A stretch of DNA of 64,000 nt from Tragulus kanchil (Eukaryota > Chordata > Mammalia > Artiodactyla > Tragulidae): contig JAIOJX010000025.1 of NCBI GenBank assembly GCA_022376925.1, forward strand, positions 187,797,801 to 187,861,800, in the 5' to 3' direction. This document shows positions 1 to 64,000 of the stretch, piece after piece. Under the pieces are notes generated by a model, which had not been told where the DNA came from, did not search any database, and worked only from the letters and a program-made list of their open reading frames with translations. A program made the position numbers and the translations under genes. Every line of letters begins with the position of its first letter. Position 1 is the first letter of the stretch.

Positions 1-93
1 TTAACAGCCAAGTTTTAAAAATATTTATATGAACTAGGAGCACAGACATGCCAATTTTAGCATTATTCCCAAGGCAAAAAAAAAGGACCAAGG

Positions 94-275
94 GACTTCC
101 CTGGTGGTCCAGTGGTTGAGAATCCGCTTCCAGTCCAGGGGATGCAGGTTCAATCCCTGGTCGGGGAACTAAGATCCCACATACCACAAACTGACTAAGC
201 TTGCATGCCTCAACTAAGACCCAGTGCAGCCAAACAAATAAATAAATATTTTAAAAATTCTTAAAAAAAAAAAAG
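94..275 (+). mobile_element. tRNA-derived ruminant SINE
   Basis: It starts gacttccctggtggtcc and has a polymerase III B-box-like ggttcaatccc at 147-157. It ends in an aaataaata-type tail. The family is CHR/SINE2-like; the subfamily is not certain. Confidence 0.85.
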
Positions 276-1245
276 ATCGAACAACAACCTCTCAAAATGC
301 AGGAGTCTTTTAAGGTGATTCTTACAGGACACGGCAGCAGGCTGCGGAGTCTGGGGGCAGCATGAGACTTCCGAGGGGAAATTCACTCTGAGAGGTGGCA
401 GCGTCGCTCCCCTCTGGCCAGAACTGGGAGCAGGCTGGACGCTGAGTGACCCGAGGCCGTAATCTCCCATCAGGGCTGGCTTCCTCCGCAGGCCACAGAG
501 GCAACGGCCACGGCTCCCGTGGTCTGAGGAGACTCGGGGAGCGGGGCCTCTGCTGCTCAGTCAGCTCTCCCTCCAGAGGCCTCGCCTCACGCCTTAGGCT
601 CAGGAGCGCGTCTTCTGGGTAAAGCTGAGTCGAGAGCTCAAGGACTGATCCTGACTTCTCCTTCCCTGGGGACAACAGTCATCGATGCTCATACATGGCC
701 GGTGGGTAAAATGCTGCCACCACTGAGAAAACGGCCCAGCACTTCCTCAAAAAGTAAACAGGAAGTTACCATACGACCCGGCTATCCCTCCTAGTCTTGT
801 GTCCAAGAGAAATGAAACACGTCCACCAGAGACTTGTCCATGAATGTTCGTGCGGCACGGTTCACGACCGCCAGAAGCTGGAAACAGCCTGTGTCCACCC
901 ACAGCCGAGTGGAAGCCACAGTGGCGTCCGTGTACGTGGTGGACCGTGACTCGGCCACAGAAAGGAACCAAGTGCTAACACACGCTTCTGCACAGGTGGA
1001 CCCAGAAAACACGCCGCGTGAACCAGCCCGGTCCACAGAGAGCACGGGATGTGGGAGTCCCTTTACGGGACATCGGAGCAGGCAGGCCTAGAGACAGAAG
1101 CGGAGGCCTGCGCTCCAGCGCTGCGGGGAGCGCAGTGAAGGGGACTGATCTTGGCAGTGGGCTTTGGTTTTTGAAGAAGAGAAAATGTCCTGAGATTAGA
1201 TAGTCCTGGTGGCTGACAGAGCGTGTGTGAATACATAAAAACCAC
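276..1245. other. Non-coding, presumed POLN intron
   Basis: No recognisable gene or intact repeat was seen. Open frames here are short and low-information. Confidence 0.5.
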
Positions 1246-3502
1246 TGAATTGCCCATCACAAACGGATGAGTTTTAATTATAGTGAAAAATGAACAGAAA
1301 CATGGGTACAGAGTTTCAGTCTGGGATCCTTTAGTTGCAGCGCTCAGGACCTGTGGTGTCAGAGCGTGAGCTCTTAGCGGCAGCGGGTGGGAGCTGACTC
1401 CCTGACCGGGGCTGGAGCGCTGGTTCCTGCAGAGGCGCTCGGAATCTCAGCCCCTGGACCTCAGGGCTGTCCCAGGATACTGTTTTCCTTGTTATTTTTC
1501 AGGGACTCTTTATGTAATATATGCATTAGCCCTTTGGCAACTATGAATCAAGTATTCTCCCAGTTTTTTTTATTGGTCTTTGATTATGTTAATTTTTGTT
1601 GTTGTTCAAACATTTTAAAATTTAAAAAAGTTTTAACCATAAAATATCTATTCGTCCTTTTACTGCTTGTCTTTGAACCAAAAGCTAATAAAGGGAAAAA
1701 AGCATTAATCCAAAGGAAGGCAAGAAAAAATAGAAAATAGAACAGAATAAATGAAAACAGCATAATAACACATCCAAAAATATGTGATTATCTTAAACTT
1801 AAAAGACTAAGCACTCTGATTGAAAGAATGTAATAGCCACTGCTCTTGCTCTCTGTGATGGCCCACACTCTGTAGAGTGTACTTTCTTCTGAATCTGAGT
1901 AAACCCATTTCTTTTTTTTTTAATATTTATTTATTTATTTTTGGCTATTCTGGGCTTTCACGGCTGCCACAGGCTCTTCTCTAGTTGTAGGGAGTGGGGG
2001 CTACTCTCTAGTGGAGGTGAGCAGGCTTCTTGTCGCGGTGACTTCTCTTGTTGTGGGACTCGGGCTCCAGGGCACACGGGCTTCAGCAGTTGCGGCCCAT
2101 GGGCTCCATAGTTGTGGCTCCGAGGCTCTAGAGCACAGGCTCCATAGCTGTGGCTCACGGGCTTAGTAGCCCCACAGCATGTGGGACCTTCACGGATCAG
2201 GGATCAAACTCGTGTCTCCTGCATTGGCAGGCGAACTCTCCACCACTGAGCTACCAGGGAAGCCCTGAATAAATCCATTTCTTATGTATCAAAAAAATAT
2301 ATATATATAATAATCACGCTGAACAAAGAACCCAAGCCCAGCTATATACTGCTTGTGAAAGTGAAAGTTAGCGGGGATGAATTGCCCATCACAAACGGAT
2401 GAGTTTTAATTATAGTGAAAATGAACAGAAACATGGGTACAGAGTTTCAGTCTGGGATCCTTTAGTTGCAGCGCTCAGGACCTGTGGTGTCAGAGCGTGA
2501 GCTCTTAGCGGCAGCGGGTGGGAGCTGACTCCCTGACCGGGGCTGGAGCGCTGGTTCCTGCAGAGGCGCTCGGAATCTCAGCCCCTGGACCTCAGGGCTG
2601 TCCCAGGATACTGTTTTCCTTGTTATTTTTCAGGGACTCTTTATGTAATATATGCATTAGCCCTTTGGCAACTATGAATCAAGTATTCTCCCAGTTTTTT
2701 TTATTGGTCTTTGATTATGTTAATTTTTGTTGTTGTTCAAACATTTTAAAATTTAAAAAAGTTTTAACCATAAAATATCTATTCGTCCTTTTACTGCTTG
2801 TCTTTGAACCAAAAGCTAATAAAGGGAAAAAAGCATTAATCCAAAGGAAGGCAAGAAAAAATAGAAAATAGAACAGAATAAATGAAAACAGCATAATAAC
2901 ACATCCAAAAATATGTGATTATCTTAAACTTAAAAGACTAAGCACTCTGATTGAAAGAATGTAATAGCCACTGCTCTTGCTCTCTGTGATGGCCCACACT
3001 CTGTAGAGTGTACTTTCTTCTGAATCTGAGTAAACCCATTTCTTTTTTTTTTAATATTTATTTATTTATTTTTGGCTATTCTGGGCTTTCACGGCTGCCA
3101 CAGGCTCTTCTCTAGTTGTAGGGAGTGGGGGCTACTCTCTAGTGGAGGTGAGCAGGCTTCTTGTCGCGGTGACTTCTCTTGTTGTGGGACTCGGGCTCCA
3201 GGGCACACGGGCTTCAGCAGTTGCGGCCCATGGGCTCCATAGTTGTGGCTCCGAGGCTCTAGAGCACAGGCTCCATAGCTGTGGCTCACGGGCTTAGTAG
3301 CCCCACAGCATGTGGGACCTTCACGGATCAGGGATCAAACTCGTGTCTCCTGCATTGGCAGGCGAACTCTCCACCACTGAGCTACCAGGGAAGCCCTGAA
3401 TAAATCCATTTCTTATGTATCAAAAAAATATATATATATAATAATCACGCTGAACAAAGAACCCAAGCCCAGCTATATACTGCTTGTGAAAGTGAAAGTT
3501 AG
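1246..3502 (+). repeat. Tandem duplication 1 (about 1.13 kb)
   Basis: Copy A is 1246-2371 and copy B is 2378-3502, separated by six extra bases (cgggga). One A is lost from an A-run near the start of copy B. The duplicated unit contains a SINE. No exon is involved. Confidence 0.97.
1912..2265 (-). mobile_element. tRNA-derived SINE (repeated at 3043-3396)
   Basis: It is in inverted orientation, with a poly-T/ttatttattt start and an end reading gagctaccagggaagccc. It is carried in both copies of duplication 1. Confidence 0.85.
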
Positions 3503-3715
3503 TCACTCAGCCATGTTTGACTTTTTGTGACCCCGTAGACTAGCCCGCCAGGCTTCTCTGTCCATGGGATTTCCCAGGCAAGAATACTGCATTGGTTGCC
3601 ATTTCCTTCTCCTCGGGGTTGAACCCGCGTCTCCTGCATTGGCAAGCAGGGTTTTGTTTTTGGTTTTTTTTCTTTTGGCAGGCAGGTTCTTTACCCCTGA
3701 GTCACATCCCCACAA
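3500..3715 (-). mobile_element. Bov-tA SINE
   Basis: It is recognised from the inverted Bov-tA core (gactttttgtgacccc, ccaggcttctctgtccatgg, caggcaagaatactgc). This family is specific to ruminants. Confidence 0.85.
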
Positions 3716-4370
3716 AAGGCATTGTTTATTAATTTTTTAAAAAATTTTCAATTGGAGTAGAGTTGATGTGCAATGTTATATGGTATAGGTGTACAATATG
3801 GTGCTTCACAAGCTTTAAAGGTTATACTCCATTTATAGTCATTACAGCACATTGACTGGATTCCCTGTGCTGTGCACTGTATCACTGTAGCTTGTTTCAT
3901 ACGTGATAGTTTGTGCTTCTTAATCTCCTGCCTCTGCTTCCCCTCTCCCTGCCCTCTCCCCAGTGGTAACCACTAGCTTCTGGCTTTGCAGTCGTTCAAT
4001 GTTCTCATGATGGTTAATGACAAAACGGATCGTTCACTCCTTACAGATCATCATGTATTAGGACTTTTACCACTTCCCAGGCAACACCGTGATCTCAGGA
4101 CCTTTCGACTCTCTTCACCCCTTCCTACCTTTTGTGTTGTTCCTAACCATACATTTCACTTCTACGTATATTTAGATCCCATAAAGTGACAATACTGGTG
4201 TCTTTTGTAGTCAGTAATCTACAGTCATAAGATGTCCTCCAGCTCTGGTGTGTGTCTTGTCTTAAAGTCATTGGTATTTTCTACAAAGCCTTCCTCTGGT
4301 TAGTGTCTTCATGATATATCATGTCCTGTCTGTTAACCATCAACCCTTCTGTGTTTTTGTATTTATATGG
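3716..4370. mobile_element. L1-like 3' region fragment
   Basis: The stretch with gttgatgtgcaatgtt, ggtgtacaatatggtgc and ttccctgtgctgtgcactgt resembles artiodactyl L1 3'UTR sequence. It is diverged, and the boundaries are approximate. Confidence 0.5.
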
Positions 4371-4413
4371 TGTGTTTTCCAGGCAGTGTTGTTTTTTCAG
4401 TTGTATTGTTTAT

Positions 4414-4722
4414 ATATTTCTGGCTGTGCTGGCTGAGTCTTCATTGCTTCAAGGCCTTTTCTCTAGTTGTGGTGAGCAGGGGCTACTCTCTAGTTGTGAT
4501 GTGCCAGGCTGCTATTGTGGTGGCTTTTCTTGTTGCCGAGCGTGGACTCTAAACACACAGGCTCAGTGGTTGCAGATCGAGGGCCCTGGACCACAGGCTC
4601 AATAGTCATGGAGCACAGGCTTCGGTGCTCTGTGGCATGTGGAGTGCGCCTGGAACAGGGATTAAACCAGTGTCCCCTGTCATGGCAGGTGAATTCTTAA
4701 TCTCTGGACCACCAGGGAGTTT
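4414..4722 (-). mobile_element. tRNA-derived SINE
   Basis: Inverted copy, starting ttctggctgtgctggctgag and ending ggaccaccagggag. Confidence 0.8.
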
Positions 4723-5337
4723 CTCTACACAGTGTTTCTAAAATTTAATCCATTCTGACCATCTTTGTCTCTAAATTGGAGCCTCTTTCTCATTTACATG
4801 TAATCACTGATACATCTAGGTATAGATCTCTCCTTTTAGTGCGGTTTTCTATTTGTCCCACTTTTTCTGTACTTCTTTTTCTCTCTTGTTTTGTCTTTTT
4901 GAGGTCTAAGTGTTTTTGGTTTTTCATTTCATTTCCCACTCTGTTACCTTGTTAGCTATATATTCTTTCCAGAGACTCAAGCATCCTTCACTTATAAAAA
5001 TGTGATATCAAGTTGTATAAGGGTGTAAAGCTGTATTTTTACCACTTCTCAGACTATAGAGTCCTTTAACTCTGTTTATCTCCCATATAACTTAATTCTA
5101 CATGTATTTTGAACCACACAAAACATTACACTGTGCTTTGTACAGTCTGTGTTCACTTTAACTTTGCTGAGATATCCCATCCATTGATCTTTATTCCTTC
5201 CCGCATCTCTGTGCTTCCGTGTGGAGTTGTTTTCCTTCTGTCTCAATGTTTCTTTTAGTGCAGGCATTCACATGACAGATTATCTCAGTTTCTGTCTGTC
5301 TGAAATATATTTTATTCTCCCTTTGAGAAAATGATCC

Positions 5338-5612
5338 GTTTATTTATTTGGGGCTGTGCTGGCTCTTTATTGCTGCTCTCAGGATCTCTCTAGTTTCGGC
5401 GAGGAGGAGCTAGTCTTTGCTGAGGATTGTAGGCTTCTCATTCGGTGGCTTTTCTTGTCGTGGAGCATGGGCAATATAGCTTGGGCTTCAGTAGCTGCAG
5501 CATGTGGGCTTAGTTGCTCCAAGGCATGTGGGATCTTCCCAGACCAGGAGTCCAACCCGTGTCCTCTGCATTTGGAAGGCAAATTCTTAGCCATTGGAAA
5601 ACCAGGGAAGTC
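5338..5612 (-). mobile_element. tRNA-derived SINE (repeated at 6445-6719)
   Basis: It starts atttatttggggctgtgctg and ends aaaccagggaagtcc. It is doubled by duplication 2. Confidence 0.8.
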
Positions 5613-5757
5613 CTTCCTACCTGTATATTTGAGGCATATGTGTGCTGGAGTTAGAATTCTACTTTAGCAAGTTGTTAGGATTTGCGTTTGGCTTTTTGTT
5701 GTTGTTGTTAGCATCTCTATGATTCCATTCTGGTATTTTTGTTAAGAAGTCACTGTT

Positions 5758-5902
5758 AGGGACTTCTCCGGTGGCCCAGTGGCTGAGACTCCTGGCTTCC
5801 AATGCAGGAGGCCTGGGTTCGAGCCCTGGTCAGATCCCACATACTGCAACTAAGACCCAGCACAGTCCAATAAATAAATATTATATTAAAGAAAAAAAAG
5901 AA
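5758..5902 (+). mobile_element. Short tRNA-derived SINE (repeated at 6865-7009)
   Basis: It starts agggacttctccggtggccc, has the B-box ggttcgagccc and ends in an A-rich tail (aagaaaaaaaag). It is doubled by duplication 2. Confidence 0.85.
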
Positions 5903-8900
5903 GTCACTGTTATTTGCATTGTTGCTTCTTTGGAGGCAATCAGTCCTTCTAGGTGGTTTTAAGATTTTCTGCTTGTCTTTGCTTTCAGCAGTTTCATATT
6001 ATGCTGAGATGCAGTTTTCTTTGGATCTGTATTGTTTGTGGTTGGTATTGTTCCCTTTGTCCATGGTTTTATATCTTTCATCATCTTTGGAAATTTCTCT
6101 GTCATTATCTCGAGAAATGTTGCTTCTCTCCCTTCTGTCTCCCCTCCTTCTGGGACTGTGGTTACACCTATGTGAGAACTTCTCGCCATTTTCCATGTCT
6201 CTCTCATGCTCTTCTGTGTATTCTCCATCTTTTTTCTCTACATGCCTCAGGCTGGGCATTTGATCTAAACTTCAGTTATTTTGCCTGTGTTCCATTCAGT
6301 AGTCTTCTCTGCAGGTATAGCCAACGTGTGGAGTTGTTTTCCTTCTGTCTCAATGTTTCTTTTAGTGCAGGCATTCACATGACAGATTATCTCAGTTTCT
6401 GTCTGTCTGAAATATATTTTATTCTCCCTTTGAGAAAATGATCCGTTTATTTATTTGGGGCTGTGCTGGCTCTTTATTGCTGCTCTCAGGATCTCTCTAG
6501 TTTCGGCGAGGAGGAGCTAGTCTTTGCTGAGGATTGTAGGCTTCTCATTCGGTGGCTTTTCTTGTCGTGGAGCATGGGCAATATAGCTTGGGCTTCAGTA
6601 GCTGCAGCATGTGGGCTTAGTTGCTCCAAGGCATGTGGGATCTTCCCAGACCAGGAGTCCAACCCGTGTCCTCTGCATTTGGAAGGCAAATTCTTAGCCA
6701 TTGGAAAACCAGGGAAGTCCTTCCTACCTGTATATTTGAGGCATATGTGTGCTGGAGTTAGAATTCTACTTTAGCAAGTTGTTAGGATTTGCGTTTGGCT
6801 TTTTGTTGTTGTTGTTAGCATCTCTATGATTCCATTCTGGTATTTTTGTTAAGAAGTCACTGTTAGGGACTTCTCCGGTGGCCCAGTGGCTGAGACTCCT
6901 GGCTTCCAATGCAGGAGGCCTGGGTTCGAGCCCTGGTCAGATCCCACATACTGCAACTAAGACCCAGCACAGTCCAATAAATAAATATTATATTAAAGAA
7001 AAAAAAGAAGTCACTGTTATTTGCATTGTTGCTTCTTTGGAGGCAATCAGTCCTTCTAGGTGGTTTTAAGATTTTCTGCTTGTCTTTGCTTTCAGCAGTT
7101 TCATATTATGCTGAGATGCAGTTTTCTTTGGATCTGTATTGTTTGTGGTTGGTATTGTTCCCTTTGTCCATGGTTTTATATCTTTCATCATCTTTGGAAA
7201 TTTCTCTGTCATTATCTCGAGAAATGTTGCTTCTCTCCCTTCTGTCTCCCCTCCTTCTGGGACTGTGGTTACACCTATGTGAGAACTTCTCGCCATTTTC
7301 CATGTCTCTCTCATGCTCTTCTGTGTATTCTCCATCTTTTTTCTCTACATGCCTCAGGCTGGGCATTTGATCTAAACTTCAGTTATTTTGCCTGTGTTCC
7401 ATTCAGTAGTCTTCTCTGCAGGTATAGCCAATAGGGTGTTAAAGTGAAACCCTACTTGACTATACTTGTGAGTTCTTAATTTTATTTACTGTATTTTTCA
7501 GTTTTGCAACCTGCCATTTAATTAATTTGTATAGTTTTCAATTCTTTGCTCCAGTTCTCAGCTTGTCATTTGTCTTAAACATGCTAATCACAGTCATTCT
7601 AACATACATAACTGATAACTTCAATATCTGTGTATCCCATAGATCTGTTTCTGCTGTTTCTCTCTTGGTTTTGAGTCATTTGATCTTATTTCCTGGGATG
7701 CCAAGTGATTTTCGAACAAAAATGAGAAGTTACAGCTATGAAAAAATGAGAGGTTACAGCTACAAATAGTGTTATCTTCCTGCAAAGATGACTTCGTTTT
7801 GCTTCTGGCAGTTAGACTATGACCAGAGGGCCTTAGTCCACCCTGAGATGGATCCATTGGGAGGACAGGCTTCAGCCTTTGTGAAAGCTAGTGAGTTTCA
7901 AGGTCACATTTTCCCCTAGGGTGCCCAGGATGCTCTCTCTTGGTAAGCCCTGAGCCTCAAGTTTTTCCCCGGTCCCATAGACTTCAGGCAGCTGAAGTCA
8001 GCCTTTCAGCTCTCGCTTGAAAAATCAGCAACTCCTCAAGGGCGAGTCTGGCCCAACCCCAGGCTTGCTTCTCTGCCTTTCCCCTCCAGTGCCCAAGTTC
8101 TTACTGCCTCGGGGTTTCTCTGACTGCTCCCTCCTGCCTTCACATGGAGGCTTTTTGACATTTCCTCCGGCATTTATAATTGCCCTGCATGGAAACTGAT
8201 CTACAGCGTGCTGGGCCACTGCTTCCAAAAGCAGATAATTCTCCAGATCGTTTAAAATTTATACATTGAAATTTTGTTCTTATGTTTTTTTGCCCTTAAG
8301 AATCATCCTAAGTACTTATTAAATAAGTTTTTATGTTCCAATGACTGTTTTAGGTGCTGGGGTAAGCACTCATGTTCCTTTGTTCGTCTTTTGATTGCTT
8401 AAAGTGATCAATATTTGCATCTTCCTTCTAATAAAGTACATGACTAAGCATGTGCTTTTATCCGCCTTCACTCCACTCCTGTGTTAATACTGTTGAGAAT
8501 TCCTGTCATGCACTTAAAGATTTCTCTCTTACATTTGACCTAAGCTTTTTTGAGGAAAGAAAAACCAACAATAAAGTTGCCAAGATACTGTATTCCCCTT
8601 ACTTCTCCAATCTCAAACAATTCTGACGCTGTTTCTCTTATTATGGAATCCTCCTTCTGGAGTTTTCTCTGGTGGCTTTGTACGGCAGGCCTTCCCACCT
8701 GTCAGTGTTTATCAACTCAATTTCCTGAACTCCCTTCTGGAGCCCCCGCCTGTTCTGGCCTCGTCTGACTGCCCTCTCTCAGCCTGATGCACATCTGTCA
8801 GCCTGTGCTGCTCCTCGCCATCCTCTGGGGACCCCTCTGCCGCTCTCCTGTGTCGGATGCCCGCTTCCTGCTTCCCTTTCCTGAGTTACCCCTCTGTCTT

Positions 8901-9048
8901 GGTGGAACATACCTTTATTTGGCTCCCTCAGGAATGGTACATGGAAGATTCATTTTTGAAGACTTACTTGATTGAAAATGTCTCACATTTGGTTGGTAAT
9001 TGGGCTGGGAATAGGATTCTGTGTTGGAGATGATTTTCCTTCCAATTT

Positions 9049-9245
9049 CTTTTCTTTATTTTCTGGCCGCGCCAGGTCTTAGTTGCCACACAGGAGGTCT
9101 TCATTGCATCATGGGGGATCTTTAGTTGCAGCCTGAGAACTCTTAGTAGCAGCATGTGGGAGCTAATTCCCCGACCAGGGATGGGACTTAGGCTTTCTGC
9201 ATTGAGAGCTCAGAGTCTTAACAACTGGACTACCAGGGAGGTCCC
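9049..9245 (-). mobile_element. tRNA-derived SINE (repeated at 10131-10327)
   Basis: It starts tttattttctggccgcgcc and ends gactaccagggaggtccc. It is doubled by duplication 3. Confidence 0.8.
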
Positions 9246-9529
9246 TTCCGTCTGACTTCTGAAAGCAGTGTTTCCTTTTAATATTTTGTGGGATTTTTTT
9301 TCCCTTCATTTGCCAGATGTTTTTCTTCTTTATAGGTCTTTCCCAAGGACTGTCTCTTGCAAAAAGAAGTTATTTTGTACCATTCTCTGCTAACTAACAT
9401 ACAAGTGTTAATGATTTGAATAGAAAATAGAAATTACCTACGAGGATCCAAGAAAAGGGAGAAAACCCAAAAGGAAAATAACCTTTTCAGAGGAAACAGA
9501 AAAAGAAGGAAGAACTGCACTTCCACAAA

Positions 9530-9550
9530 CACACAAACACACACACACAC
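9530..9550. repeat. CA dinucleotide microsatellite (repeated near 10612-10632)
   Basis: A short (CA)n run with one interruption, doubled by duplication 3. Confidence 0.8.
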
Positions 9551-11118
9551 TCGTGCATCCAGGCCATCTAGTGCTTTCAAACCTCCAAAGGACGGAGGAT
9601 GCCTGTGGTCCCAGCTGGTCCCCAGCCCCAGAGCACGGACAGGCTCCCTTCAGTCCGTGGCTGAGTGGGCAGGCTGTGTCGGGAGGACAGGGGAGTCCTA
9701 GGAGAGTGGGTTGGCAGAGTCGAAGGCGTTGGCTCCCCGCTCCTTTCTGTCTGCTGCTCACAGCTGTGACCTCTAGGAACCGGCTTACCCCGTTTCCCAC
9801 TTCCCCTTGCTCCTGTTCCCTCAGTCATCGCTGGACCTGGTGCCACTGTCAGCCTCAGGGTGGAATTCACGCAGAGCAGCTGCTCCCCACTCAGGCAGCA
9901 GCGCCTGCTCTCTGGACGGCGTTCGCTGGCCCTTTCTAATTTAGGAAAAATCCTTCCAGCAAGGAAACAAATGGAGAAAACCCCGATAGGATACCTTTAT
10001 TTGGCTCCCTCAGGAATGGTACATGGAAGATTCATTTTTGAAGACTTACTTGATTGAAAATGTCTCACATTTGGTTGGTAATTGGGCTGGGAATAGGATT
10101 CTGTGTTGGAGATGATTTTCCTTCCAATTTCTTTTCTTTATTTTCTGGCCGCGCCAGGTCTTAGTTGCCACACAGGAGGTCTTCATTGCATCATGGGGGA
10201 TCTTTAGTTGCAGCCTGAGAACTCTTAGTAGCAGCATGTGGGAGCTAATTCCCCGACCAGGGATGGGACTTAGGCTTTCTGCATTGAGAGCTCAGAGTCT
10301 TAACAACTGGACTACCAGGGAGGTCCCTTCCGTCTGACTTCTGAAAGCAGTGTTTCCTTTTAATATTTTGTGGGATTTTTTTTCCCTTCATTTGCCAGAT
10401 GTTTTTCTTCTTTATAGGTCTTTCCCAAGGACTGTCTCTTGCAAAAAGAAGTTATTTTGTACCATTCTCTGCTAACTAACATACAAGTGTTAATGATTTG
10501 AATAGAAAATAGAAATTACCTACGAGGATCCAAGAAAAGGGAGAAAACCCAAAAGGAAAATAACCTTTTCAGAGGAAACAGAAAAAGAAGGAAGAACTGC
10601 ACTTCCACAAACACACAAACACACACACACACTCGTGCATCCAGGCCATCTAGTGCTTTCAAACCTCCAAAGGACGGAGGATGCCTGTGGTCCCAGCTGG
10701 TCCCCAGCCCCAGAGCACGGACAGGCTCCCTTCAGTCCGTGGCTGAGTGGGCAGGCTGTGTCGGGAGGACAGGGGAGTCCTAGGAGAGTGGGTTGGCAGA
10801 GTCGAAGGCGTTGGCTCCCCGCTCCTTTCTGTCTGCTGCTCACAGCTGTGACCTCTAGGAACCGGCTTACCCCGTTTCCCACTTCCCCTTGCTCCTGTTC
10901 CCTCAGTCATCGCTGGACCTGGTGCCACTGTCAGCCTCAGGGTGGAATTCACGCAGAGCAGCTGCTCCCCACTCAGGCAGCAGCGCCTGCTCTCTGGACG
11001 GCGTTCGCTGGCCCTTTCTAATTTAGGAAAAATCCCCTTCCAGCAAGGAAACAAAAATATGTGTAGAAAATCCCCAGATATTTGGAAATAAAGGTGACAT
11101 TTCTGAATAACTCATTTG

Positions 11119-11405
11119 TTGTTGTTCAGTCGCCCAGTCGTGTCTGACTCTGCAGCCCTGTGGACGGCAGCACTCCAGGCTTCCCCGTCCTTCACTGGCT
11201 CCTGGAGCTGGCTCAGACTCATGTCCACTGAGGCAGTGATGCCCTCCAGCCGTCTCATCCTATCTTGCCCCCTCTCCTCCTGCCCTCAGTCTTTTCCAGC
11301 ATCAGGGTCTTTTCCAGTAAGTTGGCTCTTCACATCAAATGGACAGAGTATTGGAGCTTCCGCATCAGTCCTTCCAGTGAATATTCAGGGTTTTGATTTC
11401 CTCAC
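11119..11405 (-). mobile_element. BovB LINE 3' end fragment
   Basis: On the plus strand it reads cagtcgtgtctgactc, then agcatcagggtcttttcc and cagtccttccagtgaatatt, which is the inverted 3' end of BovB (RTE clade). Confidence 0.85.
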
Positions 11406-11623
11406 AGGTTGAAGGAAAGAGTCAGAAGGGAAATTAGAAAATAGTTTGTGCTAAATGAAAATGAAAATACATGTCAAAAATCTGGGAGGTGGCTCTAGAA
11501 GTATTTAGAAATTTAAGACATTAAATGCTTAAAATAGAAAATAAGAAAAGTTTAAAATACACTGTCAAAGCTTCCAAGCTTCTACCTTCAGAAGATAGAA
11601 ACACAAGAGTGACTTAAGTCTCT
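11406..11623. other. AT-rich non-coding sequence
   Basis: No gene or recognisable repeat was identified here. Confidence 0.4.
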
Positions 11624-11921
11624 CTTTTTTTTTTTGACAGGTTGGGGAGGGAGGGGGGCGGGCGGGCCACTTCTATTCGTCTTTCATTTATCTATTTTCA
11701 TCCATCTTTGTTCTTTGGTCCGTGTGGGCCTCCCACCGCAGTGGCCTCTGTTATCGCAGAGCACCGGCTCTGGGCGCATGCGCTCCAGAGCTCCGGCCCA
11801 GTAGTTGGACACATCAGTCCAGCCGCTCTGCGGCACGCGGGATCCTCCCAGGCCAGGGATCGAACCGGCGCCCTTTGCACTGCAAGGCGGTGTCCTTACC
11901 CACTGGACCACCAGGGGAGCC
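11624..11921 (-). mobile_element. tRNA-derived SINE with NRF1-like palindrome
   Basis: Inverted copy of the family whose 3' part reads cacttctattcgtctttc. It holds GCGCATGCGC at 11774-11783 and ends ggaccaccaggggagccc. Confidence 0.85.
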
Positions 11922-12126
11922 CGTGACTTAAATCTTAAGTAAGTAGAAGGAAGACAGGAGGAGCAGAAACCAATGTAACAGAAACAGAAGAACAGTAGAC
12001 AGAATCAAGGAAACCAAAAGAATATTTGAAAATATGATAAAATTGAAATTCCTAGAAGAGGCTGATCAAGAGAAAAAAAGAGAAAACCCACAAAATAGGA
12101 ATATCAGGAACGAAAAAGGTATATTT

Positions 12127-12250
12127 GGGAGCTTCCCTGGAAGTCCAGTGGGTAGTACTCCACGTTTCCACTGCAGGGGCCGCAGCTTCCCTCCCTCATC
12201 AGGGAACTAAGATCCTGAAGCCAAGGGGTGCATCCAGAAAAAACACACAG
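12127..12250 (+). mobile_element. Truncated tRNA-derived SINE
   Basis: It starts gcttccctggaagtccagtg and includes agggaactaagatcctgaag. The tail is degenerate. Confidence 0.7.
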
Positions 12251-12881
12251 TAGCCTAGTCTCTGTAGACACGAAAAGAAGAACGGGGGTGTGATGCGCAC
12301 GAAGACACACACACACAAGATAAGGAGAGCCACTGTGCGGGTGGTGGTGACTCACTGTCGGGAGAGTGGAGGCGGACCCTCGCAAAGGTCTGCGTCCTCG
12401 CGGCCCCACGCTGGCGAGCTGAGCGGGAGGAGGGCTGCTCCTGGGGGCTGGGTGCAGAGGTGGGCGGGGGAAGGCGGGAGAGGCAGGCACACGCCGTGTA
12501 ACGGTTCAGAAATACACCGAAATTTCTGCCTGACTACTTGCTTTCATTTCTCTAAGGATGTTTCTACATCCTTGCAAACATCCTTAGAAACATCCTACAT
12601 GGCACCAATCCTTCTTCCAACATTTGCTTCGGCTCCAGTGCCTTATCATAGAGAGATCCGTGTCTTAAAAGAAGTCAAAAGCCAGTCTTGAATATCAGAG
12701 CGCTTCTGCCAGCTTTGTTCCTCTTCATCTGGCACTGGTTGGGAAGCTCTCATTTCCAACAAGTCTTCTGTTAATTCCTCTGATGTAGTGTCTGTTAACT
12801 CTTCAAGTTCTCCATGATCCATGTATAGAAACCCTTCACCCCTGACCTATTTTGGCCAGACCACGATTTGTTTTTATTGAT

Positions 12882-13208
12882 TTTTTTAAAAGATTTATTT
12901 ATTTATTTATTTTGGGCGGGAGTCTGGTTGGGGAGAGAGGGGAGCAGGCGGGCCACTTCTATTGGTCTTTCATTTCTCCATTTTCATCCGTTTTTGTTCT
13001 TTGGCTCCTATGGGCCTCCCATCGCAGTGGCGTCTGTCGCTGCAGAGCGCTGGCTCTGGGCGCACGCGGGCCAGAGCTCCGGCTCGATAATTGGACACGT
13101 CGATTCAGCCGCTCCGCGGCACGTGGGATCTTCCCAGGCCAGGGATCGAACCGGCACCCCTTGCACTGCAAGGCGGTGTCCTTACCCACTGGACCACCAA
13201 GGGAAGCC
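12882..13208 (-). mobile_element. tRNA-derived SINE inside Tigger remnant
   Basis: It starts ttttaaaagatttatttattt and ends ggaccaccaagggaagccc. It is younger than the host element it interrupts. Confidence 0.85.
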
Positions 13209-14109
13209 CCTTATTGACTTATTTTTACACCAAAAACATTTTTATTGGGCTATAGCCAATTTTGTGATAGTTTCAGGTGAACAATGAAGGCAGCCCACAA
13301 TTTCTTTCACGATTTCCTTTGTTGGCTCCATCGTAAATCCTATGAAGTCATTCCAAATGTCTGGTCACAGTTTTCTCCAGCAGGAATTGATTGTTCGGGA
13401 CTCAATGGCTTTCATGACTTTTCTGTAACAGTGGTGGCATCTTCAGTGGTGCGATCTTTCCCGGCTGCCATGATGTTCTTTCCGTCAGGGTTCCCTTCCA
13501 TGCCATTGGCAATCCTTTCCACACTGCGCCATATGCAATGAGCCTTAAAGGTCGTTATGGTCCCCATGGAGAGGCCAAATATAAACGTGTGTCTGAGGGC
13601 AGGTAGGCCACTCTGACACCTGCAGAGTGTCTGCGACACTCGACACCATGAGTCCTGGGCAGCGGGGCACTGCTGGTATCAGAAGAGCTGTGCAGGGCAG
13701 CCCCTTACTGGCAAGATATTTCCAGACCTCAGGAACAAAGCTTCGATGGAACCAGTGCGGGAGAAGGGCTCTGGCTGACAAGCCATCTTGTTGTCCAAGC
13801 AGAAGACCAATGGCTGTCTTCATCTCCTTCCTTCAGGGCCAGGGTCAGCAGCTTGGCAGATGACGGCGGTTCTGACCATAAACCTGACAGATCCCGCCCT
13901 CCCTTCCTGCCTTCAATCCTGCCCTCGCTTCTCCTCCTTACTGATAAAAGCCCTTTGCAGCAGTTTCCTCCCCCAGAATAGGGCACTTTCATCTGCATTA
14001 AAAAACCTGTTCAGGCAGATATTCTTCCTTCCCTGTGATTTTCTGAACGGCATCTGGGACCTTGTCTACTGCCTTGTGATCCGCAGAAGCTGTTCTCCTG
14101 TCATCCTTA

Positions 14110-14367
14110 CCTTTTTTTTTTTTCCGGCGACTTCTATTGATCTTTCATTTATTTCCATCTTTGTTCTTATGGCCTCCCATCGCAGTGGCCTCGCTTGTCG
14201 CAGAGCACCAGCTCTGGGCGCATGTGCTCCAGAGCGCTGGCTCGGTAGTTGGACACATTGGTCCAGCCGCTGCGTGGCACGTGGGATCTTCCCAGGCCAG
14301 GGATCGAACCGGCGCCCCTTGCACTGCAAGGCGGTGTCCTTACCCACTGGACCACCAGGGAAGCCCT
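14110..14367 (-). mobile_element. tRNA-derived SINE (mostly repeated at 15317-15542)
   Basis: It ends ggaccaccagggaagccc. The second copy lacks the first part because duplication 4 starts inside this element at 14142. Confidence 0.85.
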
Positions 14368-14389
14368 CATCTTTACATTTTTTTTTTTT

Positions 14390-14710
14390 CAAAGATTTAT
14401 TTATTTATTTATTTTGGGCAGGGGTCGGGTTGGGGAGGGAGGGGAGCGGCGGGCCACTTCTATTGGTTTTTCATTTCTCTATTTTCATCCGTCTTTGTTC
14501 TTTGGCTCCTGTGGGCCTCCCATTGTGGTGGCATCTGTCGTTGCAGAGCGCCGGCTCTGGGCGCATGCGCTCCAGAGCTCTGGCTCAGTAATTGGATACA
14601 TCAGTCCAGCCGCTCTGCGGCACGTGGGATCTTCCCAGGCCAGGGCACGAACCGGCGCCCCTTGCACTGCAAGGTGGTGTCCTTACCCACTGGACCACCA
14701 GGGGAAGCCC
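14390..14710 (-). mobile_element. tRNA-derived SINE (repeated at about 15565-15885)
   Basis: Full-length inverted copy with GCGCATGCGC at 14561-14570 (and 15736-15745 in the duplicate), ending accaccaggggaagccc. Confidence 0.85.
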
Positions 14711-14889
14711 TCTTTACATTTTTAGAGCCAATCCTATCACTAAAATTATCAGACCATCCTCTTCTGGAACTGAATTCTCCACATTTAGATCCTTCATCCT
14801 TTTTTTTTTTTTTGCTTTAATTTGCTTTTTCTCAAATCCTCTGAGAGAGTCTGTAACAATCCTGCACCCACATAATAGCTGCATTTTCT

Positions 14890-15116
14890 TTTTTTTTTTT
14901 TTTTGGCTGCTCTGGATCTTTGTTGTTGTGCAAGGGCTTTCTCTAGTGGCTGTGGCTCCTCGTTTCAGAGCACAGGCTCTAGAGTGCAAGCTTAGTGGTT
15001 GTGGCACACAGGTTTAGTTGCCCCAAGGCATGTGGAATCTTCCCTGACCAGGAGTCAAATCCCTGTCACCTGCATTGGCAGGAGGATTCTCAACCAATGG
15101 ATCACCATGGAGTCCC
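14890..15116 (-). mobile_element. tRNA-derived SINE (repeated at about 16064-16290)
   Basis: Poly-T start then ggctgctctggatctttg, ending ggatcaccatggagtccc. It is the more diverged SINE type in this cluster. Confidence 0.75.
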
Positions 15117-16860
15117 ACGACTTGTGTTTTCGATACGAGATGAAGAGGTGTTTTGCAAAAAAGTCCAACGTTTTTGCAGGCACAACTGCAACGGCTTCGT
15201 GAATTTCCTTTTCTTTTCTTCTGTTTTTGGGGTTTTTTTTAAACAACGGTTCTTATGCTGGATTCGTTTACCTTGAGAAGTAGTGGCCACAGCTGCAGAC
15301 CTCAATCTACTGGTCACTTTCATTTATTTCCATCTTTGTTCTTATGGCCTCCCATCGCAGTGGCCTCGCTTGTCGCAGAGCACCAGCTCTGGGCGCATGT
15401 GCTCCAGAGCGCTGGCTCGGTAGTTGGACACATTGGTCCAGCCGCTGCGTGGCACGTGGGATCTTCCCAGGCCAGGGATCGAACCGGCGCCCCTTGCACT
15501 GCAAGGCGGTGTCCTTACCCACTGGACCACCAGGGAAGCCCTCATCTTTACATTTTTTTTTTTTCAAAGATTTATTTATTTATTTATTTTGGGCAGGGGT
15601 CGGGTTGGGGAGGGAGGGGAGCGGCGGGCCACTTCTATTGGTTTTTCATTTCTCTATTTTCATCCGTCTTTGTTCTTTGGCTCCTGTGGGCCTCCCATTG
15701 TGGTGGCATCTGTCGTTGCAGAGCGCCGGCTCTGGGCGCATGCGCTCCAGAGCTCTGGCTCAGTAATTGGATACATCAGTCCAGCCGCTCTGCGGCACGT
15801 GGGATCTTCCCAGGCCAGGGCACGAACCGGCGCCCCTTGCACTGCAAGGTGGTGTCCTTACCCACTGGACCACCAGGGGAAGCCCTCTTTACATTTTTAG
15901 AGCCAATCCTATCACTAAAATTATCAGACCATCCTCTTCTGGAACTGAATTCTCCACATTTAGATCCTTCATCCTTTTTTTTTTTTTTTGCTTTAATTTG
16001 CTTTTTCTCAAATCCTCTGAGAGAGTCTGTAACAATCCTGCACCCACATAATAGCTGCATTTTCTTTTTTTTTTTTTTGGCTGCTCTGGATCTTTGTTGT
16101 TGTGCAAGGGCTTTCTCTAGTGGCTGTGGCTCCTCGTTTCAGAGCACAGGCTCTAGAGTGCAAGCTTAGTGGTTGTGGCACACAGGTTTAGTTGCCCCAA
16201 GGCATGTGGAATCTTCCCTGACCAGGAGTCAAATCCCTGTCACCTGCATTGGCAGGAGGATTCTCAACCAATGGATCACCATGGAGTCCCACGACTTGTG
16301 TTTTCGATACGAGATGAAGAGGTGTTTTGCAAAAAAGTCCAACGTTTTTGCAGGCACAACTGCAACGGCTTCGTGAATTTCCTTTTCTTTTCTTCTGTTT
16401 TTGGGGTTTTTTTTAAACAACGGTTCTTATGCTGGATTCGTTTACCTTGAGAAGTAGTGGCCACAGCTGCAGACCTCAATCTACTGTACCTGTCACAGAA
16501 TTCAACTCGTCCTCAAAACATTAAACCTTTTCTCTGCTTCTGGGGACTGCTTCCAGCGTGGCTTATGACTCTTGTTATGGTGTTAATGGAAGGGTCGCGG
16601 TGTTGCTCTAAAACAGGGTGAAAAATGCATGGGCACTGTGAGAGAGCGCCTCTTGCTGCGACTGTCAGGTCACTAGAGAGACAGGCTGCTCACTTGGAAG
16701 TGACAGGCGTCCCGGGGCATCTGAAAGTGCATACTCAGCGCACCTGAGCTGAGCGCGGTGGCCGCGGAAGGAGACCACGTCATCATAGCAGCAGAACGCT
16801 CTGTGCTTGTCCGCGTGGAGGCGGCTCCACGCACAGCTCCACATCGGTCCTCATTCCTCC

Positions 16861-17526
16861 CCACCGTCAAGGGCACCGTGTAGATTCTGCCTGTGTGCTT
16901 AAGTTGGGATAAATCTTAGCATTTTACTGTAGATTTGTGTACACTTCATGGTAGTAAATGACAAATTGACAAATTAGCGTCTTGTATTTTATGTGTTCAC
17001 GGTACACTGAACCTTTTCTTAATTTTTTCAGTATTCAGGATACAAAGTTTATCTCCCAGGCTTTTCAGATTGTTATACTTTGTCAAATCTGAAAAAAAAA
17101 TTTCAATCTATTTATTGGAAAAGGCATGCGTGTGTGTGAACCCGCGGTGGTCACACCCATGCTGCTCAGGGTTGGCTGTGCTTCCAGCGCGGTGCTGAGC
17201 TGCGGTAAAGGTGCTGGAGGCCTCTGCCTGGGGTTCTCCTTCCTGAGAAGATGGCTTTAGGACTGGGGCATACTGCCTTGTGAGTTTAAGGAAGTGTGCG
17301 GCTACTCCTGTTTTCTCAAGAGTTTTATTAGGAGTGGGACTGGATTGGACTGGAGGAGGATTTTGTCACGGGCTTTTTCAGCAGCTGTGCAGGTGATTAT
17401 GTCATTTCCTCTTTAGTCCTGTTCATGCCACAGATTGTGTTAACAGGCCCCTACCACTGCACCCACCTTGCTTTCCTGGTATAAACTCTGCTTGGCCTCA
17501 AGGTGCTGTTTTCTTTTAATTTTTTT
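16861..17526. other. Non-coding, presumed POLN intron
   Basis: No gene or clear repeat was recognised. Confidence 0.4.
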
Positions 17527-17806
17527 AGGTTTTTTTTTTTTTTTTTTTTTTTTGGCCACTTCTATTGATCTTTCATTTATCATCCCTCTTTGCTGCTTTT
17601 GGCCTGCGTGGACCTCCCATTGCAGTGGCCTCTCTCGTCGCAGAGCACCAGCTCCAGGCGCGTGCACTCCGGAGCTCTGGCTCTGTAGTTGGACACATCG
17701 GTCCAGCTGCTCCGTGGCACGTGGGATCTTCCCAGGCCAGGGATCAAACTGGCGCCCCTTGCACTGCAAGGTGGTGTCCTTACCCACTGGACCACCAGGG
17801 AAGCCC
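17527..17806 (-). mobile_element. tRNA-derived SINE
   Basis: A poly-T run of more than 20 is followed by ggccacttctattgatc. It ends ggaccaccagggaagccc. Confidence 0.85.
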
Positions 17807-17885
17807 AAGGTGCTGTTTTCTTAATACAGTATTGGACTCTGCAAATATCCTATTTAAGATGATTGTATCAATCAGTATTCATAGG

Positions 17886-18405
17886 CAATCAGTTCAGTCA
17901 GTTCAGTTGCTCAGTCGTGTCTCGCTCTCTGCGACCCCATGGACTGCGGCACGCCGGGCTTCCTGTCCTCCACCACCTGGAGCTTGCTCAAACTCATGTC
18001 CATTGGCTCAGTGATGCCATCCAACCGTCTCATCCTCTGTCATCCTCTTCTCCTTTTGCCTTCTGTTCTTCCCAGCATCAGGGTCTTTTCCGATGAGTTG
18101 TCTCTTCCTATCAGGTGGCCAAAGTATTAGAGCTTCAGCTTCAGCATCAGTCCTTCCAGTGAATATTCAGGGATGACTTTCTTTAGGATGGACTGGTTGG
18201 ATCTCCTTGCCATCCAAGTGATTCTCAGGCATCTTCTCCAGCACCGCAGTTCAAAGGCATCAGTTCTTCGGCGCTCAGCCTTCTTTATGGTCCAGCTCTC
18301 ACATCCATACGTGACTCCGGGGAAAGCCGTAGCTTTGACTGTACGGACTTTTGTCAGCAAAGTGATGTCTCTGCTTTTTAATAGGCTGTCTAGGTTTGTC
18401 ATAGG
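17886..18405 (-). mobile_element. BovB LINE 3' end with reverse-transcriptase C-terminal reading frame
   Basis: The minus-strand frame ending at 18127 reads LLKSRDITLLTKVRTVKA, GVTYGCESWTIKKAERRR, RRSNQSILKKVIPEYSLEG and so on. This is the C-terminal end of the BovB (RTE) ORF. Inactive fragment. Confidence 0.92.
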
Positions 18406-18961
18406 CAATATTAGTCTATAATTTTCATTTTTATGGCCTCTTTATCATGTTTTGGTATAACTGTTATACTTTCTACTGAAATTAATTTGGACGGCTTTGT
18501 TCATTTTCTACACTCTGAAATAAATAATGGGTATGGTAGGAGGGCTTTGTAGTCTCTGAAGGTTTGATCAACTTCCTCTTTGAGGTGCCCAGTGCTTTGT
18601 GGGATAGCTTCTTAATAATTTTCTCTATTTCTTGTACAAACATTGGTCTGTTTAACTTTCTGTCTACAAGAGTCAGTTTTTATAACTGTGTTTTCTTAAA
18701 CTGTCCATTTCACATGGATTTTACAGTTTACTTGCATTTGTTTAATCCACATGCATTTATTCTATCATTTGTATTAATATAGGCTTCTAGGGCTGTGAAA
18801 TTTCCTCACTTTTAATGTAATTCATTGGTTCTGACGTACACTATTTTCGTTAGAGCTATATGATTTCTGTTTATAGTTCTCTTCAACCAAAATTATCTGA
18901 TAGAAGTGTTTTTTGTTTTATTTCTAGGTGCACAGGCTTTGGAAGAGTTAGTTTTTTTAAT
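18406..18961. other. AT-rich, L1-like non-coding sequence
   Basis: The T-rich composition and phrases like aattttctctatttcttg suggest old antisense L1. No gene was recognised. Confidence 0.35.
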
Positions 18962-19218
18962 GGTTTACTTATTTATTTATTTACTTTTTTGGCTGCACTA
19001 GGTCTTCATTGCTGCATGTGGCTTTCTCTAGTTGCAGTGCACAGGTTTCTCATGTTGGAGCGGCTTCTCTTGTTGCAGAGCATGGGCCCTAGGCATGGGG
19101 GCTTCCATGTTGTGGCACACGGGCTGAGTTGCCCTGCAGCATGTGGATCTTCCCGGACCAGGGTTCAGACCTGCATTGGCAGGCGGATTCTTTACCACTG
19201 GACCACCAGGGAAGTCCT
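18962..19218 (-). mobile_element. tRNA-derived SINE
   Basis: It starts ggtttacttatttatttatt and ends ggaccaccagggaagtcc. Confidence 0.85.
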
Positions 19219-19276
19219 GGGAGGTTGTTTTTGTTTTAATTTCTAGCTGTCTTGCACTGTGATCAAGGTGTTATTT

Positions 19277-19420
19277 TATTTAATTTTTAATATTTGTTTC
19301 TTTGATTGCACCGGGTCTTAGTTGCAGCATATGGGCTCTAGTTCCCTGACCAGGGATCGAACCCGGGCACCCTGCGTGGGGAGCTCAGAGTCTGAGCCAT
19401 AGGACCACCAGGGAAGTCCC
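19277..19420 (-). mobile_element. tRNA-derived SINE, short
   Basis: It contains agggatcgaacccgggcacc (inverted B-box region) and ends ggaccaccagggaagtcc. Confidence 0.8.
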
Positions 19421-21060
19421 CAGGATGTTGTCTTAATATTCCTGCTGTCTGCAGACTTCTGGCTTTTCCCGGCGCGTGGCAGGTTGCTGTGCGTGTGCCC
19501 CGCCTGGTACAGAAGGCAGCGTGTTCTCTGTCACCAGTGCGGATGCTCACTGCACGTGCACAGCGTCTGTCGGTTGTGGGTTTGGATTTGGCCACACGCT
19601 GAGTCTGGGAAGAAGCAAGTCTCCCAGGAGAATCTCATGGTGCTTCCTCAGACAGCGTCCCCCCTCTGGACAGAACTGAAGGGGTCGCTGGTGTGGTTGG
19701 TTTTGCGGTGGGGGGGTGGGGAGCCTGCTCCAACGTGCCCCTCTCAGTCCCTCCCTGCGAGGCCTCCAGACCCACGTGTGGGCCCAGGCTCTGGGTGGGT
19801 GGCGGGAGCTGGTCTTACGGGAAGTTTTCAGCAGGGCCCTTCCCGAGCAGGAGTGGAGCACCTGTGGATTTCCCAAACAGAGGGCACGGGGTGAGGACCA
19901 CGGGTGGCTGGGCCCAGGGGCTGACACACCTTTGCTCTGAGCGGGGGTGCGCTCTGATGTTATGCACCTCATCTGAATACAGCTGCTGACAATTCCAAGT
20001 TCAAGGGTGGGATTTTAAAAAGTGAGCGAAACAACTGAACACAGAAGGAAAAGGAACACGCGTCGGTCCCTGAAAGCCAGGTGGTAAGAGTGGACGAGCT
20101 CCAGGACACCCCTGGAAACGGCGAGGCAGGCGGCTCTGAGGGCCGAGCCCGACAGAGGCACCCAGGACTCGGGCACAGCCTGTCAGACGTCACTTTGTCA
20201 GAGTGCGGAGAAGCAGTCGGCCGGGGACAGCAGCCGAGCAAGGGCTGAGTCAAGAAGGCGACGACGGAAACAGCGAGGAGCACACCTGTGCTGCGGCAGC
20301 CGCCCCCGCACAGGCCCTTCGTCCCTGGTCCCAGAGGGCGCAAGCGACCGCGTGCAAGGAGCGTGTCCGTCTGTCCACCTCGTCTGGGGGCTGCCCTGTC
20401 CCAACAGCGGCGTTTCACTTGCTTGCAGGTCTCTCCAGGCGGGAAGGCATGGAGGAAGCATCCGAGATCAGCAGCGGCACGCGGCCGCTGGGGCAGAGAG
20501 CTCAAGTCACAGCAGAGCCCAGAGCTCAGTGGGGAGAGGCAGGGAGTGAGGGTCTTAGGGAAGTAGGGCTATCAAAGCCTGGTGCCCACGAGCACGCCTC
20601 GAAGGCACATGCCCGGCCCGGGGCAGCCCCCGTGCCCCACCCCGAGCCCTGAGCAGACCCCCAGCATCCGTGCGGCCGCAGTGGAGGCAAGCTCTCCAAG
20701 AGGCAGCTCACAGCCGGGCTCCGCTGTCCGGCTGCTCCTCCTCCTTCCTTTCCTGTCTGTCTGTCTCTGCCCACCTGACGTGCTCAGTCTGTCCGGGAGA
20801 TGCACGGTGTGCCCGTGGCCGGGCTAGGCGGGCCTGGAGAGGGAACGAGGTCTGGATGCCCACCCGCCCCTGTGCTTCTCAGGCTCAGCTTTAATCTCAG
20901 GAGATCGCCGTGGTTACCTGCTGTCAGATTTGGAGCTGGTTCTTATTCTGTCTGAGCTCTGGAGCCCAAGCCGGGGCTCGCCCACCACTCGCCCATCCCT
21001 CTGTGGGAGGCAAGGCACCCTCCTGTGGGGGTCCAGAAGCCGTCCCACCCCGCAGCACCC
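19421..21060. other. GC-rich non-coding sequence upstream of the first POLN exon in the window
   Basis: No exon, RNA gene or young repeat was recognised. The composition shift from the AT-rich left part happens here. Confidence 0.4.
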
Positions 21061-21347
21061 ACAGGCAGGACCCGGCCCAGGCCTCTCTCCCGTCGGCTGG
21101 CACTCTGGTGGGGAACCACTTTCTGGTTTTCAGAATCTGGCCGGCAGCTGATGCCGCCGCCCCCACCGCACCAGCAGCTGTTTGGAGGCCCAGGCTGACT
21201 CTGTGCTGCGGAGGCTGACTCTCCCTGCCCTGTGACAGGCCCGACCCCAGGGGGCTCTCGGGTGAGGGGAGGCCGTGGTTGGGACCCTCGAGGACCCCTG
21301 CAGACGAGGCGCCAGCGTGCCTGACCACATGCCGTCTTTTCCCGTAG

Positions 21348-21430
21348 GAAGGACATCTCACCAGAGTACGTGACGCACGCAGACCGGGAGCAGACCAAGA
21401 AGGTGGTGTATGCAGTGGTCTACAGAGCAG
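21348..21430 (+). CDS. POLN: POLN motif B exon, copy A (Gly-to-Arg variant)
   Basis: This 83-bp exon sits between acceptor ...cccgtag and donor gtaggg and encodes [18 protein letters not shown] followed by VVYAVVY. It carries the O-helix residues that bind the incoming dNTP. In this copy the codon at 21424-21426 is AGA (Arg) where copy B and the polymerase family have Gly (motif ...YG). A second difference at 21363 is silent. It lies inside tandem duplication 5, and a second copy follows 1086 bp downstream. Because 83 is not a multiple of three, splicing in both copies would frameshift the message. This copy is either an allelic variant placed by mis-assembly or a degraded duplicate. Confidence 0.9.
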
Positions 21431-24400
21431 GTAGGGCGGGACGGGGAGGGGCGGACGTCCTGGCGCCTCCTGAAGGCCCGGCGTGGGCGGGGGCGGGGGT
21501 GCTCGCATCGGTCCCGGCCCTGAAGCCTGGCTGCGATGTGGAGGCGCTCTGGCCGGGAGCTCGTTTTTCCAGTCCCCGCGCCCCTGCCCCAGTTGGGTTC
21601 GCAGGCTTGTTGATGACGCTTGTGAGGCATCAGACGCCGGTCAGGCCTCTCAGCCCCTCACCCTCAGGCACCCAGAAGTGGGAGTGCCCGCTGCCTGGGG
21701 CCTCAGACCAGAGGGCAGGCCTGGGCTCCCTGCTCCCCTGGGCCCCTGGACTCCACTGCCTGCCCCAGCCCCTGGCCTGCCCCTCGCGTCCTGCTCTGAG
21801 CGCCGGCCACCCTCTGAGCCACGTTGAGCCTGATTCTCCTCCAGCTGTAGCCGCTTCGTAAGTCCCCCTCCACACCCGGGGGGTGGTGGGCGCTGTGTGC
21901 CAGGCTGCATGCCCGGCTCCAGGGCTCCCGCCCCGGGGGGCTTGCGTCTGTTGGGTGAGACACGCGAGTGGGCCCGTGGGGGCGCACGGAGCGATCGGCC
22001 ACGTCCAGCACGGCTGCTGGGGCTCTTCCGGGCCCACGGAGGACCCTGGCCGGACCGGGCCGTGTTGAGAGGCTACACGGGAGCCGATCAGCTGTGGGCC
22101 AGCGCCCCGGGATGGGCACCAAGCCTCACGAGTCCCTGGAGCTGAAACAGGCAGGACCCGGCCCAGGCCTCTCTCCCGTCGGCTGGCACTCTGGTGGGGA
22201 ACCACTTTCTGGTTTTCAGAATCTGGCCGGCAGCTGATGCCGCCGCCCCCACCGCACCAGCAGCTGTTTGGAGGCCCAGGCTGACTCTGTGCTGCGGAGG
22301 CTGACTCTCCCTGCCCTGTGACAGGCCCGACCCCAGGGGGCTCTCGGGTGAGGGGAGGCCGTGGTTGGGACCCTCGAGGACCCCTGCAGACGAGGCGCCA
22401 GCGTGCCTGACCACATGCCGTCTTTTCCCGTAGGAAGGACATCTCACCGGAGTACGTGACGCACGCAGACCGGGAGCAGACCAAGAAGGTGGTGTATGCA
22501 GTGGTCTACGGAGCAGGTAGGGCGGGACGGGGAGGGGCGGACGTCCTGGCGCCTCCTGAAGGCCCGGCGTGGGCGGGGGCGGGGGTGCTCGCATCGGTCC
22601 CGGCCCTGAAGCCTGGCTGCGATGTGGAGGCGCTCTGGCCGGGAGCTCGTTTTTCCAGTCCCCGCGCCCCTGCCCCAGTTGGGTTCGCAGGCTTGTTGAT
22701 GACGCTTGTGAGGCATCAGACGCCGGTCAGGCCTCTCAGCCCCTCACCCTCAGGCACCCAGAAGTGGGAGTGCCCGCTGCCTGGGGCCTCAGACCAGAGG
22801 GCAGGCCTGGGCTCCCTGCTCCCCTGGGCCCCTGGACTCCACTGCCTGCCCCAGCCCCTGGCCTGCCCCTCGCGTCCTGCTCTGAGCGCCGGCCACCCTC
22901 TGAGCCACGTTGAGCCTGATTCTCCTCCAGCTGTAGCCGCTTCGTAAGTCCCCCTCCACACCCGGGGGGTGGTGGGCGCTGTGTGCCAGGCTGCATGCCC
23001 GGCTCCAGGGCTCCCGCCCCGGGGGGCTTGCGTCTGTTGGGTGAGACACGCGAGTGGGCCCGTGGGGGCGCACGGAGCGATCGGCCACGTCCAGCACGGC
23101 TGCTGGGGCTCTTCCGGGCCCACGGAGGACCCTGGCCGGACCGGGCCGTGTTGAGAGGCTACACGGGAGCCGATCAGCTGTGGGCCAGCGCCCCGGGATG
23201 GGCACCAAGCTCTCACGAGTCCCTGGAGCTGAAACAGGAGGAGGCCGGGTTCCAGTCCTGCATGAGGCGAAGAGCACTGGACAGAAGGAAGCACAAGAGC
23301 CCCTGAGCGTAGCGTCATCACACGCACAGCCTGGAAACGCGCCCGCGCCCAGGAGGCAGTTCGCCCTCTGTGGGCAAAGGCAAATGGCGTGTTCACGTGG
23401 GACCTAAGAGATGGGGGCACTTCCTGCTCCCACTGAGGGCCTGCTTGCCCCCAGGGGTGCTCCCAGGGAGGCAGGCCTGCATTTTCACAGCTGAAACAAC
23501 AGAACTGTGCCTGAGGACAGGCCCTCTTGGAGCCAAGTGTCATCTCACCTGGCGGGCAGGGGCGCCGTGGCCTTGGAGAGGGACACGCCCTCGGCAGAGG
23601 TGTGAGGAGCAGGGGCGGGGCGGGGGCGCTGGGCGGGCCTTCGGGCTCTAGCCGAGCCGCCTCTGCCTCTCGCAGACGTGCCGCCTCTCGCAGGCTTCCC
23701 TCGGAAGCAGGGACCTGGGGACGTCCCAACGGCCCCGCCGACCAGGAGGAACCCTTCTCAGCTGTGTGACCTCTGGCACCTCCCAGCCTCCTGCCCACGC
23801 CAGCTGTGAGTGTGCCGGCTGTGGTACAACACACAACGGCCTAAGGCCCTGCACGTGACCGAGAGCAGACAGAAACGGAGGAGGGTGAACACGTGGAAGG
23901 AAGGATGGGACGAGGGAGTTTCTTCACTCTCCACTTGAGGGCCTGTCTCCGTCAGTGCTGGGCACGGCCGAGACTCCTACAGAAATGCAGGGCCTGACTG
24001 GCGTGAAGAACCAGAGGACAGGGCTTCCCCTGGTGGTCCAGTGGGTAAGGACACCGCCTTGCAGTGCAAGGGGCGCCGGTTCGATCCCTGGCCTGGGAGG
24101 ATCCCATGTGCCGCGGAGCGGCTGGGCCGATGTGTCCAATCACCGAGCCGGAGCGCTGGAGTGCATGCGCCCAGAGCCGGCGCTCTGCGACAACAGACGC
24201 CACCGCAATGGGAGGCCCACACGGGCCAGAGAACGAAGACGGTTGAAAATAGAGAAATGAAACACCAATAGAAGTGGCCTGCCCACTCCCCTCCCTCCCC
24301 AACCCGACCCCCGCCCAAAATAAGTAAATAAATAAATCTTTTTAAAAAAAAAGGAACCAGAGGACAGAAGTCGGCAACCGGCGACTCTGAAAATTGGCGG

Positions 24401-27400
24401 GAGAAATCTCAGCGAGAAGAGCGCCACTTGGAAAATCACCCAGTCGTGCCCAGCTCTTTGTGACCCTACGGACTGTAGCCTGCAGGCTCCTCTGTCCACG
24501 AGGCTCTCCAGGCAAGGACACGGGAGCGGGGTGCCACGCCCTCCTTCAGGGGGTCTTCCCAGCCCAGGGTTGAATCAGGTCCCCTGCATGGGCGGGAGCC
24601 CCACAAGAGCCAGGACACTATCCGAAACGACAGAAATGTGAAGAAAGAGGATCACTTGACCCGCACTCAAGGGAAAAGTCAAGTGCGCCTGAATCACTTC
24701 ACTGCGCACCTGAAACTAACACAGCATTGCACGTTAACTGCATTTCAGTTGTTAAAAGTCCAGCAAACTGCTGACACATCTGTCAGCATGGATGAACCTT
24801 GGATTATCATGCCAGATGAAGGAGGAAATCCAGACACGAGGAGGAGGCATAGTGTGTAATTTATTACACCGTTTCAGTGAGATCCCACCGCACGCACAGT
24901 TCATTTGCAGTGTGGCGTAACGTGTGTGTGTCCCACCACAATAAAACAGTGAAACAACGAAGAGAGCCCCTGCTCTGCTAGAAAGCAGACAAGCGGTCCC
25001 CCGGGACCTGGAGTCAACTGCGGTCTGGGGTGCAGTCCTGGAGCTGGGAGTACAGCCCGGGAACTCGGGGGCAACAGAGACCTTGCTCTGAGACGCTTCA
25101 CCAGAACAGCTGCGTCCTGAGAGAACCAGGTGTTGTCTGGACCAGGTGTACTTGTCTCAGAAAACGTTCTCCGGGCAGGAGCTCCCCAGCACCACCCTCG
25201 TGACCGGGCCCTGGAGCTTTCCCTTCCTCTCTCATGCGCCGGCACTTTCCAGCCTCCCCCGGCCCGGGGCAGGCCCTCCTCCCGACAGGCGGCGAGCGGG
25301 GCCTCCGTCACCTGCAGCACCTGCCAGGCCTTTGGTCAACGTCACCGATAAATCAGCATTTCACAGGCCGCGGTCCGGACTGCCCAGCGCCAGGCACTTA
25401 GATCCCACAGCCTAAGACCAGCCCCATCCTGACCCGTCTTCCCGGAGCCTCTGTGGGCTCGTTTCCAGGCGTGCTGGTCCCTCCCTGGTGCCCCGGCTCC
25501 GCTGGGTCAGAGCCAGGCTGGCTGCTGAGGGTGTCTGTGCTCACACAGGAAAGGAGCGGCTTGCTGCTTGCCTCGGAGTCCCTGTTCAGGAAGCTGTCCT
25601 GTTTTTGGAGAGGTTTTTGCAGAAGTACAAGAAAATAAAGGAGTTCACCCAGGCAACCATTGCCCAGTGTCACCAGACAGGTGAGCCGGCTGCGGCCAGA
25701 GCCGTCGGCAACCCTCCCTCCCTCCCTCGCCGCCTCCCTCCCTTCCAGGCCCTCTCTGCCGCGCCGCTGCTCTGGTAGGTGGGGAGCCGCCGGAAGGGTG
25801 GGGGCCGACAGAGCCGGGTGAGCTCCTCCCTGCTGGATAGATGGGGCCAGCAGGGTCCATGTGAGGAGGGCCCAGAGCCGGGCTCTCTCCGAGGCTTGAG
25901 TGAGAGAAGACGGTGGGTAGACTCCCAGAGGAAGTCCGCACTCAGGATGGCGAGCTGCATCGCCAGGGCCACATGCGCTGTGTCGACAGAACTGTCCGCT
26001 TCAGTCACTTCAGTCGACTGGAGCCTGTTCTGTGACCACCATGGAGGAGGCAGGTGGTCTTAGGGCCACGTGAGGCCGCCGTTCCGTCCGCCTATGTGAA
26101 AGCTCACTGCACTCCAGAATGCTTTAGGAGTTTAGTTTGGTGTCTAATTTTTTCTGCTTTGGCCGCACCTCCCAGCATGAGGGATCTTAGCTCCCCCGTA
26201 GGGACCAAACCTCCGTCCCCTGCAGTGGCCGGCAGCATCCTAACCACTGGGCCACCAGGGAAGTCCCTGCCGTAGGATTTAAAAAAGAAGTCCCAAACAA
26301 ATGACAAACATTTTAGAAATAAATGACAGTATAATTGTCTCACTGTAAAACCGTGAGATGAGGCCAAGCTGAGGGCCACCTGGATACGAAGGAATTCTTT
26401 AAAAGAGTGGTTGGTTGATTTTTTTTTTCCTTCAAACAAAAAAAGACAAGTTTCTGGACGTAAATGTCAGTATTCAGCATGAGACACGTGGTAAAGAGCA
26501 GCAGAGCAGGTTGAAGGAGGAAGGCGATCAGTGCAGAAGCTCCTGGAACAGATGCAAGGCAGGACAGGCGGCAGGCTGGCCGACTCGAGCAGGGCCGGGA
26601 CCCAGCGGGGCTCGCCGCTGACCTGCTCAGGAGCCCACGAGCGCGGCGCCCCCAGGCCTGGGCAGCCTGCGCAGGGCCAGGGTCGGTGCCCAGCTGCTGC
26701 GGCCTCTGTGGGGCGCCGGCACCCCAGCTGACCATTTCCATCCGTCAGCAAGCGCCTCGCGGGCCTCAGGCTCCTGGGCCGGGGCGAGCCCTGTGGAGGC
26801 TGAACCGCCCTGGCGACGCCTACAGCCGCCTCACTGGAGCCGCTCCTGGGAAAAACAGAACCCTACTGATGCCCACACGTCAGAACCCAGACAGACGCCG
26901 GCGTCGACGAGGCAGCCCACGGCGCCAGGGCCACCACAGGCGGAGGCGCGGGCGCTGCCACAGGCCCTCGAGCGCACGTGGTGGGCCAGGTGCGGGCAGG
27001 ATCAGAGCCTCCCATGATAGTTAATGAAATCCCTGCTGCGAAGGTTGTGTCGTGATCCGCTGTGCAGAGGAGGAAAACGAGCTCCGAGGGGTTACGGCGC
27101 TTCCCGAGTTCACACAGCCAGCCCTGCCCAGCGCCGCCGGCCGAGCCCAGGGTCTCCGCCGCAAACCCTGCACCCCGGCCCTGAGCTCTCTCAAAGGGCC
27201 CGGGCCTTCGTGGGCTAGCATGAAGCGTGTGTGCCCTCCGACCCACACCACGCTGCTCACCCGGTGCTCAGGGACCCTGACTGAGGCCACAGGGCTTGTT
27301 GACCACCTACCCGGCGTCAGCCACTGAGCCCACCCCAGGGACGGGAGCTCCTTGCTCCCCTGTACCGCACCCGGGACGTGCCACGGCCGGGGTACTCAAT

Positions 27401-30400
27401 GACAAACATTTTAGAAATAAATGACAGTATAATTGTCTCACTGTAAAACCGTGAGATGAGGCCAAGCTGAGGGCCACCTGGATACGAAGGAATTCTTTAA
27501 AAGAGTGGTTGGTTGATTTTTTTTTTCCTTCAAACAAAAAAAGACAAGTTTCTGGACGTAAATGTCAGTATTCAGCATGAGACACGTGGTAAAGAGCAGC
27601 AGAGCAGGTTGAAGGAGGAAGGCGATCAGTGCAGAAGCTCCTGGAACAGATGCAAGGCAGGACAGGCGGCAGGCTGGCCGACTCGAGCAGGGCCGGGACC
27701 CAGCGGGGCTCGCCGCTGACCTGCTCAGGAGCCCACGAGCGCGGCGCCCCCAGGCCTGGGCAGCCTGCGCAGGGCCAGGGTCGGTGCCCAGCTGCTGCGG
27801 CCTCTGTGGGGCGCCGGCACCCCAGCTGACCATTTCCATCCGTCAGCAAGCGCCTCGCGGGCCTCAGGCTCCTGGGCCGGGGCGAGCCCTGTGGAGGCTG
27901 AACCGCCCTGGCGACGCCTACAGCCGCCTCACTGGAGCCGCTCCTGGGAAAAACAGAACCCTACTGATGCCCACACGTCAGAACCCAGACAGACGCCGGC
28001 GTCGACGAGGCAGCCCACGGCGCCAGGGCCACCACAGGCGGAGGCGCGGGCGCTGCCACAGGCCCTCGAGCGCACGTGGTGGGCCAGGTGCGGGCAGGAT
28101 CAGAGCCTCCCATGATAGTTAATGAAATCCCTGCTGCGAAGGTTGTGTCGTGATCCGCTGTGCAGAGGAGGAAAACGAGCTCCGAGGGGTTACGGCGCTT
28201 CCCGAGTTCACACAGCCAGCCCTGCCCAGCGCCGCCGGCCGAGCCCAGGGTCTCCGCCGCAAACCCTGCACCCCGGCCCTGAGCTCTCTCAAAGGGCCCG
28301 GGCCTTCGTGGGCTAGCATGAAGCGTGTGTGCCCTCCGACCCACACCACGCTGCTCACCCGGTGCTCAGGGACCCTGACTGAGGCCACAGGGCTTGTTGA
28401 CCACCTACCCGGCGTCAGCCACTGAGCCCACCCCAGGGACGGGAGCTCCTTGCTCCCCTGTAGCCGCGACCCTGGGACGTGGCCACGGGTGAGCAAGTAC
28501 ATCCGGACTATGCAGACGACGGGTCCTTGGGAGGAAGAACTCAGGCTCCGGGCAGAGAGCAGCTGCGCACCCTGGCACGCCAGCCACGGTGACCTGGAAA
28601 GGGTGACCGCCGGGTGAAGACGTGCGGGACCAGGGAGAGCCGAGCTGGGGAGGAAGAGGCAGGCGCCCAGGCCCCACGCGTGCACAGGGCACAGGAGGAG
28701 CCTGGGCGCGTTTTTCATCAACTGTTCCAGCGGGATCGTGGAAGAGAGATCGCGAGGGCAGCTGATCAGAGCCAGCACCCGGGAGCCGTGATGCCGTGAG
28801 CCCGGTCACTCCCGGGGTTGCGGATGGGGTCATTCAGGGAGAACCCCTGGTAAGAGAGGCAGAGAGGCGGTGGAGGCCACAGGACAGGGAAGGAAGGGGT
28901 GGTATGAGCCTCACTCCCTGCCACAGACTGGCCTGCCTGAGATGGGCAGACAGGCCGGGCGGGTTTACCATGATGTCGACCGAGCCCTGGGTTTGGGGCC
29001 CTCCTGTGTGGGCCCCTCCTCCAAGGCCCCGGGAGAGGCCCCACAGGTGTTCGTGCGGTGACGTCTTTTGCAAACCTGGCAAAAGCAATTTGCTGCCTCT
29101 TCCACTCCCCTGGATTCCGCTGTGCGCCTTTCCATGGTTCACGATGACCCAGTGGCCACAGCCAGCCTAAGGGGAGGTCGAGGTGGTGACTTGAGTTTGG
29201 AGTCAGTGTGGGTTTTGCTGAGGCTTGGGGCCTCTTCCGTGAAGAGTCAAGTGATGTGGGCTGTCCCAGCCGGCACACAGAGCTCGGCCATGCCCTTGGG
29301 TGAGGGATGTGGTCTCTGACGCTGACCACCAGCCCTCCCTGAGCAGACTACGGACTGGTGTTTCTCGCCCCAGTTCCAGCCACCACGCGTCCGAATTCCT
29401 CCTGCACCCAAGATCCACATGTGGCTTTTCACCTTGTGGTGTAAAAGCCAGCCTTCTGTCCCAGGTCAGCTCTGAGCACAGCTGGAAGTTGGAAAGGGTG
29501 CACAGCACACCGCCAGGCAAGCACAGGCCCCTGCCGCTGTGCCCGCTTTCCAGCACTGAGCCCTCGGCGCTGGAGACGGGCCGAAGGCCCCTGGGCAGAG
29601 CTCTAGCAGTGCTCCCCAGCGCAGTGCAGAGGGTCTGTGGGCTGGGACCCAGGCTAGAGCAGCTGTGCCCACAGAGGGCAGGGTCCTCCGGGCACCACAC
29701 CCCCGCCCTCCGCTGCTCTCATCCTGCTTTCTTCCCGTGACACAGGCTACGTGGCGTCCATCATGGGCCGGAGGCGGCCGCTGCCGAGGATCCGATCTCG
29801 TGACCCGCAGCTCCGGGCACAGGCAGAGCGGCAGGCGGTGAACTTCGTGCTGCAAGGTGCCAGACCCCTCTGTTCTCAGGCTTTCAGCCCCACGGGACGG
29901 GTGTTCTGGCGTTTCCCCTCCCGTCCTCCTGGCCGTAACTGTCAGAGTTGCTGTGGGCAGTTGTGGCTGTGGCGGCCCCGCAAGGCTGGCTCTGCAGGTG
30001 GGAGGCAGGCTGCTGGGCGTCCTCCGCCAGCGCTGGGGCCAGACAGAGCTCAGTCCCTGACCCTCGGCCTGGATTCTCCCCGCATCCCTGGCAGAGGTGA
30101 GGCCCCGGGGCCCAGCGCACCTGCCCGGATCGGCGGGGCACGGGGTGGAGGACCGACGCGTGTGCTCGTCCCAGCTGCGGGAGCCCCTCCGGCCTGCGCA
30201 GCCCCGCGCTCAGCCTCTGGGGAGGGCGGGGCGAGGGTGTGACCACGGCCCACACGCCCTCCTGACGTGGCCTCGGAGGGCCTGGGAGTCCAGCCTCGTC
30301 TCCACTCGCGACCCCAGGGGTCGCAAGTGGAGAACCAAGGCCCAGAGGCAGGGCTGGAGGTAGGACGGCGCCCTGGAGGGGTGTCTGGGGCCTCCTGCCC

Positions 30401-33400
30401 AGCAGAGGGGGAGCCGGAGGCGTGGGCCCGCACCTGGGGAGTGCCCACTGAGCATCGGCGCCTGGTGATGGAGCCCCCGCCCTGAGGCCTGGGAGCCCCG
30501 TGGAGGCCTGCCGCTGTGCCCGTGCCCTCCCGGAGTGAAGCCGCGTGCCTGCGTGGGCCCGGGTCTGACAGCTCCCAGCCCCACAGGGACCCATGAGCCC
30601 AGCTGCCCCCTGCACCTGGGAGACCCCTTGCTTCCCACTCCACACGCTGGAAGCCTGAGGCTCAGCCGGGGTCAAGGACCCACCGCGGGAGGGCTGCGGG
30701 AGCAGGGCGGAGCCCACGGCCTCAGTCCAGGCCCCACTGTCCTGCCGGCTGGTGCGGGGGGCACAGCCCAGGTGTGGTCAGCGTGTGAGCGTCTTGAGAC
30801 CTGCTCCTGGGGCCGGAGCGGGGTTGGGTTATAAATACAGTACAGGGGGTCTGCAGGTGTAGGAACCCCGGTCAGCCGCCTTGAGCGCATCGGAGGGGCA
30901 TCCCCAGTGGACCCGGCCGGGTCGGGCGACCCTTGAAGGAGCGTGGCGGCGCGGGTCAGAGCTCTGGCCGTGGAGGAGCGAGTGCTCCGGAGCGGGCCCG
31001 TGGCCGAGGGTGGCCTCCCAGAGCGGGCGGCTGGGCACGGGGCTCCAGGGCTCAGCTGTGAGGGAGTGAGCGTGGCCAGCACCCCGAGGCCGCGGAGCAC
31101 AAGCCCTCCCTGGCAGAGCGGCGTGCGGGCGGGGACGCGGCCGGGTCCTCGGGAGAGACGGCCCCGCCCGTGCCGGAGCTGAGAGATGAGGGGTGCCCGG
31201 TTCTGACCTGCTGGATGTGGGCTCCCAGGCCACGCAGTGTGGACGGCTCAGCCAGCCTGCCTGGGCGGCAGGGCTGCGGGGCCCGGGCCCCACGCTGCTC
31301 CTGAGCCCAGAGCCCTCCGGTCCCACAGGCTCGGCCGCTGACCTCTGCAAGATGGCCATGATCCGCCTCTTCACCGCCGTGGCCACGTCCCCCACCCTGA
31401 CGGCCAGGTCAGTGAGTGAGCCGTCGGCCTGCCCGCCGGGCCCGCCGCCCAGGTGGAGGCCTCCCTGCGCGCGTGGCCCCCAGCGGGTGGGCGGAGACGC
31501 GGCCTCCAGTGCTGCCGCCGGCCCCGCGAGGGCTCTGGCTCCGCTCGGCCTCTGCCCCGGCTGCTCCCGGGCCTCCCGTCCCAGGCCCTGCTGGCCCCCG
31601 AGGCCCCAGCCTGGGCGCAGGTGGAAGGGGTGAGCCCCCGGATCCCTCCTGGCGGCTCACCTGGGTCCTTCCCTGCCTCCTTGGTCTCCACGTGTTTGCC
31701 CCCTCCCCCTGGGGACCCCGGGCTCTGCGTGTGGGCCAGGGTGGGCCTCCCCTGGTGAGGACCCCCTCACAGGTGCTCAGGCTGTCTGCCCCTGGGGTGA
31801 AGCTGGTGGTGACGAGCTGGTAGCACCTGATGAAGTGCCAGTGTGTCGTGGGCCCCACCCGAGGGCCGTGCGCTCAGCCCCCACCCCTGCGGCTGGCCCA
31901 GCACGGAGGACGGCTGGCTTCTCTCCCGCCGCGGCTCCTGGGGCTCCTGATGCCATCTTGACCCTTGAGGGGCGGGTGCTCCTCTTGCTCGAGTGCTCCA
32001 CGGTCCTCAGCAAGCCGCCTCCCTCCTGTCGTCAGACGCTTCCTCCTGCTCACGCCCGCGGGGAGCCTGCCCGCTTGTGGCCGCTTCAGCAGCTCTGTGG
32101 AGAAGCACGTCCAGCCAGAAGCCTGGCCCAGGAGCGTGGCGTCGCAGCCCCGTGTGGGAGGGGAGGCCCCGCCACACCCCCGTCTGTCGGTCCCCCGTCA
32201 GCCCTGCACCGGCCCTCTGGCTGTGGTTCACCGCACAGCCCCGGGAGGAGGCCACGCTGGGCTGCCGCCCAGGCCTGCGGGAAGGATGGAGGATGAGACG
32301 CCGGAGACCCCAGTGCCCTGCGGCCCCCGCTCTGGGTCGGGCTGTCCTCACTGCTCCGCAGGCGTGGAGGGGAGGGCAGGGGCCGGCGGGCAGGCTCTCC
32401 TCGCGCCGTCCCTGTTGCCACTCGCCGTCCGCGCGCCCCCCCAGCGCACGGCCAGGCCAGCCCCCGCCGCCAGGCTCTCCAAGGCTCCTGACTGGGTCCT
32501 GAGCCCACGTGTCCGGCTCGCCGTGCCGTGTCTGGGGGTGACCTGAGTCTGCACTGCCGTGGGTGCGGGGCGTTTCAGCGGGACAGGAGCGAAGCTGGCC
32601 GACGAGGCTCTGGGCCTTTTTAGAGGAGTCCAGAACGGGGCGGTCACCTCTGCCGCCTGCCTCTGCTGTGTTCAGGAAGTGTTTCGTAACAAAGCGTGTC
32701 GACCGCATCCGCTGCTTAGCCTCTGGAGCAGGCCATGAGCTTGAGCCGCCCTCCCAGGAGGCAGGTGAGGCCCAGGACGGCGTCAAGCAGGGGCGGGCCG
32801 GCCAAGCGCACGCAGTGTCTGCACGGAAGGAAGGCCTTCTCGGCGGCCGAGACCGAACCGCGCCCCCCGGGCTCCCGGCACCTCACCTGGTCGCCCCCAA
32901 GTGCAGGCTGGAGCCACAGGGCTGCCCCTGCCCGCGGCCCCGGGCCGGGGTGGGGAGGCCAGGGGCCCGTGACCCCCAGCGCTGCCCCTGCCCGGGGAGC
33001 CTCCCGGGTCCCGCGCTGGGCTGTCAGCCGGGCAGCCCGCCCAGGCTTCGCATGCGTCGGGGCTGGACGGAAGCTTTGGGGACTGTCGATCCCAACACCC
33101 ACGTGCGGAGCAGGGAGCCTGAGAGTGGACACAGCCCAGCTCGCCAGAGCCGGACCAGCACAGGGCGCTCGCCCCGGGCTCTCGCAGGCGGCAGCCCCGC
33201 CGCCCCGGCTGGTGTGACGGCCTCGGGAGGACTCTCCAGCCCCGCCCGGGGGTCCAGACAGTGCGGTCCTCTCGCCCCACGGGCAGCCCCTGCCCACTGG
33301 CCTCCTGCAGGCAGCAGCAGCCCGCGCGCGCCTGTCCGCCCGCTCGTGGGCTCTGGCCTGCCTGGCCTCTGGAGCGGGCAGGGGAGGGGCCGGCGCCCGG

Positions 33401-36400
33401 CGGGGCAGCGGGGGTGGGTCTCGCCGGCTCTCTGGTGGGCCGTCCCGTGCGCCCAGAGCTGGGGGTGCCTGGCAGGGAGCTCCTGGCAGCTACGGACGGG
33501 AGGGGGGTGCGGCTCTCGAGGGGCGTCTCCACGGAGCGTGTTCTGCGCGACCCGTCCCGCCGTCACGGCAGGATGAACGGAGGAGAATCAGCTGGCCCCC
33601 CGGAAACGAGGGGCCTGGCCCCTGCGCTCACCGGCCCGCGCGGGGCTCCGCCTGCGCCCCAGTTTCAGTCAGGAGGCCTGTGACGTCGCCGTCAGCCGCG
33701 GGGAGGTGTGAGTGCCTCGTGACTCCAGCCGCCTCTCGGGTCGCAGCCGCCCAGAAGCTCACAGTGTGACCTCAGGAGGTGTGGAAGCTCCTGCTGCTGA
33801 ATCTGGGAAGTCACCAGTGCCCGCTCTGAGGCCTCTGCCATCGGAACACGCCGTCCCCCCCGGGAGCCTGCGGCCACACCGCAGGCCTTGCATTCGACCT
33901 AAGAAGGCTGGCCAGCTCGGCTTCTGGGGGGACAGTGCCGACCGCCCTCGGCCCGAGGCTGCACGGAAAGCACAGGCCGCCCCGGGCCTCCGGCCCCCAG
34001 CCTGCGCCCTGGTCTGGACCCAGAGTGCCCTGCACCACGCCGGCACAAAGCCGGGTCGCCGCGCTTGGTCCCAGAGCTCAGACTCCCCGTGGGCTGCCCC
34101 CGGGGTGAAGAGGCCAACACCAGCCCTGGCGTGGGTCCCGAGGCTCAGGGCGGCGCCCTGGGCGTGTCCCTACTGGTGCCGGGATGAGGGGCTGCTGCAG
34201 CACTCTCAGCGCCTTGAGGCAAAAGGAGGGAGCACTGGTGGTCCAGAGTGTTCCTGAGCCCCACCCCCACAAGCCAGTCCTTCCAGAGCCTTCCTGCGGC
34301 AGCAAGGACGCACCTCATCTCCACCCGCCCAGCAGCAGAGAGGGAGAGAGGGCCTGGGTGGCCCTGTACTTCTCAGTCACAAAGCCCTGCTCTGTGGGCT
34401 CCGGGAGCTGCCTCCCGCCCGGCCGGGACTCCCCACCCTGATGACCGCTGCCTGGCTGGGGCGCCGCCCCGCCCCGGCCAGCCCTGGCTTCCTGGGGCCT
34501 CTGGTCCCAGCGCTGCCCCAGGCTGCCCCTTTCCCCAAGCTCTGTGCCTGTGGTGGGCAGTGAGGTGACGACCACAGGACACGACCCCTTCCCTCGAAAG
34601 CAGGGTTCCGGGGGCAGGGACCAGACACACGAAGGGCGGAGTGCACGGTGCCCCCCCGCCTGCCCGCTCTCCTTCCCCAAGGGCCGCGGCACCTGCACCC
34701 CGCTTTCCCCTCCTCGAGGGCCCAGGGCGCGCCGCCTCGGTCTGTCCCAGCGACAGCCCGGGGCTGGGGCTGGGGTCCCACGCCAGCAGGGGCCATCTGC
34801 AGGCCTAGCCCACACTGGTGCATCCTGCCAGGCCACATTCTGTAGCCGCGGGGAGGTGTGAGTGCCTCGTGACTCCAGCCGCCTCTCGGGTCGCAGCCGC
34901 CCAGAAGCTCACAGTGTGACCTCAGGAGGTGTGGAAGCTCCTGCTGCTGAATCTGGGAAGTCACCAGTGCCCGCTCTGAGGCCTCTGCCATCGGAACACG
35001 CCGTCCCCCCCGGGAGCCTGCGGCCACACCGCAGGCCTTGCATTCGACCTAAGAAGGCTGGCCAGCTCGGCTTCTGGGGGGACAGTGCCGACCGCCCTCG
35101 GCCCGAGGCTGCACGGAAAGCACAGGCCGCCCCGGGCCTCCGGCCCCCAGCCTGCGCCCTGGTCTGGACCCAGAGTGCCCTGCACCACGCCGGCACAAAG
35201 CCGGGTCGCCGCGCTTGGTCCCAGAGCTCAGACTCCCCGTGGGCTGCCCCCGGGGTGAAGAGGCCAACACCAGCCCTGGCGTGGGTCCCGAGGCTCAGGG
35301 CGGCGCCCTGGGCGTGTCCCTACTGGTGCCGGGATGAGGGGCTGCTGCAGCACTCTCAGCGCCTTGAGGCAAAAGGAGGGAGCACTGGTGGTCCAGAGTG
35401 TTCCTGAGCCCCACCCCCACAAGCCAGTCCTTCCAGAGCCTTCCTGCGGCAGCAAGGACGCACCTCATCTCCACCCGCCCAGCAGCAGAGAGGGAGAGAG
35501 GGCCTGGGTGGCCCTGTACTTCTCAGTCACAAAGCCCTGCTCTGTGGGCTCCGGGAGCTGCCTCCCGCCCGGCCGGGACTCCCCACCCTGATGACCGCTG
35601 CCTGGCTGGGGCGCCGCCCCGCCCCGGCCAGCCCTGGCTTCCTGGGGCCTCTGGTCCCAGCGCTGCCCCAGGCTGCCCCTTTCCACAAGCTCTGTGCCTG
35701 TGGTGGGCAGTGAGGTGACGACCACAGGACACGACCCCTTCCCTCGAAAGCAGGGTTCCGGGGGCAGGGACCAGACACACGAAGGGCGGAGTGCACGGTG
35801 CCCCCCCGCCTGCCCGCTCTCCTTCCCCAAGGGCCGCGGCACCTGCACCCCGCTTTCCCCTCCTCGAGGGCCCAGGGCGCGCCGCCTCGGTCTGTCCCAG
35901 CGACAGCCCGGGGCTGGGGCTGGGGTCCCACGCCAGCAGGGGCCATCTGCAGGCCTAGCCCACACTGGTGCATCCTGCCAGGCCACATTCTGTGCAGCCA
36001 TGCAGAGCTACCGGGCGTGACCCCTGGGGGGCCCTCCAGCCCCACCCCCGGCGCGAGGAGCACCCGCTGACCAGGGGCACGTGCGTCTTGATCCTCCAGG
36101 GACCCCTGCCCCTCAGCCGTGCCTCTGTGGCCCCCATACCTCCTTCCCCTGCAGCGTCCTTGCACCCTGAGGCAGGTGGGGACAGACCCCCTCCAGGAGA
36201 AGGAGCAGCAGCCCCTCCCCGGAGCCAGCCCTGGGCCCTGAGTTCGGACTGGGGTTGGGGCTGTGATGCTCTCGGGGCAGGAGGCGGCCAGGCTGTGGGC
36301 TGGGGTCTTGTGCCCACAGAGCGGCCTCGACTCGAGGTCCGTCCCCGTCACAGTCCTGCCTCCGTGGCGGTCTGAGGGGGGTTCTTTTTTTTTTTTTTTT

Positions 36401-39400
36401 TCAATGTTTACTGGGAAGAGAGAACTCATTAGAAAAGACGCTGAGAAAGATCGAGGGCAGGAGGAGACGGGACAGCACGAGGGGGCCGGATGGCCTGGCT
36501 GAGTCGGGGGGTGTGAGCTGAGCGGGCTCTGGGGCCGGCGAGGGCGGGGCCGGCTCCGTGCTCGGGGTCGCAGAGAGTCAGACGCCACTGAGCGAGCGAG
36601 CAGCGGCACCGGGGGTCTCCCGCCCGCTGCTTTGCCGTGTATACATGTATGTATCTTTGGCTGGGCCGAGTCTTAGTCGTGACCCGTGGGCTCGTCCCTG
36701 CGGCGCCTGGGCTCCGTGGCTGTGGCTCGAGGGCTTCGTGGCTCCGCGGCGTGTGGGACCTCCATCCCTGACGCGAGGTCGACCGTGCTCCCCGCACGGG
36801 AAGGCGGGTTCGTGCCCACTGCAGTCCCGAGGGGGTGCCGGGGGAGGGGCTCTTCCTCCTCGGGAGGCTCCCCGCCGTGGCCGCCGCGCGGGAGGGCCAG
36901 GGCCAGCTGGGCCTCTGGCCCCGTCACCGTCCCTCTGACCGTGTCCTCCCCTCCTGGACAGCGCGGGCACCCACAGCCGCGCCCCGCCGCGGTCCTCCCG
37001 CCCCCGAGCCACCTCCTCCCAGGCACCTGTGCCAAAGCTCTGGCGGACGGGCCTGTGCCGTGCGGCGCCCCGCACCCTCGCACCCGCCCCGCCGCCGCCG
37101 CGGCCCTCGTCACAGGCCCACACCCGTCTCCCTCCCACGTGTTTTGCAGACTGCTTGCCCAGATCCACGACGAGCTGCTGTTTGAAGTGGCGGACGCCCA
37201 GGTCCCTGAGTTCGCAGGTGAGCCCCGGGGGACCAGGGTTGCTCCTGTTCCACGCAGTTACCACTTCTCCCCAGGGGCTCACAGGCCCCCGCCACGCCCC
37301 TGCTGAGGCACCTGCAGAAAGGCCAGGCTGGTCCGGGGGCCTGGAGAGACCCAGCCACACCCTGGCCAGCAGCCCCCAGAGAATACCAGCTGCTGGGGAC
37401 CACCTCAGCCCCAAGGGCCCCAGGAAGACGGAGAGGCATCGGGACCCCCAGGCTGTGGGGCGGCAGCGGGGTCCGCCTGCAGACTGGCCCCGACTCAGTG
37501 CTCGGGGAGGCCCGGACCTCCTCCCGTCACCACGGCTGCAGCCGCGGGGCCTCTTCCGCCCCTACTGAGAGCGGGGGCGCGGGGCGCTCGCCCGCAAAGA
37601 GGAGGGCGGAGAGGGCTGGCCGCCAGACTCCAGACCCGCGCTCTGACGACGGGCCAAGCCCCTCCCGGCGTCACCACAGCCCAGAGGCCTGCCCCGGAAA
37701 GCAGGGACACTCCAGTTCCCAGTGCCCTGGCGTCCATGACCCCCACCTGTCAGTGAGGAAGTCACCCTCCGTGGCCCACTCCTACCTGGGGCCCACCCCA
37801 AACAGGGCCCCCCCTTACTGGGGTCCCATCGTGTGGGCGACTGTGGGTTTGGACATAATGGGCCTGAAACAAACCGTTTGAAAGGAATGCCACATGCACT
37901 CAGCTGCTGGTTACAAAGGACACAGGAAGTTCCACAGCTGGGGGGAGCCCCCTTGGGAGCAGTGCTGTCCCCTCATCGTGGGAGCCACCGATGGCCCCTG
38001 CAGGTAGGCAGCGAGGCGAGGCTCCCTGAGGCGCCAGCCCTGTGCCCTGTGCCGAGAGAGCCCTGGGGTCATGCGGCCGCCAGAGACCGCGAGACAGGTG
38101 GCTGGGGCTGGCGGCCATCTCTGAAATGCTGGGTGGACAACATACACTTGGGGGGGCGCAGGGGGCAGATGCCAGGCCCAGACCCGAGGGTCCCTGCTCT
38201 CTCGGGCCCTACGGGTGCACGTGGGGAGCACCGCTCTGCCCTCTGTGCGGGGGTCTCTCGTCAGTCAGTCTCGCCGAGGAGGGGCCACGGGAGGACCTGG
38301 TGTCGTCCGCACGCCCAGGCAGGGCCCAGGTCTCGACTCCCCCCGTTAGAAACACTGGACCCCCCGCAGCCCCCAGGGCGGCTGGGGCCCTCTGCAGGCT
38401 CTCCGAGAGCTGCGGGCCCTGCCGCCCGCCTCCACCCCGCCGCCGGGAGCCCTGAGGCCGCGGGGAGAGGGGCGGGCAGCGGCCCCTGTTCCTGGGCTCC
38501 TCTCGCAGTCGCTGTGCTGAAGCATCCTGGTGACGCCGGGGGAGGCACGCACTGTCACAGGCGCTGGGGGCCGCCGCCCACCCTCAGCTGCTCCGCTTTC
38601 CGGGCCCCCCGGTGCCCAGGCCCCCGGCCCCTCACCCCCAATCCTGGAAGCCGCCCTGGCAGCCGTCCTGGCTCCTGGGAAGAGGGCGGTGGTCAGCAAC
38701 AGAGACGTGCGTGAGCGGGGCTGCGGCGTCGCTCGGCCCGAGGGCCTCCGCCCCGGCGCCCGCCGCGGGCTGGTCGAGGTGCCTCGAGCCCGTGGCCGTG
38801 GCAGTGGGAGCTGGCGCCAGGCGGGGGCACTGAGGGGCTGCCAGAGCGGGGTTGACCGTGACCGTGTGGGCTCCAGAGGACCGAGGAGCCGGGGCCGGGC
38901 GTCCTCCTGGCCTCCGCTCTAGCTCTGCCCTGCGCTTGCCTTTGTCCAGCCCTCGTCCGGGACACCATGGAGGCCCTGCAGCGTGTGCCGGCGCTGGAGC
39001 TGCAGCTGCGGGTGAGGGGGCGGGGAGCCGCGGGCCACACACGGCCCTCCTGGCCACCCCGTCGGGCGCGCCGGCACTCACTAAGCCCCTTCCAGCCTGC
39101 GGGCTGGCGGCTCACGGGGCCCTGGGTCCCCAGGCGAAGAGCTCCGGTGCAGGCTCCCGGGACTGGGTTTGCCAGAGCCCAGCGCCGCCAGAGACCGCGA
39201 GACAGGTGGCTGGCCTTTGAAATGCTGGGTGGACAACATACACTTGGGGGGGCGCAGGGGGCAGATGCCAGGCCCAGACCCGAGGGTCCCTGCTCTCTCG
39301 GGCCCTACGGGTGCACGTGGGGAGCACCGCTCTGCCCTCTGTGCGGGGGTCTCTCGTCAGTCAGTCTCGCCGAGGAGGGGCCACGGGAGGACCTGGTGTC

Positions 39401-41262
39401 GTCCGCACGCCCAGGCAGGGCCCAGGTCTCGACTCCCCCCGTTAGAAACACTGGACCCCCCGCAGCCCCCAGGGCGGCTGGGGCCCTCTGCAGGCTCTCC
39501 GAGAGCTGCGGGCCCTGCCGCCCGCCTCCACCCCGCCGCCGGGAGCCCTGAGGCCGCGGGGAGAGGGGCGGGCAGCGGCCCCTGTTCCTGGGCTCCTCTC
39601 GCAGTCGCTGTGCTGAAGCATCCTGGTGACGCCGGGGGAGGCACGCACTGTCACAGGCGCTGGGGGCCGCCGCCCACCCTCAGCTGCTCCGCTTTCCGGG
39701 CCCCCAGGTGCCCAGGCCCCCGGCCCCTCACCCCCAATCCTGGAAGCCGCCCTGGCAGCCGTCCTGGCTCCTGGGAAGAGGGCGGTGGTCAGCAACAGAG
39801 ACGTGCGTGAGCGGGGCTGCGGCGTCGCTCGGCCCGAGGGCCTCCGCCCCGGCGCCCGCCGCGGGCTGGTCGAGGTGCCTCGAGCCCGTGGCCGTGGCAG
39901 TGGGAGCTGGCGCCAGGCGGGGGCACTGAGGGGCTGCCAGAGCGGGGTTGACCGTGACCGTGTGGGCTCCAGAGGACCGAGGAGCCGGGGCCGGGCGTCC
40001 TCCTGGCCTCCGCTCTAGCTCTGCCCTGCGCTTGCCTTTGTCCAGCCCTCGTCCGGGACACCATGGAGGCCCTGCAGCGTGTGCCGGCGCTGGAGCTGCA
40101 GCTGCGGGTGAGGGGGCGGGGAGCCGCGGGCCACACACGGCCCTCCCCTGGCCACCCCCCGTCGGGCGCGCCCGGCACTCACCAAGCCCCTTCCAGCCTG
40201 CGGGCTGGCGGCTCTCACGGGGGCCCTGGGTCCCCAGGCGAAGAGCTCCGGGTGCAGGCTCCCCCGGGTGGTGGGGAAGGCGGAGGAGTCCTCTCTCCTC
40301 CCGGGGCTCTTCCCAGCCCAGGGATCGGACCCAGGTCTCCTGCTCTGCAGGCTGATTGCCTGCCATCCGAGCCAGCAGGCCATGCAGATGCCCCCCGCAG
40401 GGTCAGCAGGCAGCTTGGAGGCCCTGGAAAGGCGGCAGGGAAAGACGGGTCTCCTCGCCCCTCCCCGGAGCAGCCTGCTGTGTGCTCACCACCCTGTCGC
40501 CTCACCCCTGCCTCACCCTCTGGGGGGCAGTTTGACAGCATGAGGGAGCGTCCTGTGGTCCAGGGTGGTCGGTGCTGGCGCCCCTGGCAGGTGGAGGCGG
40601 GGCCCAGGAGGCCTGACCGCACCCCACTAGCAGCCCTGTGGTGGCCACTGCGGTCCCCACTGTCCTATGGGGAGGGAGCTGTTGAGCTGTGGCCAGGCCC
40701 CGCTCAGGGTCAGCGCCCGGGAGGGCTCTCCAAGCCCCTCTGCACTGCTTGGAGCCAGCAGTCCCTCGGGGGACCCCGGGGGACCTGGGACACCCCACCC
40801 AGGGCCCTCGCCTCGCCCAGCCTCTGCAGGCCTCCTGCGTACAGAGGCCCTGGCAGGGGCGGGGCTCCGCCCGCGTGGAGGCAGCAAGGTGTGTGCCGGG
40901 GCCTGAGAGCGTGCGTCTGTGCGCGGAGCGTGTGCGTGTCTGTCCCCGGTAGGCCTGCCAGGGCCGTGGTTATCGAGTGTCTCCGGGCGAGGGGCCGCCT
41001 GAGTACCGGGGGCGCTGGTCCACCTGTGGGGGCCTGGCAGGTGGCCGGGAAGGCCGGGCACTCACCTCTGCTACCCCCACAGGTGCCCCTGAAGGTGAGC
41101 CTGAGTGCCGGCCGCTCATGGGGACACCTGGCACCGCTGCAGGAGGCCCCGGGGCCCGGCCCCTCCAACGTCCCACCCAGTCTCCAAGCAACGGTTCGGC
41201 CCCTGCCAGCCCCGGGGCGCCCGCCCCCGCGTCCGCACGTTTCGCCTTCATTTACTCGGTAG
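21348..41262 (+). CDS. POLN: DNA polymerase nu, C-terminal exons (partial gene)
   Basis: These seven coding exons (two present twice) spell the C-terminal half of the family-A DNA polymerase nu. This nuclear, low-fidelity, strand-displacing polymerase is linked to crosslink repair and homologous recombination. Visible in order are the O-helix/motif B (REQTKK...VVYGAG), the fingers segment [11 protein letters not shown], the [11 protein letters not shown] loop, the [13 protein letters not shown] segment, motif C ([10 protein letters not shown], catalytic HDE at 37166-37174), and a proline-rich tail ending in a stop at 41260-41262. All introns are GT-AG, and codon phases join without a break when one copy of each doubled exon is used. 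Upstream exons, including motif A, are not in the window. The single-copy exons encode roughly 238 residues. Taking both copies of either the 83-bp or the 62-bp exon would shift the frame. Orthology is certain at family level; the POLN assignment rests on near-identity to the remembered mammalian protein. Confidence 0.95.
22434..22516 (+). CDS. POLN: POLN motif B exon, copy B (canonical)
   Basis: This is the same 83-bp exon as the copy 1086 bp upstream, but it retains the conserved Gly codon GGA at 22510-22512, giving the family motif VVYGAG. It ends in phase 1 and joins in frame to the exon at 25549 (G|GA, Gly). It is the copy expected in a functional transcript. Confidence 0.93.
24025..24352 (+). 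mobile_element. tRNA-derived SINE, near full length
   Basis: It starts gcttcccctggtggtccag, has the B-box ggttcgatccc at 24078-24088, and ends with ataaataaatctttttaaa and an A-run. It lies in a POLN intron. Confidence 0.88.
24438..24603 (-). mobile_element. Bov-tA SINE
   Basis: Inverted Bov-tA core: cagctctttgtgacccta, gtccacgaggctctccaggc, cagcccagggttgaatc. Confidence 0.8.
25549..25680 (+). CDS. POLN: POLN exon, fingers region
   Basis: This 132-bp exon has acceptor ...cacacag and donor gtgagc. It encodes [16 protein letters not shown] followed by [16 protein letters not shown] and ends with CHQT(G). The segment follows the O-helix in the fingers subdomain. It is single-copy and lies between duplications 5 and 6. 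Phase is 1 at both ends of the join, consistent with the neighbouring exons. Confidence 0.95.
26138..26272 (-). mobile_element. tRNA-derived SINE, truncated
   Basis: It starts ttctgctttggccgcacctc and ends gggccaccagggaagtcc, just left of duplication 6. Confidence 0.8.
26300..28489 (+). repeat. Tandem duplication 6 (offset 1098 bp)
   Basis: Copy A is 26300 to about 27386 and copy B is 27398 to about 28489, with roughly 11 bp of filler. The last 30 bases of copy A lack several single bases present in copy B (e.g. gtaccgcaccc versus gtagccgcgaccc). The unit includes a MIR-like fragment. Confidence 0.96.
27055..27190 (-). mobile_element. MIR-like fragment (repeated at 28153-28288)
   Basis: The string gaggaaaacgagctccgagg and gagttcacacagccagc match the inverted MIR core. 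It is diverged and doubled by duplication 6. Confidence 0.55.
28490..29745. other. POLN intron, unique GC-rich sequence
   Basis: No other feature was recognised between duplication 6 and the exon at 29746. Confidence 0.45.
29746..29856 (+). CDS. POLN: POLN exon, GRRRPLP segment
   Basis: This 111-bp exon has acceptor ...gacacag and donor gtgcca. It encodes [15 protein letters not shown], then [14 protein letters not shown] and AVNFVLQ. The IMGRRRPLP motif is characteristic of the Pol nu/theta/HELQ-associated family-A group. NF..QG begins the conserved segment that packs near the active site. It is single-copy. Confidence 0.95.
31329..31407 (+). CDS. POLN: POLN exon, QGSAADLCK segment
   Basis: This 79-bp exon has acceptor ...tcccacag and donor gtcagt. 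It encodes (G)[15 protein letters not shown] then [10 protein letters not shown]. It continues the conserved family-A segment NxxxQGSAADLxKxAM. It is single-copy and ends in phase 2, completed by the first base of the next exon to give Arg. Confidence 0.94.
31408..33693. other. POLN intron, CpG-rich
   Basis: Long overlapping open frames on both strands result from high GC content. None resembles a known protein. Confidence 0.45.
33694..35993 (+). repeat. Tandem duplication 7 (1150 bp)
   Basis: Copy A is 33694-34843 and copy B is 34844-35993, exactly abutting. One C/A difference was seen (tttccccaag versus tttccacaag). The unit is purely intronic in POLN. Confidence 0.97.
36384..36612 (+). 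mobile_element. BovB 3' end fragment, diverged
   Basis: After a T-run of about 18, gaaagatcgagggcaggagg and cgcagagagtcagacgccac match the sense 3' end of BovB. It is GC-shifted by local CpG-rich context. Confidence 0.6.
36645..36825 (-). mobile_element. tRNA-derived SINE, diverged
   Basis: It reads tctttggctgggccgagtc, then cggcgtgtgggacctccatc, in the inverted SINE order. Ends are eroded. Confidence 0.6.
37150..37217 (+). CDS. POLN: POLN exon with catalytic motif C
   Basis: This 68-bp exon has acceptor ...gttttgcag and donor gtgagc. It encodes [17 protein letters not shown] and VPEFA. HDE at 37166-37174 is motif C, whose Asp is one of the two metal-binding carboxylates of the polymerase active site. 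It is single-copy, so the catalytic residue is intact. Confidence 0.96.
38950..39011 (+). CDS. POLN: POLN penultimate coding exon, copy A
   Basis: This 62-bp exon has acceptor ...tttgtccag and donor gtgagg. It encodes (A)[15 protein letters not shown] then ELQLR, the C-terminal helix region of the palm. An identical exon occurs 1096 bp downstream within tandem duplication 8. The 3' flank of this copy is full of short homopolymer losses relative to copy B. Use of both copies would frameshift, because 62 is not a multiple of three. Confidence 0.9.
40046..40107 (+). CDS. POLN: POLN penultimate coding exon, copy B
   Basis: This is identical to the exon at 38950-39011 in coding sequence and splice sites. 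Its intronic 3' flank is the uncontracted version, so this is likely the better-supported sequence of the pair. It joins in phase 0 to the terminal exon at 41083. Confidence 0.92.
40300..40385 (-). mobile_element. Bov-tA remnant
   Basis: The short stretch ttcccagcccagggatcgga and tgctctgcaggctgattgcc matches the inverted tRNA-related part of Bov-tA. It spans nothing coding. Confidence 0.5.
41083..41262 (+). CDS. POLN: POLN terminal coding exon
   Basis: Acceptor ...ccccacag is followed by 59 codons and a TAG stop. The start [16 protein letters not shown] is strongly conserved in POLN. The rest is a proline-rich, low-complexity tail ending PHVSPSFTR, resembling in composition but not in detail the remembered human tail. 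The 3'UTR begins 23 bp before tandem duplication 9. Confidence 0.95.
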   Translation: MPLKVSLSAGRSWGHLAPLQEAPGPGPSNVPPSLQATVRPLPAPGRPPPRPHVSPSFTR

Positions 41263-41285
41263 CCCCAGGCAACAGCGGAGAAGAG

Positions 41286-43476
41286 AACTGGTTTCCACCG
41301 GCCAGCAGTGTGGCCTTCCCCAAGGTCAGAGTCAAGCGCTTTGTACCTGGTTGTGGCTCACTTCCTGCGCCCGGGTGGTGGGTGCCCAGAGTAAATCACC
41401 TCCGGTCAGCGTCCGCGTGCATTCTTCCCGTGGGTGGGAAACGCCAACGTCTGCAGCCTCGGCCGCGCAGCCAGGACTCGCTGCCACACAGGACGGGCCG
41501 GCCGGGCCTCCAGCTGGACAGTTGCTCACCCGCCTGGGGCGGGCAGTGGCCAGCAGCCTGGCTCCGGAGCCCCGGGCTGGCCTGCAGGGGGCAGTGCCTT
41601 GGCGGAACACAGCCTGACCACCCTCCTGAGGGCCAGAGGCACGGGCGCACGGGGGCTCCCTGGCCGCTTCTCACGGGCACCCCGCGGCCGAGGAGGGTCT
41701 CGCCCGTGCACCCCCAGAGCCTCACGAAGGCCTGTGACAGAGATGCCACCCCCTTAGGTGGGGGAGCACGGAGGCGCAAAGACGTCACCTCACAGGGACG
41801 GGGCCCAGCAGGACGGCCCTGCCAGACTCGCCCTGGAGCCCCTTCTGCCGCCCCGCGGGTCCTGGTCTGGGTCCAGGCTCTGTGTGCCACCTCTGAGGGG
41901 GCGCAGGCCTGCCCAGGGCAGCGCTGGGTGACGGGCCAGTGCAGCTCCAGGAGGGCGCAGGGCCGCCCCACCCCCAGCCCTGGGGACCCGACTCTTCTCT
42001 TCTGGTGACGCGGTGGTCACAGTGTCCCATGCCCAGGCCTGTTTTTCTCATGGCCTCAAATCTTGTCACTGGCCCCCCAGGGTGGCAAGGGTCCGATGGC
42101 CAGGCCAGACCACGGGGAGATGGAACCTTCCAGACCCTCCGCACGACTGCCTCTGTGGGGGGCGTGCATCTGAGCGGCAGCCTGTGCCTGGGCTTTGCCC
42201 CCCAGAGGCGCAGACCACGGCCTCGTCTCGTGGAGCATCTCAGAAACATGACCGGCCGGGAGCTGACCTCCCCGGGCCAGCACGGTCCTGTGTGTGTCTA
42301 GGACAGCCCCGGGGGCAGGCGCGTCCCCGTCAGACCCATGAGGAGGGGGCATGCCCGCAGGGAGGGGCACTTGCCCGCAGGGCAACGGGAAAACTGGTTT
42401 CCACCGGCCAGCAGTGTGGCCTTCCCCAAGGTCAGAGTCAAGCGCTTTGTACCTGGTTGTGGCTCACTTCCTGCGCCCGGGTGGTGGGTGCCCAGAGTAA
42501 ATCACCTCCGGTCAGCGTCCGCGTGCATTCTTCCCGTGGGTGGGAAACGCCAACGTCTGCAGCCTCGGCCGCGCAGCCAGGACTCGCTGCCACACAGGAC
42601 GGGCCGGCCGGGCCTCCAGCTGGACAGTTGCTCACCCGCCTGGGGCGGGCAGTGGCCAGCAGCCTGGCTCCGGAGCCCCGGGCTGGCCTGCAGGGGGCAG
42701 TGCCTTGGCGGAACACAGCCTGACCACCCTCCTGAGGGCCAGAGGCACGGGCGCACGGGGGCTCCCTGGCCGCTTCTCACGGGCACCCCGCGGCCGAGGA
42801 GGGTCTCGCCCGTGCACCCCCAGAGCCTCACGAAGGCCTGTGACAGAGATGCCACCCCCTTAGGTGGGGGAGCACGGAGGCGCAAAGACGTCACCTCACA
42901 GGGACGGGGCCCAGCAGGACAGCCCTGCCAGACTCGCCCTGGAGCCCCTTCTGCCGCCCCGCGGGTCCTGGTCTGGGTCCAGGCTCTGTGTGCCACCTCT
43001 GAGGGGGCGCAGGCCTGCCCAGGGCAGCGCTGGGTGACGGGCCAGTGCAGCTCCAGGAGGGCGCAGGGCCGCCCCACCCCCAGCCCTGGGGACCCGACTC
43101 TTCTCTTCTGGTGACGCGGTGGTCACAGTGTCCCATGCCCAGGCCTGTTTTTCTCATGGCCTCAAATCTTGTCACTGGCCCCCCAGGGTGGCAAGGGTCC
43201 GATGGCCAGGCCAGACCACGGGGAGATGGAACCTTCCAGACCCTCCGCACGACTGCCTCTGTGGGGGGCGTGCATCTGAGCGGCAGCCTGTGCCTGGGCT
43301 TTGCCCCCCAGAGGCGCAGACCACGGCCTCGTCTCGTGGAGCATCTCAGAAACATGACCGGCCGGGAGCTGACCTCCCCGGGCCAGCACGGTCCTGTGTG
43401 TGTCTAGGACAGCCCCGGGGGCAGGCGCGTCCCCGTCAGACCCATGAGGAGGGGGCATGCCCGCAGGGGAGGGGCA
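41286..43476 (+). repeat. Tandem duplication 9 (offset 1106 bp)
   Basis: Copy A is 41286-42369 and copy B is 42392-43476, with 22 bp of filler. The end of copy A has one fewer G (gcagggagg versus gcaggggagg). A G/A difference lies near 41812/42918. The unit covers the POLN 3'UTR and downstream spacer. Confidence 0.96.
41390..41395 (+). terminator. Candidate POLN poly(A) signal (AGTAAA)
   Basis: AGTAAA, a known weaker variant hexamer, lies about 130 bp after the POLN stop. It is repeated at 42496-42501 in copy B of duplication 9. No canonical AATAAA was seen nearby on this strand, so the assignment is tentative. Confidence 0.4.
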
Positions 43477-43919
43477 GACGGACCTTTTGAAGACTCTTCG
43501 CCGCCCCGGAAGCCAGTCAGGGCCAGAGACTGAGGCCAGAAGAAGGCCAGCTGGGGCGCCGTCCATGCTAGGTGGGCTTCAGGAGCCCATGGGCCTGCCA
43601 GGTGCCTCCACGTGGGGTCTCAGCACCCGTGTCCCCCCTACTCTCTGGCGGACACCCCAACCCCACCGCCTCCCTTCCCTGCAGACACTGGGGGTCCCAC
43701 TACCCTCCCACCTGGCCCCCCGGAGCCCACCTGCTCCAAGGAGTGTCAGGCAGACGCAGGCGAGCAGGACGCCCTGGCCAAGGCTCCTGACCCAAGAGCG
43801 GGAGCCTCTCAGCCCACAGGTCACCCCGCCCCCTGGCCCCGCCCTGGGGGCGCCCAGCAGCTCCAGGAAGAGCCCTTCAGGCCAGCATCACGGGAGACCG
43901 CAAGAAGGCACAGAGCCCG
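43477..43919. other. Spacer between convergent POLN and NAT8L 3' ends
   Basis: GC-rich, without a recognised repeat or gene. With duplication 9 collapsed, the two genes' 3' ends would be about 1.4 kb apart. Confidence 0.45.
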
Positions 43920-46900
43920 GTTCCATCCACTTAGGTTTTATTGAAAAACAGCAGCATTGGGGGCCGGGCAGGCGGCGGGACACCGCCCAGCCCTCCCGTG
44001 GCTCACACACGCGTGGGAGGCAGGGACCCCCGCCCAGCAGCCTGCTCCTCCCGAACTCGGCGCCCGCCCCTCCGGGCCCTCGCTGGGGCTGTTTGGCACA
44101 TCCTGGGGTCTCGGGACAGTGGGCTGTCCTGGGCGCACCGACGGTGACCTCCGCGAGCGCCACCCGCCGCCCGAGGGAGCCGCAGCCGCGGCAGCAGCGG
44201 TCAGACGCCTGGCCCAGGGGCCCTGTGTCGCCAAACCTGATCTCCGCCAGTCTGCAGAGTGTCCCTGCCCCGCCGCCCTCCCCGCACAGCCAGGGCCCGG
44301 GCGAGAGCTCCGCCCCGCACGCCGCTTCACACGGGCCGTCCACGGCCGCGGCCTGGGAAGGAGGAGCCAGGGTTCCAGGCCAGCCGGGCCGGAGGAGAGT
44401 GGCCACGTACCTCCCGGCCCCTTCCCCGGCTGCCGGGGTCCCTGGGGCACCAGGCGCTCCCCGCACACGTGCACACACTCAGGCACACGCGTGTGCACGT
44501 GCCCACAGGCACGCACAGGCACACCCCTGCTCCAAAATGGCTGATTATTGCTGTTAGAAACCACGTCCGACAGGGGGCGCTCCTTCCCCCGCCCCAGGCC
44601 GGGGCCTCCCACTCGTCCGTGGACCTCACGCCCCGCCGGAAGCCTGCTGTCAGCACGGGCAACCTGGTCCAGGGTCTGCCTGTGCCCGGCCCAGAACTCA
44701 ACCCGCCGCAGCCTGGGCCCGAGGGCCACCAGCCCCGGTGCAGGGGCCCGTGGCCAGAACGATACACCACGGCGGCTGCAGACACACACAGGTGGCACAC
44801 AGGGCACACCGGGGAGGGCCGGCAGGCTCCCGAGGCCCAGGGCCACTGTCCAGCACCCCCAGACACCAACAGCTCCCGCGGCGGGCAGACGCCTGCACCG
44901 CAAGGCCCAGGTGCCCCTGAGGCCAGAGCCAGGACCCAGGGCCCAGAGAGCCTCAAGGAGCCCCCACGTCCTGTGAGGACTGTCTCTGAGAAAGGACACC
45001 CAGGGCAGGACGGGGGCCCGGGACCAGGTGGCCTCCTGGTCCACGCCCGCTGCCCCTCTTCCATTTACCCCGCCCCCGCCTGCCCCAGGGCAGTGCCGGG
45101 AGCGAGCCTGGGCGCAGACAGAGGAAGCAGGCGGGAGGCCCCGGCGCAGCCCTGCACGGGCCGGACCCCTGGCTGGCCTCCACTCGCGTGCACCGCTCAC
45201 TCTGGCCGCCCGCCGTCAGGGCAGCTGTCTGAAGAGACTTCACCGGGGCCAGGGGAGCTACCTGGACGTGGCCTGCAGGCCCCGTGCCAGAACCCTGGCA
45301 GTGCTGGGCCATCCAACAGTGCTGGACCCTCCGCTGCCCGGATCCCACGGCCTGGACGCTCCCTTCGGGCCAGTGCTTCCACCCCCTGGAAGCCGGACCC
45401 CCGAGCACAGTGCCCGGCCCACAGAGAAGCCGCCCAGGCACAACCCCAGGAAGACACTTCACAGAGGTAGAAGTAACATCAGAATTTCTACAAAGGTATA
45501 AAACTCCCATCTCAGTGCATGTTTGTGGAGCAGTGAGCTCCCAGGCTGGGGGGAGGCTGGGAGACCTGCCCCAGGGGCCCCAGGAGCCCCACGCTGGCCA
45601 GGCGGGGGTCCTGACCCAGGCTCAGCGCACACCCAGCCCGGGACACACGTGTGCCTCTGCCCACCCCAGGGTCAGGCGGCAGCCGCCCTGCCGCAGCCCT
45701 CCTGGCATCTCTCCTGGCAGCAACAAAGGGCCTAAGGGAAGGTCGCGAGCCCAACCAGCGCCCGCTGCCCTCTGGGCCATCCTACGGGGCGGGGCAGGGA
45801 TGGGGCACAGCCAGCAGACACCAGCAGGAAAGGCGGGGCCAAAGCCCTGCAGGGAGCCACGTCTGCGGGGCGCTGGGGTCAAGGCTGACAGGCAGGGACG
45901 GCCCCCGGGGGCTCTGATGGCCCTGCCCACGGGCCCCCACCAGGGACGGGGGCCCCGAAGGCACAGGGTCACGGGAGGCCGGCAGCGTCCCGGAGCTGCC
46001 ACCGGACAAGACACGACCCGCCACGCGACCTCGCGGGTGCCGCCTGCCCGCCCACCCGGCCGGGCCCCAGGCCAGCCGCAGCCCCACCGCCCCTCGGCAG
46101 CGAAGGCCGCCCCGAGCCAACACCGAACCAAACAGAAAGAGGAAAAAGGCACAACTGTTTGTTTTCCATTTTGCTAAAACACTTTACGTCTGTCTGTATA
46201 ATCCAGATTAACAAAATCTGAGAGCTGCAAGAAAATAGGGTGCCGATTTCTGTACAGTCTACAAAACCCCCGTCCCCGCCCGGGAGCAGGCGCCCCGGGG
46301 AGCAGGGACAGGGGAGCGGGGTCTGTACAATGTTCTGCAAACACCTCGGCTGCGGACAGCACAGAAGGCCCCTTGGGAAACTAGGCTCATTTCCTTCAAA
46401 GCGCCTCAAAGAGCGCCCCCTCCGTGGTCCCGCACGTGGGACCCTGGCCAGTGGCCCACAACACCGGCCACGTCTCCCCCCCAAACAAGGGTCTTGGCAG
46501 CATCTAGGGCCCCCTGCCACCAGGCCAGGTCCAGCCCCCACCTTCCCCTAGCGCTCCGGGCCACCCCACTCCCCAAGCCCCCCTGACCCCGGGAAGGAGG
46601 ATGGGGGCACAGACAGTGCCCCCCGAAGGCGGCGGCCCAGCTCCTGCACTGGACGCCGCGGATGACCTGGTCTCTCCCGCCCCCGCCCGGCGGCACTGGG
46701 GCGGGAGGGGTGGCCCGGAGCCCACGCGCCCCCAGGAGTGCCCTCGCTGGGGGCACGGTGTTCAGTCAGGGTCTCCCCCCAGATTCCAAACCAACCCTTC
46801 ACGCCCCCCGCCACCCACCCGGCCAAACCGGGCCGGAAATAGTGCATATTCTAGACCACACAGGTGTGTGTGTGTAGGTATCAACTACCGTTTTGTCCCA

Positions 46901-47907
46901 AGAGTTAAAGTCATGCAGAGTGCTATTCTGTCTAAATAACTTATTAAAAAATAGGTCGGCTTCAGGCTGAGAGAAGCTGTGGGCTCGGTGGTGCAGGCGG
47001 CAGCCTGGGTTGGTAACTCACAGGACAGAGCCCAGGGGCCGTGAGGCAGGGGGTCCTCGGGGAGGGCTGGGAGAGGCCACCGCGATCGAGCTGGCCCTGG
47101 GGCAGAGGGTCCCGCAGCCGCCTCCACCCTGCTCTCCTGGAGGGCCCTGACCACGGCTGTGCAACACGTTGCTATGGGAACCACACCTGGATGATGACGC
47201 CAGTCAGCAAAGCCCGGACAGAGGAGGGGCAGGTACCAAAAGGAGAAGGGGGATCCGATGTCAAAGCAAAGCTGGACGGGGGAAGCGAGGGCTGGGGTGG
47301 ACAGTCGGGCTCCAGGGAGCGGGGCTGGGCCGGGCTGCTCACCAGTCTGGGTCCAGTCTGGGCAGGGCGGGGGCAGGAGGCTGCGGGCATGCGGCATGCT
47401 GCAGCCAGGCCACGTCCTCGGCATGCACGGAGCGAAGCAGCCCGCGGCCGGCCCGGCGCCCCGGCGGGCGGGGACAGCAGCCGGTGTGCAGCAGGCCACG
47501 CCCACTGGGGGCCCGAGCGGCTGAGCCGCCCCCCACCCGGCTGCCGGCCAGGGGCCTGCTGGGCGAGAGCCTCCCCTCCGAGGCTCTGTGCTTAGTGGGC
47601 AGGGCCGGGCCCGCCCCCACCTCAGGGCCGGGCTGGAAGGGGCCCCTCCAGCCGGGGCCAGAAGCTGCGTGGGCTTGCGGCGGCCCACGCGGACACTCTG
47701 CAGGGTGCGGCCTCGATGCGGGGAGGGCGAGGGGCGTCGCCAAGAGCCGCCCACCTTCCCAGGTGTCCCAGATGCGCCCCCGGAGCCAGCCAAGGAACCG
47801 TGTGGTGTCGAAAGAGGAGAAACCCAACACAACGCCAAGGGGAGCGTCTGGAAGCGGCCCGGGCGGCGGGCAGGCGGGCGCGGGCGGGGCGGCGGGCGGA
47901 CGGGCGG
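43920..47907 (-). other. NAT8L: NAT8L 3' untranslated region
   Basis: About 4 kb lie between the NAT8L stop and an AATAAA on the minus strand, without interspersed repeats. The stretch is GC-rich but contains two sharply AT-rich islands near 46140-46265 and 46840-46985, as expected for conserved UTR elements. The extent is inferred from the poly(A) signal only. Confidence 0.7.
43937..43942 (-). terminator. NAT8L: NAT8L poly(A) signal
   Basis: Plus-strand TTTATT reads AATAAA on the gene strand. It is the only canonical hexamer noticed on that strand between the stop codon and the POLN 3' end, which places cleavage near 43915-43925. Confidence 0.65.
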
Positions 47908-48275
47908 TCACTCCTCGCGCAGCTGCAGGCGGTAGCGGTGGTAGCGGACCTGGAAGAAGAGGCGCTCGGCCAGCGAGAGGGTCATGCCGGGCATCACGTA
48001 GCGGTCACTCGAGCCCATGTGTCTGAAGCCCAGCGACTCGTAGAGCTTGTGGGCGGCCACCTTGACGGCCGTGGTGCCCAACACCACCGCGGAGTAGTTG
48101 TGCGCCAGGGCGAACTCCAGCACCGTGCGGCCCAGCGCCTTGGCGATGCCCTTGCCGCGGAAGCGCGCGTCCACCGACATGCGCATCAGCTCCACGGTGT
48201 TGTCCTCCGCGTGCGCTCGCGCCGCCACGATGCCCACCACGTTGCCGTCCAGCACGGCCACCCAGAAGCAGGAGC
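47908..48275 (-). CDS. NAT8L: NAT8L exon 3 (GNAT catalytic core, stop)
   Basis: This exon has 368 bp including the stop at 47908-47910. It encodes SCFWVAVLDGNVVGIV, the strand before the acetyl-CoA loop (VELMRMSVD), the RFRGKGIAKALG loop, YSAVVLGTT, HKLYESLGF and the C-terminus. RxxGxG is the pyrophosphate-binding motif of GNAT enzymes. It is single-copy. Confidence 0.97.
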
Positions 48276-51200
48276 CTGCAGAGGACGGGGAGGAGCTCAG
48301 GCCGCCGGCACCTCCACCGACAGCCGCGGCGCGGGGCCCTCTGGGCAGGAGAGCCGGCCCCACCCCCGGCCCGGACGGCAGAGACCTGAGGGCGGAGGAG
48401 AGAGGGAGCCCGGGCACCAGCCACAGGAAAGCTTCCTCTGGTGACCCGAGGCCCAGGGGCTCTAGGAGGCGAGGCTGGGGCAGCGCCCACTCCAAGGAGC
48501 TCAGCCTGCACACACCCGCCGCCCCGCTGCCGTGTTGCCCTGCCCCGGCCTCCCTGCTGGAGAGGCCCGGCCTCCCCCTAAAGCTCCTTCACGTGCCCCC
48601 AGCTGGAAGACACTCGACCCGCTGCCCGGCGCCTCGGGGCGCCCACCGCCTCGTCCTCCAGCACCGCACCCCCACCGGCCCGTCACCCTGCCGCCTGGGC
48701 GCCGACTGCCCGACCGGCTGACCTGCCCACTCTCCAGGGCCTCGGGCTCTCCCCACCCACCCAAGCCCGGGTCAGGGGTCAGCACGGCCTCAGGGGCCTC
48801 GTGCCTGCCAGGCCTCCGTGTCCCCAGCGCAGGAGCGGCTTCAGGCGCCCAGCGTGGCTCCCCTCTTCTGCTGTGGGGTCTCCCTGCAGACCCGCCGGCT
48901 GTCTCAGGAGGGTGGCCGAGCCGGCCGGATCTCACCCCCAGGGGACTGCACCCCCGGGAGGGCAGGCCGCGCTGGGCTCTGGTGCTTCGGCCCCTCCTGT
49001 CCTGGGCAGAGCCCGGCTGAGGCCGGAGCTCCAGGACGCTGATAAGATGCTTTGTTTGGGCCTGGGCAAGGGTCAAGGAGAACCAAAGGCGCCCCAGGCC
49101 AGCCGGGCAGCCTCGGGACTTGAGAAAGGACCAGCCACCAGAGCACCAGAGCTGGCCGTGCTAGGGGGGTCGCCCCAGCCAGGGACCCTTGCCTCTCCTG
49201 GCCCGCCACCCCCCGGTCCTCACCAGTGTCCCGCAGGCCCTAGCCAGCCATTCAGGGCCCTTCTGCACCGACCTTCCTGCCCCTGGGGAGCCTCGTACCC
49301 CAGCCCCGGGCATGGGAAGCACCTGCCCCCGCCCCGAGGCCCCTCTGAAGGACAACCCCCCGGAGGAAATGGCTCCAGACCAGGTCCCAGCATCCCCACC
49401 GAAGGCCAGGGCTGGGACGAGACCCCGGGCTTAGGGAGTGGCCCGGGGCCAGAGTGGACACTGTGACCTAAACCCCTGTTCCAGCACCCTCAGCCCCCAG
49501 AGATCTCTGCCCCTTCCTGAGCCGGCTCCGCACCCTCTGATCCTCTGTCCCTGCCACACAGGGTCCCAGCATTCCAGGTCAGCCTGGGAGCCGAGGGCAC
49601 ACCACTCTGGCCCAAGAGAGGTGAGGCCGGCAGCGGGGAGAGGGCAGCGGCAGCCTGAGGAGCACGGCGGAACAGCGTGGCCCAGGGCCAGCTCGGGCCA
49701 TCAGCGCCCTGCCCTCAGAGGACACAGGACGGAAGCCAGCAACACTCGGGGAGGAGGAGGCGCGACGTCAAGCCCAGCTCGGCCAGCCTGCGGCACCCCA
49801 ACCCCTGGCCAGCGCCCTGGGTCGCCAAGCGCCTCAGGTCCCGGGTGCGCCCCGCCCAGGCGGCCCTGGGCCCGGCCCTGTTCTCCAGCCCCGCGAGGCT
49901 GCTGGGCAGGGCGGCCCCGGAGAGGCGCGGCCAGAGGCCCGAGACTCACCGGGCGGCTTCATGTAGCACTGCTCGATGTCAGCCATGTCCGTGCGCAGCG
50001 CGCAGTCCAGGTAGGCGAGGACCACCTTCCGGCTGTAGTAGTAGCGCAGGGCCAGCAGCGCGGCGGGCACCAGGCAGGTCAGCAGCAGCGAGCGCGTCAG
50101 GGCGAAACAGAGCGCTGCGGGCAGAGGGGCGTGGTGAGCGGCCGGGGGCAGGGGACACCCCCACGGGGACCGGGGCCGAGGCCGGGGAAGTCCCCCGCGG
50201 CACGGGCCCCTGGTTCCTAGCCAGTGCGGCGCATGCGCAGAGGAGGCACCCAGCCGAAGAGCCCGGCCGGTTTCCCTGGAGGAGCAGAGAGCCCCGCACA
50301 GCTGCTGCTTCCGCTTCTCCCTGTTGCCGAACTTCTCGCCATAAGGACGAGGCGCCTTCACACCTGGCATCACAGGACTTCCCAGCGTCCTGCGCACAGC
50401 GGCGGCCCGGGCAGGCCTCCCTCGGTGGCCGGCGGGCACAGCCCAGGGCACAGCTACGGAGGGGCCCCTGCCCGTCACCCTGGACCCCCAGCGGGGAAGG
50501 GGCTTCGCCCACATCCCGGCCCACACGAGGCTGGGGAGTCAAAGCGCTGCCAGGCCAGGCACCGTCCCCACTTCGGGAACTGGGGGCCCAGCCAAGCTCC
50601 CGCGGCCGTTGTGAGAACAGGAGCCAGGGAGGAAGGCGGAACCTGCTTCCAGCCGATGCTGACGCGCCCGCTGTGAAAACGCCGCTGCTACGTGACCTTG
50701 GGAAGTCCCACCCGCGCGGCCTCAAGCTCCTCGTCTATGAAATGGGGACGGCAACCCTCCGCTGCAGGGTCTCAAGGGGCAAAGCCTCAAAGCCCCTGCG
50801 GGGCGCCCACCGTAAGGCCCAGCGCCCTGCCCTCAGAGGACCGGCGGAGCCAGCAACACTCGGGGAGGAGGAGGCGCGACGTCAAGCCCAGCTCGGCCAG
50901 CCTGCGGCACCCCAACCCCTGGCCAGCGCCCTGGGTCGCCAAGCGCCTCAGGTCCCGGGTGCGCCCCGCCCAGGCGGCCCTGGGCCCGGCCCTGTTCTCC
51001 AGCCCCGCGAGGCTGCTGGGCAGGGCGGCCCCGGAGAGGCGCGGCCAGAGGCCCGAGACTCACCGGGCGGCTTCATGTAGCACTGCTCGATGTCAGCCAT
51101 GTCCGTGCGCAGCGCGCAGTCCAGGTAGGCGAGGACCACCTTCCGGCTGTAGTAGTAGCGCAGGGCCAGCAGCGCGGCGGGCACCAGGCAGGTCAGCAGC

Positions 51201-52846
51201 AGCGAGCGCGTCAGGGCGAAACAGAGCGCTGCGGGCAGAGGGGCGTGGTGAGCGGCCGGGGGCAGGGGACACCCCCACGGGGACCGGGGCCGAGGCCGGG
51301 GAAGTCCCCCGCGGCACGGGCCCCTGGTTCCTAGCCAGTGCGGCGCATGCGCAGAGGAGGCACCCAGCCGAAGAGCCCGGCCGGTTTCCCTGGAGGAGCA
51401 GAGAGCCCCGCACAGCTGCTGCTTCCGCTTCTCCCTGTTGCCGAACTTCTCGCCATAAGGACGAGGCGCCTTCACACCTGGCATCACAGGACTTCCCAGC
51501 GTCCTGCGCACAGCGGCGGCCCGGGCAGGCCTCCCTCGGTGGCCGGCGGGCACAGCCCAGGGCACAGCTACGGAGGGGCCCCTGCCCGTCACCCTGGACC
51601 CCCAGCGGGGAAGGGGCTTCGCCCACATCCCGGCCCACACGAGGCTGGGGAGTCAAAGCGCTGCCAGGCCAGGCACCGTCCCCACTTCGGGAACTGGGGG
51701 CCCAGCCAAGCTCCCGCGGCCGTTGTGAGAACAGGAGCCAGGGAGGAAGGCGGAACCTGCTTCCAGCCGATGCTGACGCGCCCGCTGTGAAAACGCCGCT
51801 GCTACGTGACCTTGGGAAGTCCCACCCGCGCGGCCTCAAGCTCCTCGTCTATGAAATGGGGACGGCAACCCTCCGCTGCAGGGTCTCAAGGGGCAAAGCC
51901 TCAAAGCCCCTGCGGGGGCGCCCACCGTAAGGCCCAGCGCCCCTCGCTCTGCCTCCTCGGCGCCCTCCCTGCCCGCGCCCGGCACCCCAGGGAGCTGGCT
52001 GTCTTCCCCCCATAAATTAGCACTTGGAGCCGCCGAGGCCACCTCCCCCGCCCCACGGATTATATATAGGTACACGCGCCAGGCGCGGGGCCTCGCAGCG
52101 GCGCTACCTGCGCCGCCCCGCCCCCACCCGGGATGACCGAGCAGGGGACGCCGGTGGAGACCCCAGGACGCCCCTCCCGCAGCCCCGGCATCCAGCCCGC
52201 ACTGGTTCCCACGCCCCCGCCCCGCGCGCCTTGGCCGGACGCCCAGACCTGCCCCGGCGCTGGGGGCCACCGCGCGCCAGGCCGCCGCAGAACGTGCGCG
52301 TCCGAGGGGAAGGCAGGGGAAGGCAGGGGTCCGCCTCCCTGCCGGGACCGGGCCCGGGCCCGAGGGCGGGGGCCGAGAGGGCCGGAGGAAGTCCCGAGCG
52401 CGTCCCCGGAGGGCCGGGCGGGCGCGGACTGCGGCAGGCGGGGGTGCGCCCGGCCGGCCGAGGCCCCGACCCCGCCGTCCCCGCGGGGTCCCCGCGCACT
52501 GACCGGCCAGTAGGGCGTAGAGCAGCTGCGTGCGCGGGTGGTGTCGCAGGCCGCGGAAGGCCGTGTTGGGGATGCGCTCCATGATGCCGTCGTAGAAGAT
52601 GCGGCGCGCCGCCTCCTGCTCCGCCGCGCGGAACTCGCGGATGCACACGCCGCGCCCCTCCGGCGGCTCCGCGCCCCCAGCGCCGCCGAGCAGCCGGGGC
52701 CCCGGCGCAGGCGGGGGCGCGGCGGGCAGCGGGGGCCACACGGCGGCGGCGAGCAGCGCGTCCTTCTTGGCCCCCGGCAGCGCCTCATGGTCCTCGGCGG
52801 CCACGATCTTCGTCTCGCAGACCATGTCGGGAGGCCCACAATGCAT
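47908..52846 (-). CDS. NAT8L: Aspartate N-acetyltransferase (NAA synthase), NAT8-like
   Basis: Three exons (52504-52846, 51064-51228, 47908-48275) join in correct phase to a 291-aa protein. The protein makes N-acetyl-L-aspartate from acetyl-CoA and aspartate, mainly in neurons, at the ER/mitochondrial membrane. Residues 1-67 are an Ala/Pro/Gly-rich linker after the conserved start MHCGPPDMVCETKIVA. Residues 68-107 begin the GNAT fold (CIREFRAAEQ). About 108-141 is a hydrophobic membrane hairpin. The acetyl-CoA loop RFRGKG is at about 207-212, and the protein ends RYRLQLREE. The length is slightly below the human protein (about 302 aa, from memory) because of the Ala/Pro linker. Exon 2 is present twice in the assembly; using both would insert 55 codons in frame. 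The gene is convergent with POLN. Confidence 0.96.
48276..49701 (-). other. NAT8L intron 2, unique part
   Basis: Lies between exon 3 and duplication 10. No repeat or RNA gene was recognised. Confidence 0.5.
49950..50114 (-). CDS. NAT8L: NAT8L exon 2, second (distal) copy
   Basis: This is identical in coding sequence and splice sites to the exon at 51064-51228 and belongs to tandem duplication 10. If real and spliced, it would add 55 codons in frame and double the membrane hairpin. That would probably disturb the topology of the catalytic domain. An assembly duplicate is more likely. Confidence 0.85.
50690..50800 (+). mobile_element. MIR-like fragment in NAT8L intron (repeated at about 51804-51914)
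   Basis: The order cgtgaccttgggaagtccc, ctcctcgtctatgaaatggg matches the MIR core in sense orientation. It is doubled by duplication 10. Confidence 0.65.
51064..51228 (-). CDS. NAT8L: NAT8L exon 2, promoter-proximal copy
   Basis: This 165-bp exon has acceptor (minus) ctgcccgcag and donor gtgagt. It encodes LCFALTRSLLLTCLVPAALL, ALRYYYSRKV and ends IEQCYMKPP, which is the membrane hairpin and following linker. An identical copy lies 1114 bp away at 49950-50114. One copy is enough to give the normal protein. Confidence 0.94.
52504..52846 (-). CDS. NAT8L: NAT8L exon 1 (coding part)
   Basis: This exon carries 343 coding bases from the ATG at 52846. It encodes MHCGPPDMVCETKIVAAEDH, a low-complexity Ala/Pro/Gly stretch, GVCIREFRAAEQEAARR, and the start of the membrane segment (LLYALLA). 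The donor GT is at 52503-52502. It is single-copy, extremely CpG-rich, and lies within a CpG island together with the promoter. Confidence 0.96.
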
Positions 52847-52937
52847 GCACCCGGCCGGGCGGCGCGGCGCAGGGACGCGGCCGGGCTGCGGGCGGGCTCG
52901 GCCGGGCCCAGGGCAAGGGCGCGGCGCCCTCGGACCC

Positions 52938-52967
52938 GCGGCGGCGGCGGCGGCGGCGGCGGCGGCT
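52938..52967 (-). repeat. CGG/CCG triplet run in NAT8L 5'UTR
   Basis: About nine to ten uninterrupted GGC units lie between the predicted transcription start and the NAT8L ATG. On the transcript this reads as a GCC/CCG-type run. It is a candidate length-polymorphic site. Confidence 0.85.
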
Positions 52968-53036
52968 CAGGCGCGCGGGGCGGAGGCGGCGGGCGGCCGG
53001 GGCGCGCGCAGGGAGCTGCGCCGCATTTTGGAGACG

Positions 53037-53145
53037 TATTTATAATGCAGCGGCGCCGGTGCGGTCGCGGCGCCCGGGGTCCCGCAGGGTCCTAGCGTCC
53101 ACTGCATTGGCTGCCGAGGGTCACCATGTGATCGCGGGGGCGGGA
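53037..53145 (-). promoter_or_regulatory. NAT8L: NAT8L core promoter (TATA, CCAAT, GC box)
   Basis: On the minus strand, TATAAATA lies at 53044-53037, CCAAT at 53110-53106 (about 62 bp upstream of the TATA box), and a GC box (from plus ggggcggg) at about 53136-53145. Start of transcription is predicted near 53005-53015, giving a 5'UTR of about 160 bp. A TATA box inside a strong CpG island is less common and fits tissue-restricted expression. Confidence 0.7.
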
Positions 53146-54669
53146 GCAGACGCCGCCTCCGCGCCCGCCCGATGGCACACTCGGGCGCCGCGGCGCGGGC
53201 GACCCGGGGCGCGACGGCGCGGCCGAGCACGAGCGAGCCTGGGGCCCGGCCCGGAACGGGCGCCCCGTGGGGCTGCGGGCGGAGCGCCTCCCGCCCGGCC
53301 CCTGCGCCCCCTCGCCGCGCCGGCCGGGGAGACCTCGGACCCGGGGCCGCGCCGCCGGCGTCCGCAGCGCCTCGTCCTGCTGCTCCTCGGCGGCCGGGCG
53401 CCGTCACGGAAGCATCCCCGTCTCCATCGCCCGCCCTTTGTCTGAACGCGGCGCTTGACCGAGATCCTGGGCAGAGGGCGCCCCGGCTTCCCCCGCCCGG
53501 CGCCCCTGGGAACCTGCGCCCGGGGCCGCAGGACTGGAGGCGCGGGGACGCGGTCAGAGCGGGGTCTGAGGCCCACGTCGCCGGCAGCCCAGCGGCTCCC
53601 GGTGCGCCGCAAGCCCTACTCGTTTGCCGGCTCCCCACAGCCGGCGCGGGGCGCGGGGCACACAGGACCCCTCCCGGCTCGGCCCCCGCCCTCCTTCGTC
53701 CGCGCATGCGCCCCGCGATCTCGGTGCAGGTGCAGGAGGGGCTCTCGGCGCGTGCTCCGGGCCCCCGCGAGCCCTGCCCGCCGACGCTGCGGGCCGGGGG
53801 CGAGGAGGGAGGTGGACGTGGGAGGACGGGTAGACCCAGGCCCGCCCCCAGCCCCCGACGAGCCCAGCCCCGGCAACGCCGCAGCCGCCTCCCCGCGTCG
53901 CCCAGTTCCCCGCAGGTGACCCCGCGGGGCAGCGTGGAGCGGAGTTCACACCAGCACGAATGGAGATGAAGCCTAGGGAGGACCCTCCGTCCCCTTTGGG
54001 ACCCAGAGAGGCAGGTGTGGTCACCGAGAGGCCGGGAAGGGGACAGCCCTCACGGCCTCGCGCTGAAGGACCCTGGCGGAGTGGGAGAAGGGAGAACCCC
54101 GAACCCGTGAACTGAACGGGCCCCAAGCGCCGGGTCGTAGGGGAGGGCAGCCAACCTCGGCCCGGGCTTGCTGTGTTTGTTTCCGAGATGCAAGGGCTGA
54201 TCTGGGGCCCGACCGTGACCTTCCAGAAGATCAGAGTGGGATCACGGAAGATCATTTACCCTGCCGTCCAGAGAGCCCTCCACGCACTGCCTGGGGGCTG
54301 CCGCGAGGCACTGACCGCGCAGTGGGACAGGCGCTCCGGCATCCTGAGGATGACCGGCTGACCAGAGGGAAGAATGTCCCCGCAAAGAGGACAGCAAGCA
54401 AGGGGTCCAGAAAGGAAGACCCTGAGGGGCGAGGGTGCTGGTGGCTGCTGCCCTGGAGCCACCACGAGGCTCCCGAGAAGGGGAGGCTGGGCGGCGGATG
54501 CCCGTCAGGGGGCCAGGAGGACAGTCCTATCGTGCTCCCTGAGGAGGGGAGAGAACCAGGCCCACTATCTGGGGGCTCCCAGGAGCCAGCTGTGAAGGGG
54601 GTCCCTACAGGGCCATGGCCTCTGCTGACCATTACACCCCCACCTAATGCCCAGCCCCGCCCCTCCTCC
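53146..54669. other. CpG island shore and intergenic sequence upstream of NAT8L
   Basis: Very CpG-rich to about 53.9 kb, then ordinary. Long open frames on both strands are by-products of GC content. No exon was recognised. Confidence 0.5.
53702..53711. promoter_or_regulatory. NRF1-type palindrome upstream of NAT8L
   Basis: The perfect palindrome GCGCATGCGC, a consensus NRF1 site, lies about 0.66 kb upstream of the NAT8L TATA box inside the CpG island. Function is inferred from the motif only. Confidence 0.5.
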
Positions 54670-54826
54670 ACCCTAGCTCTTTGCAACTCCGTGGACAAGC
54701 CATGGAGTTCTCCAGGCAAGAATGCTGGCGTGGGTCGCCTTAGGGGACCTTCCTAACGAAGGGACTGAGCCCAGGTCTCTCACGTTGCAGGTGGATTCTT
54801 TCCCGTCTGAGCCACCAGGGAAGCCC
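54670..54826 (-). mobile_element. Bov-tA SINE
   Basis: Inverted copy: tctttgcaactccgtggac, tctccaggcaagaatgctgg, ending gagccaccagggaagccc. Confidence 0.88.
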
Positions 54827-55772
54827 TCCACCCCAGCAGCCAGCCCCAAAGGTGGAGGGGGAGGCCTGAGCTCCCACTCAGCCTGACCTTGTGGGGCCCC
54901 CTTCTGCCCTGGTGGGCTGACCACAAGTCCCAGAGAGGCCCCAGAGCTTGAGGCAGTGGTCCAGCCCCTGATCTGGAGCGTCCTGGGGAGAGCCAGTGCC
55001 AGGTGGGGAGAGGCAGCCCGGCTCAGCAGCCGGGGGTCAGCGCCGGCCCGGGGCTGGAGCAGCCTGGGAGAAGAGGGGCAGAGGGGCAGGCCGCTGGGCT
55101 GCCACAGGCCCCGCCCACCGGCCTCAGTCCGCGGCCCAGGGAGGCGGCTGCAGTCCCCTAGAGGCCAGGAACGGGACTGCCCCTCTGCTGTTGGTGCTCA
55201 GGCCGAGTCCGGGAGAGCGTCCTGGCCACCGCCAGGAGCCGTTTTACGAAGGCCTAGGGTGGGCTGAGTCGGCTGTCCTCCCAGCAGCCCCAGGGGTCCC
55301 CGACAGGGACGGCAGGGGTCCTTTGAGCAGCATGGAGACCCCACCCAGACCCCCGGGGCGAGGAGAGAGGAGGGGGCACCCAATGCAGGACCGTCCGTTT
55401 AGCCGAACAGCGCCCACCCCGGTTAAAGAAAGGGGCCAGCGGGCAGAAAGGGCGTCCGGGGGCCGGGAGAGGACGGGCTGGGGAGGACAGCAGAGGGGTG
55501 GCGAGGCTGGAGGCAGTGGGCGGGCAGGGCCGGGCGCTGGGAGGACCCGACGGAGGCCCAGGGTGCAGCCTGCGGTGTCCCGAGAGCACCTGAGGGGAGG
55601 AAGCCGGAGCACACCGTCCCCGCGACTGAAGGACTGAGCCTCCTGCTCGGAAGCTGCCCGGCCCGTGCAGGCCCTCGGCCCTGAGAGCGCCGGCTCCAGC
55701 CCCCAGCACTGCTCTCCTGCTGTGCCAGCGGAGGGGTGGGGGGGCAGGAACTCACCCGCAGCAGAGGCCGGC
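54827..55772. other. Intergenic, unique GC-rich sequence
   Basis: Nothing beyond spurious open frames was recognised. Confidence 0.4.
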
Positions 55773-57907
55773 GCGCCAGTGTCCCTTCGGGACAAGGGCA
55801 AATAAGCTGGGATGAGGGGCTGAAGAGTGAGGCAGGTGGTGGAGGCCAAGCGGGAACTCCACCGAGAGCATGTGCAAAGGCCCTGGGGTGATGGGGGCGG
55901 GGGTGCCGAGCCGCTCGTGCCCCCGAAGACACTTCCGGACAGGCAGCCCCGACAGCTGATTTTACCACATGGTTTTCTAGAAGCTGCTTGAAGGCACGCA
56001 CCAGAAGGCGGCTCCAAACCAGAAGAGGGAGGCGGGCAGCGAGGACGCCCCGCGGGCTGGGAGCCGGGGGCACGGGCCAGGGAGGGGACCCGGCGGGAAT
56101 GACGGACTGGGGGAGTGAAAAGTGTGACAAAGGCAGAGGAGAGGCAGCAATAAGGCGAACACACTCCAGGAAAACGATCGCTGGCCCGAAGGCGAGCGTC
56201 CCGTTCGTGCAGCCCGAGCAGCCGTGCCGGAGGCTCTGGGTCCACTCGGGCGGAACGCGCGGGGCCCCTCCAGAATGCGGCCCCCGCCACTGGCCCCGAC
56301 CGCCGGCGAGGCTCCGCCTTCGCCAGAGCCCCCTGCGCCCCAGGCCACCTCTCTGCTGACACCACCGCCGACCTTCCCCACCCCAACCGTCCCCACTCCT
56401 GTCAAGGGGCAGAGTCGCCAGAGCGGCCCGTGCAGGGTCCAGCCTCGGGGTGACTGACCCCGGGCCTGTGGCAGGCTGACCTCTGCCGGAGCCCTGGGGT
56501 CTCACCTCCCGCCTCGCGCCTGCCCACCTCCCGGGGGGCTCGCCTCCTGCCTTCTCACGCCCGGCTCTCCCGTCCACCCAGCCTCCCCTCCAGCACCTCC
56601 CAGGCGTGTCGGCCCGGCAGCCTCCCCGGCCGCTCCGCTCGCCCGTCCTCCTCCCCGCCGAGCGCACTTGTCTTCAGACACACCTGGGGTCTGGCGCTCC
56701 GCACGTGGTCCCGGCTGCTGCCCCCAGCCCCGGCCCCTCCTCAGCTCCGGTGGCTGCGGCGTGGGCCCGTGGGCCCCGATCCTGTCCCCGACCCTCACCC
56801 ATCCTCAGCCAGCAGCCAGGAACGTCCTGTTCACACAGGCGCCAGTGTCCCTTCGGGACAAGGGCAAATAAGCTGGGATGAGGGGCTGAAGAGTGAGGCA
56901 GGTGGTGGAGGCCAAGCGGGAACTCCACCGAGAGCATGTGCAAAGGCCCTGGGGTGATGGGGGCGGGGGTGCCGAGCCGCTCGTGCCCCCGAAGACACTT
57001 CCGGACAGGCAGCCCCGACAGCTGATTTTACCACATGGTTTTCTAGAAGCTGCTTGAAGGCACGCACCAGAAGGCGGCTCCAAACCAGAAGAGGGAGGCG
57101 GGCAGCGAGGACGCCCCGCGGGCTGGGAGCCGGGGGCACGGGCCAGGGAGGGGACCCGGCGGGAATGACGGACTGGGGGAGTGAAAAGTGTGACAAAGGC
57201 AGAGGAGAGGCAGCAATAAGGCGAACACACTCCAGGAAAACGATCGCTGGCCCGAAGGCGAGCGTCCCGTTCGTGCAGCCCGAGCAGCCGTGCCGGAGGC
57301 TCTGGGTCCACTCGGGCGGAACGCGCGGGGCCCCTCCAGAATGCGGCCCCCGCCACTGGCCCCGACCGCCGGCGAGGCTCCGCCTTCGCCAGAGCCCCCT
57401 GCGCCCCAGGCCACCTCTCTGCTGACACCACCGCCGACCTTCCCCACCCCAACCGTCCCCACTCCTGTCAAGGGGCAGAGTCGCCAGAGCGGCCCGTGCA
57501 GGGTCCAGCCTCGGGGTGACTGACCCCGGGCCTGTGGCAGGCTGACCTCTGCCGGAGCCCTGGGGTCTCACCTCCCGCCTCGCGCCTGCCCACCTCCCGG
57601 GGGGCTCGCCTCCTGCCTTCTCACGCCCGGCTCTCCCGTCCACCCAGCCTCCCCTCCAGCACCTCCCAGGCGTGTCGGCCCGGCAGCCTCCCCGGCCGCT
57701 CCGCTCGCCCGTCCTCCTCCCCGCCGAGCGCACTTGTCTTCAGACACACCTGGGGTCTGGCGCTCCGCACGTGGTCCCGGCTGCTGCCCCCAGCCCCGGC
57801 CCCTCCTCAGCTCCGGTGGCTGCGGCGTGGGCCCGTGGGCCCCGATCCTGTCCCCGACCCTCACCCATCCTCAGCCAGCAGCCAGGAACGTCCTGTTCAC
57901 ACAGGCG
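55773..57907 (+). repeat. Tandem duplication 11 (1066 bp)
   Basis: Copy A is 55773-56838 and copy B is 56839 to about 57907, abutting with about three shared bases. No differences were noticed. It lies in intergenic sequence upstream of NAT8L. Confidence 0.97.
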
Positions 57908-58129
57908 TCAGTGTGCCCACCCCCGAGGCTCTGGGGGGGCCCTCTCCTCCGCCGGCGCCCTGCCCTCCTGACCCTCCGCCGGCCTCTGCTGGCAGACCGC
58001 TGACAGCCACAGCCTGGCCCCTCTGCCCGAGGTTCCCTGCCTCTCCCCACCTCCTCCCAACAAGCACCTCGCCCCCCGGAGGCTTTCCACAAGCCCCTCG
58101 GCCACCGCCGGCCTTTCTGCTCACAGGAA

Positions 58130-60342
58130 CTCCGATGCCCAGTTACATTTCCATGCTGGATAAACCAGTAATCTGTGGTTTCAGCGTGTCCCGGGTATCG
58201 CTCAGGTCCCGCACAGTGGAAGGCCCTCCCAGGGAAGCACTCGCTCTGTCCACCAAGAGGGCCCAGGGCCCAGGGAGCCTGGGCGGCCCTGAATGGCCAC
58301 GTGACTGAGGCCCACCAATGGGATGTGGGCAGCTTCCGCGGTGCCCCGAGGGAAGCACTGTCTCTGCCACCCTCTGCTCCTCTCTGGGGCCCCAGGACAG
58401 GTGGCCCCGGCGCACCCCAACCCTGAAGGCCAACCTGGGCCTGCCACGGCCGCCGCTCCCCGTCCCCCGGCCTCGCTCTGGCCGGGTTTAAAGTTCACCA
58501 GCCTCCTCACCACCAGACATGGAGCTCAGCCTCCCGCCACGGCCAGGGCCGGGCTCTGATCGGGTCACTGTGGTCCTGACGCCTGGGTCAGACCTGCACG
58601 CTGGGCAGCTCCACGCAGAGAAATGAGGCCAAGGGCCGGGAAGCCACCGGCAGGGAAGGGCCTGGGACAGAGGATCTGAAGAGCTGGCCGGACACGCCGG
58701 GCAGGGAGCTGCGTCGCCCTCCGGGGCTGGGAGCCGAGTGTCCGGCTCTCCTGCCGAGACGGCGGTGCCGTGGCACAGACGGCACGGCGAGGACCGGAGG
58801 CCACGGAGGCCACACGGCCCGTCCTGGCCCCTTGCGACCATGGCTCGGCCGTGCTCCTCGATGTTCCTTATGATGTGCACGCATTACTTTGGGGAAAAAA
58901 ATCACTATGACATTTACTCAAAAAAAACCCAGAATGAAAGGGGGGAAGGAGCAGCACCTCCTGCCCGGTGCTGTGCACACACGTGTGGACGTGCGTGTGT
59001 GCGCTGCCGGTGCTCCCGGCGCCCGTGCGCTGGGCTGGGCCCGCTGGAGGGAGCCAGGAGCCAGGGCGGAAGCCAGGAGGCCCCAGCCCTCTCTTCCAGA
59101 GGGCCTCCCAGCGCCCGATCACCCGCCTCCTGGCTCCTGCCGCTTGGTTACAGTGGCCTTGGCCACGTGGGGTCCACCAGCCGACCACAGGAGCCCGACT
59201 GCAGGCATCCTCTGCAGCACCCAACACTAGAAACCCCCCCCGCCCTCCGATGCCCAGTTACATTTCCATGCTGGATAAACCAGTAATCTGTGGTTTCAGC
59301 GTGTCCCGGTATCGCTCAGGTCCCGCACAGTGGAAGGCCCTCCCAGGAAGCACTCGCTCTGTCCACCAAGAGGGCCCAGGGCCCAGGAGCCTGGGCGGCC
59401 CTGAATGGCCACGTGACTGAGGCCCACCAATGGGATGTGGGCAGCTTCCGCGGTGCCCGAGGGAAGCACTGTCTCTGCCACCCTCTGCTCCTCTCTGGGG
59501 CCCCAGGACAGGTGGCCCGGCGCACCCCAACCCTGAAGGCCAACCTGGGCCTGCCACGGCCGCCGCTCCCCGTCCCCCGGCCTCGCTCTGGCCGGGTTTA
59601 AAGTTCACCAGCCTCCTCACCACCAGACATGGAGCTCAGCCTCCCGCCACGGCCAGGGCCGGGCTCTGATCGGGTCACTGTGGTCCTGACGCCTGGGTCA
59701 GACCTGCACGCTGGGCAGCTCCACGCAGAGAAATGAGGCCAAGGGCCGGGAAGCCACCGGCAGGGAAGGGCCTGGGACAGAGGATCTGAAGAGCTGGCCG
59801 GACACGCCGGGCAGGGAGCTGCGTCGCCCTCCGGGGCTGGGAGCCGAGTGTCCGGCTCTCCTGCCGAGACGGCGGTGCCGTGGCACAGACGGCACGGCGA
59901 GGACCGGAGGCCACGGAGGCCACACGGCCCGTCCTGGCCCCTTGCGACCATGGCTCGGCCGTGCTCCTCGATGTTCCTTATGATGTGCACGCATTACTTT
60001 GGGGAAAAAAATCACTATGACATTTACTCAAAAAAAACCCAGAATGAAAGGGGGGAAGGAGCAGCACCTCCTGCCCGGTGCTGTGCACACACGTGTGGAC
60101 GTGCGTGTGTGCGCTGCCGGTGCTCCCGGCGCCCGTGCGCTGGGCTGGGCCCGCTGGAGGGAGCCAGGAGCCAGGGCGGAAGCCAGGAGGCCCCAGCCCT
60201 CTCTTCCAGAGGGGCCTCCCCCGCGGCCCGATCACCCCGCTCTCCTGGCTCCCTGCCGCTTCTTGGTTACAGTGGCCTTGGCCACGTGGGGTCCACCAGC
60301 CGACCACAGGGAGCCCGACTGCAGGCATCCTCGCTGCAGCAC
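58130..60342 (+). repeat. Tandem duplication 12 (offset 1110-1115 bp)
   Basis: Copy A is 58130-59220 and copy B is 59245-60342, with 24 bp of filler. The first 270 bp of copy B have lost single bases in at least five runs. The last 120 bp of copy A have lost bases in several others. The middle is identical. Confidence 0.97.
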
Positions 60343-60680
60343 AAAAGAGCCTGGGGACACCGGGAGCTGGGAGAGCCCCCCAGGGACCACCCGGCTTCCA
60401 CACCCGCCCCCTGTACCCTCCCGCGCCTCAACAGTGCCCACAGGCAAGGGGAAAGGTCCTCGGAGGCAGACTGGCCGTGGCCTCCGCTGGGTCCAGGTCT
60501 GTGGGCGTGGCCGGCGATGCACACCCTCAGCGTGGCACTGGGCCGGGACAGCGGACCAGAGGGCCTGAGGCTGCACGGAAGAGCAGGGACACCCAGGCCC
60601 AAGCAGGGACTCCAGGGGGGCGACCGCAGGCCCTGGTGGCCGGTGCAGGGAGACAGGACACAGGCATGCTGGGCCAGGTG

Positions 60681-60686
60681 TTTATT
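60681..60686 (-). terminator. C4orf48: C4orf48 poly(A) signal
   Basis: Plus TTTATT reads AATAAA on the gene strand, 30 bp beyond the stop codon. It implies a very short 3'UTR. Confidence 0.8.
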
Positions 60687-60715
60687 GGTGAGGGGACAGC
60701 GCTGGCCCAGGGCGC

Positions 60716-60781
60716 TCAGCGCGCAGCCGGCCAGCAGGCACACAGGGCCCGGCGCTCCGCCTGCAGCAGGAGGCTCTCCGT
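60716..60781 (-). CDS. C4orf48: C4orf48 exon 3 (C-terminus)
   Basis: This 66-bp exon follows acceptor ...cctttccag and encodes TESLLLQAERRALCACWPAA and a final Arg before TGA at 60718-60716. It joins exon 2 in phase 0. Confidence 0.95.
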   Translation of the reverse strand, partial: TESLLLQAERRALCACWPAAR

Positions 60782-62134
60782 CTGGAAAGGAACAAGAGGC
60801 GTGAGGGCCCCTGCCCGCACCCCCGAGGACAGCACTGCCCACTCGGCTGCCCCCGGCTGCCCCCTGTTCCCAAGGGCCCCCCTAGGTGCCCCCGCCCATT
60901 ACCGAGGGCCCCCAGCTCCTGGGTGCCCCCAAACCCACGGGCATCCTGTCTCCACCGCTCCCAGGACTCTTGGCAGCTGACCACGGTGTCTGGACGCCCG
61001 CAGCCGCCTCGGAGGCTGTGACCTCCGGTGCTCCGCGCGGCCTCTCTCCCCACTGCCCTGTGCGCTCCCACCGGCTCCGCCCCGGGGCTCCGGCCTCCCT
61101 GAGCCCTACACACGGAGGCGCTCCCATGGCTTCTGTTTCCGCGCAGACACGGGCAGGGGCGCTCCTTGCGTTGAGGCCTCCTCCAGCCCCCCAGGGTGGG
61201 CGGGGGGCTGCTCCGCTCAGGAGCCCAGCTCCAGACTCAGCCACACTCAGGCCCTAGTCCCCGGGCAGAGAGGGAGCAGGGCGCGTCTCCTCTCTACTTC
61301 TAGGAGGGCTGCCCGCCCCAGAAAAGGTGCACCTTTCCGTCACCGGGAGCCCTCCCTGGCTGGGGCAGAGCAGGCGCTGGCCGGGAGGGGCCGCGGTCCG
61401 TTCCAGACAGGCGGGTGGCTCCCGGCACCCTGCACACACACAGCCCCCCAGAGGGGGCGGGGGCTTCCCAGACAGCTGTGCCAACAGGTCCGACACGTCC
61501 CCAGACCCCCTTCGACCACCCCTCTTGCTGCCTCAGTTTCTCTCCGCCACGGGGCCTCTTCCCGCCCCTTGGGAACGGCTGGATCGGGACCGGCCGTCCT
61601 TCCGGCGATCCCGGGGAAGAGGGCCAGGGAGGCCCTGGAGAGGAGGGGACCGGGGCTGCCTCCTCCCCTCACCCCCCCCAGGGCGCCGGGAACAGAGCGC
61701 GGGGGCCACGGGAGGGGGCCGCCCGCCACTCCGCCCTGCGCTCGGGCAGGCTCACCCGCGCGTCCAGACCGTAGGCCGTCTTCCGCAGGTCCTGCAGGGC
61801 GCGCTGCATGAACTCGAAAGCGTGGCAGTCCACGCACGGGCGGCCTGCGCGGGGGTCGGGGCGCGGCTCAGGGCGCGGGGCGCACGCCCCGCCCGGCCCC
61901 CCGCTCCCGCCCGAGGGGGCGCTGGGACCACCCGGGAACAAAGGCGAGCCACGCCCCTCCCGCGCCCGGCGGGACCCTCCGCACGCGCGCGCGGCACCCA
62001 CTCTGCGCGGGGATGGCGCTCCCGGCGGAAGGCTCGGCGCGGGTCCGGGCGCCCAGCAGCGCGACGCCCAGTAGCAGCAGCAGCAGCAGCCGCGGCGGCG
62101 ACCTCGGGAGCCTGCGCGGCGGCGGGGCGGCCAT
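60716..62134 (-). CDS. C4orf48: Small secreted neuropeptide-like protein (NICOL1)
   Basis: Three exons (62002-62134, 61756-61844, 60716-60781; 133+89+66 bp) encode 95 aa. This equals the remembered human length and reads in frame through GT-AG introns. Residues 1-33 are a signal peptide with a poly-Leu core (MAAPPPRRLPRSPPR, seven Leu, GVALLGARTRA). The mature region has the family motif RPCVDCHAFEFMQRALQDLR and ends RRALCACWPAAR. Its four cysteines (CVDC and CAC) suggest two disulfides. The human protein is described as a neuropeptide-like or NELL2-binding lumicrine cofactor. The ATG at 62134 has a good context (gccATGG). The gene is compact, with a poly(A) signal 30 bp past the stop. Confidence 0.95.
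60782..61755 (-). other. C4orf48: C4orf48 intron 2
   Basis: A 974-bp intron between exons 3 and 2, without a recognised repeat. Confidence 0.8.
61756..61844 (-). CDS. C4orf48: C4orf48 exon 2 (CVDCHAFEF core)
   Basis: This 89-bp exon follows acceptor ...gcgcag and has donor gtgagc. The split codon with exon 1 gives Ser, so the protein reads QSRPCVDCHAFEFMQRAL then QDLRKTAYGLDAR. This is the most conserved part of the family. Confidence 0.96.
62002..62134 (-). CDS. C4orf48: C4orf48 exon 1 (signal peptide)
   Basis: This exon carries 133 coding bases from the ATG. It encodes the signal peptide and the start of the mature chain (EPSAGSAIPAQ). The donor is gtgggt at 62001-61996. The Leu run is encoded by a CTG-rich tract (plus-strand CAG-type repeat near 62072-62091). 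Confidence 0.93.
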
Positions 62135-62469
62135 GGCCGAGCGGAGGGACCCGGGCGCCCTGCGGCAGCCGCCGGTCAGCCGCGCCCGCCCCTCCGGCCG
62201 GCGGCCCGCCCTCGGCCCCGAGCCCCGCCGGAGCCCGGTCTCGAGAGCCCCGCCGGCCCCGGCCGCCCGGGGCCAGGCGCCCTCCCCCGGGGCCCCGCCG
62301 CCGGGCCCTGCTCCCCGCCCCGGCCCCCGCCACGCCCCGGGCCCGGCGACCCCTCCCCTCCCCTCCTCCTCCGCCCGGCGAACCCCCGCTTCGCCTTTAC
62401 CGCGGTTCGGGGACCCCGCGACAGCAGCGCGGGCGACTGGAGAAAGACGCTCTGCGTCCGGCGCGCACC

Positions 62470-62479
62470 GCGCATGCGC
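62470..62479. promoter_or_regulatory. NRF1-type palindrome in C4orf48 promoter CpG island
   Basis: A perfect GCGCATGCGC lies about 335 bp upstream of the C4orf48 ATG in a TATA-less CpG island. Its placement suits a proximal promoter element. A near-CRE (cgacgtcg) lies about 40 bp further upstream. Confidence 0.55.
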
Positions 62480-62671
62480 CCGACCCCGCCCGGGGTCCCC
62501 CCCATCCGACGTCGTCGTCAAGGAAACCCTGGGGCTGCGCGAGCCGCCGGCTTAAAGGGACCGAGGCGGCTCCAGGACTCCGCGTGCCCAGCCCCAGCCG
62601 GGATCTGCACCCGAGCACCGTCAGGCCTCCAGGCGCGCACCTTGGAGGGCCGCCTGGAGGCGGCGGCACCT

Positions 62672-64000
62672 GGCCCGCACCTCCCACGCCGCGCCGGCGG
62701 GAGCGAAGTCGAGGAAGCGGGCAATCTGCCGCGGGAACGGGGCGGCCCCGGGGGCCAGGGGCGTCCCTGGGCCGATCCTGGTGAGGGGCTCGCTGCACGC
62801 GGGGCGGGGTGGGGCACGTAAAAGCGCCGCAGCCTCTGCTCGCGGGCCCGCGGGGTCCAGTCGGGGCGCGCTGCCCGGGGAACTTCGGACTCAGGAGTGA
62901 CCGGGCCCGCGGGCCGGCGAGGGACCCACGGTCTCCGCTCCTCACTCTGGTCCGGCCTCGTCCCTGAGCCTCCGGCGAGAGGAGCAGGTAAGCGGCCGCC
63001 GGCCGGCCCGGTCCCCTCCCGCCACGCCGCGCCCGGCCGGCCGTCCGCCGCACGCTCCCCGCCCGTCGCGTGACGGCGGAGGGGCCGCTTGGCCTCTCTG
63101 TGTCCTTTGCGCCCTCGTGACCGCACAGGGTGGCCCCGCGGGCGCCCGATGGAGCGGGCTTCAGGCCCCCAGCCCCGTCCTTCTGAGAAGGATGGCGAGG
63201 ACGAGGCCGGGCACCGACGAGGACGCGGCGACCCCCGGGGAGCGCGCCAGGCCCGCGTCCCTGCCCAGCGCCGGGGCCGCCAGCAGCTCGCGCGGCGCGT
63301 GGCGGCGCCGGGTCCCCTTCGTGGCGGCAGCGCCGGGCCCGCACCTCCCACGCCGCGCCGGCGGGAGCGAAGTCGAGGAAGCGGGCAATCTGCCGCGGGA
63401 ACGGGGCGGCCCCGGGGGCCAGGGGCGTCCCTGGGCCGATCCTGGTGAGGGGCTCGCTGCACGCGGGGCGGGGTGGGGCACGTAAAAGCGCCGCAGCCTC
63501 TGCTCGCGGGCCCGCGGGGTCCAGTCGGGGCGCGCTGCCCGGGGAACTTCGGACTCAGGAGTGACCGGGCCCGCGGGCCGGCGAGGGACCCACGGTCTCC
63601 GCTCCTCACTCTGGTCCGGCCTCGTCCCTGAGCCTCCGGCGAGAGGAGCAGGTAAGCGGCCGCCGGCCGGCCCGGTCCCCTCCCGCCACGCCGCGCCCGG
63701 CCGGCCGTCCGCCGCACGCTCCCCGCCCGTCGCGTGACGGCGGAGGGGCCGCTTGGCCTCTCTGTGTCCTTTGCGCCCTCGTGACCGCACAGGGTGGCCC
63801 CGCGGGCGCCCGATGGAGCGGGCTTCAGGCCCCCAGCCCCGTCCTTCTGAGAAGGATGGCGAGGACGAGGCCGGGCACCGACGAGGACGCGGCGACCCCC
63901 GGGGAGCGCGCCAGGCCCGCGTCCCTGCCCAGCGCCGGGGCCGCCAGCAGCTCGCGCGGCGCGTGGCGGCGCCGGGTCCCCTTCGTGGCGGCAGCGCCGG
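62672..64000 (+). repeat. Tandem duplication 13 (664 bp, reaches window end)
   Basis: Copy A is 62672-63335 and copy B is 63336 to the window end. The window stops where one full period ends, so further copies cannot be excluded. The copies look identical. The unit is CpG-island sequence with a splice-donor consensus. Confidence 0.95.
62985..62993 (+). other. Consensus splice donor of unknown exon
   Basis: GCAGGTAAG forms a near-perfect 5' splice site on the plus strand and is repeated at 63649-63657. It could end a non-coding first exon of a plus-strand gene such as NELFA. No matching coding sequence was recognised. Confidence 0.3.

What the first reader, a model, noticed from the sequence alone, without database searches (positions are those of the whole stretch)
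1246..64000. Thirteen regularly sized tandem duplications across one locus
Head-to-tail near-identical pairs start at 1246, 5218, 8909, 14142, 21061, 26300, 33694, 38076, 41286, 49702, 55773, 58130 and 62672. Twelve have an offset of 1066-1175 bp and one of 664 bp. Junctions are 2.4-8.4 kb apart and fall in SINEs, old L1, introns, exons and CpG islands alike. No sequence feature is shared by the boundaries. Together they make up about 14 kb of the window. Such uniformity independent of content argues for a process acting on assembly pieces rather than on chromosomes. The alternative is a burst of replication-linked tandem duplication.
Basis: partly seen in the sequence, partly recalled or inferred. 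Interest (0 to 1): 0.8.

Follow-up and report, generated by a model that had tools for sequence, protein, structure and literature searches.

The report
Assembly seams left as false duplications
Thirteen doubled stretches in this mammalian (ruminant-like) sequence are almost certainly seams where an assembly program failed to merge overlapping pieces, so the shared kilobase was written twice; one seam gives a gene a second exon that is probably not real.

Summary
In detail: 13 direct tandem pairs, 12 with offsets of 1066-1175 bp (mean 1112, s.d. 30) and one of 664 bp whose match ends on the window edge. The copies differ by 39 indels and 13 substitutions, and 43 of these 52 differences lie within 150 bp of a unit end. 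Of 37 indels within 300 bp of a junction, 36 are bases missing from the copy end that touches the junction. Chromosomal duplication does not predict this; separately built pieces with poor ends do. One of five longer spacers reads as a noisy continuation past copy 2. The pieces would be 2.4-8.4 kb long and share about 1.1 kb, which suits wtdbg2, whose graph vertices are 1024-bp read segments; the failed-join step is recalled and inferred. The locus is POLN and, by recalled motifs, NAT8L. Pair 49702-51942 doubles NAT8L exon 2 in frame: 291 aa with one copy, 346 aa with two. No reads or second assembly could be examined. Verdict: assembly artefact (0.97), probably of the wtdbg2 type (0.6).

The parts
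1246..3502 (.). tandem pair 1, offset 1132, 6-bp spacer
5218..7431 (.). tandem pair 2, offset 1107, copies identical and abutting
8909..11055 (.). tandem pair 3, offset 1082, 19-bp spacer that resembles the sequence following copy 2
14142..16486 (.). tandem pair 4, offset 1175, 4-bp spacer; copies differ in two poly-T lengths
21061..23242 (.). tandem pair 5, offset 1086, 10-bp overlap at the junction
26300..28488 (.). tandem pair 6, offset 1098, 11-bp spacer; lies between two POLN exons; 4 bases missing from the last 25 bp of copy 1
33694..35993 (.). tandem pair 7, offset 1150, abutting; one substitution; lies between two POLN exons
38076..40263 (.). tandem pair 8, offset 1108, 25-bp spacer; bases missing at both inner ends
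41283..43476 (.). tandem pair 9, offset 1106, 19-bp spacer
49702..51942 (.). tandem pair 10, offset 1118, 8-bp overlap; duplicates NAT8L exon 2
55773..57918 (.). tandem pair 11, offset 1066, 13-bp overlap
58130..60342 (.). tandem pair 12, offset 1115, 24-bp spacer; 5 gaps at the start of copy 2 and 9 at the end of copy 1
62672..64000 (.). tandem pair 13, offset 664, match cut by the window edge
52504..52846 (-). NAT8L coding exon 1 (343 bp)
   Evidence: gene name from recalled motifs
51064..51228 (-). NAT8L exon 2, one copy (165 bp)
49950..50114 (-). NAT8L exon 2, identical other copy (165 bp)
47908..48275 (-). NAT8L coding part of exon 3, with the GNAT domain
25548..25682 (+). POLN exon; DNA_pol_A profile 222-266 (below the curated cut-off); PDB DNA polymerase nu, 3e-19
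29733..29861 (+). POLN exon; DNA_pol_A profile 262-304; PDB DNA polymerase nu, 5.1e-14
37133..37234 (+). POLN exon with motif C (motif recalled); PDB DNA polymerase nu, 2.2e-4; no Pfam hit at 1e-3

Best explanation
These are assembly seams. Shown: neighbouring pieces of 2.4-8.4 kb share ends of about 1.1 kb, both ends are written out in full, and the piece ends at the seam differ from the outer copies mainly by missing bases. Inferred: the program laid out overlapping units, built a separate consensus for each, failed to align the tail of one with the head of the next and concatenated them, so the shared segment appears twice. The size suits wtdbg2: a graph edge runs from vertex to vertex, a vertex is a 1024-bp read segment, and adjacent edge consensuses share one vertex. 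Deletion-prone raw reads (nanopore type) and ragged ends could stretch 1024 raw bases to about 1.1 kb of final sequence. Confidence 0.97 is for an assembly artefact of any kind; within it, 0.6 is for the wtdbg2 reading.
For: Size uniform and not correlated with GC or homopolymer content in 12 pairs. 39 indels against 13 substitutions; 24 of the 39 indels extend a neighbouring identical base. 43 of 52 differences within 150 bp of a unit end, 14.5 expected. Near-junction indels have one polarity in 36 of 37; because they cluster (15 of 52 differences in pair 12, 11 in pair 8), a safer count is by piece end: 11 of 11 untied ends agree, one is tied (read). The spacer at 9971 matches the right flank (p 0.0017, 0.001). 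1024-bp vertices: passages in PMC7506008 and PMC10989838. Ruminants (yaks) have been assembled from nanopore reads with wtdbg2, Racon and Pilon (PMC9448747, passages); that this window comes from one is not claimed.
Against: No reads, coverage or second assembly seen. The mean offset exceeds 1024 by 9 %, and the 664-bp pair needs an extra assumption. Of 5 spacers of 10 bp or more only one resembles its flank; it also resembles the tail of copy 1 more weakly (p 0.009), the one at 42369 resembles the tail of copy 1 (p 0.002), and three resemble nothing near. Four of 13 pairs hold 5 substitutions more than 300 bp from both unit ends. That a failed join duplicates a vertex is recalled and inferred; no passage seen here states it. 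The assembler of this genome is unknown.
Confidence: 0.97

Rival explanations
1. Another assembly route (a part of the 0.97): separate contigs with untrimmed overlapping ends were joined by scaffolding, gap filling or assembly merging.
For: Failed merging and gap filling raised duplicated gene counts in one study (PMC9635638, passages). Errors at inner ends fit any contig ends.
Against: Such overlaps should vary in length; here 12 of 13 lie within 1066-1175 bp. The window holds no N.
Confidence: 0.3
2. Heterotype false duplication (also an artefact): the two copies are the parental alleles placed in series.
For: Five substitutions in 4 of 13 pairs lie more than 300 bp from both unit ends, so a few heterozygous sites may be mixed in.
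Against: Pair 2 is identical over 1107 bp, and pairs 1, 3 and 7 have one difference each; differences sit mainly at the seams. Allelic blocks would not share one size.
Confidence: 0.03
3. A real burst of replication-linked tandem duplication in the animal or its lineage.
For: Direct orientation, spacers in 7 of 13 and short overlaps in 4 of 13 resemble end-joining junctions. Exact overlaps of 8 bp or more are rare under a simple null (0.0005 per junction).
Against: No mutational process that I know removes single bases from the inner ends only (36 of 37). The null assumes exact identity; comparing outer head with outer tail in 12 pairs gave a lowest p of 0.0496. Indels outnumber substitutions 3 to 1.
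Confidence: 0.015

Closest known systems
Homotype false duplication (Vertebrate Genomes Project term; Ko et al. 2022, PMC9516828, abstract and passages seen)
   Same: Under-collapsed copies of one locus caused by read errors, nearly without allelic differences.
   Different: [quoted passage not shown] here there is no gap, and the copies are strictly tandem with one size.
wtdbg2 fuzzy Bruijn graph vertices (PMC7506008 and PMC10989838, passages seen; Ruan and Li 2020 not held)
   Same: A fixed unit of 1024 read bases, close to the 1.1-kb offsets.
   Different: The passages describe the vertex, not a duplication error; that step is inferred.
Replication-linked tandem duplication (FoSTeS/MMBIR type, recalled)
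   Same: Head-to-tail copies with short spacers or microhomology.
   Different: A single unit size (s.d. 3 % of the mean in 12 of 13) and differences confined mainly to inner ends are not expected.

Membership tests
Homotype false duplication | No haplotype-specific k-mers in the copies | tested here: inconclusive
   9 of 13 pairs have no substitution more than 300 bp from both unit ends, 4 of 13 hold five; read k-mers not available
[quoted passage not shown]
   no reads available
Homotype false duplication | Assembly gap between copies (usual, not required) | tested here: not met
   window holds 0 N; trait described
wtdbg2 shared-vertex seam | Offset near one vertex (1024 raw bases) | tested here: inconclusive
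   12 of 13 offsets are 4-15 % above 1024; one is 664
wtdbg2 shared-vertex seam | Genome assembled with wtdbg2 | not testable with these tools
   source unknown; the genome search 'own' unanswered in 9 of 9 tries
Independent-consensus seam (any program) | Errors concentrated at inner ends and of one polarity | tested here: met
   36 of 37 indels within 300 bp of a junction are bases missing from the junction-side copy
Chromosomal tandem duplication | Copy differences spread along the unit without preference for the junction side | tested here: not met
   43 of 52 differences within 150 bp of unit ends; polarity 36 of 37
Heterotype false duplication | Allelic substitutions along the copies | tested here: not met
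   5 interior substitutions in 13 pairs, pair 2 identical

The most novel reading that the evidence does not exclude
A real, very recent burst of kilobase tandem duplications with one preferred unit length (about 1.1 kb) struck a GC-rich, gene-bearing region, doubling NAT8L exon 2 in frame and so creating a NAT8L with two membrane segments.
Probability: 0.015. Interest if true: 0.85.

Novelty: not a real feature. Interest (0 to 1): 0.15.

Why it matters
As biology it is probably nothing; as an error class it matters. It adds about 14 kb to this 64-kb window with no N to warn the user, and one seam doubles a coding exon in frame, so a gene predictor could report a 346-aa NAT8L with a repeated membrane segment (the membrane role of that segment is recalled). 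The signature, tandem pairs of one size with bases missing at the inner ends, can be seen from the sequence alone and could be screened for in other assemblies.

Tried and rejected
Microhomology as a mechanism: exact overlaps of 8 bp or more in 4 of 13 looked extreme (5e-11), but that null assumes exact identity of the true boundaries, and the overlap of the last pair has 3 mismatches. Comparing outer head with outer tail in 12 pairs (the last left out because the window edge cuts it) gave p 0.143, 0.143 and 0.0496 for three and above 0.5 for nine, so I do not use it.

Spacer origin: anchored alignment of the 7 spacers to two flanks (14 comparisons) and local alignment of the 5 spacers of 10 bp or more to four neighbouring stretches (20 comparisons and the reverse complements). 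One clear flank match (9971), one match to the tail of copy 1 (42369, p 0.002), three unexplained.

Size against composition: no correlation, 12 pairs, the 664-bp one left out.

Gene content: ORFs of at least 95 aa lying outside second copies numbered 311; a low-complexity filter left 218, of which 201 have at least 100 aa. Of these I scanned 147; ORFs wholly in the first 19.9 kb were not scanned, nor were shorter ones, so absence of other genes is not shown. Hits: DNA_pol_A in 2, GNAT families in 1. An earlier scan of 10 long ORFs gave none. Locating scans: no hit in 10 each, two of 10, one of 10. PDB: one search took an ORF in the wrong frame for the motif C exon and found nothing; one search took the right one and found DNA polymerase nu (2.2e-4). 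Searches found nothing. The GNAT exon's PDB matches are to other GNAT proteins (best 2.1e-6), so they do not prove the name NAT8L. Rfam at gathering scores: 0 matches. TRF, periods up to 500: 9 rows of short repeats, no smaller seam-like pair.

Literature: six searches. Seven papers were opened, as passages only; none of the passages describes this seam error, and most listed papers were not opened, so I do not claim that it is unpublished. The wtdbg2 paper is not held. The notebook entry wrongly gives spacers in 8 of 12; it is 7 of 13.

Not run: the search for homologous proteins, structure prediction, and scans of viral, genome or metagenome contigs; none of those collections is meant to hold this animal.

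Full report
Observation. Twelve have offsets of 1066-1175 bp (mean 1112, s.d. 30) and the last 664 bp. The last match runs to base 64000, so its far end is unknown. The offsets sum to 14,007 bp, and the starts are 2357-8419 bp apart. The other hits above 90 % identity are 196-333 bp long and thousands of bases apart; TRF, with periods up to 500, finds only short arrays.

Anatomy. Read as overlapping pieces, the 12 pieces between junctions are 2382-8439 bp long, and neighbouring pieces share an end whose length equals the offset. At the junctions 7 of 13 have 4-25 extra bases, 2 of 13 abut and 4 of 13 overlap by 8-14 bases, the 14-base one with 3 mismatches.

The telling test is where the two copies differ. 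Global alignment of each pair gives 39 indels and 13 substitutions (three of the substitutions belong to an over-extended match of the last pair). Of these 52 differences, 43 lie within 150 bp of a unit end, against 14.5 expected. Of 37 indels within 300 bp of a junction, 36 are bases missing from the end of copy 1 or from the start of copy 2, the two ends that touch the junction; the outer copies have the bases. The binomial figure (5.5e-10) treats indels as independent, which they are not: they come from 9 pairs and crowd in pairs 8 and 12. Counted by end, 11 of 11 untied ends agree and one is tied (read). Twenty-four of 39 indels extend a neighbouring identical base. More than 300 bp from both ends there are 2 indels, both in poly-T of pair 4, and 5 substitutions, in pairs 5, 7, 8 and 9.

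Interpretation. A duplication on a chromosome yields two equal copies, and later mutation has no reason known to me to strip single bases from the inner ends only. Two separately built consensus pieces predict this, since a piece is worst supported at its own end. The spacer at 9971 adds a possible direct trace: 17 of its 19 bases align to the sequence that follows copy 2, from the seventh base on, with one mismatch and two missing bases (p 0.001; 0.0017); it also resembles the tail of copy 1, less well (p 0.009). Of the other four spacers of 10 bp or more, one resembles the tail of copy 1 and three resemble nothing near.

Why one size. Overlaps between ordinary contigs should vary in length. 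A fixed overlap points to a program that cuts its layout into units sharing a constant segment. Passages in PMC7506008 and PMC10989838 state that wtdbg2 takes 1024-bp segments of reads as graph vertices. From recall, its consensus step works edge by edge, adjacent edges share a vertex, and edge sequences are then joined by overlap. A failed join would leave one vertex twice. Twelve offsets are 4-15 % above 1024, which could fit deletion-prone raw reads and ragged ends but was not tested; the 664-bp case needs a further assumption such as a trimmed end. The assembler is unknown, so this specific mechanism gets about 0.6 and an assembly artefact of any kind 0.97. Yak genomes were made from nanopore reads with wtdbg2 followed by Racon and Pilon (PMC9448747, passages); no link to this window is claimed.

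Locus. POLN is on the + strand: exons at about 25.5, 29.7 and 37.1 kb match DNA polymerase nu in PDB (3e-19; 5.1e-14; 2.2e-4), in order along the chain; Pfam DNA_pol_A is found in the first two (2.5e-6, below the curated cut-off, and 5.5e-10) and not in the third. NAT8L is on the - strand: GNAT domain at 47.9-48.3 kb, exon 1 at 52504-52846 and the coding part of exon 3 at 47908-48275; the name rests on recalled motifs. Exon 2, 165 bp, occurs twice and identically, at 51064-51228 and 49950-50114, inside pair 10. With one copy the spliced frame gives 291 aa, with two 346 aa, both open. So the seam mimics an in-frame exon duplication. Pairs 6 and 7 lie between POLN exons.

Limits.

Noticed in passing
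49950-50114 and 51064-51228, - strand: NAT8L exon 2 is doubled in frame by pair 10, which could let annotation report a false 55-residue internal repeat.
   Followed up: yes
21363, 21424, 34535, 38610, 41815: Five lone substitutions between copies far from any seam; they may be heterozygous sites resolved differently in the two pieces.
   Followed up: no
62672-64000: The one pair of different size (664 bp, 79 % GC) ends on the window edge; whether it continues or is a partly trimmed seam is open.
   Followed up: no
39159-39183 and 59221-59244: Junction spacers of 25 and 24 bp that match neither flank clearly.
   Followed up: partly
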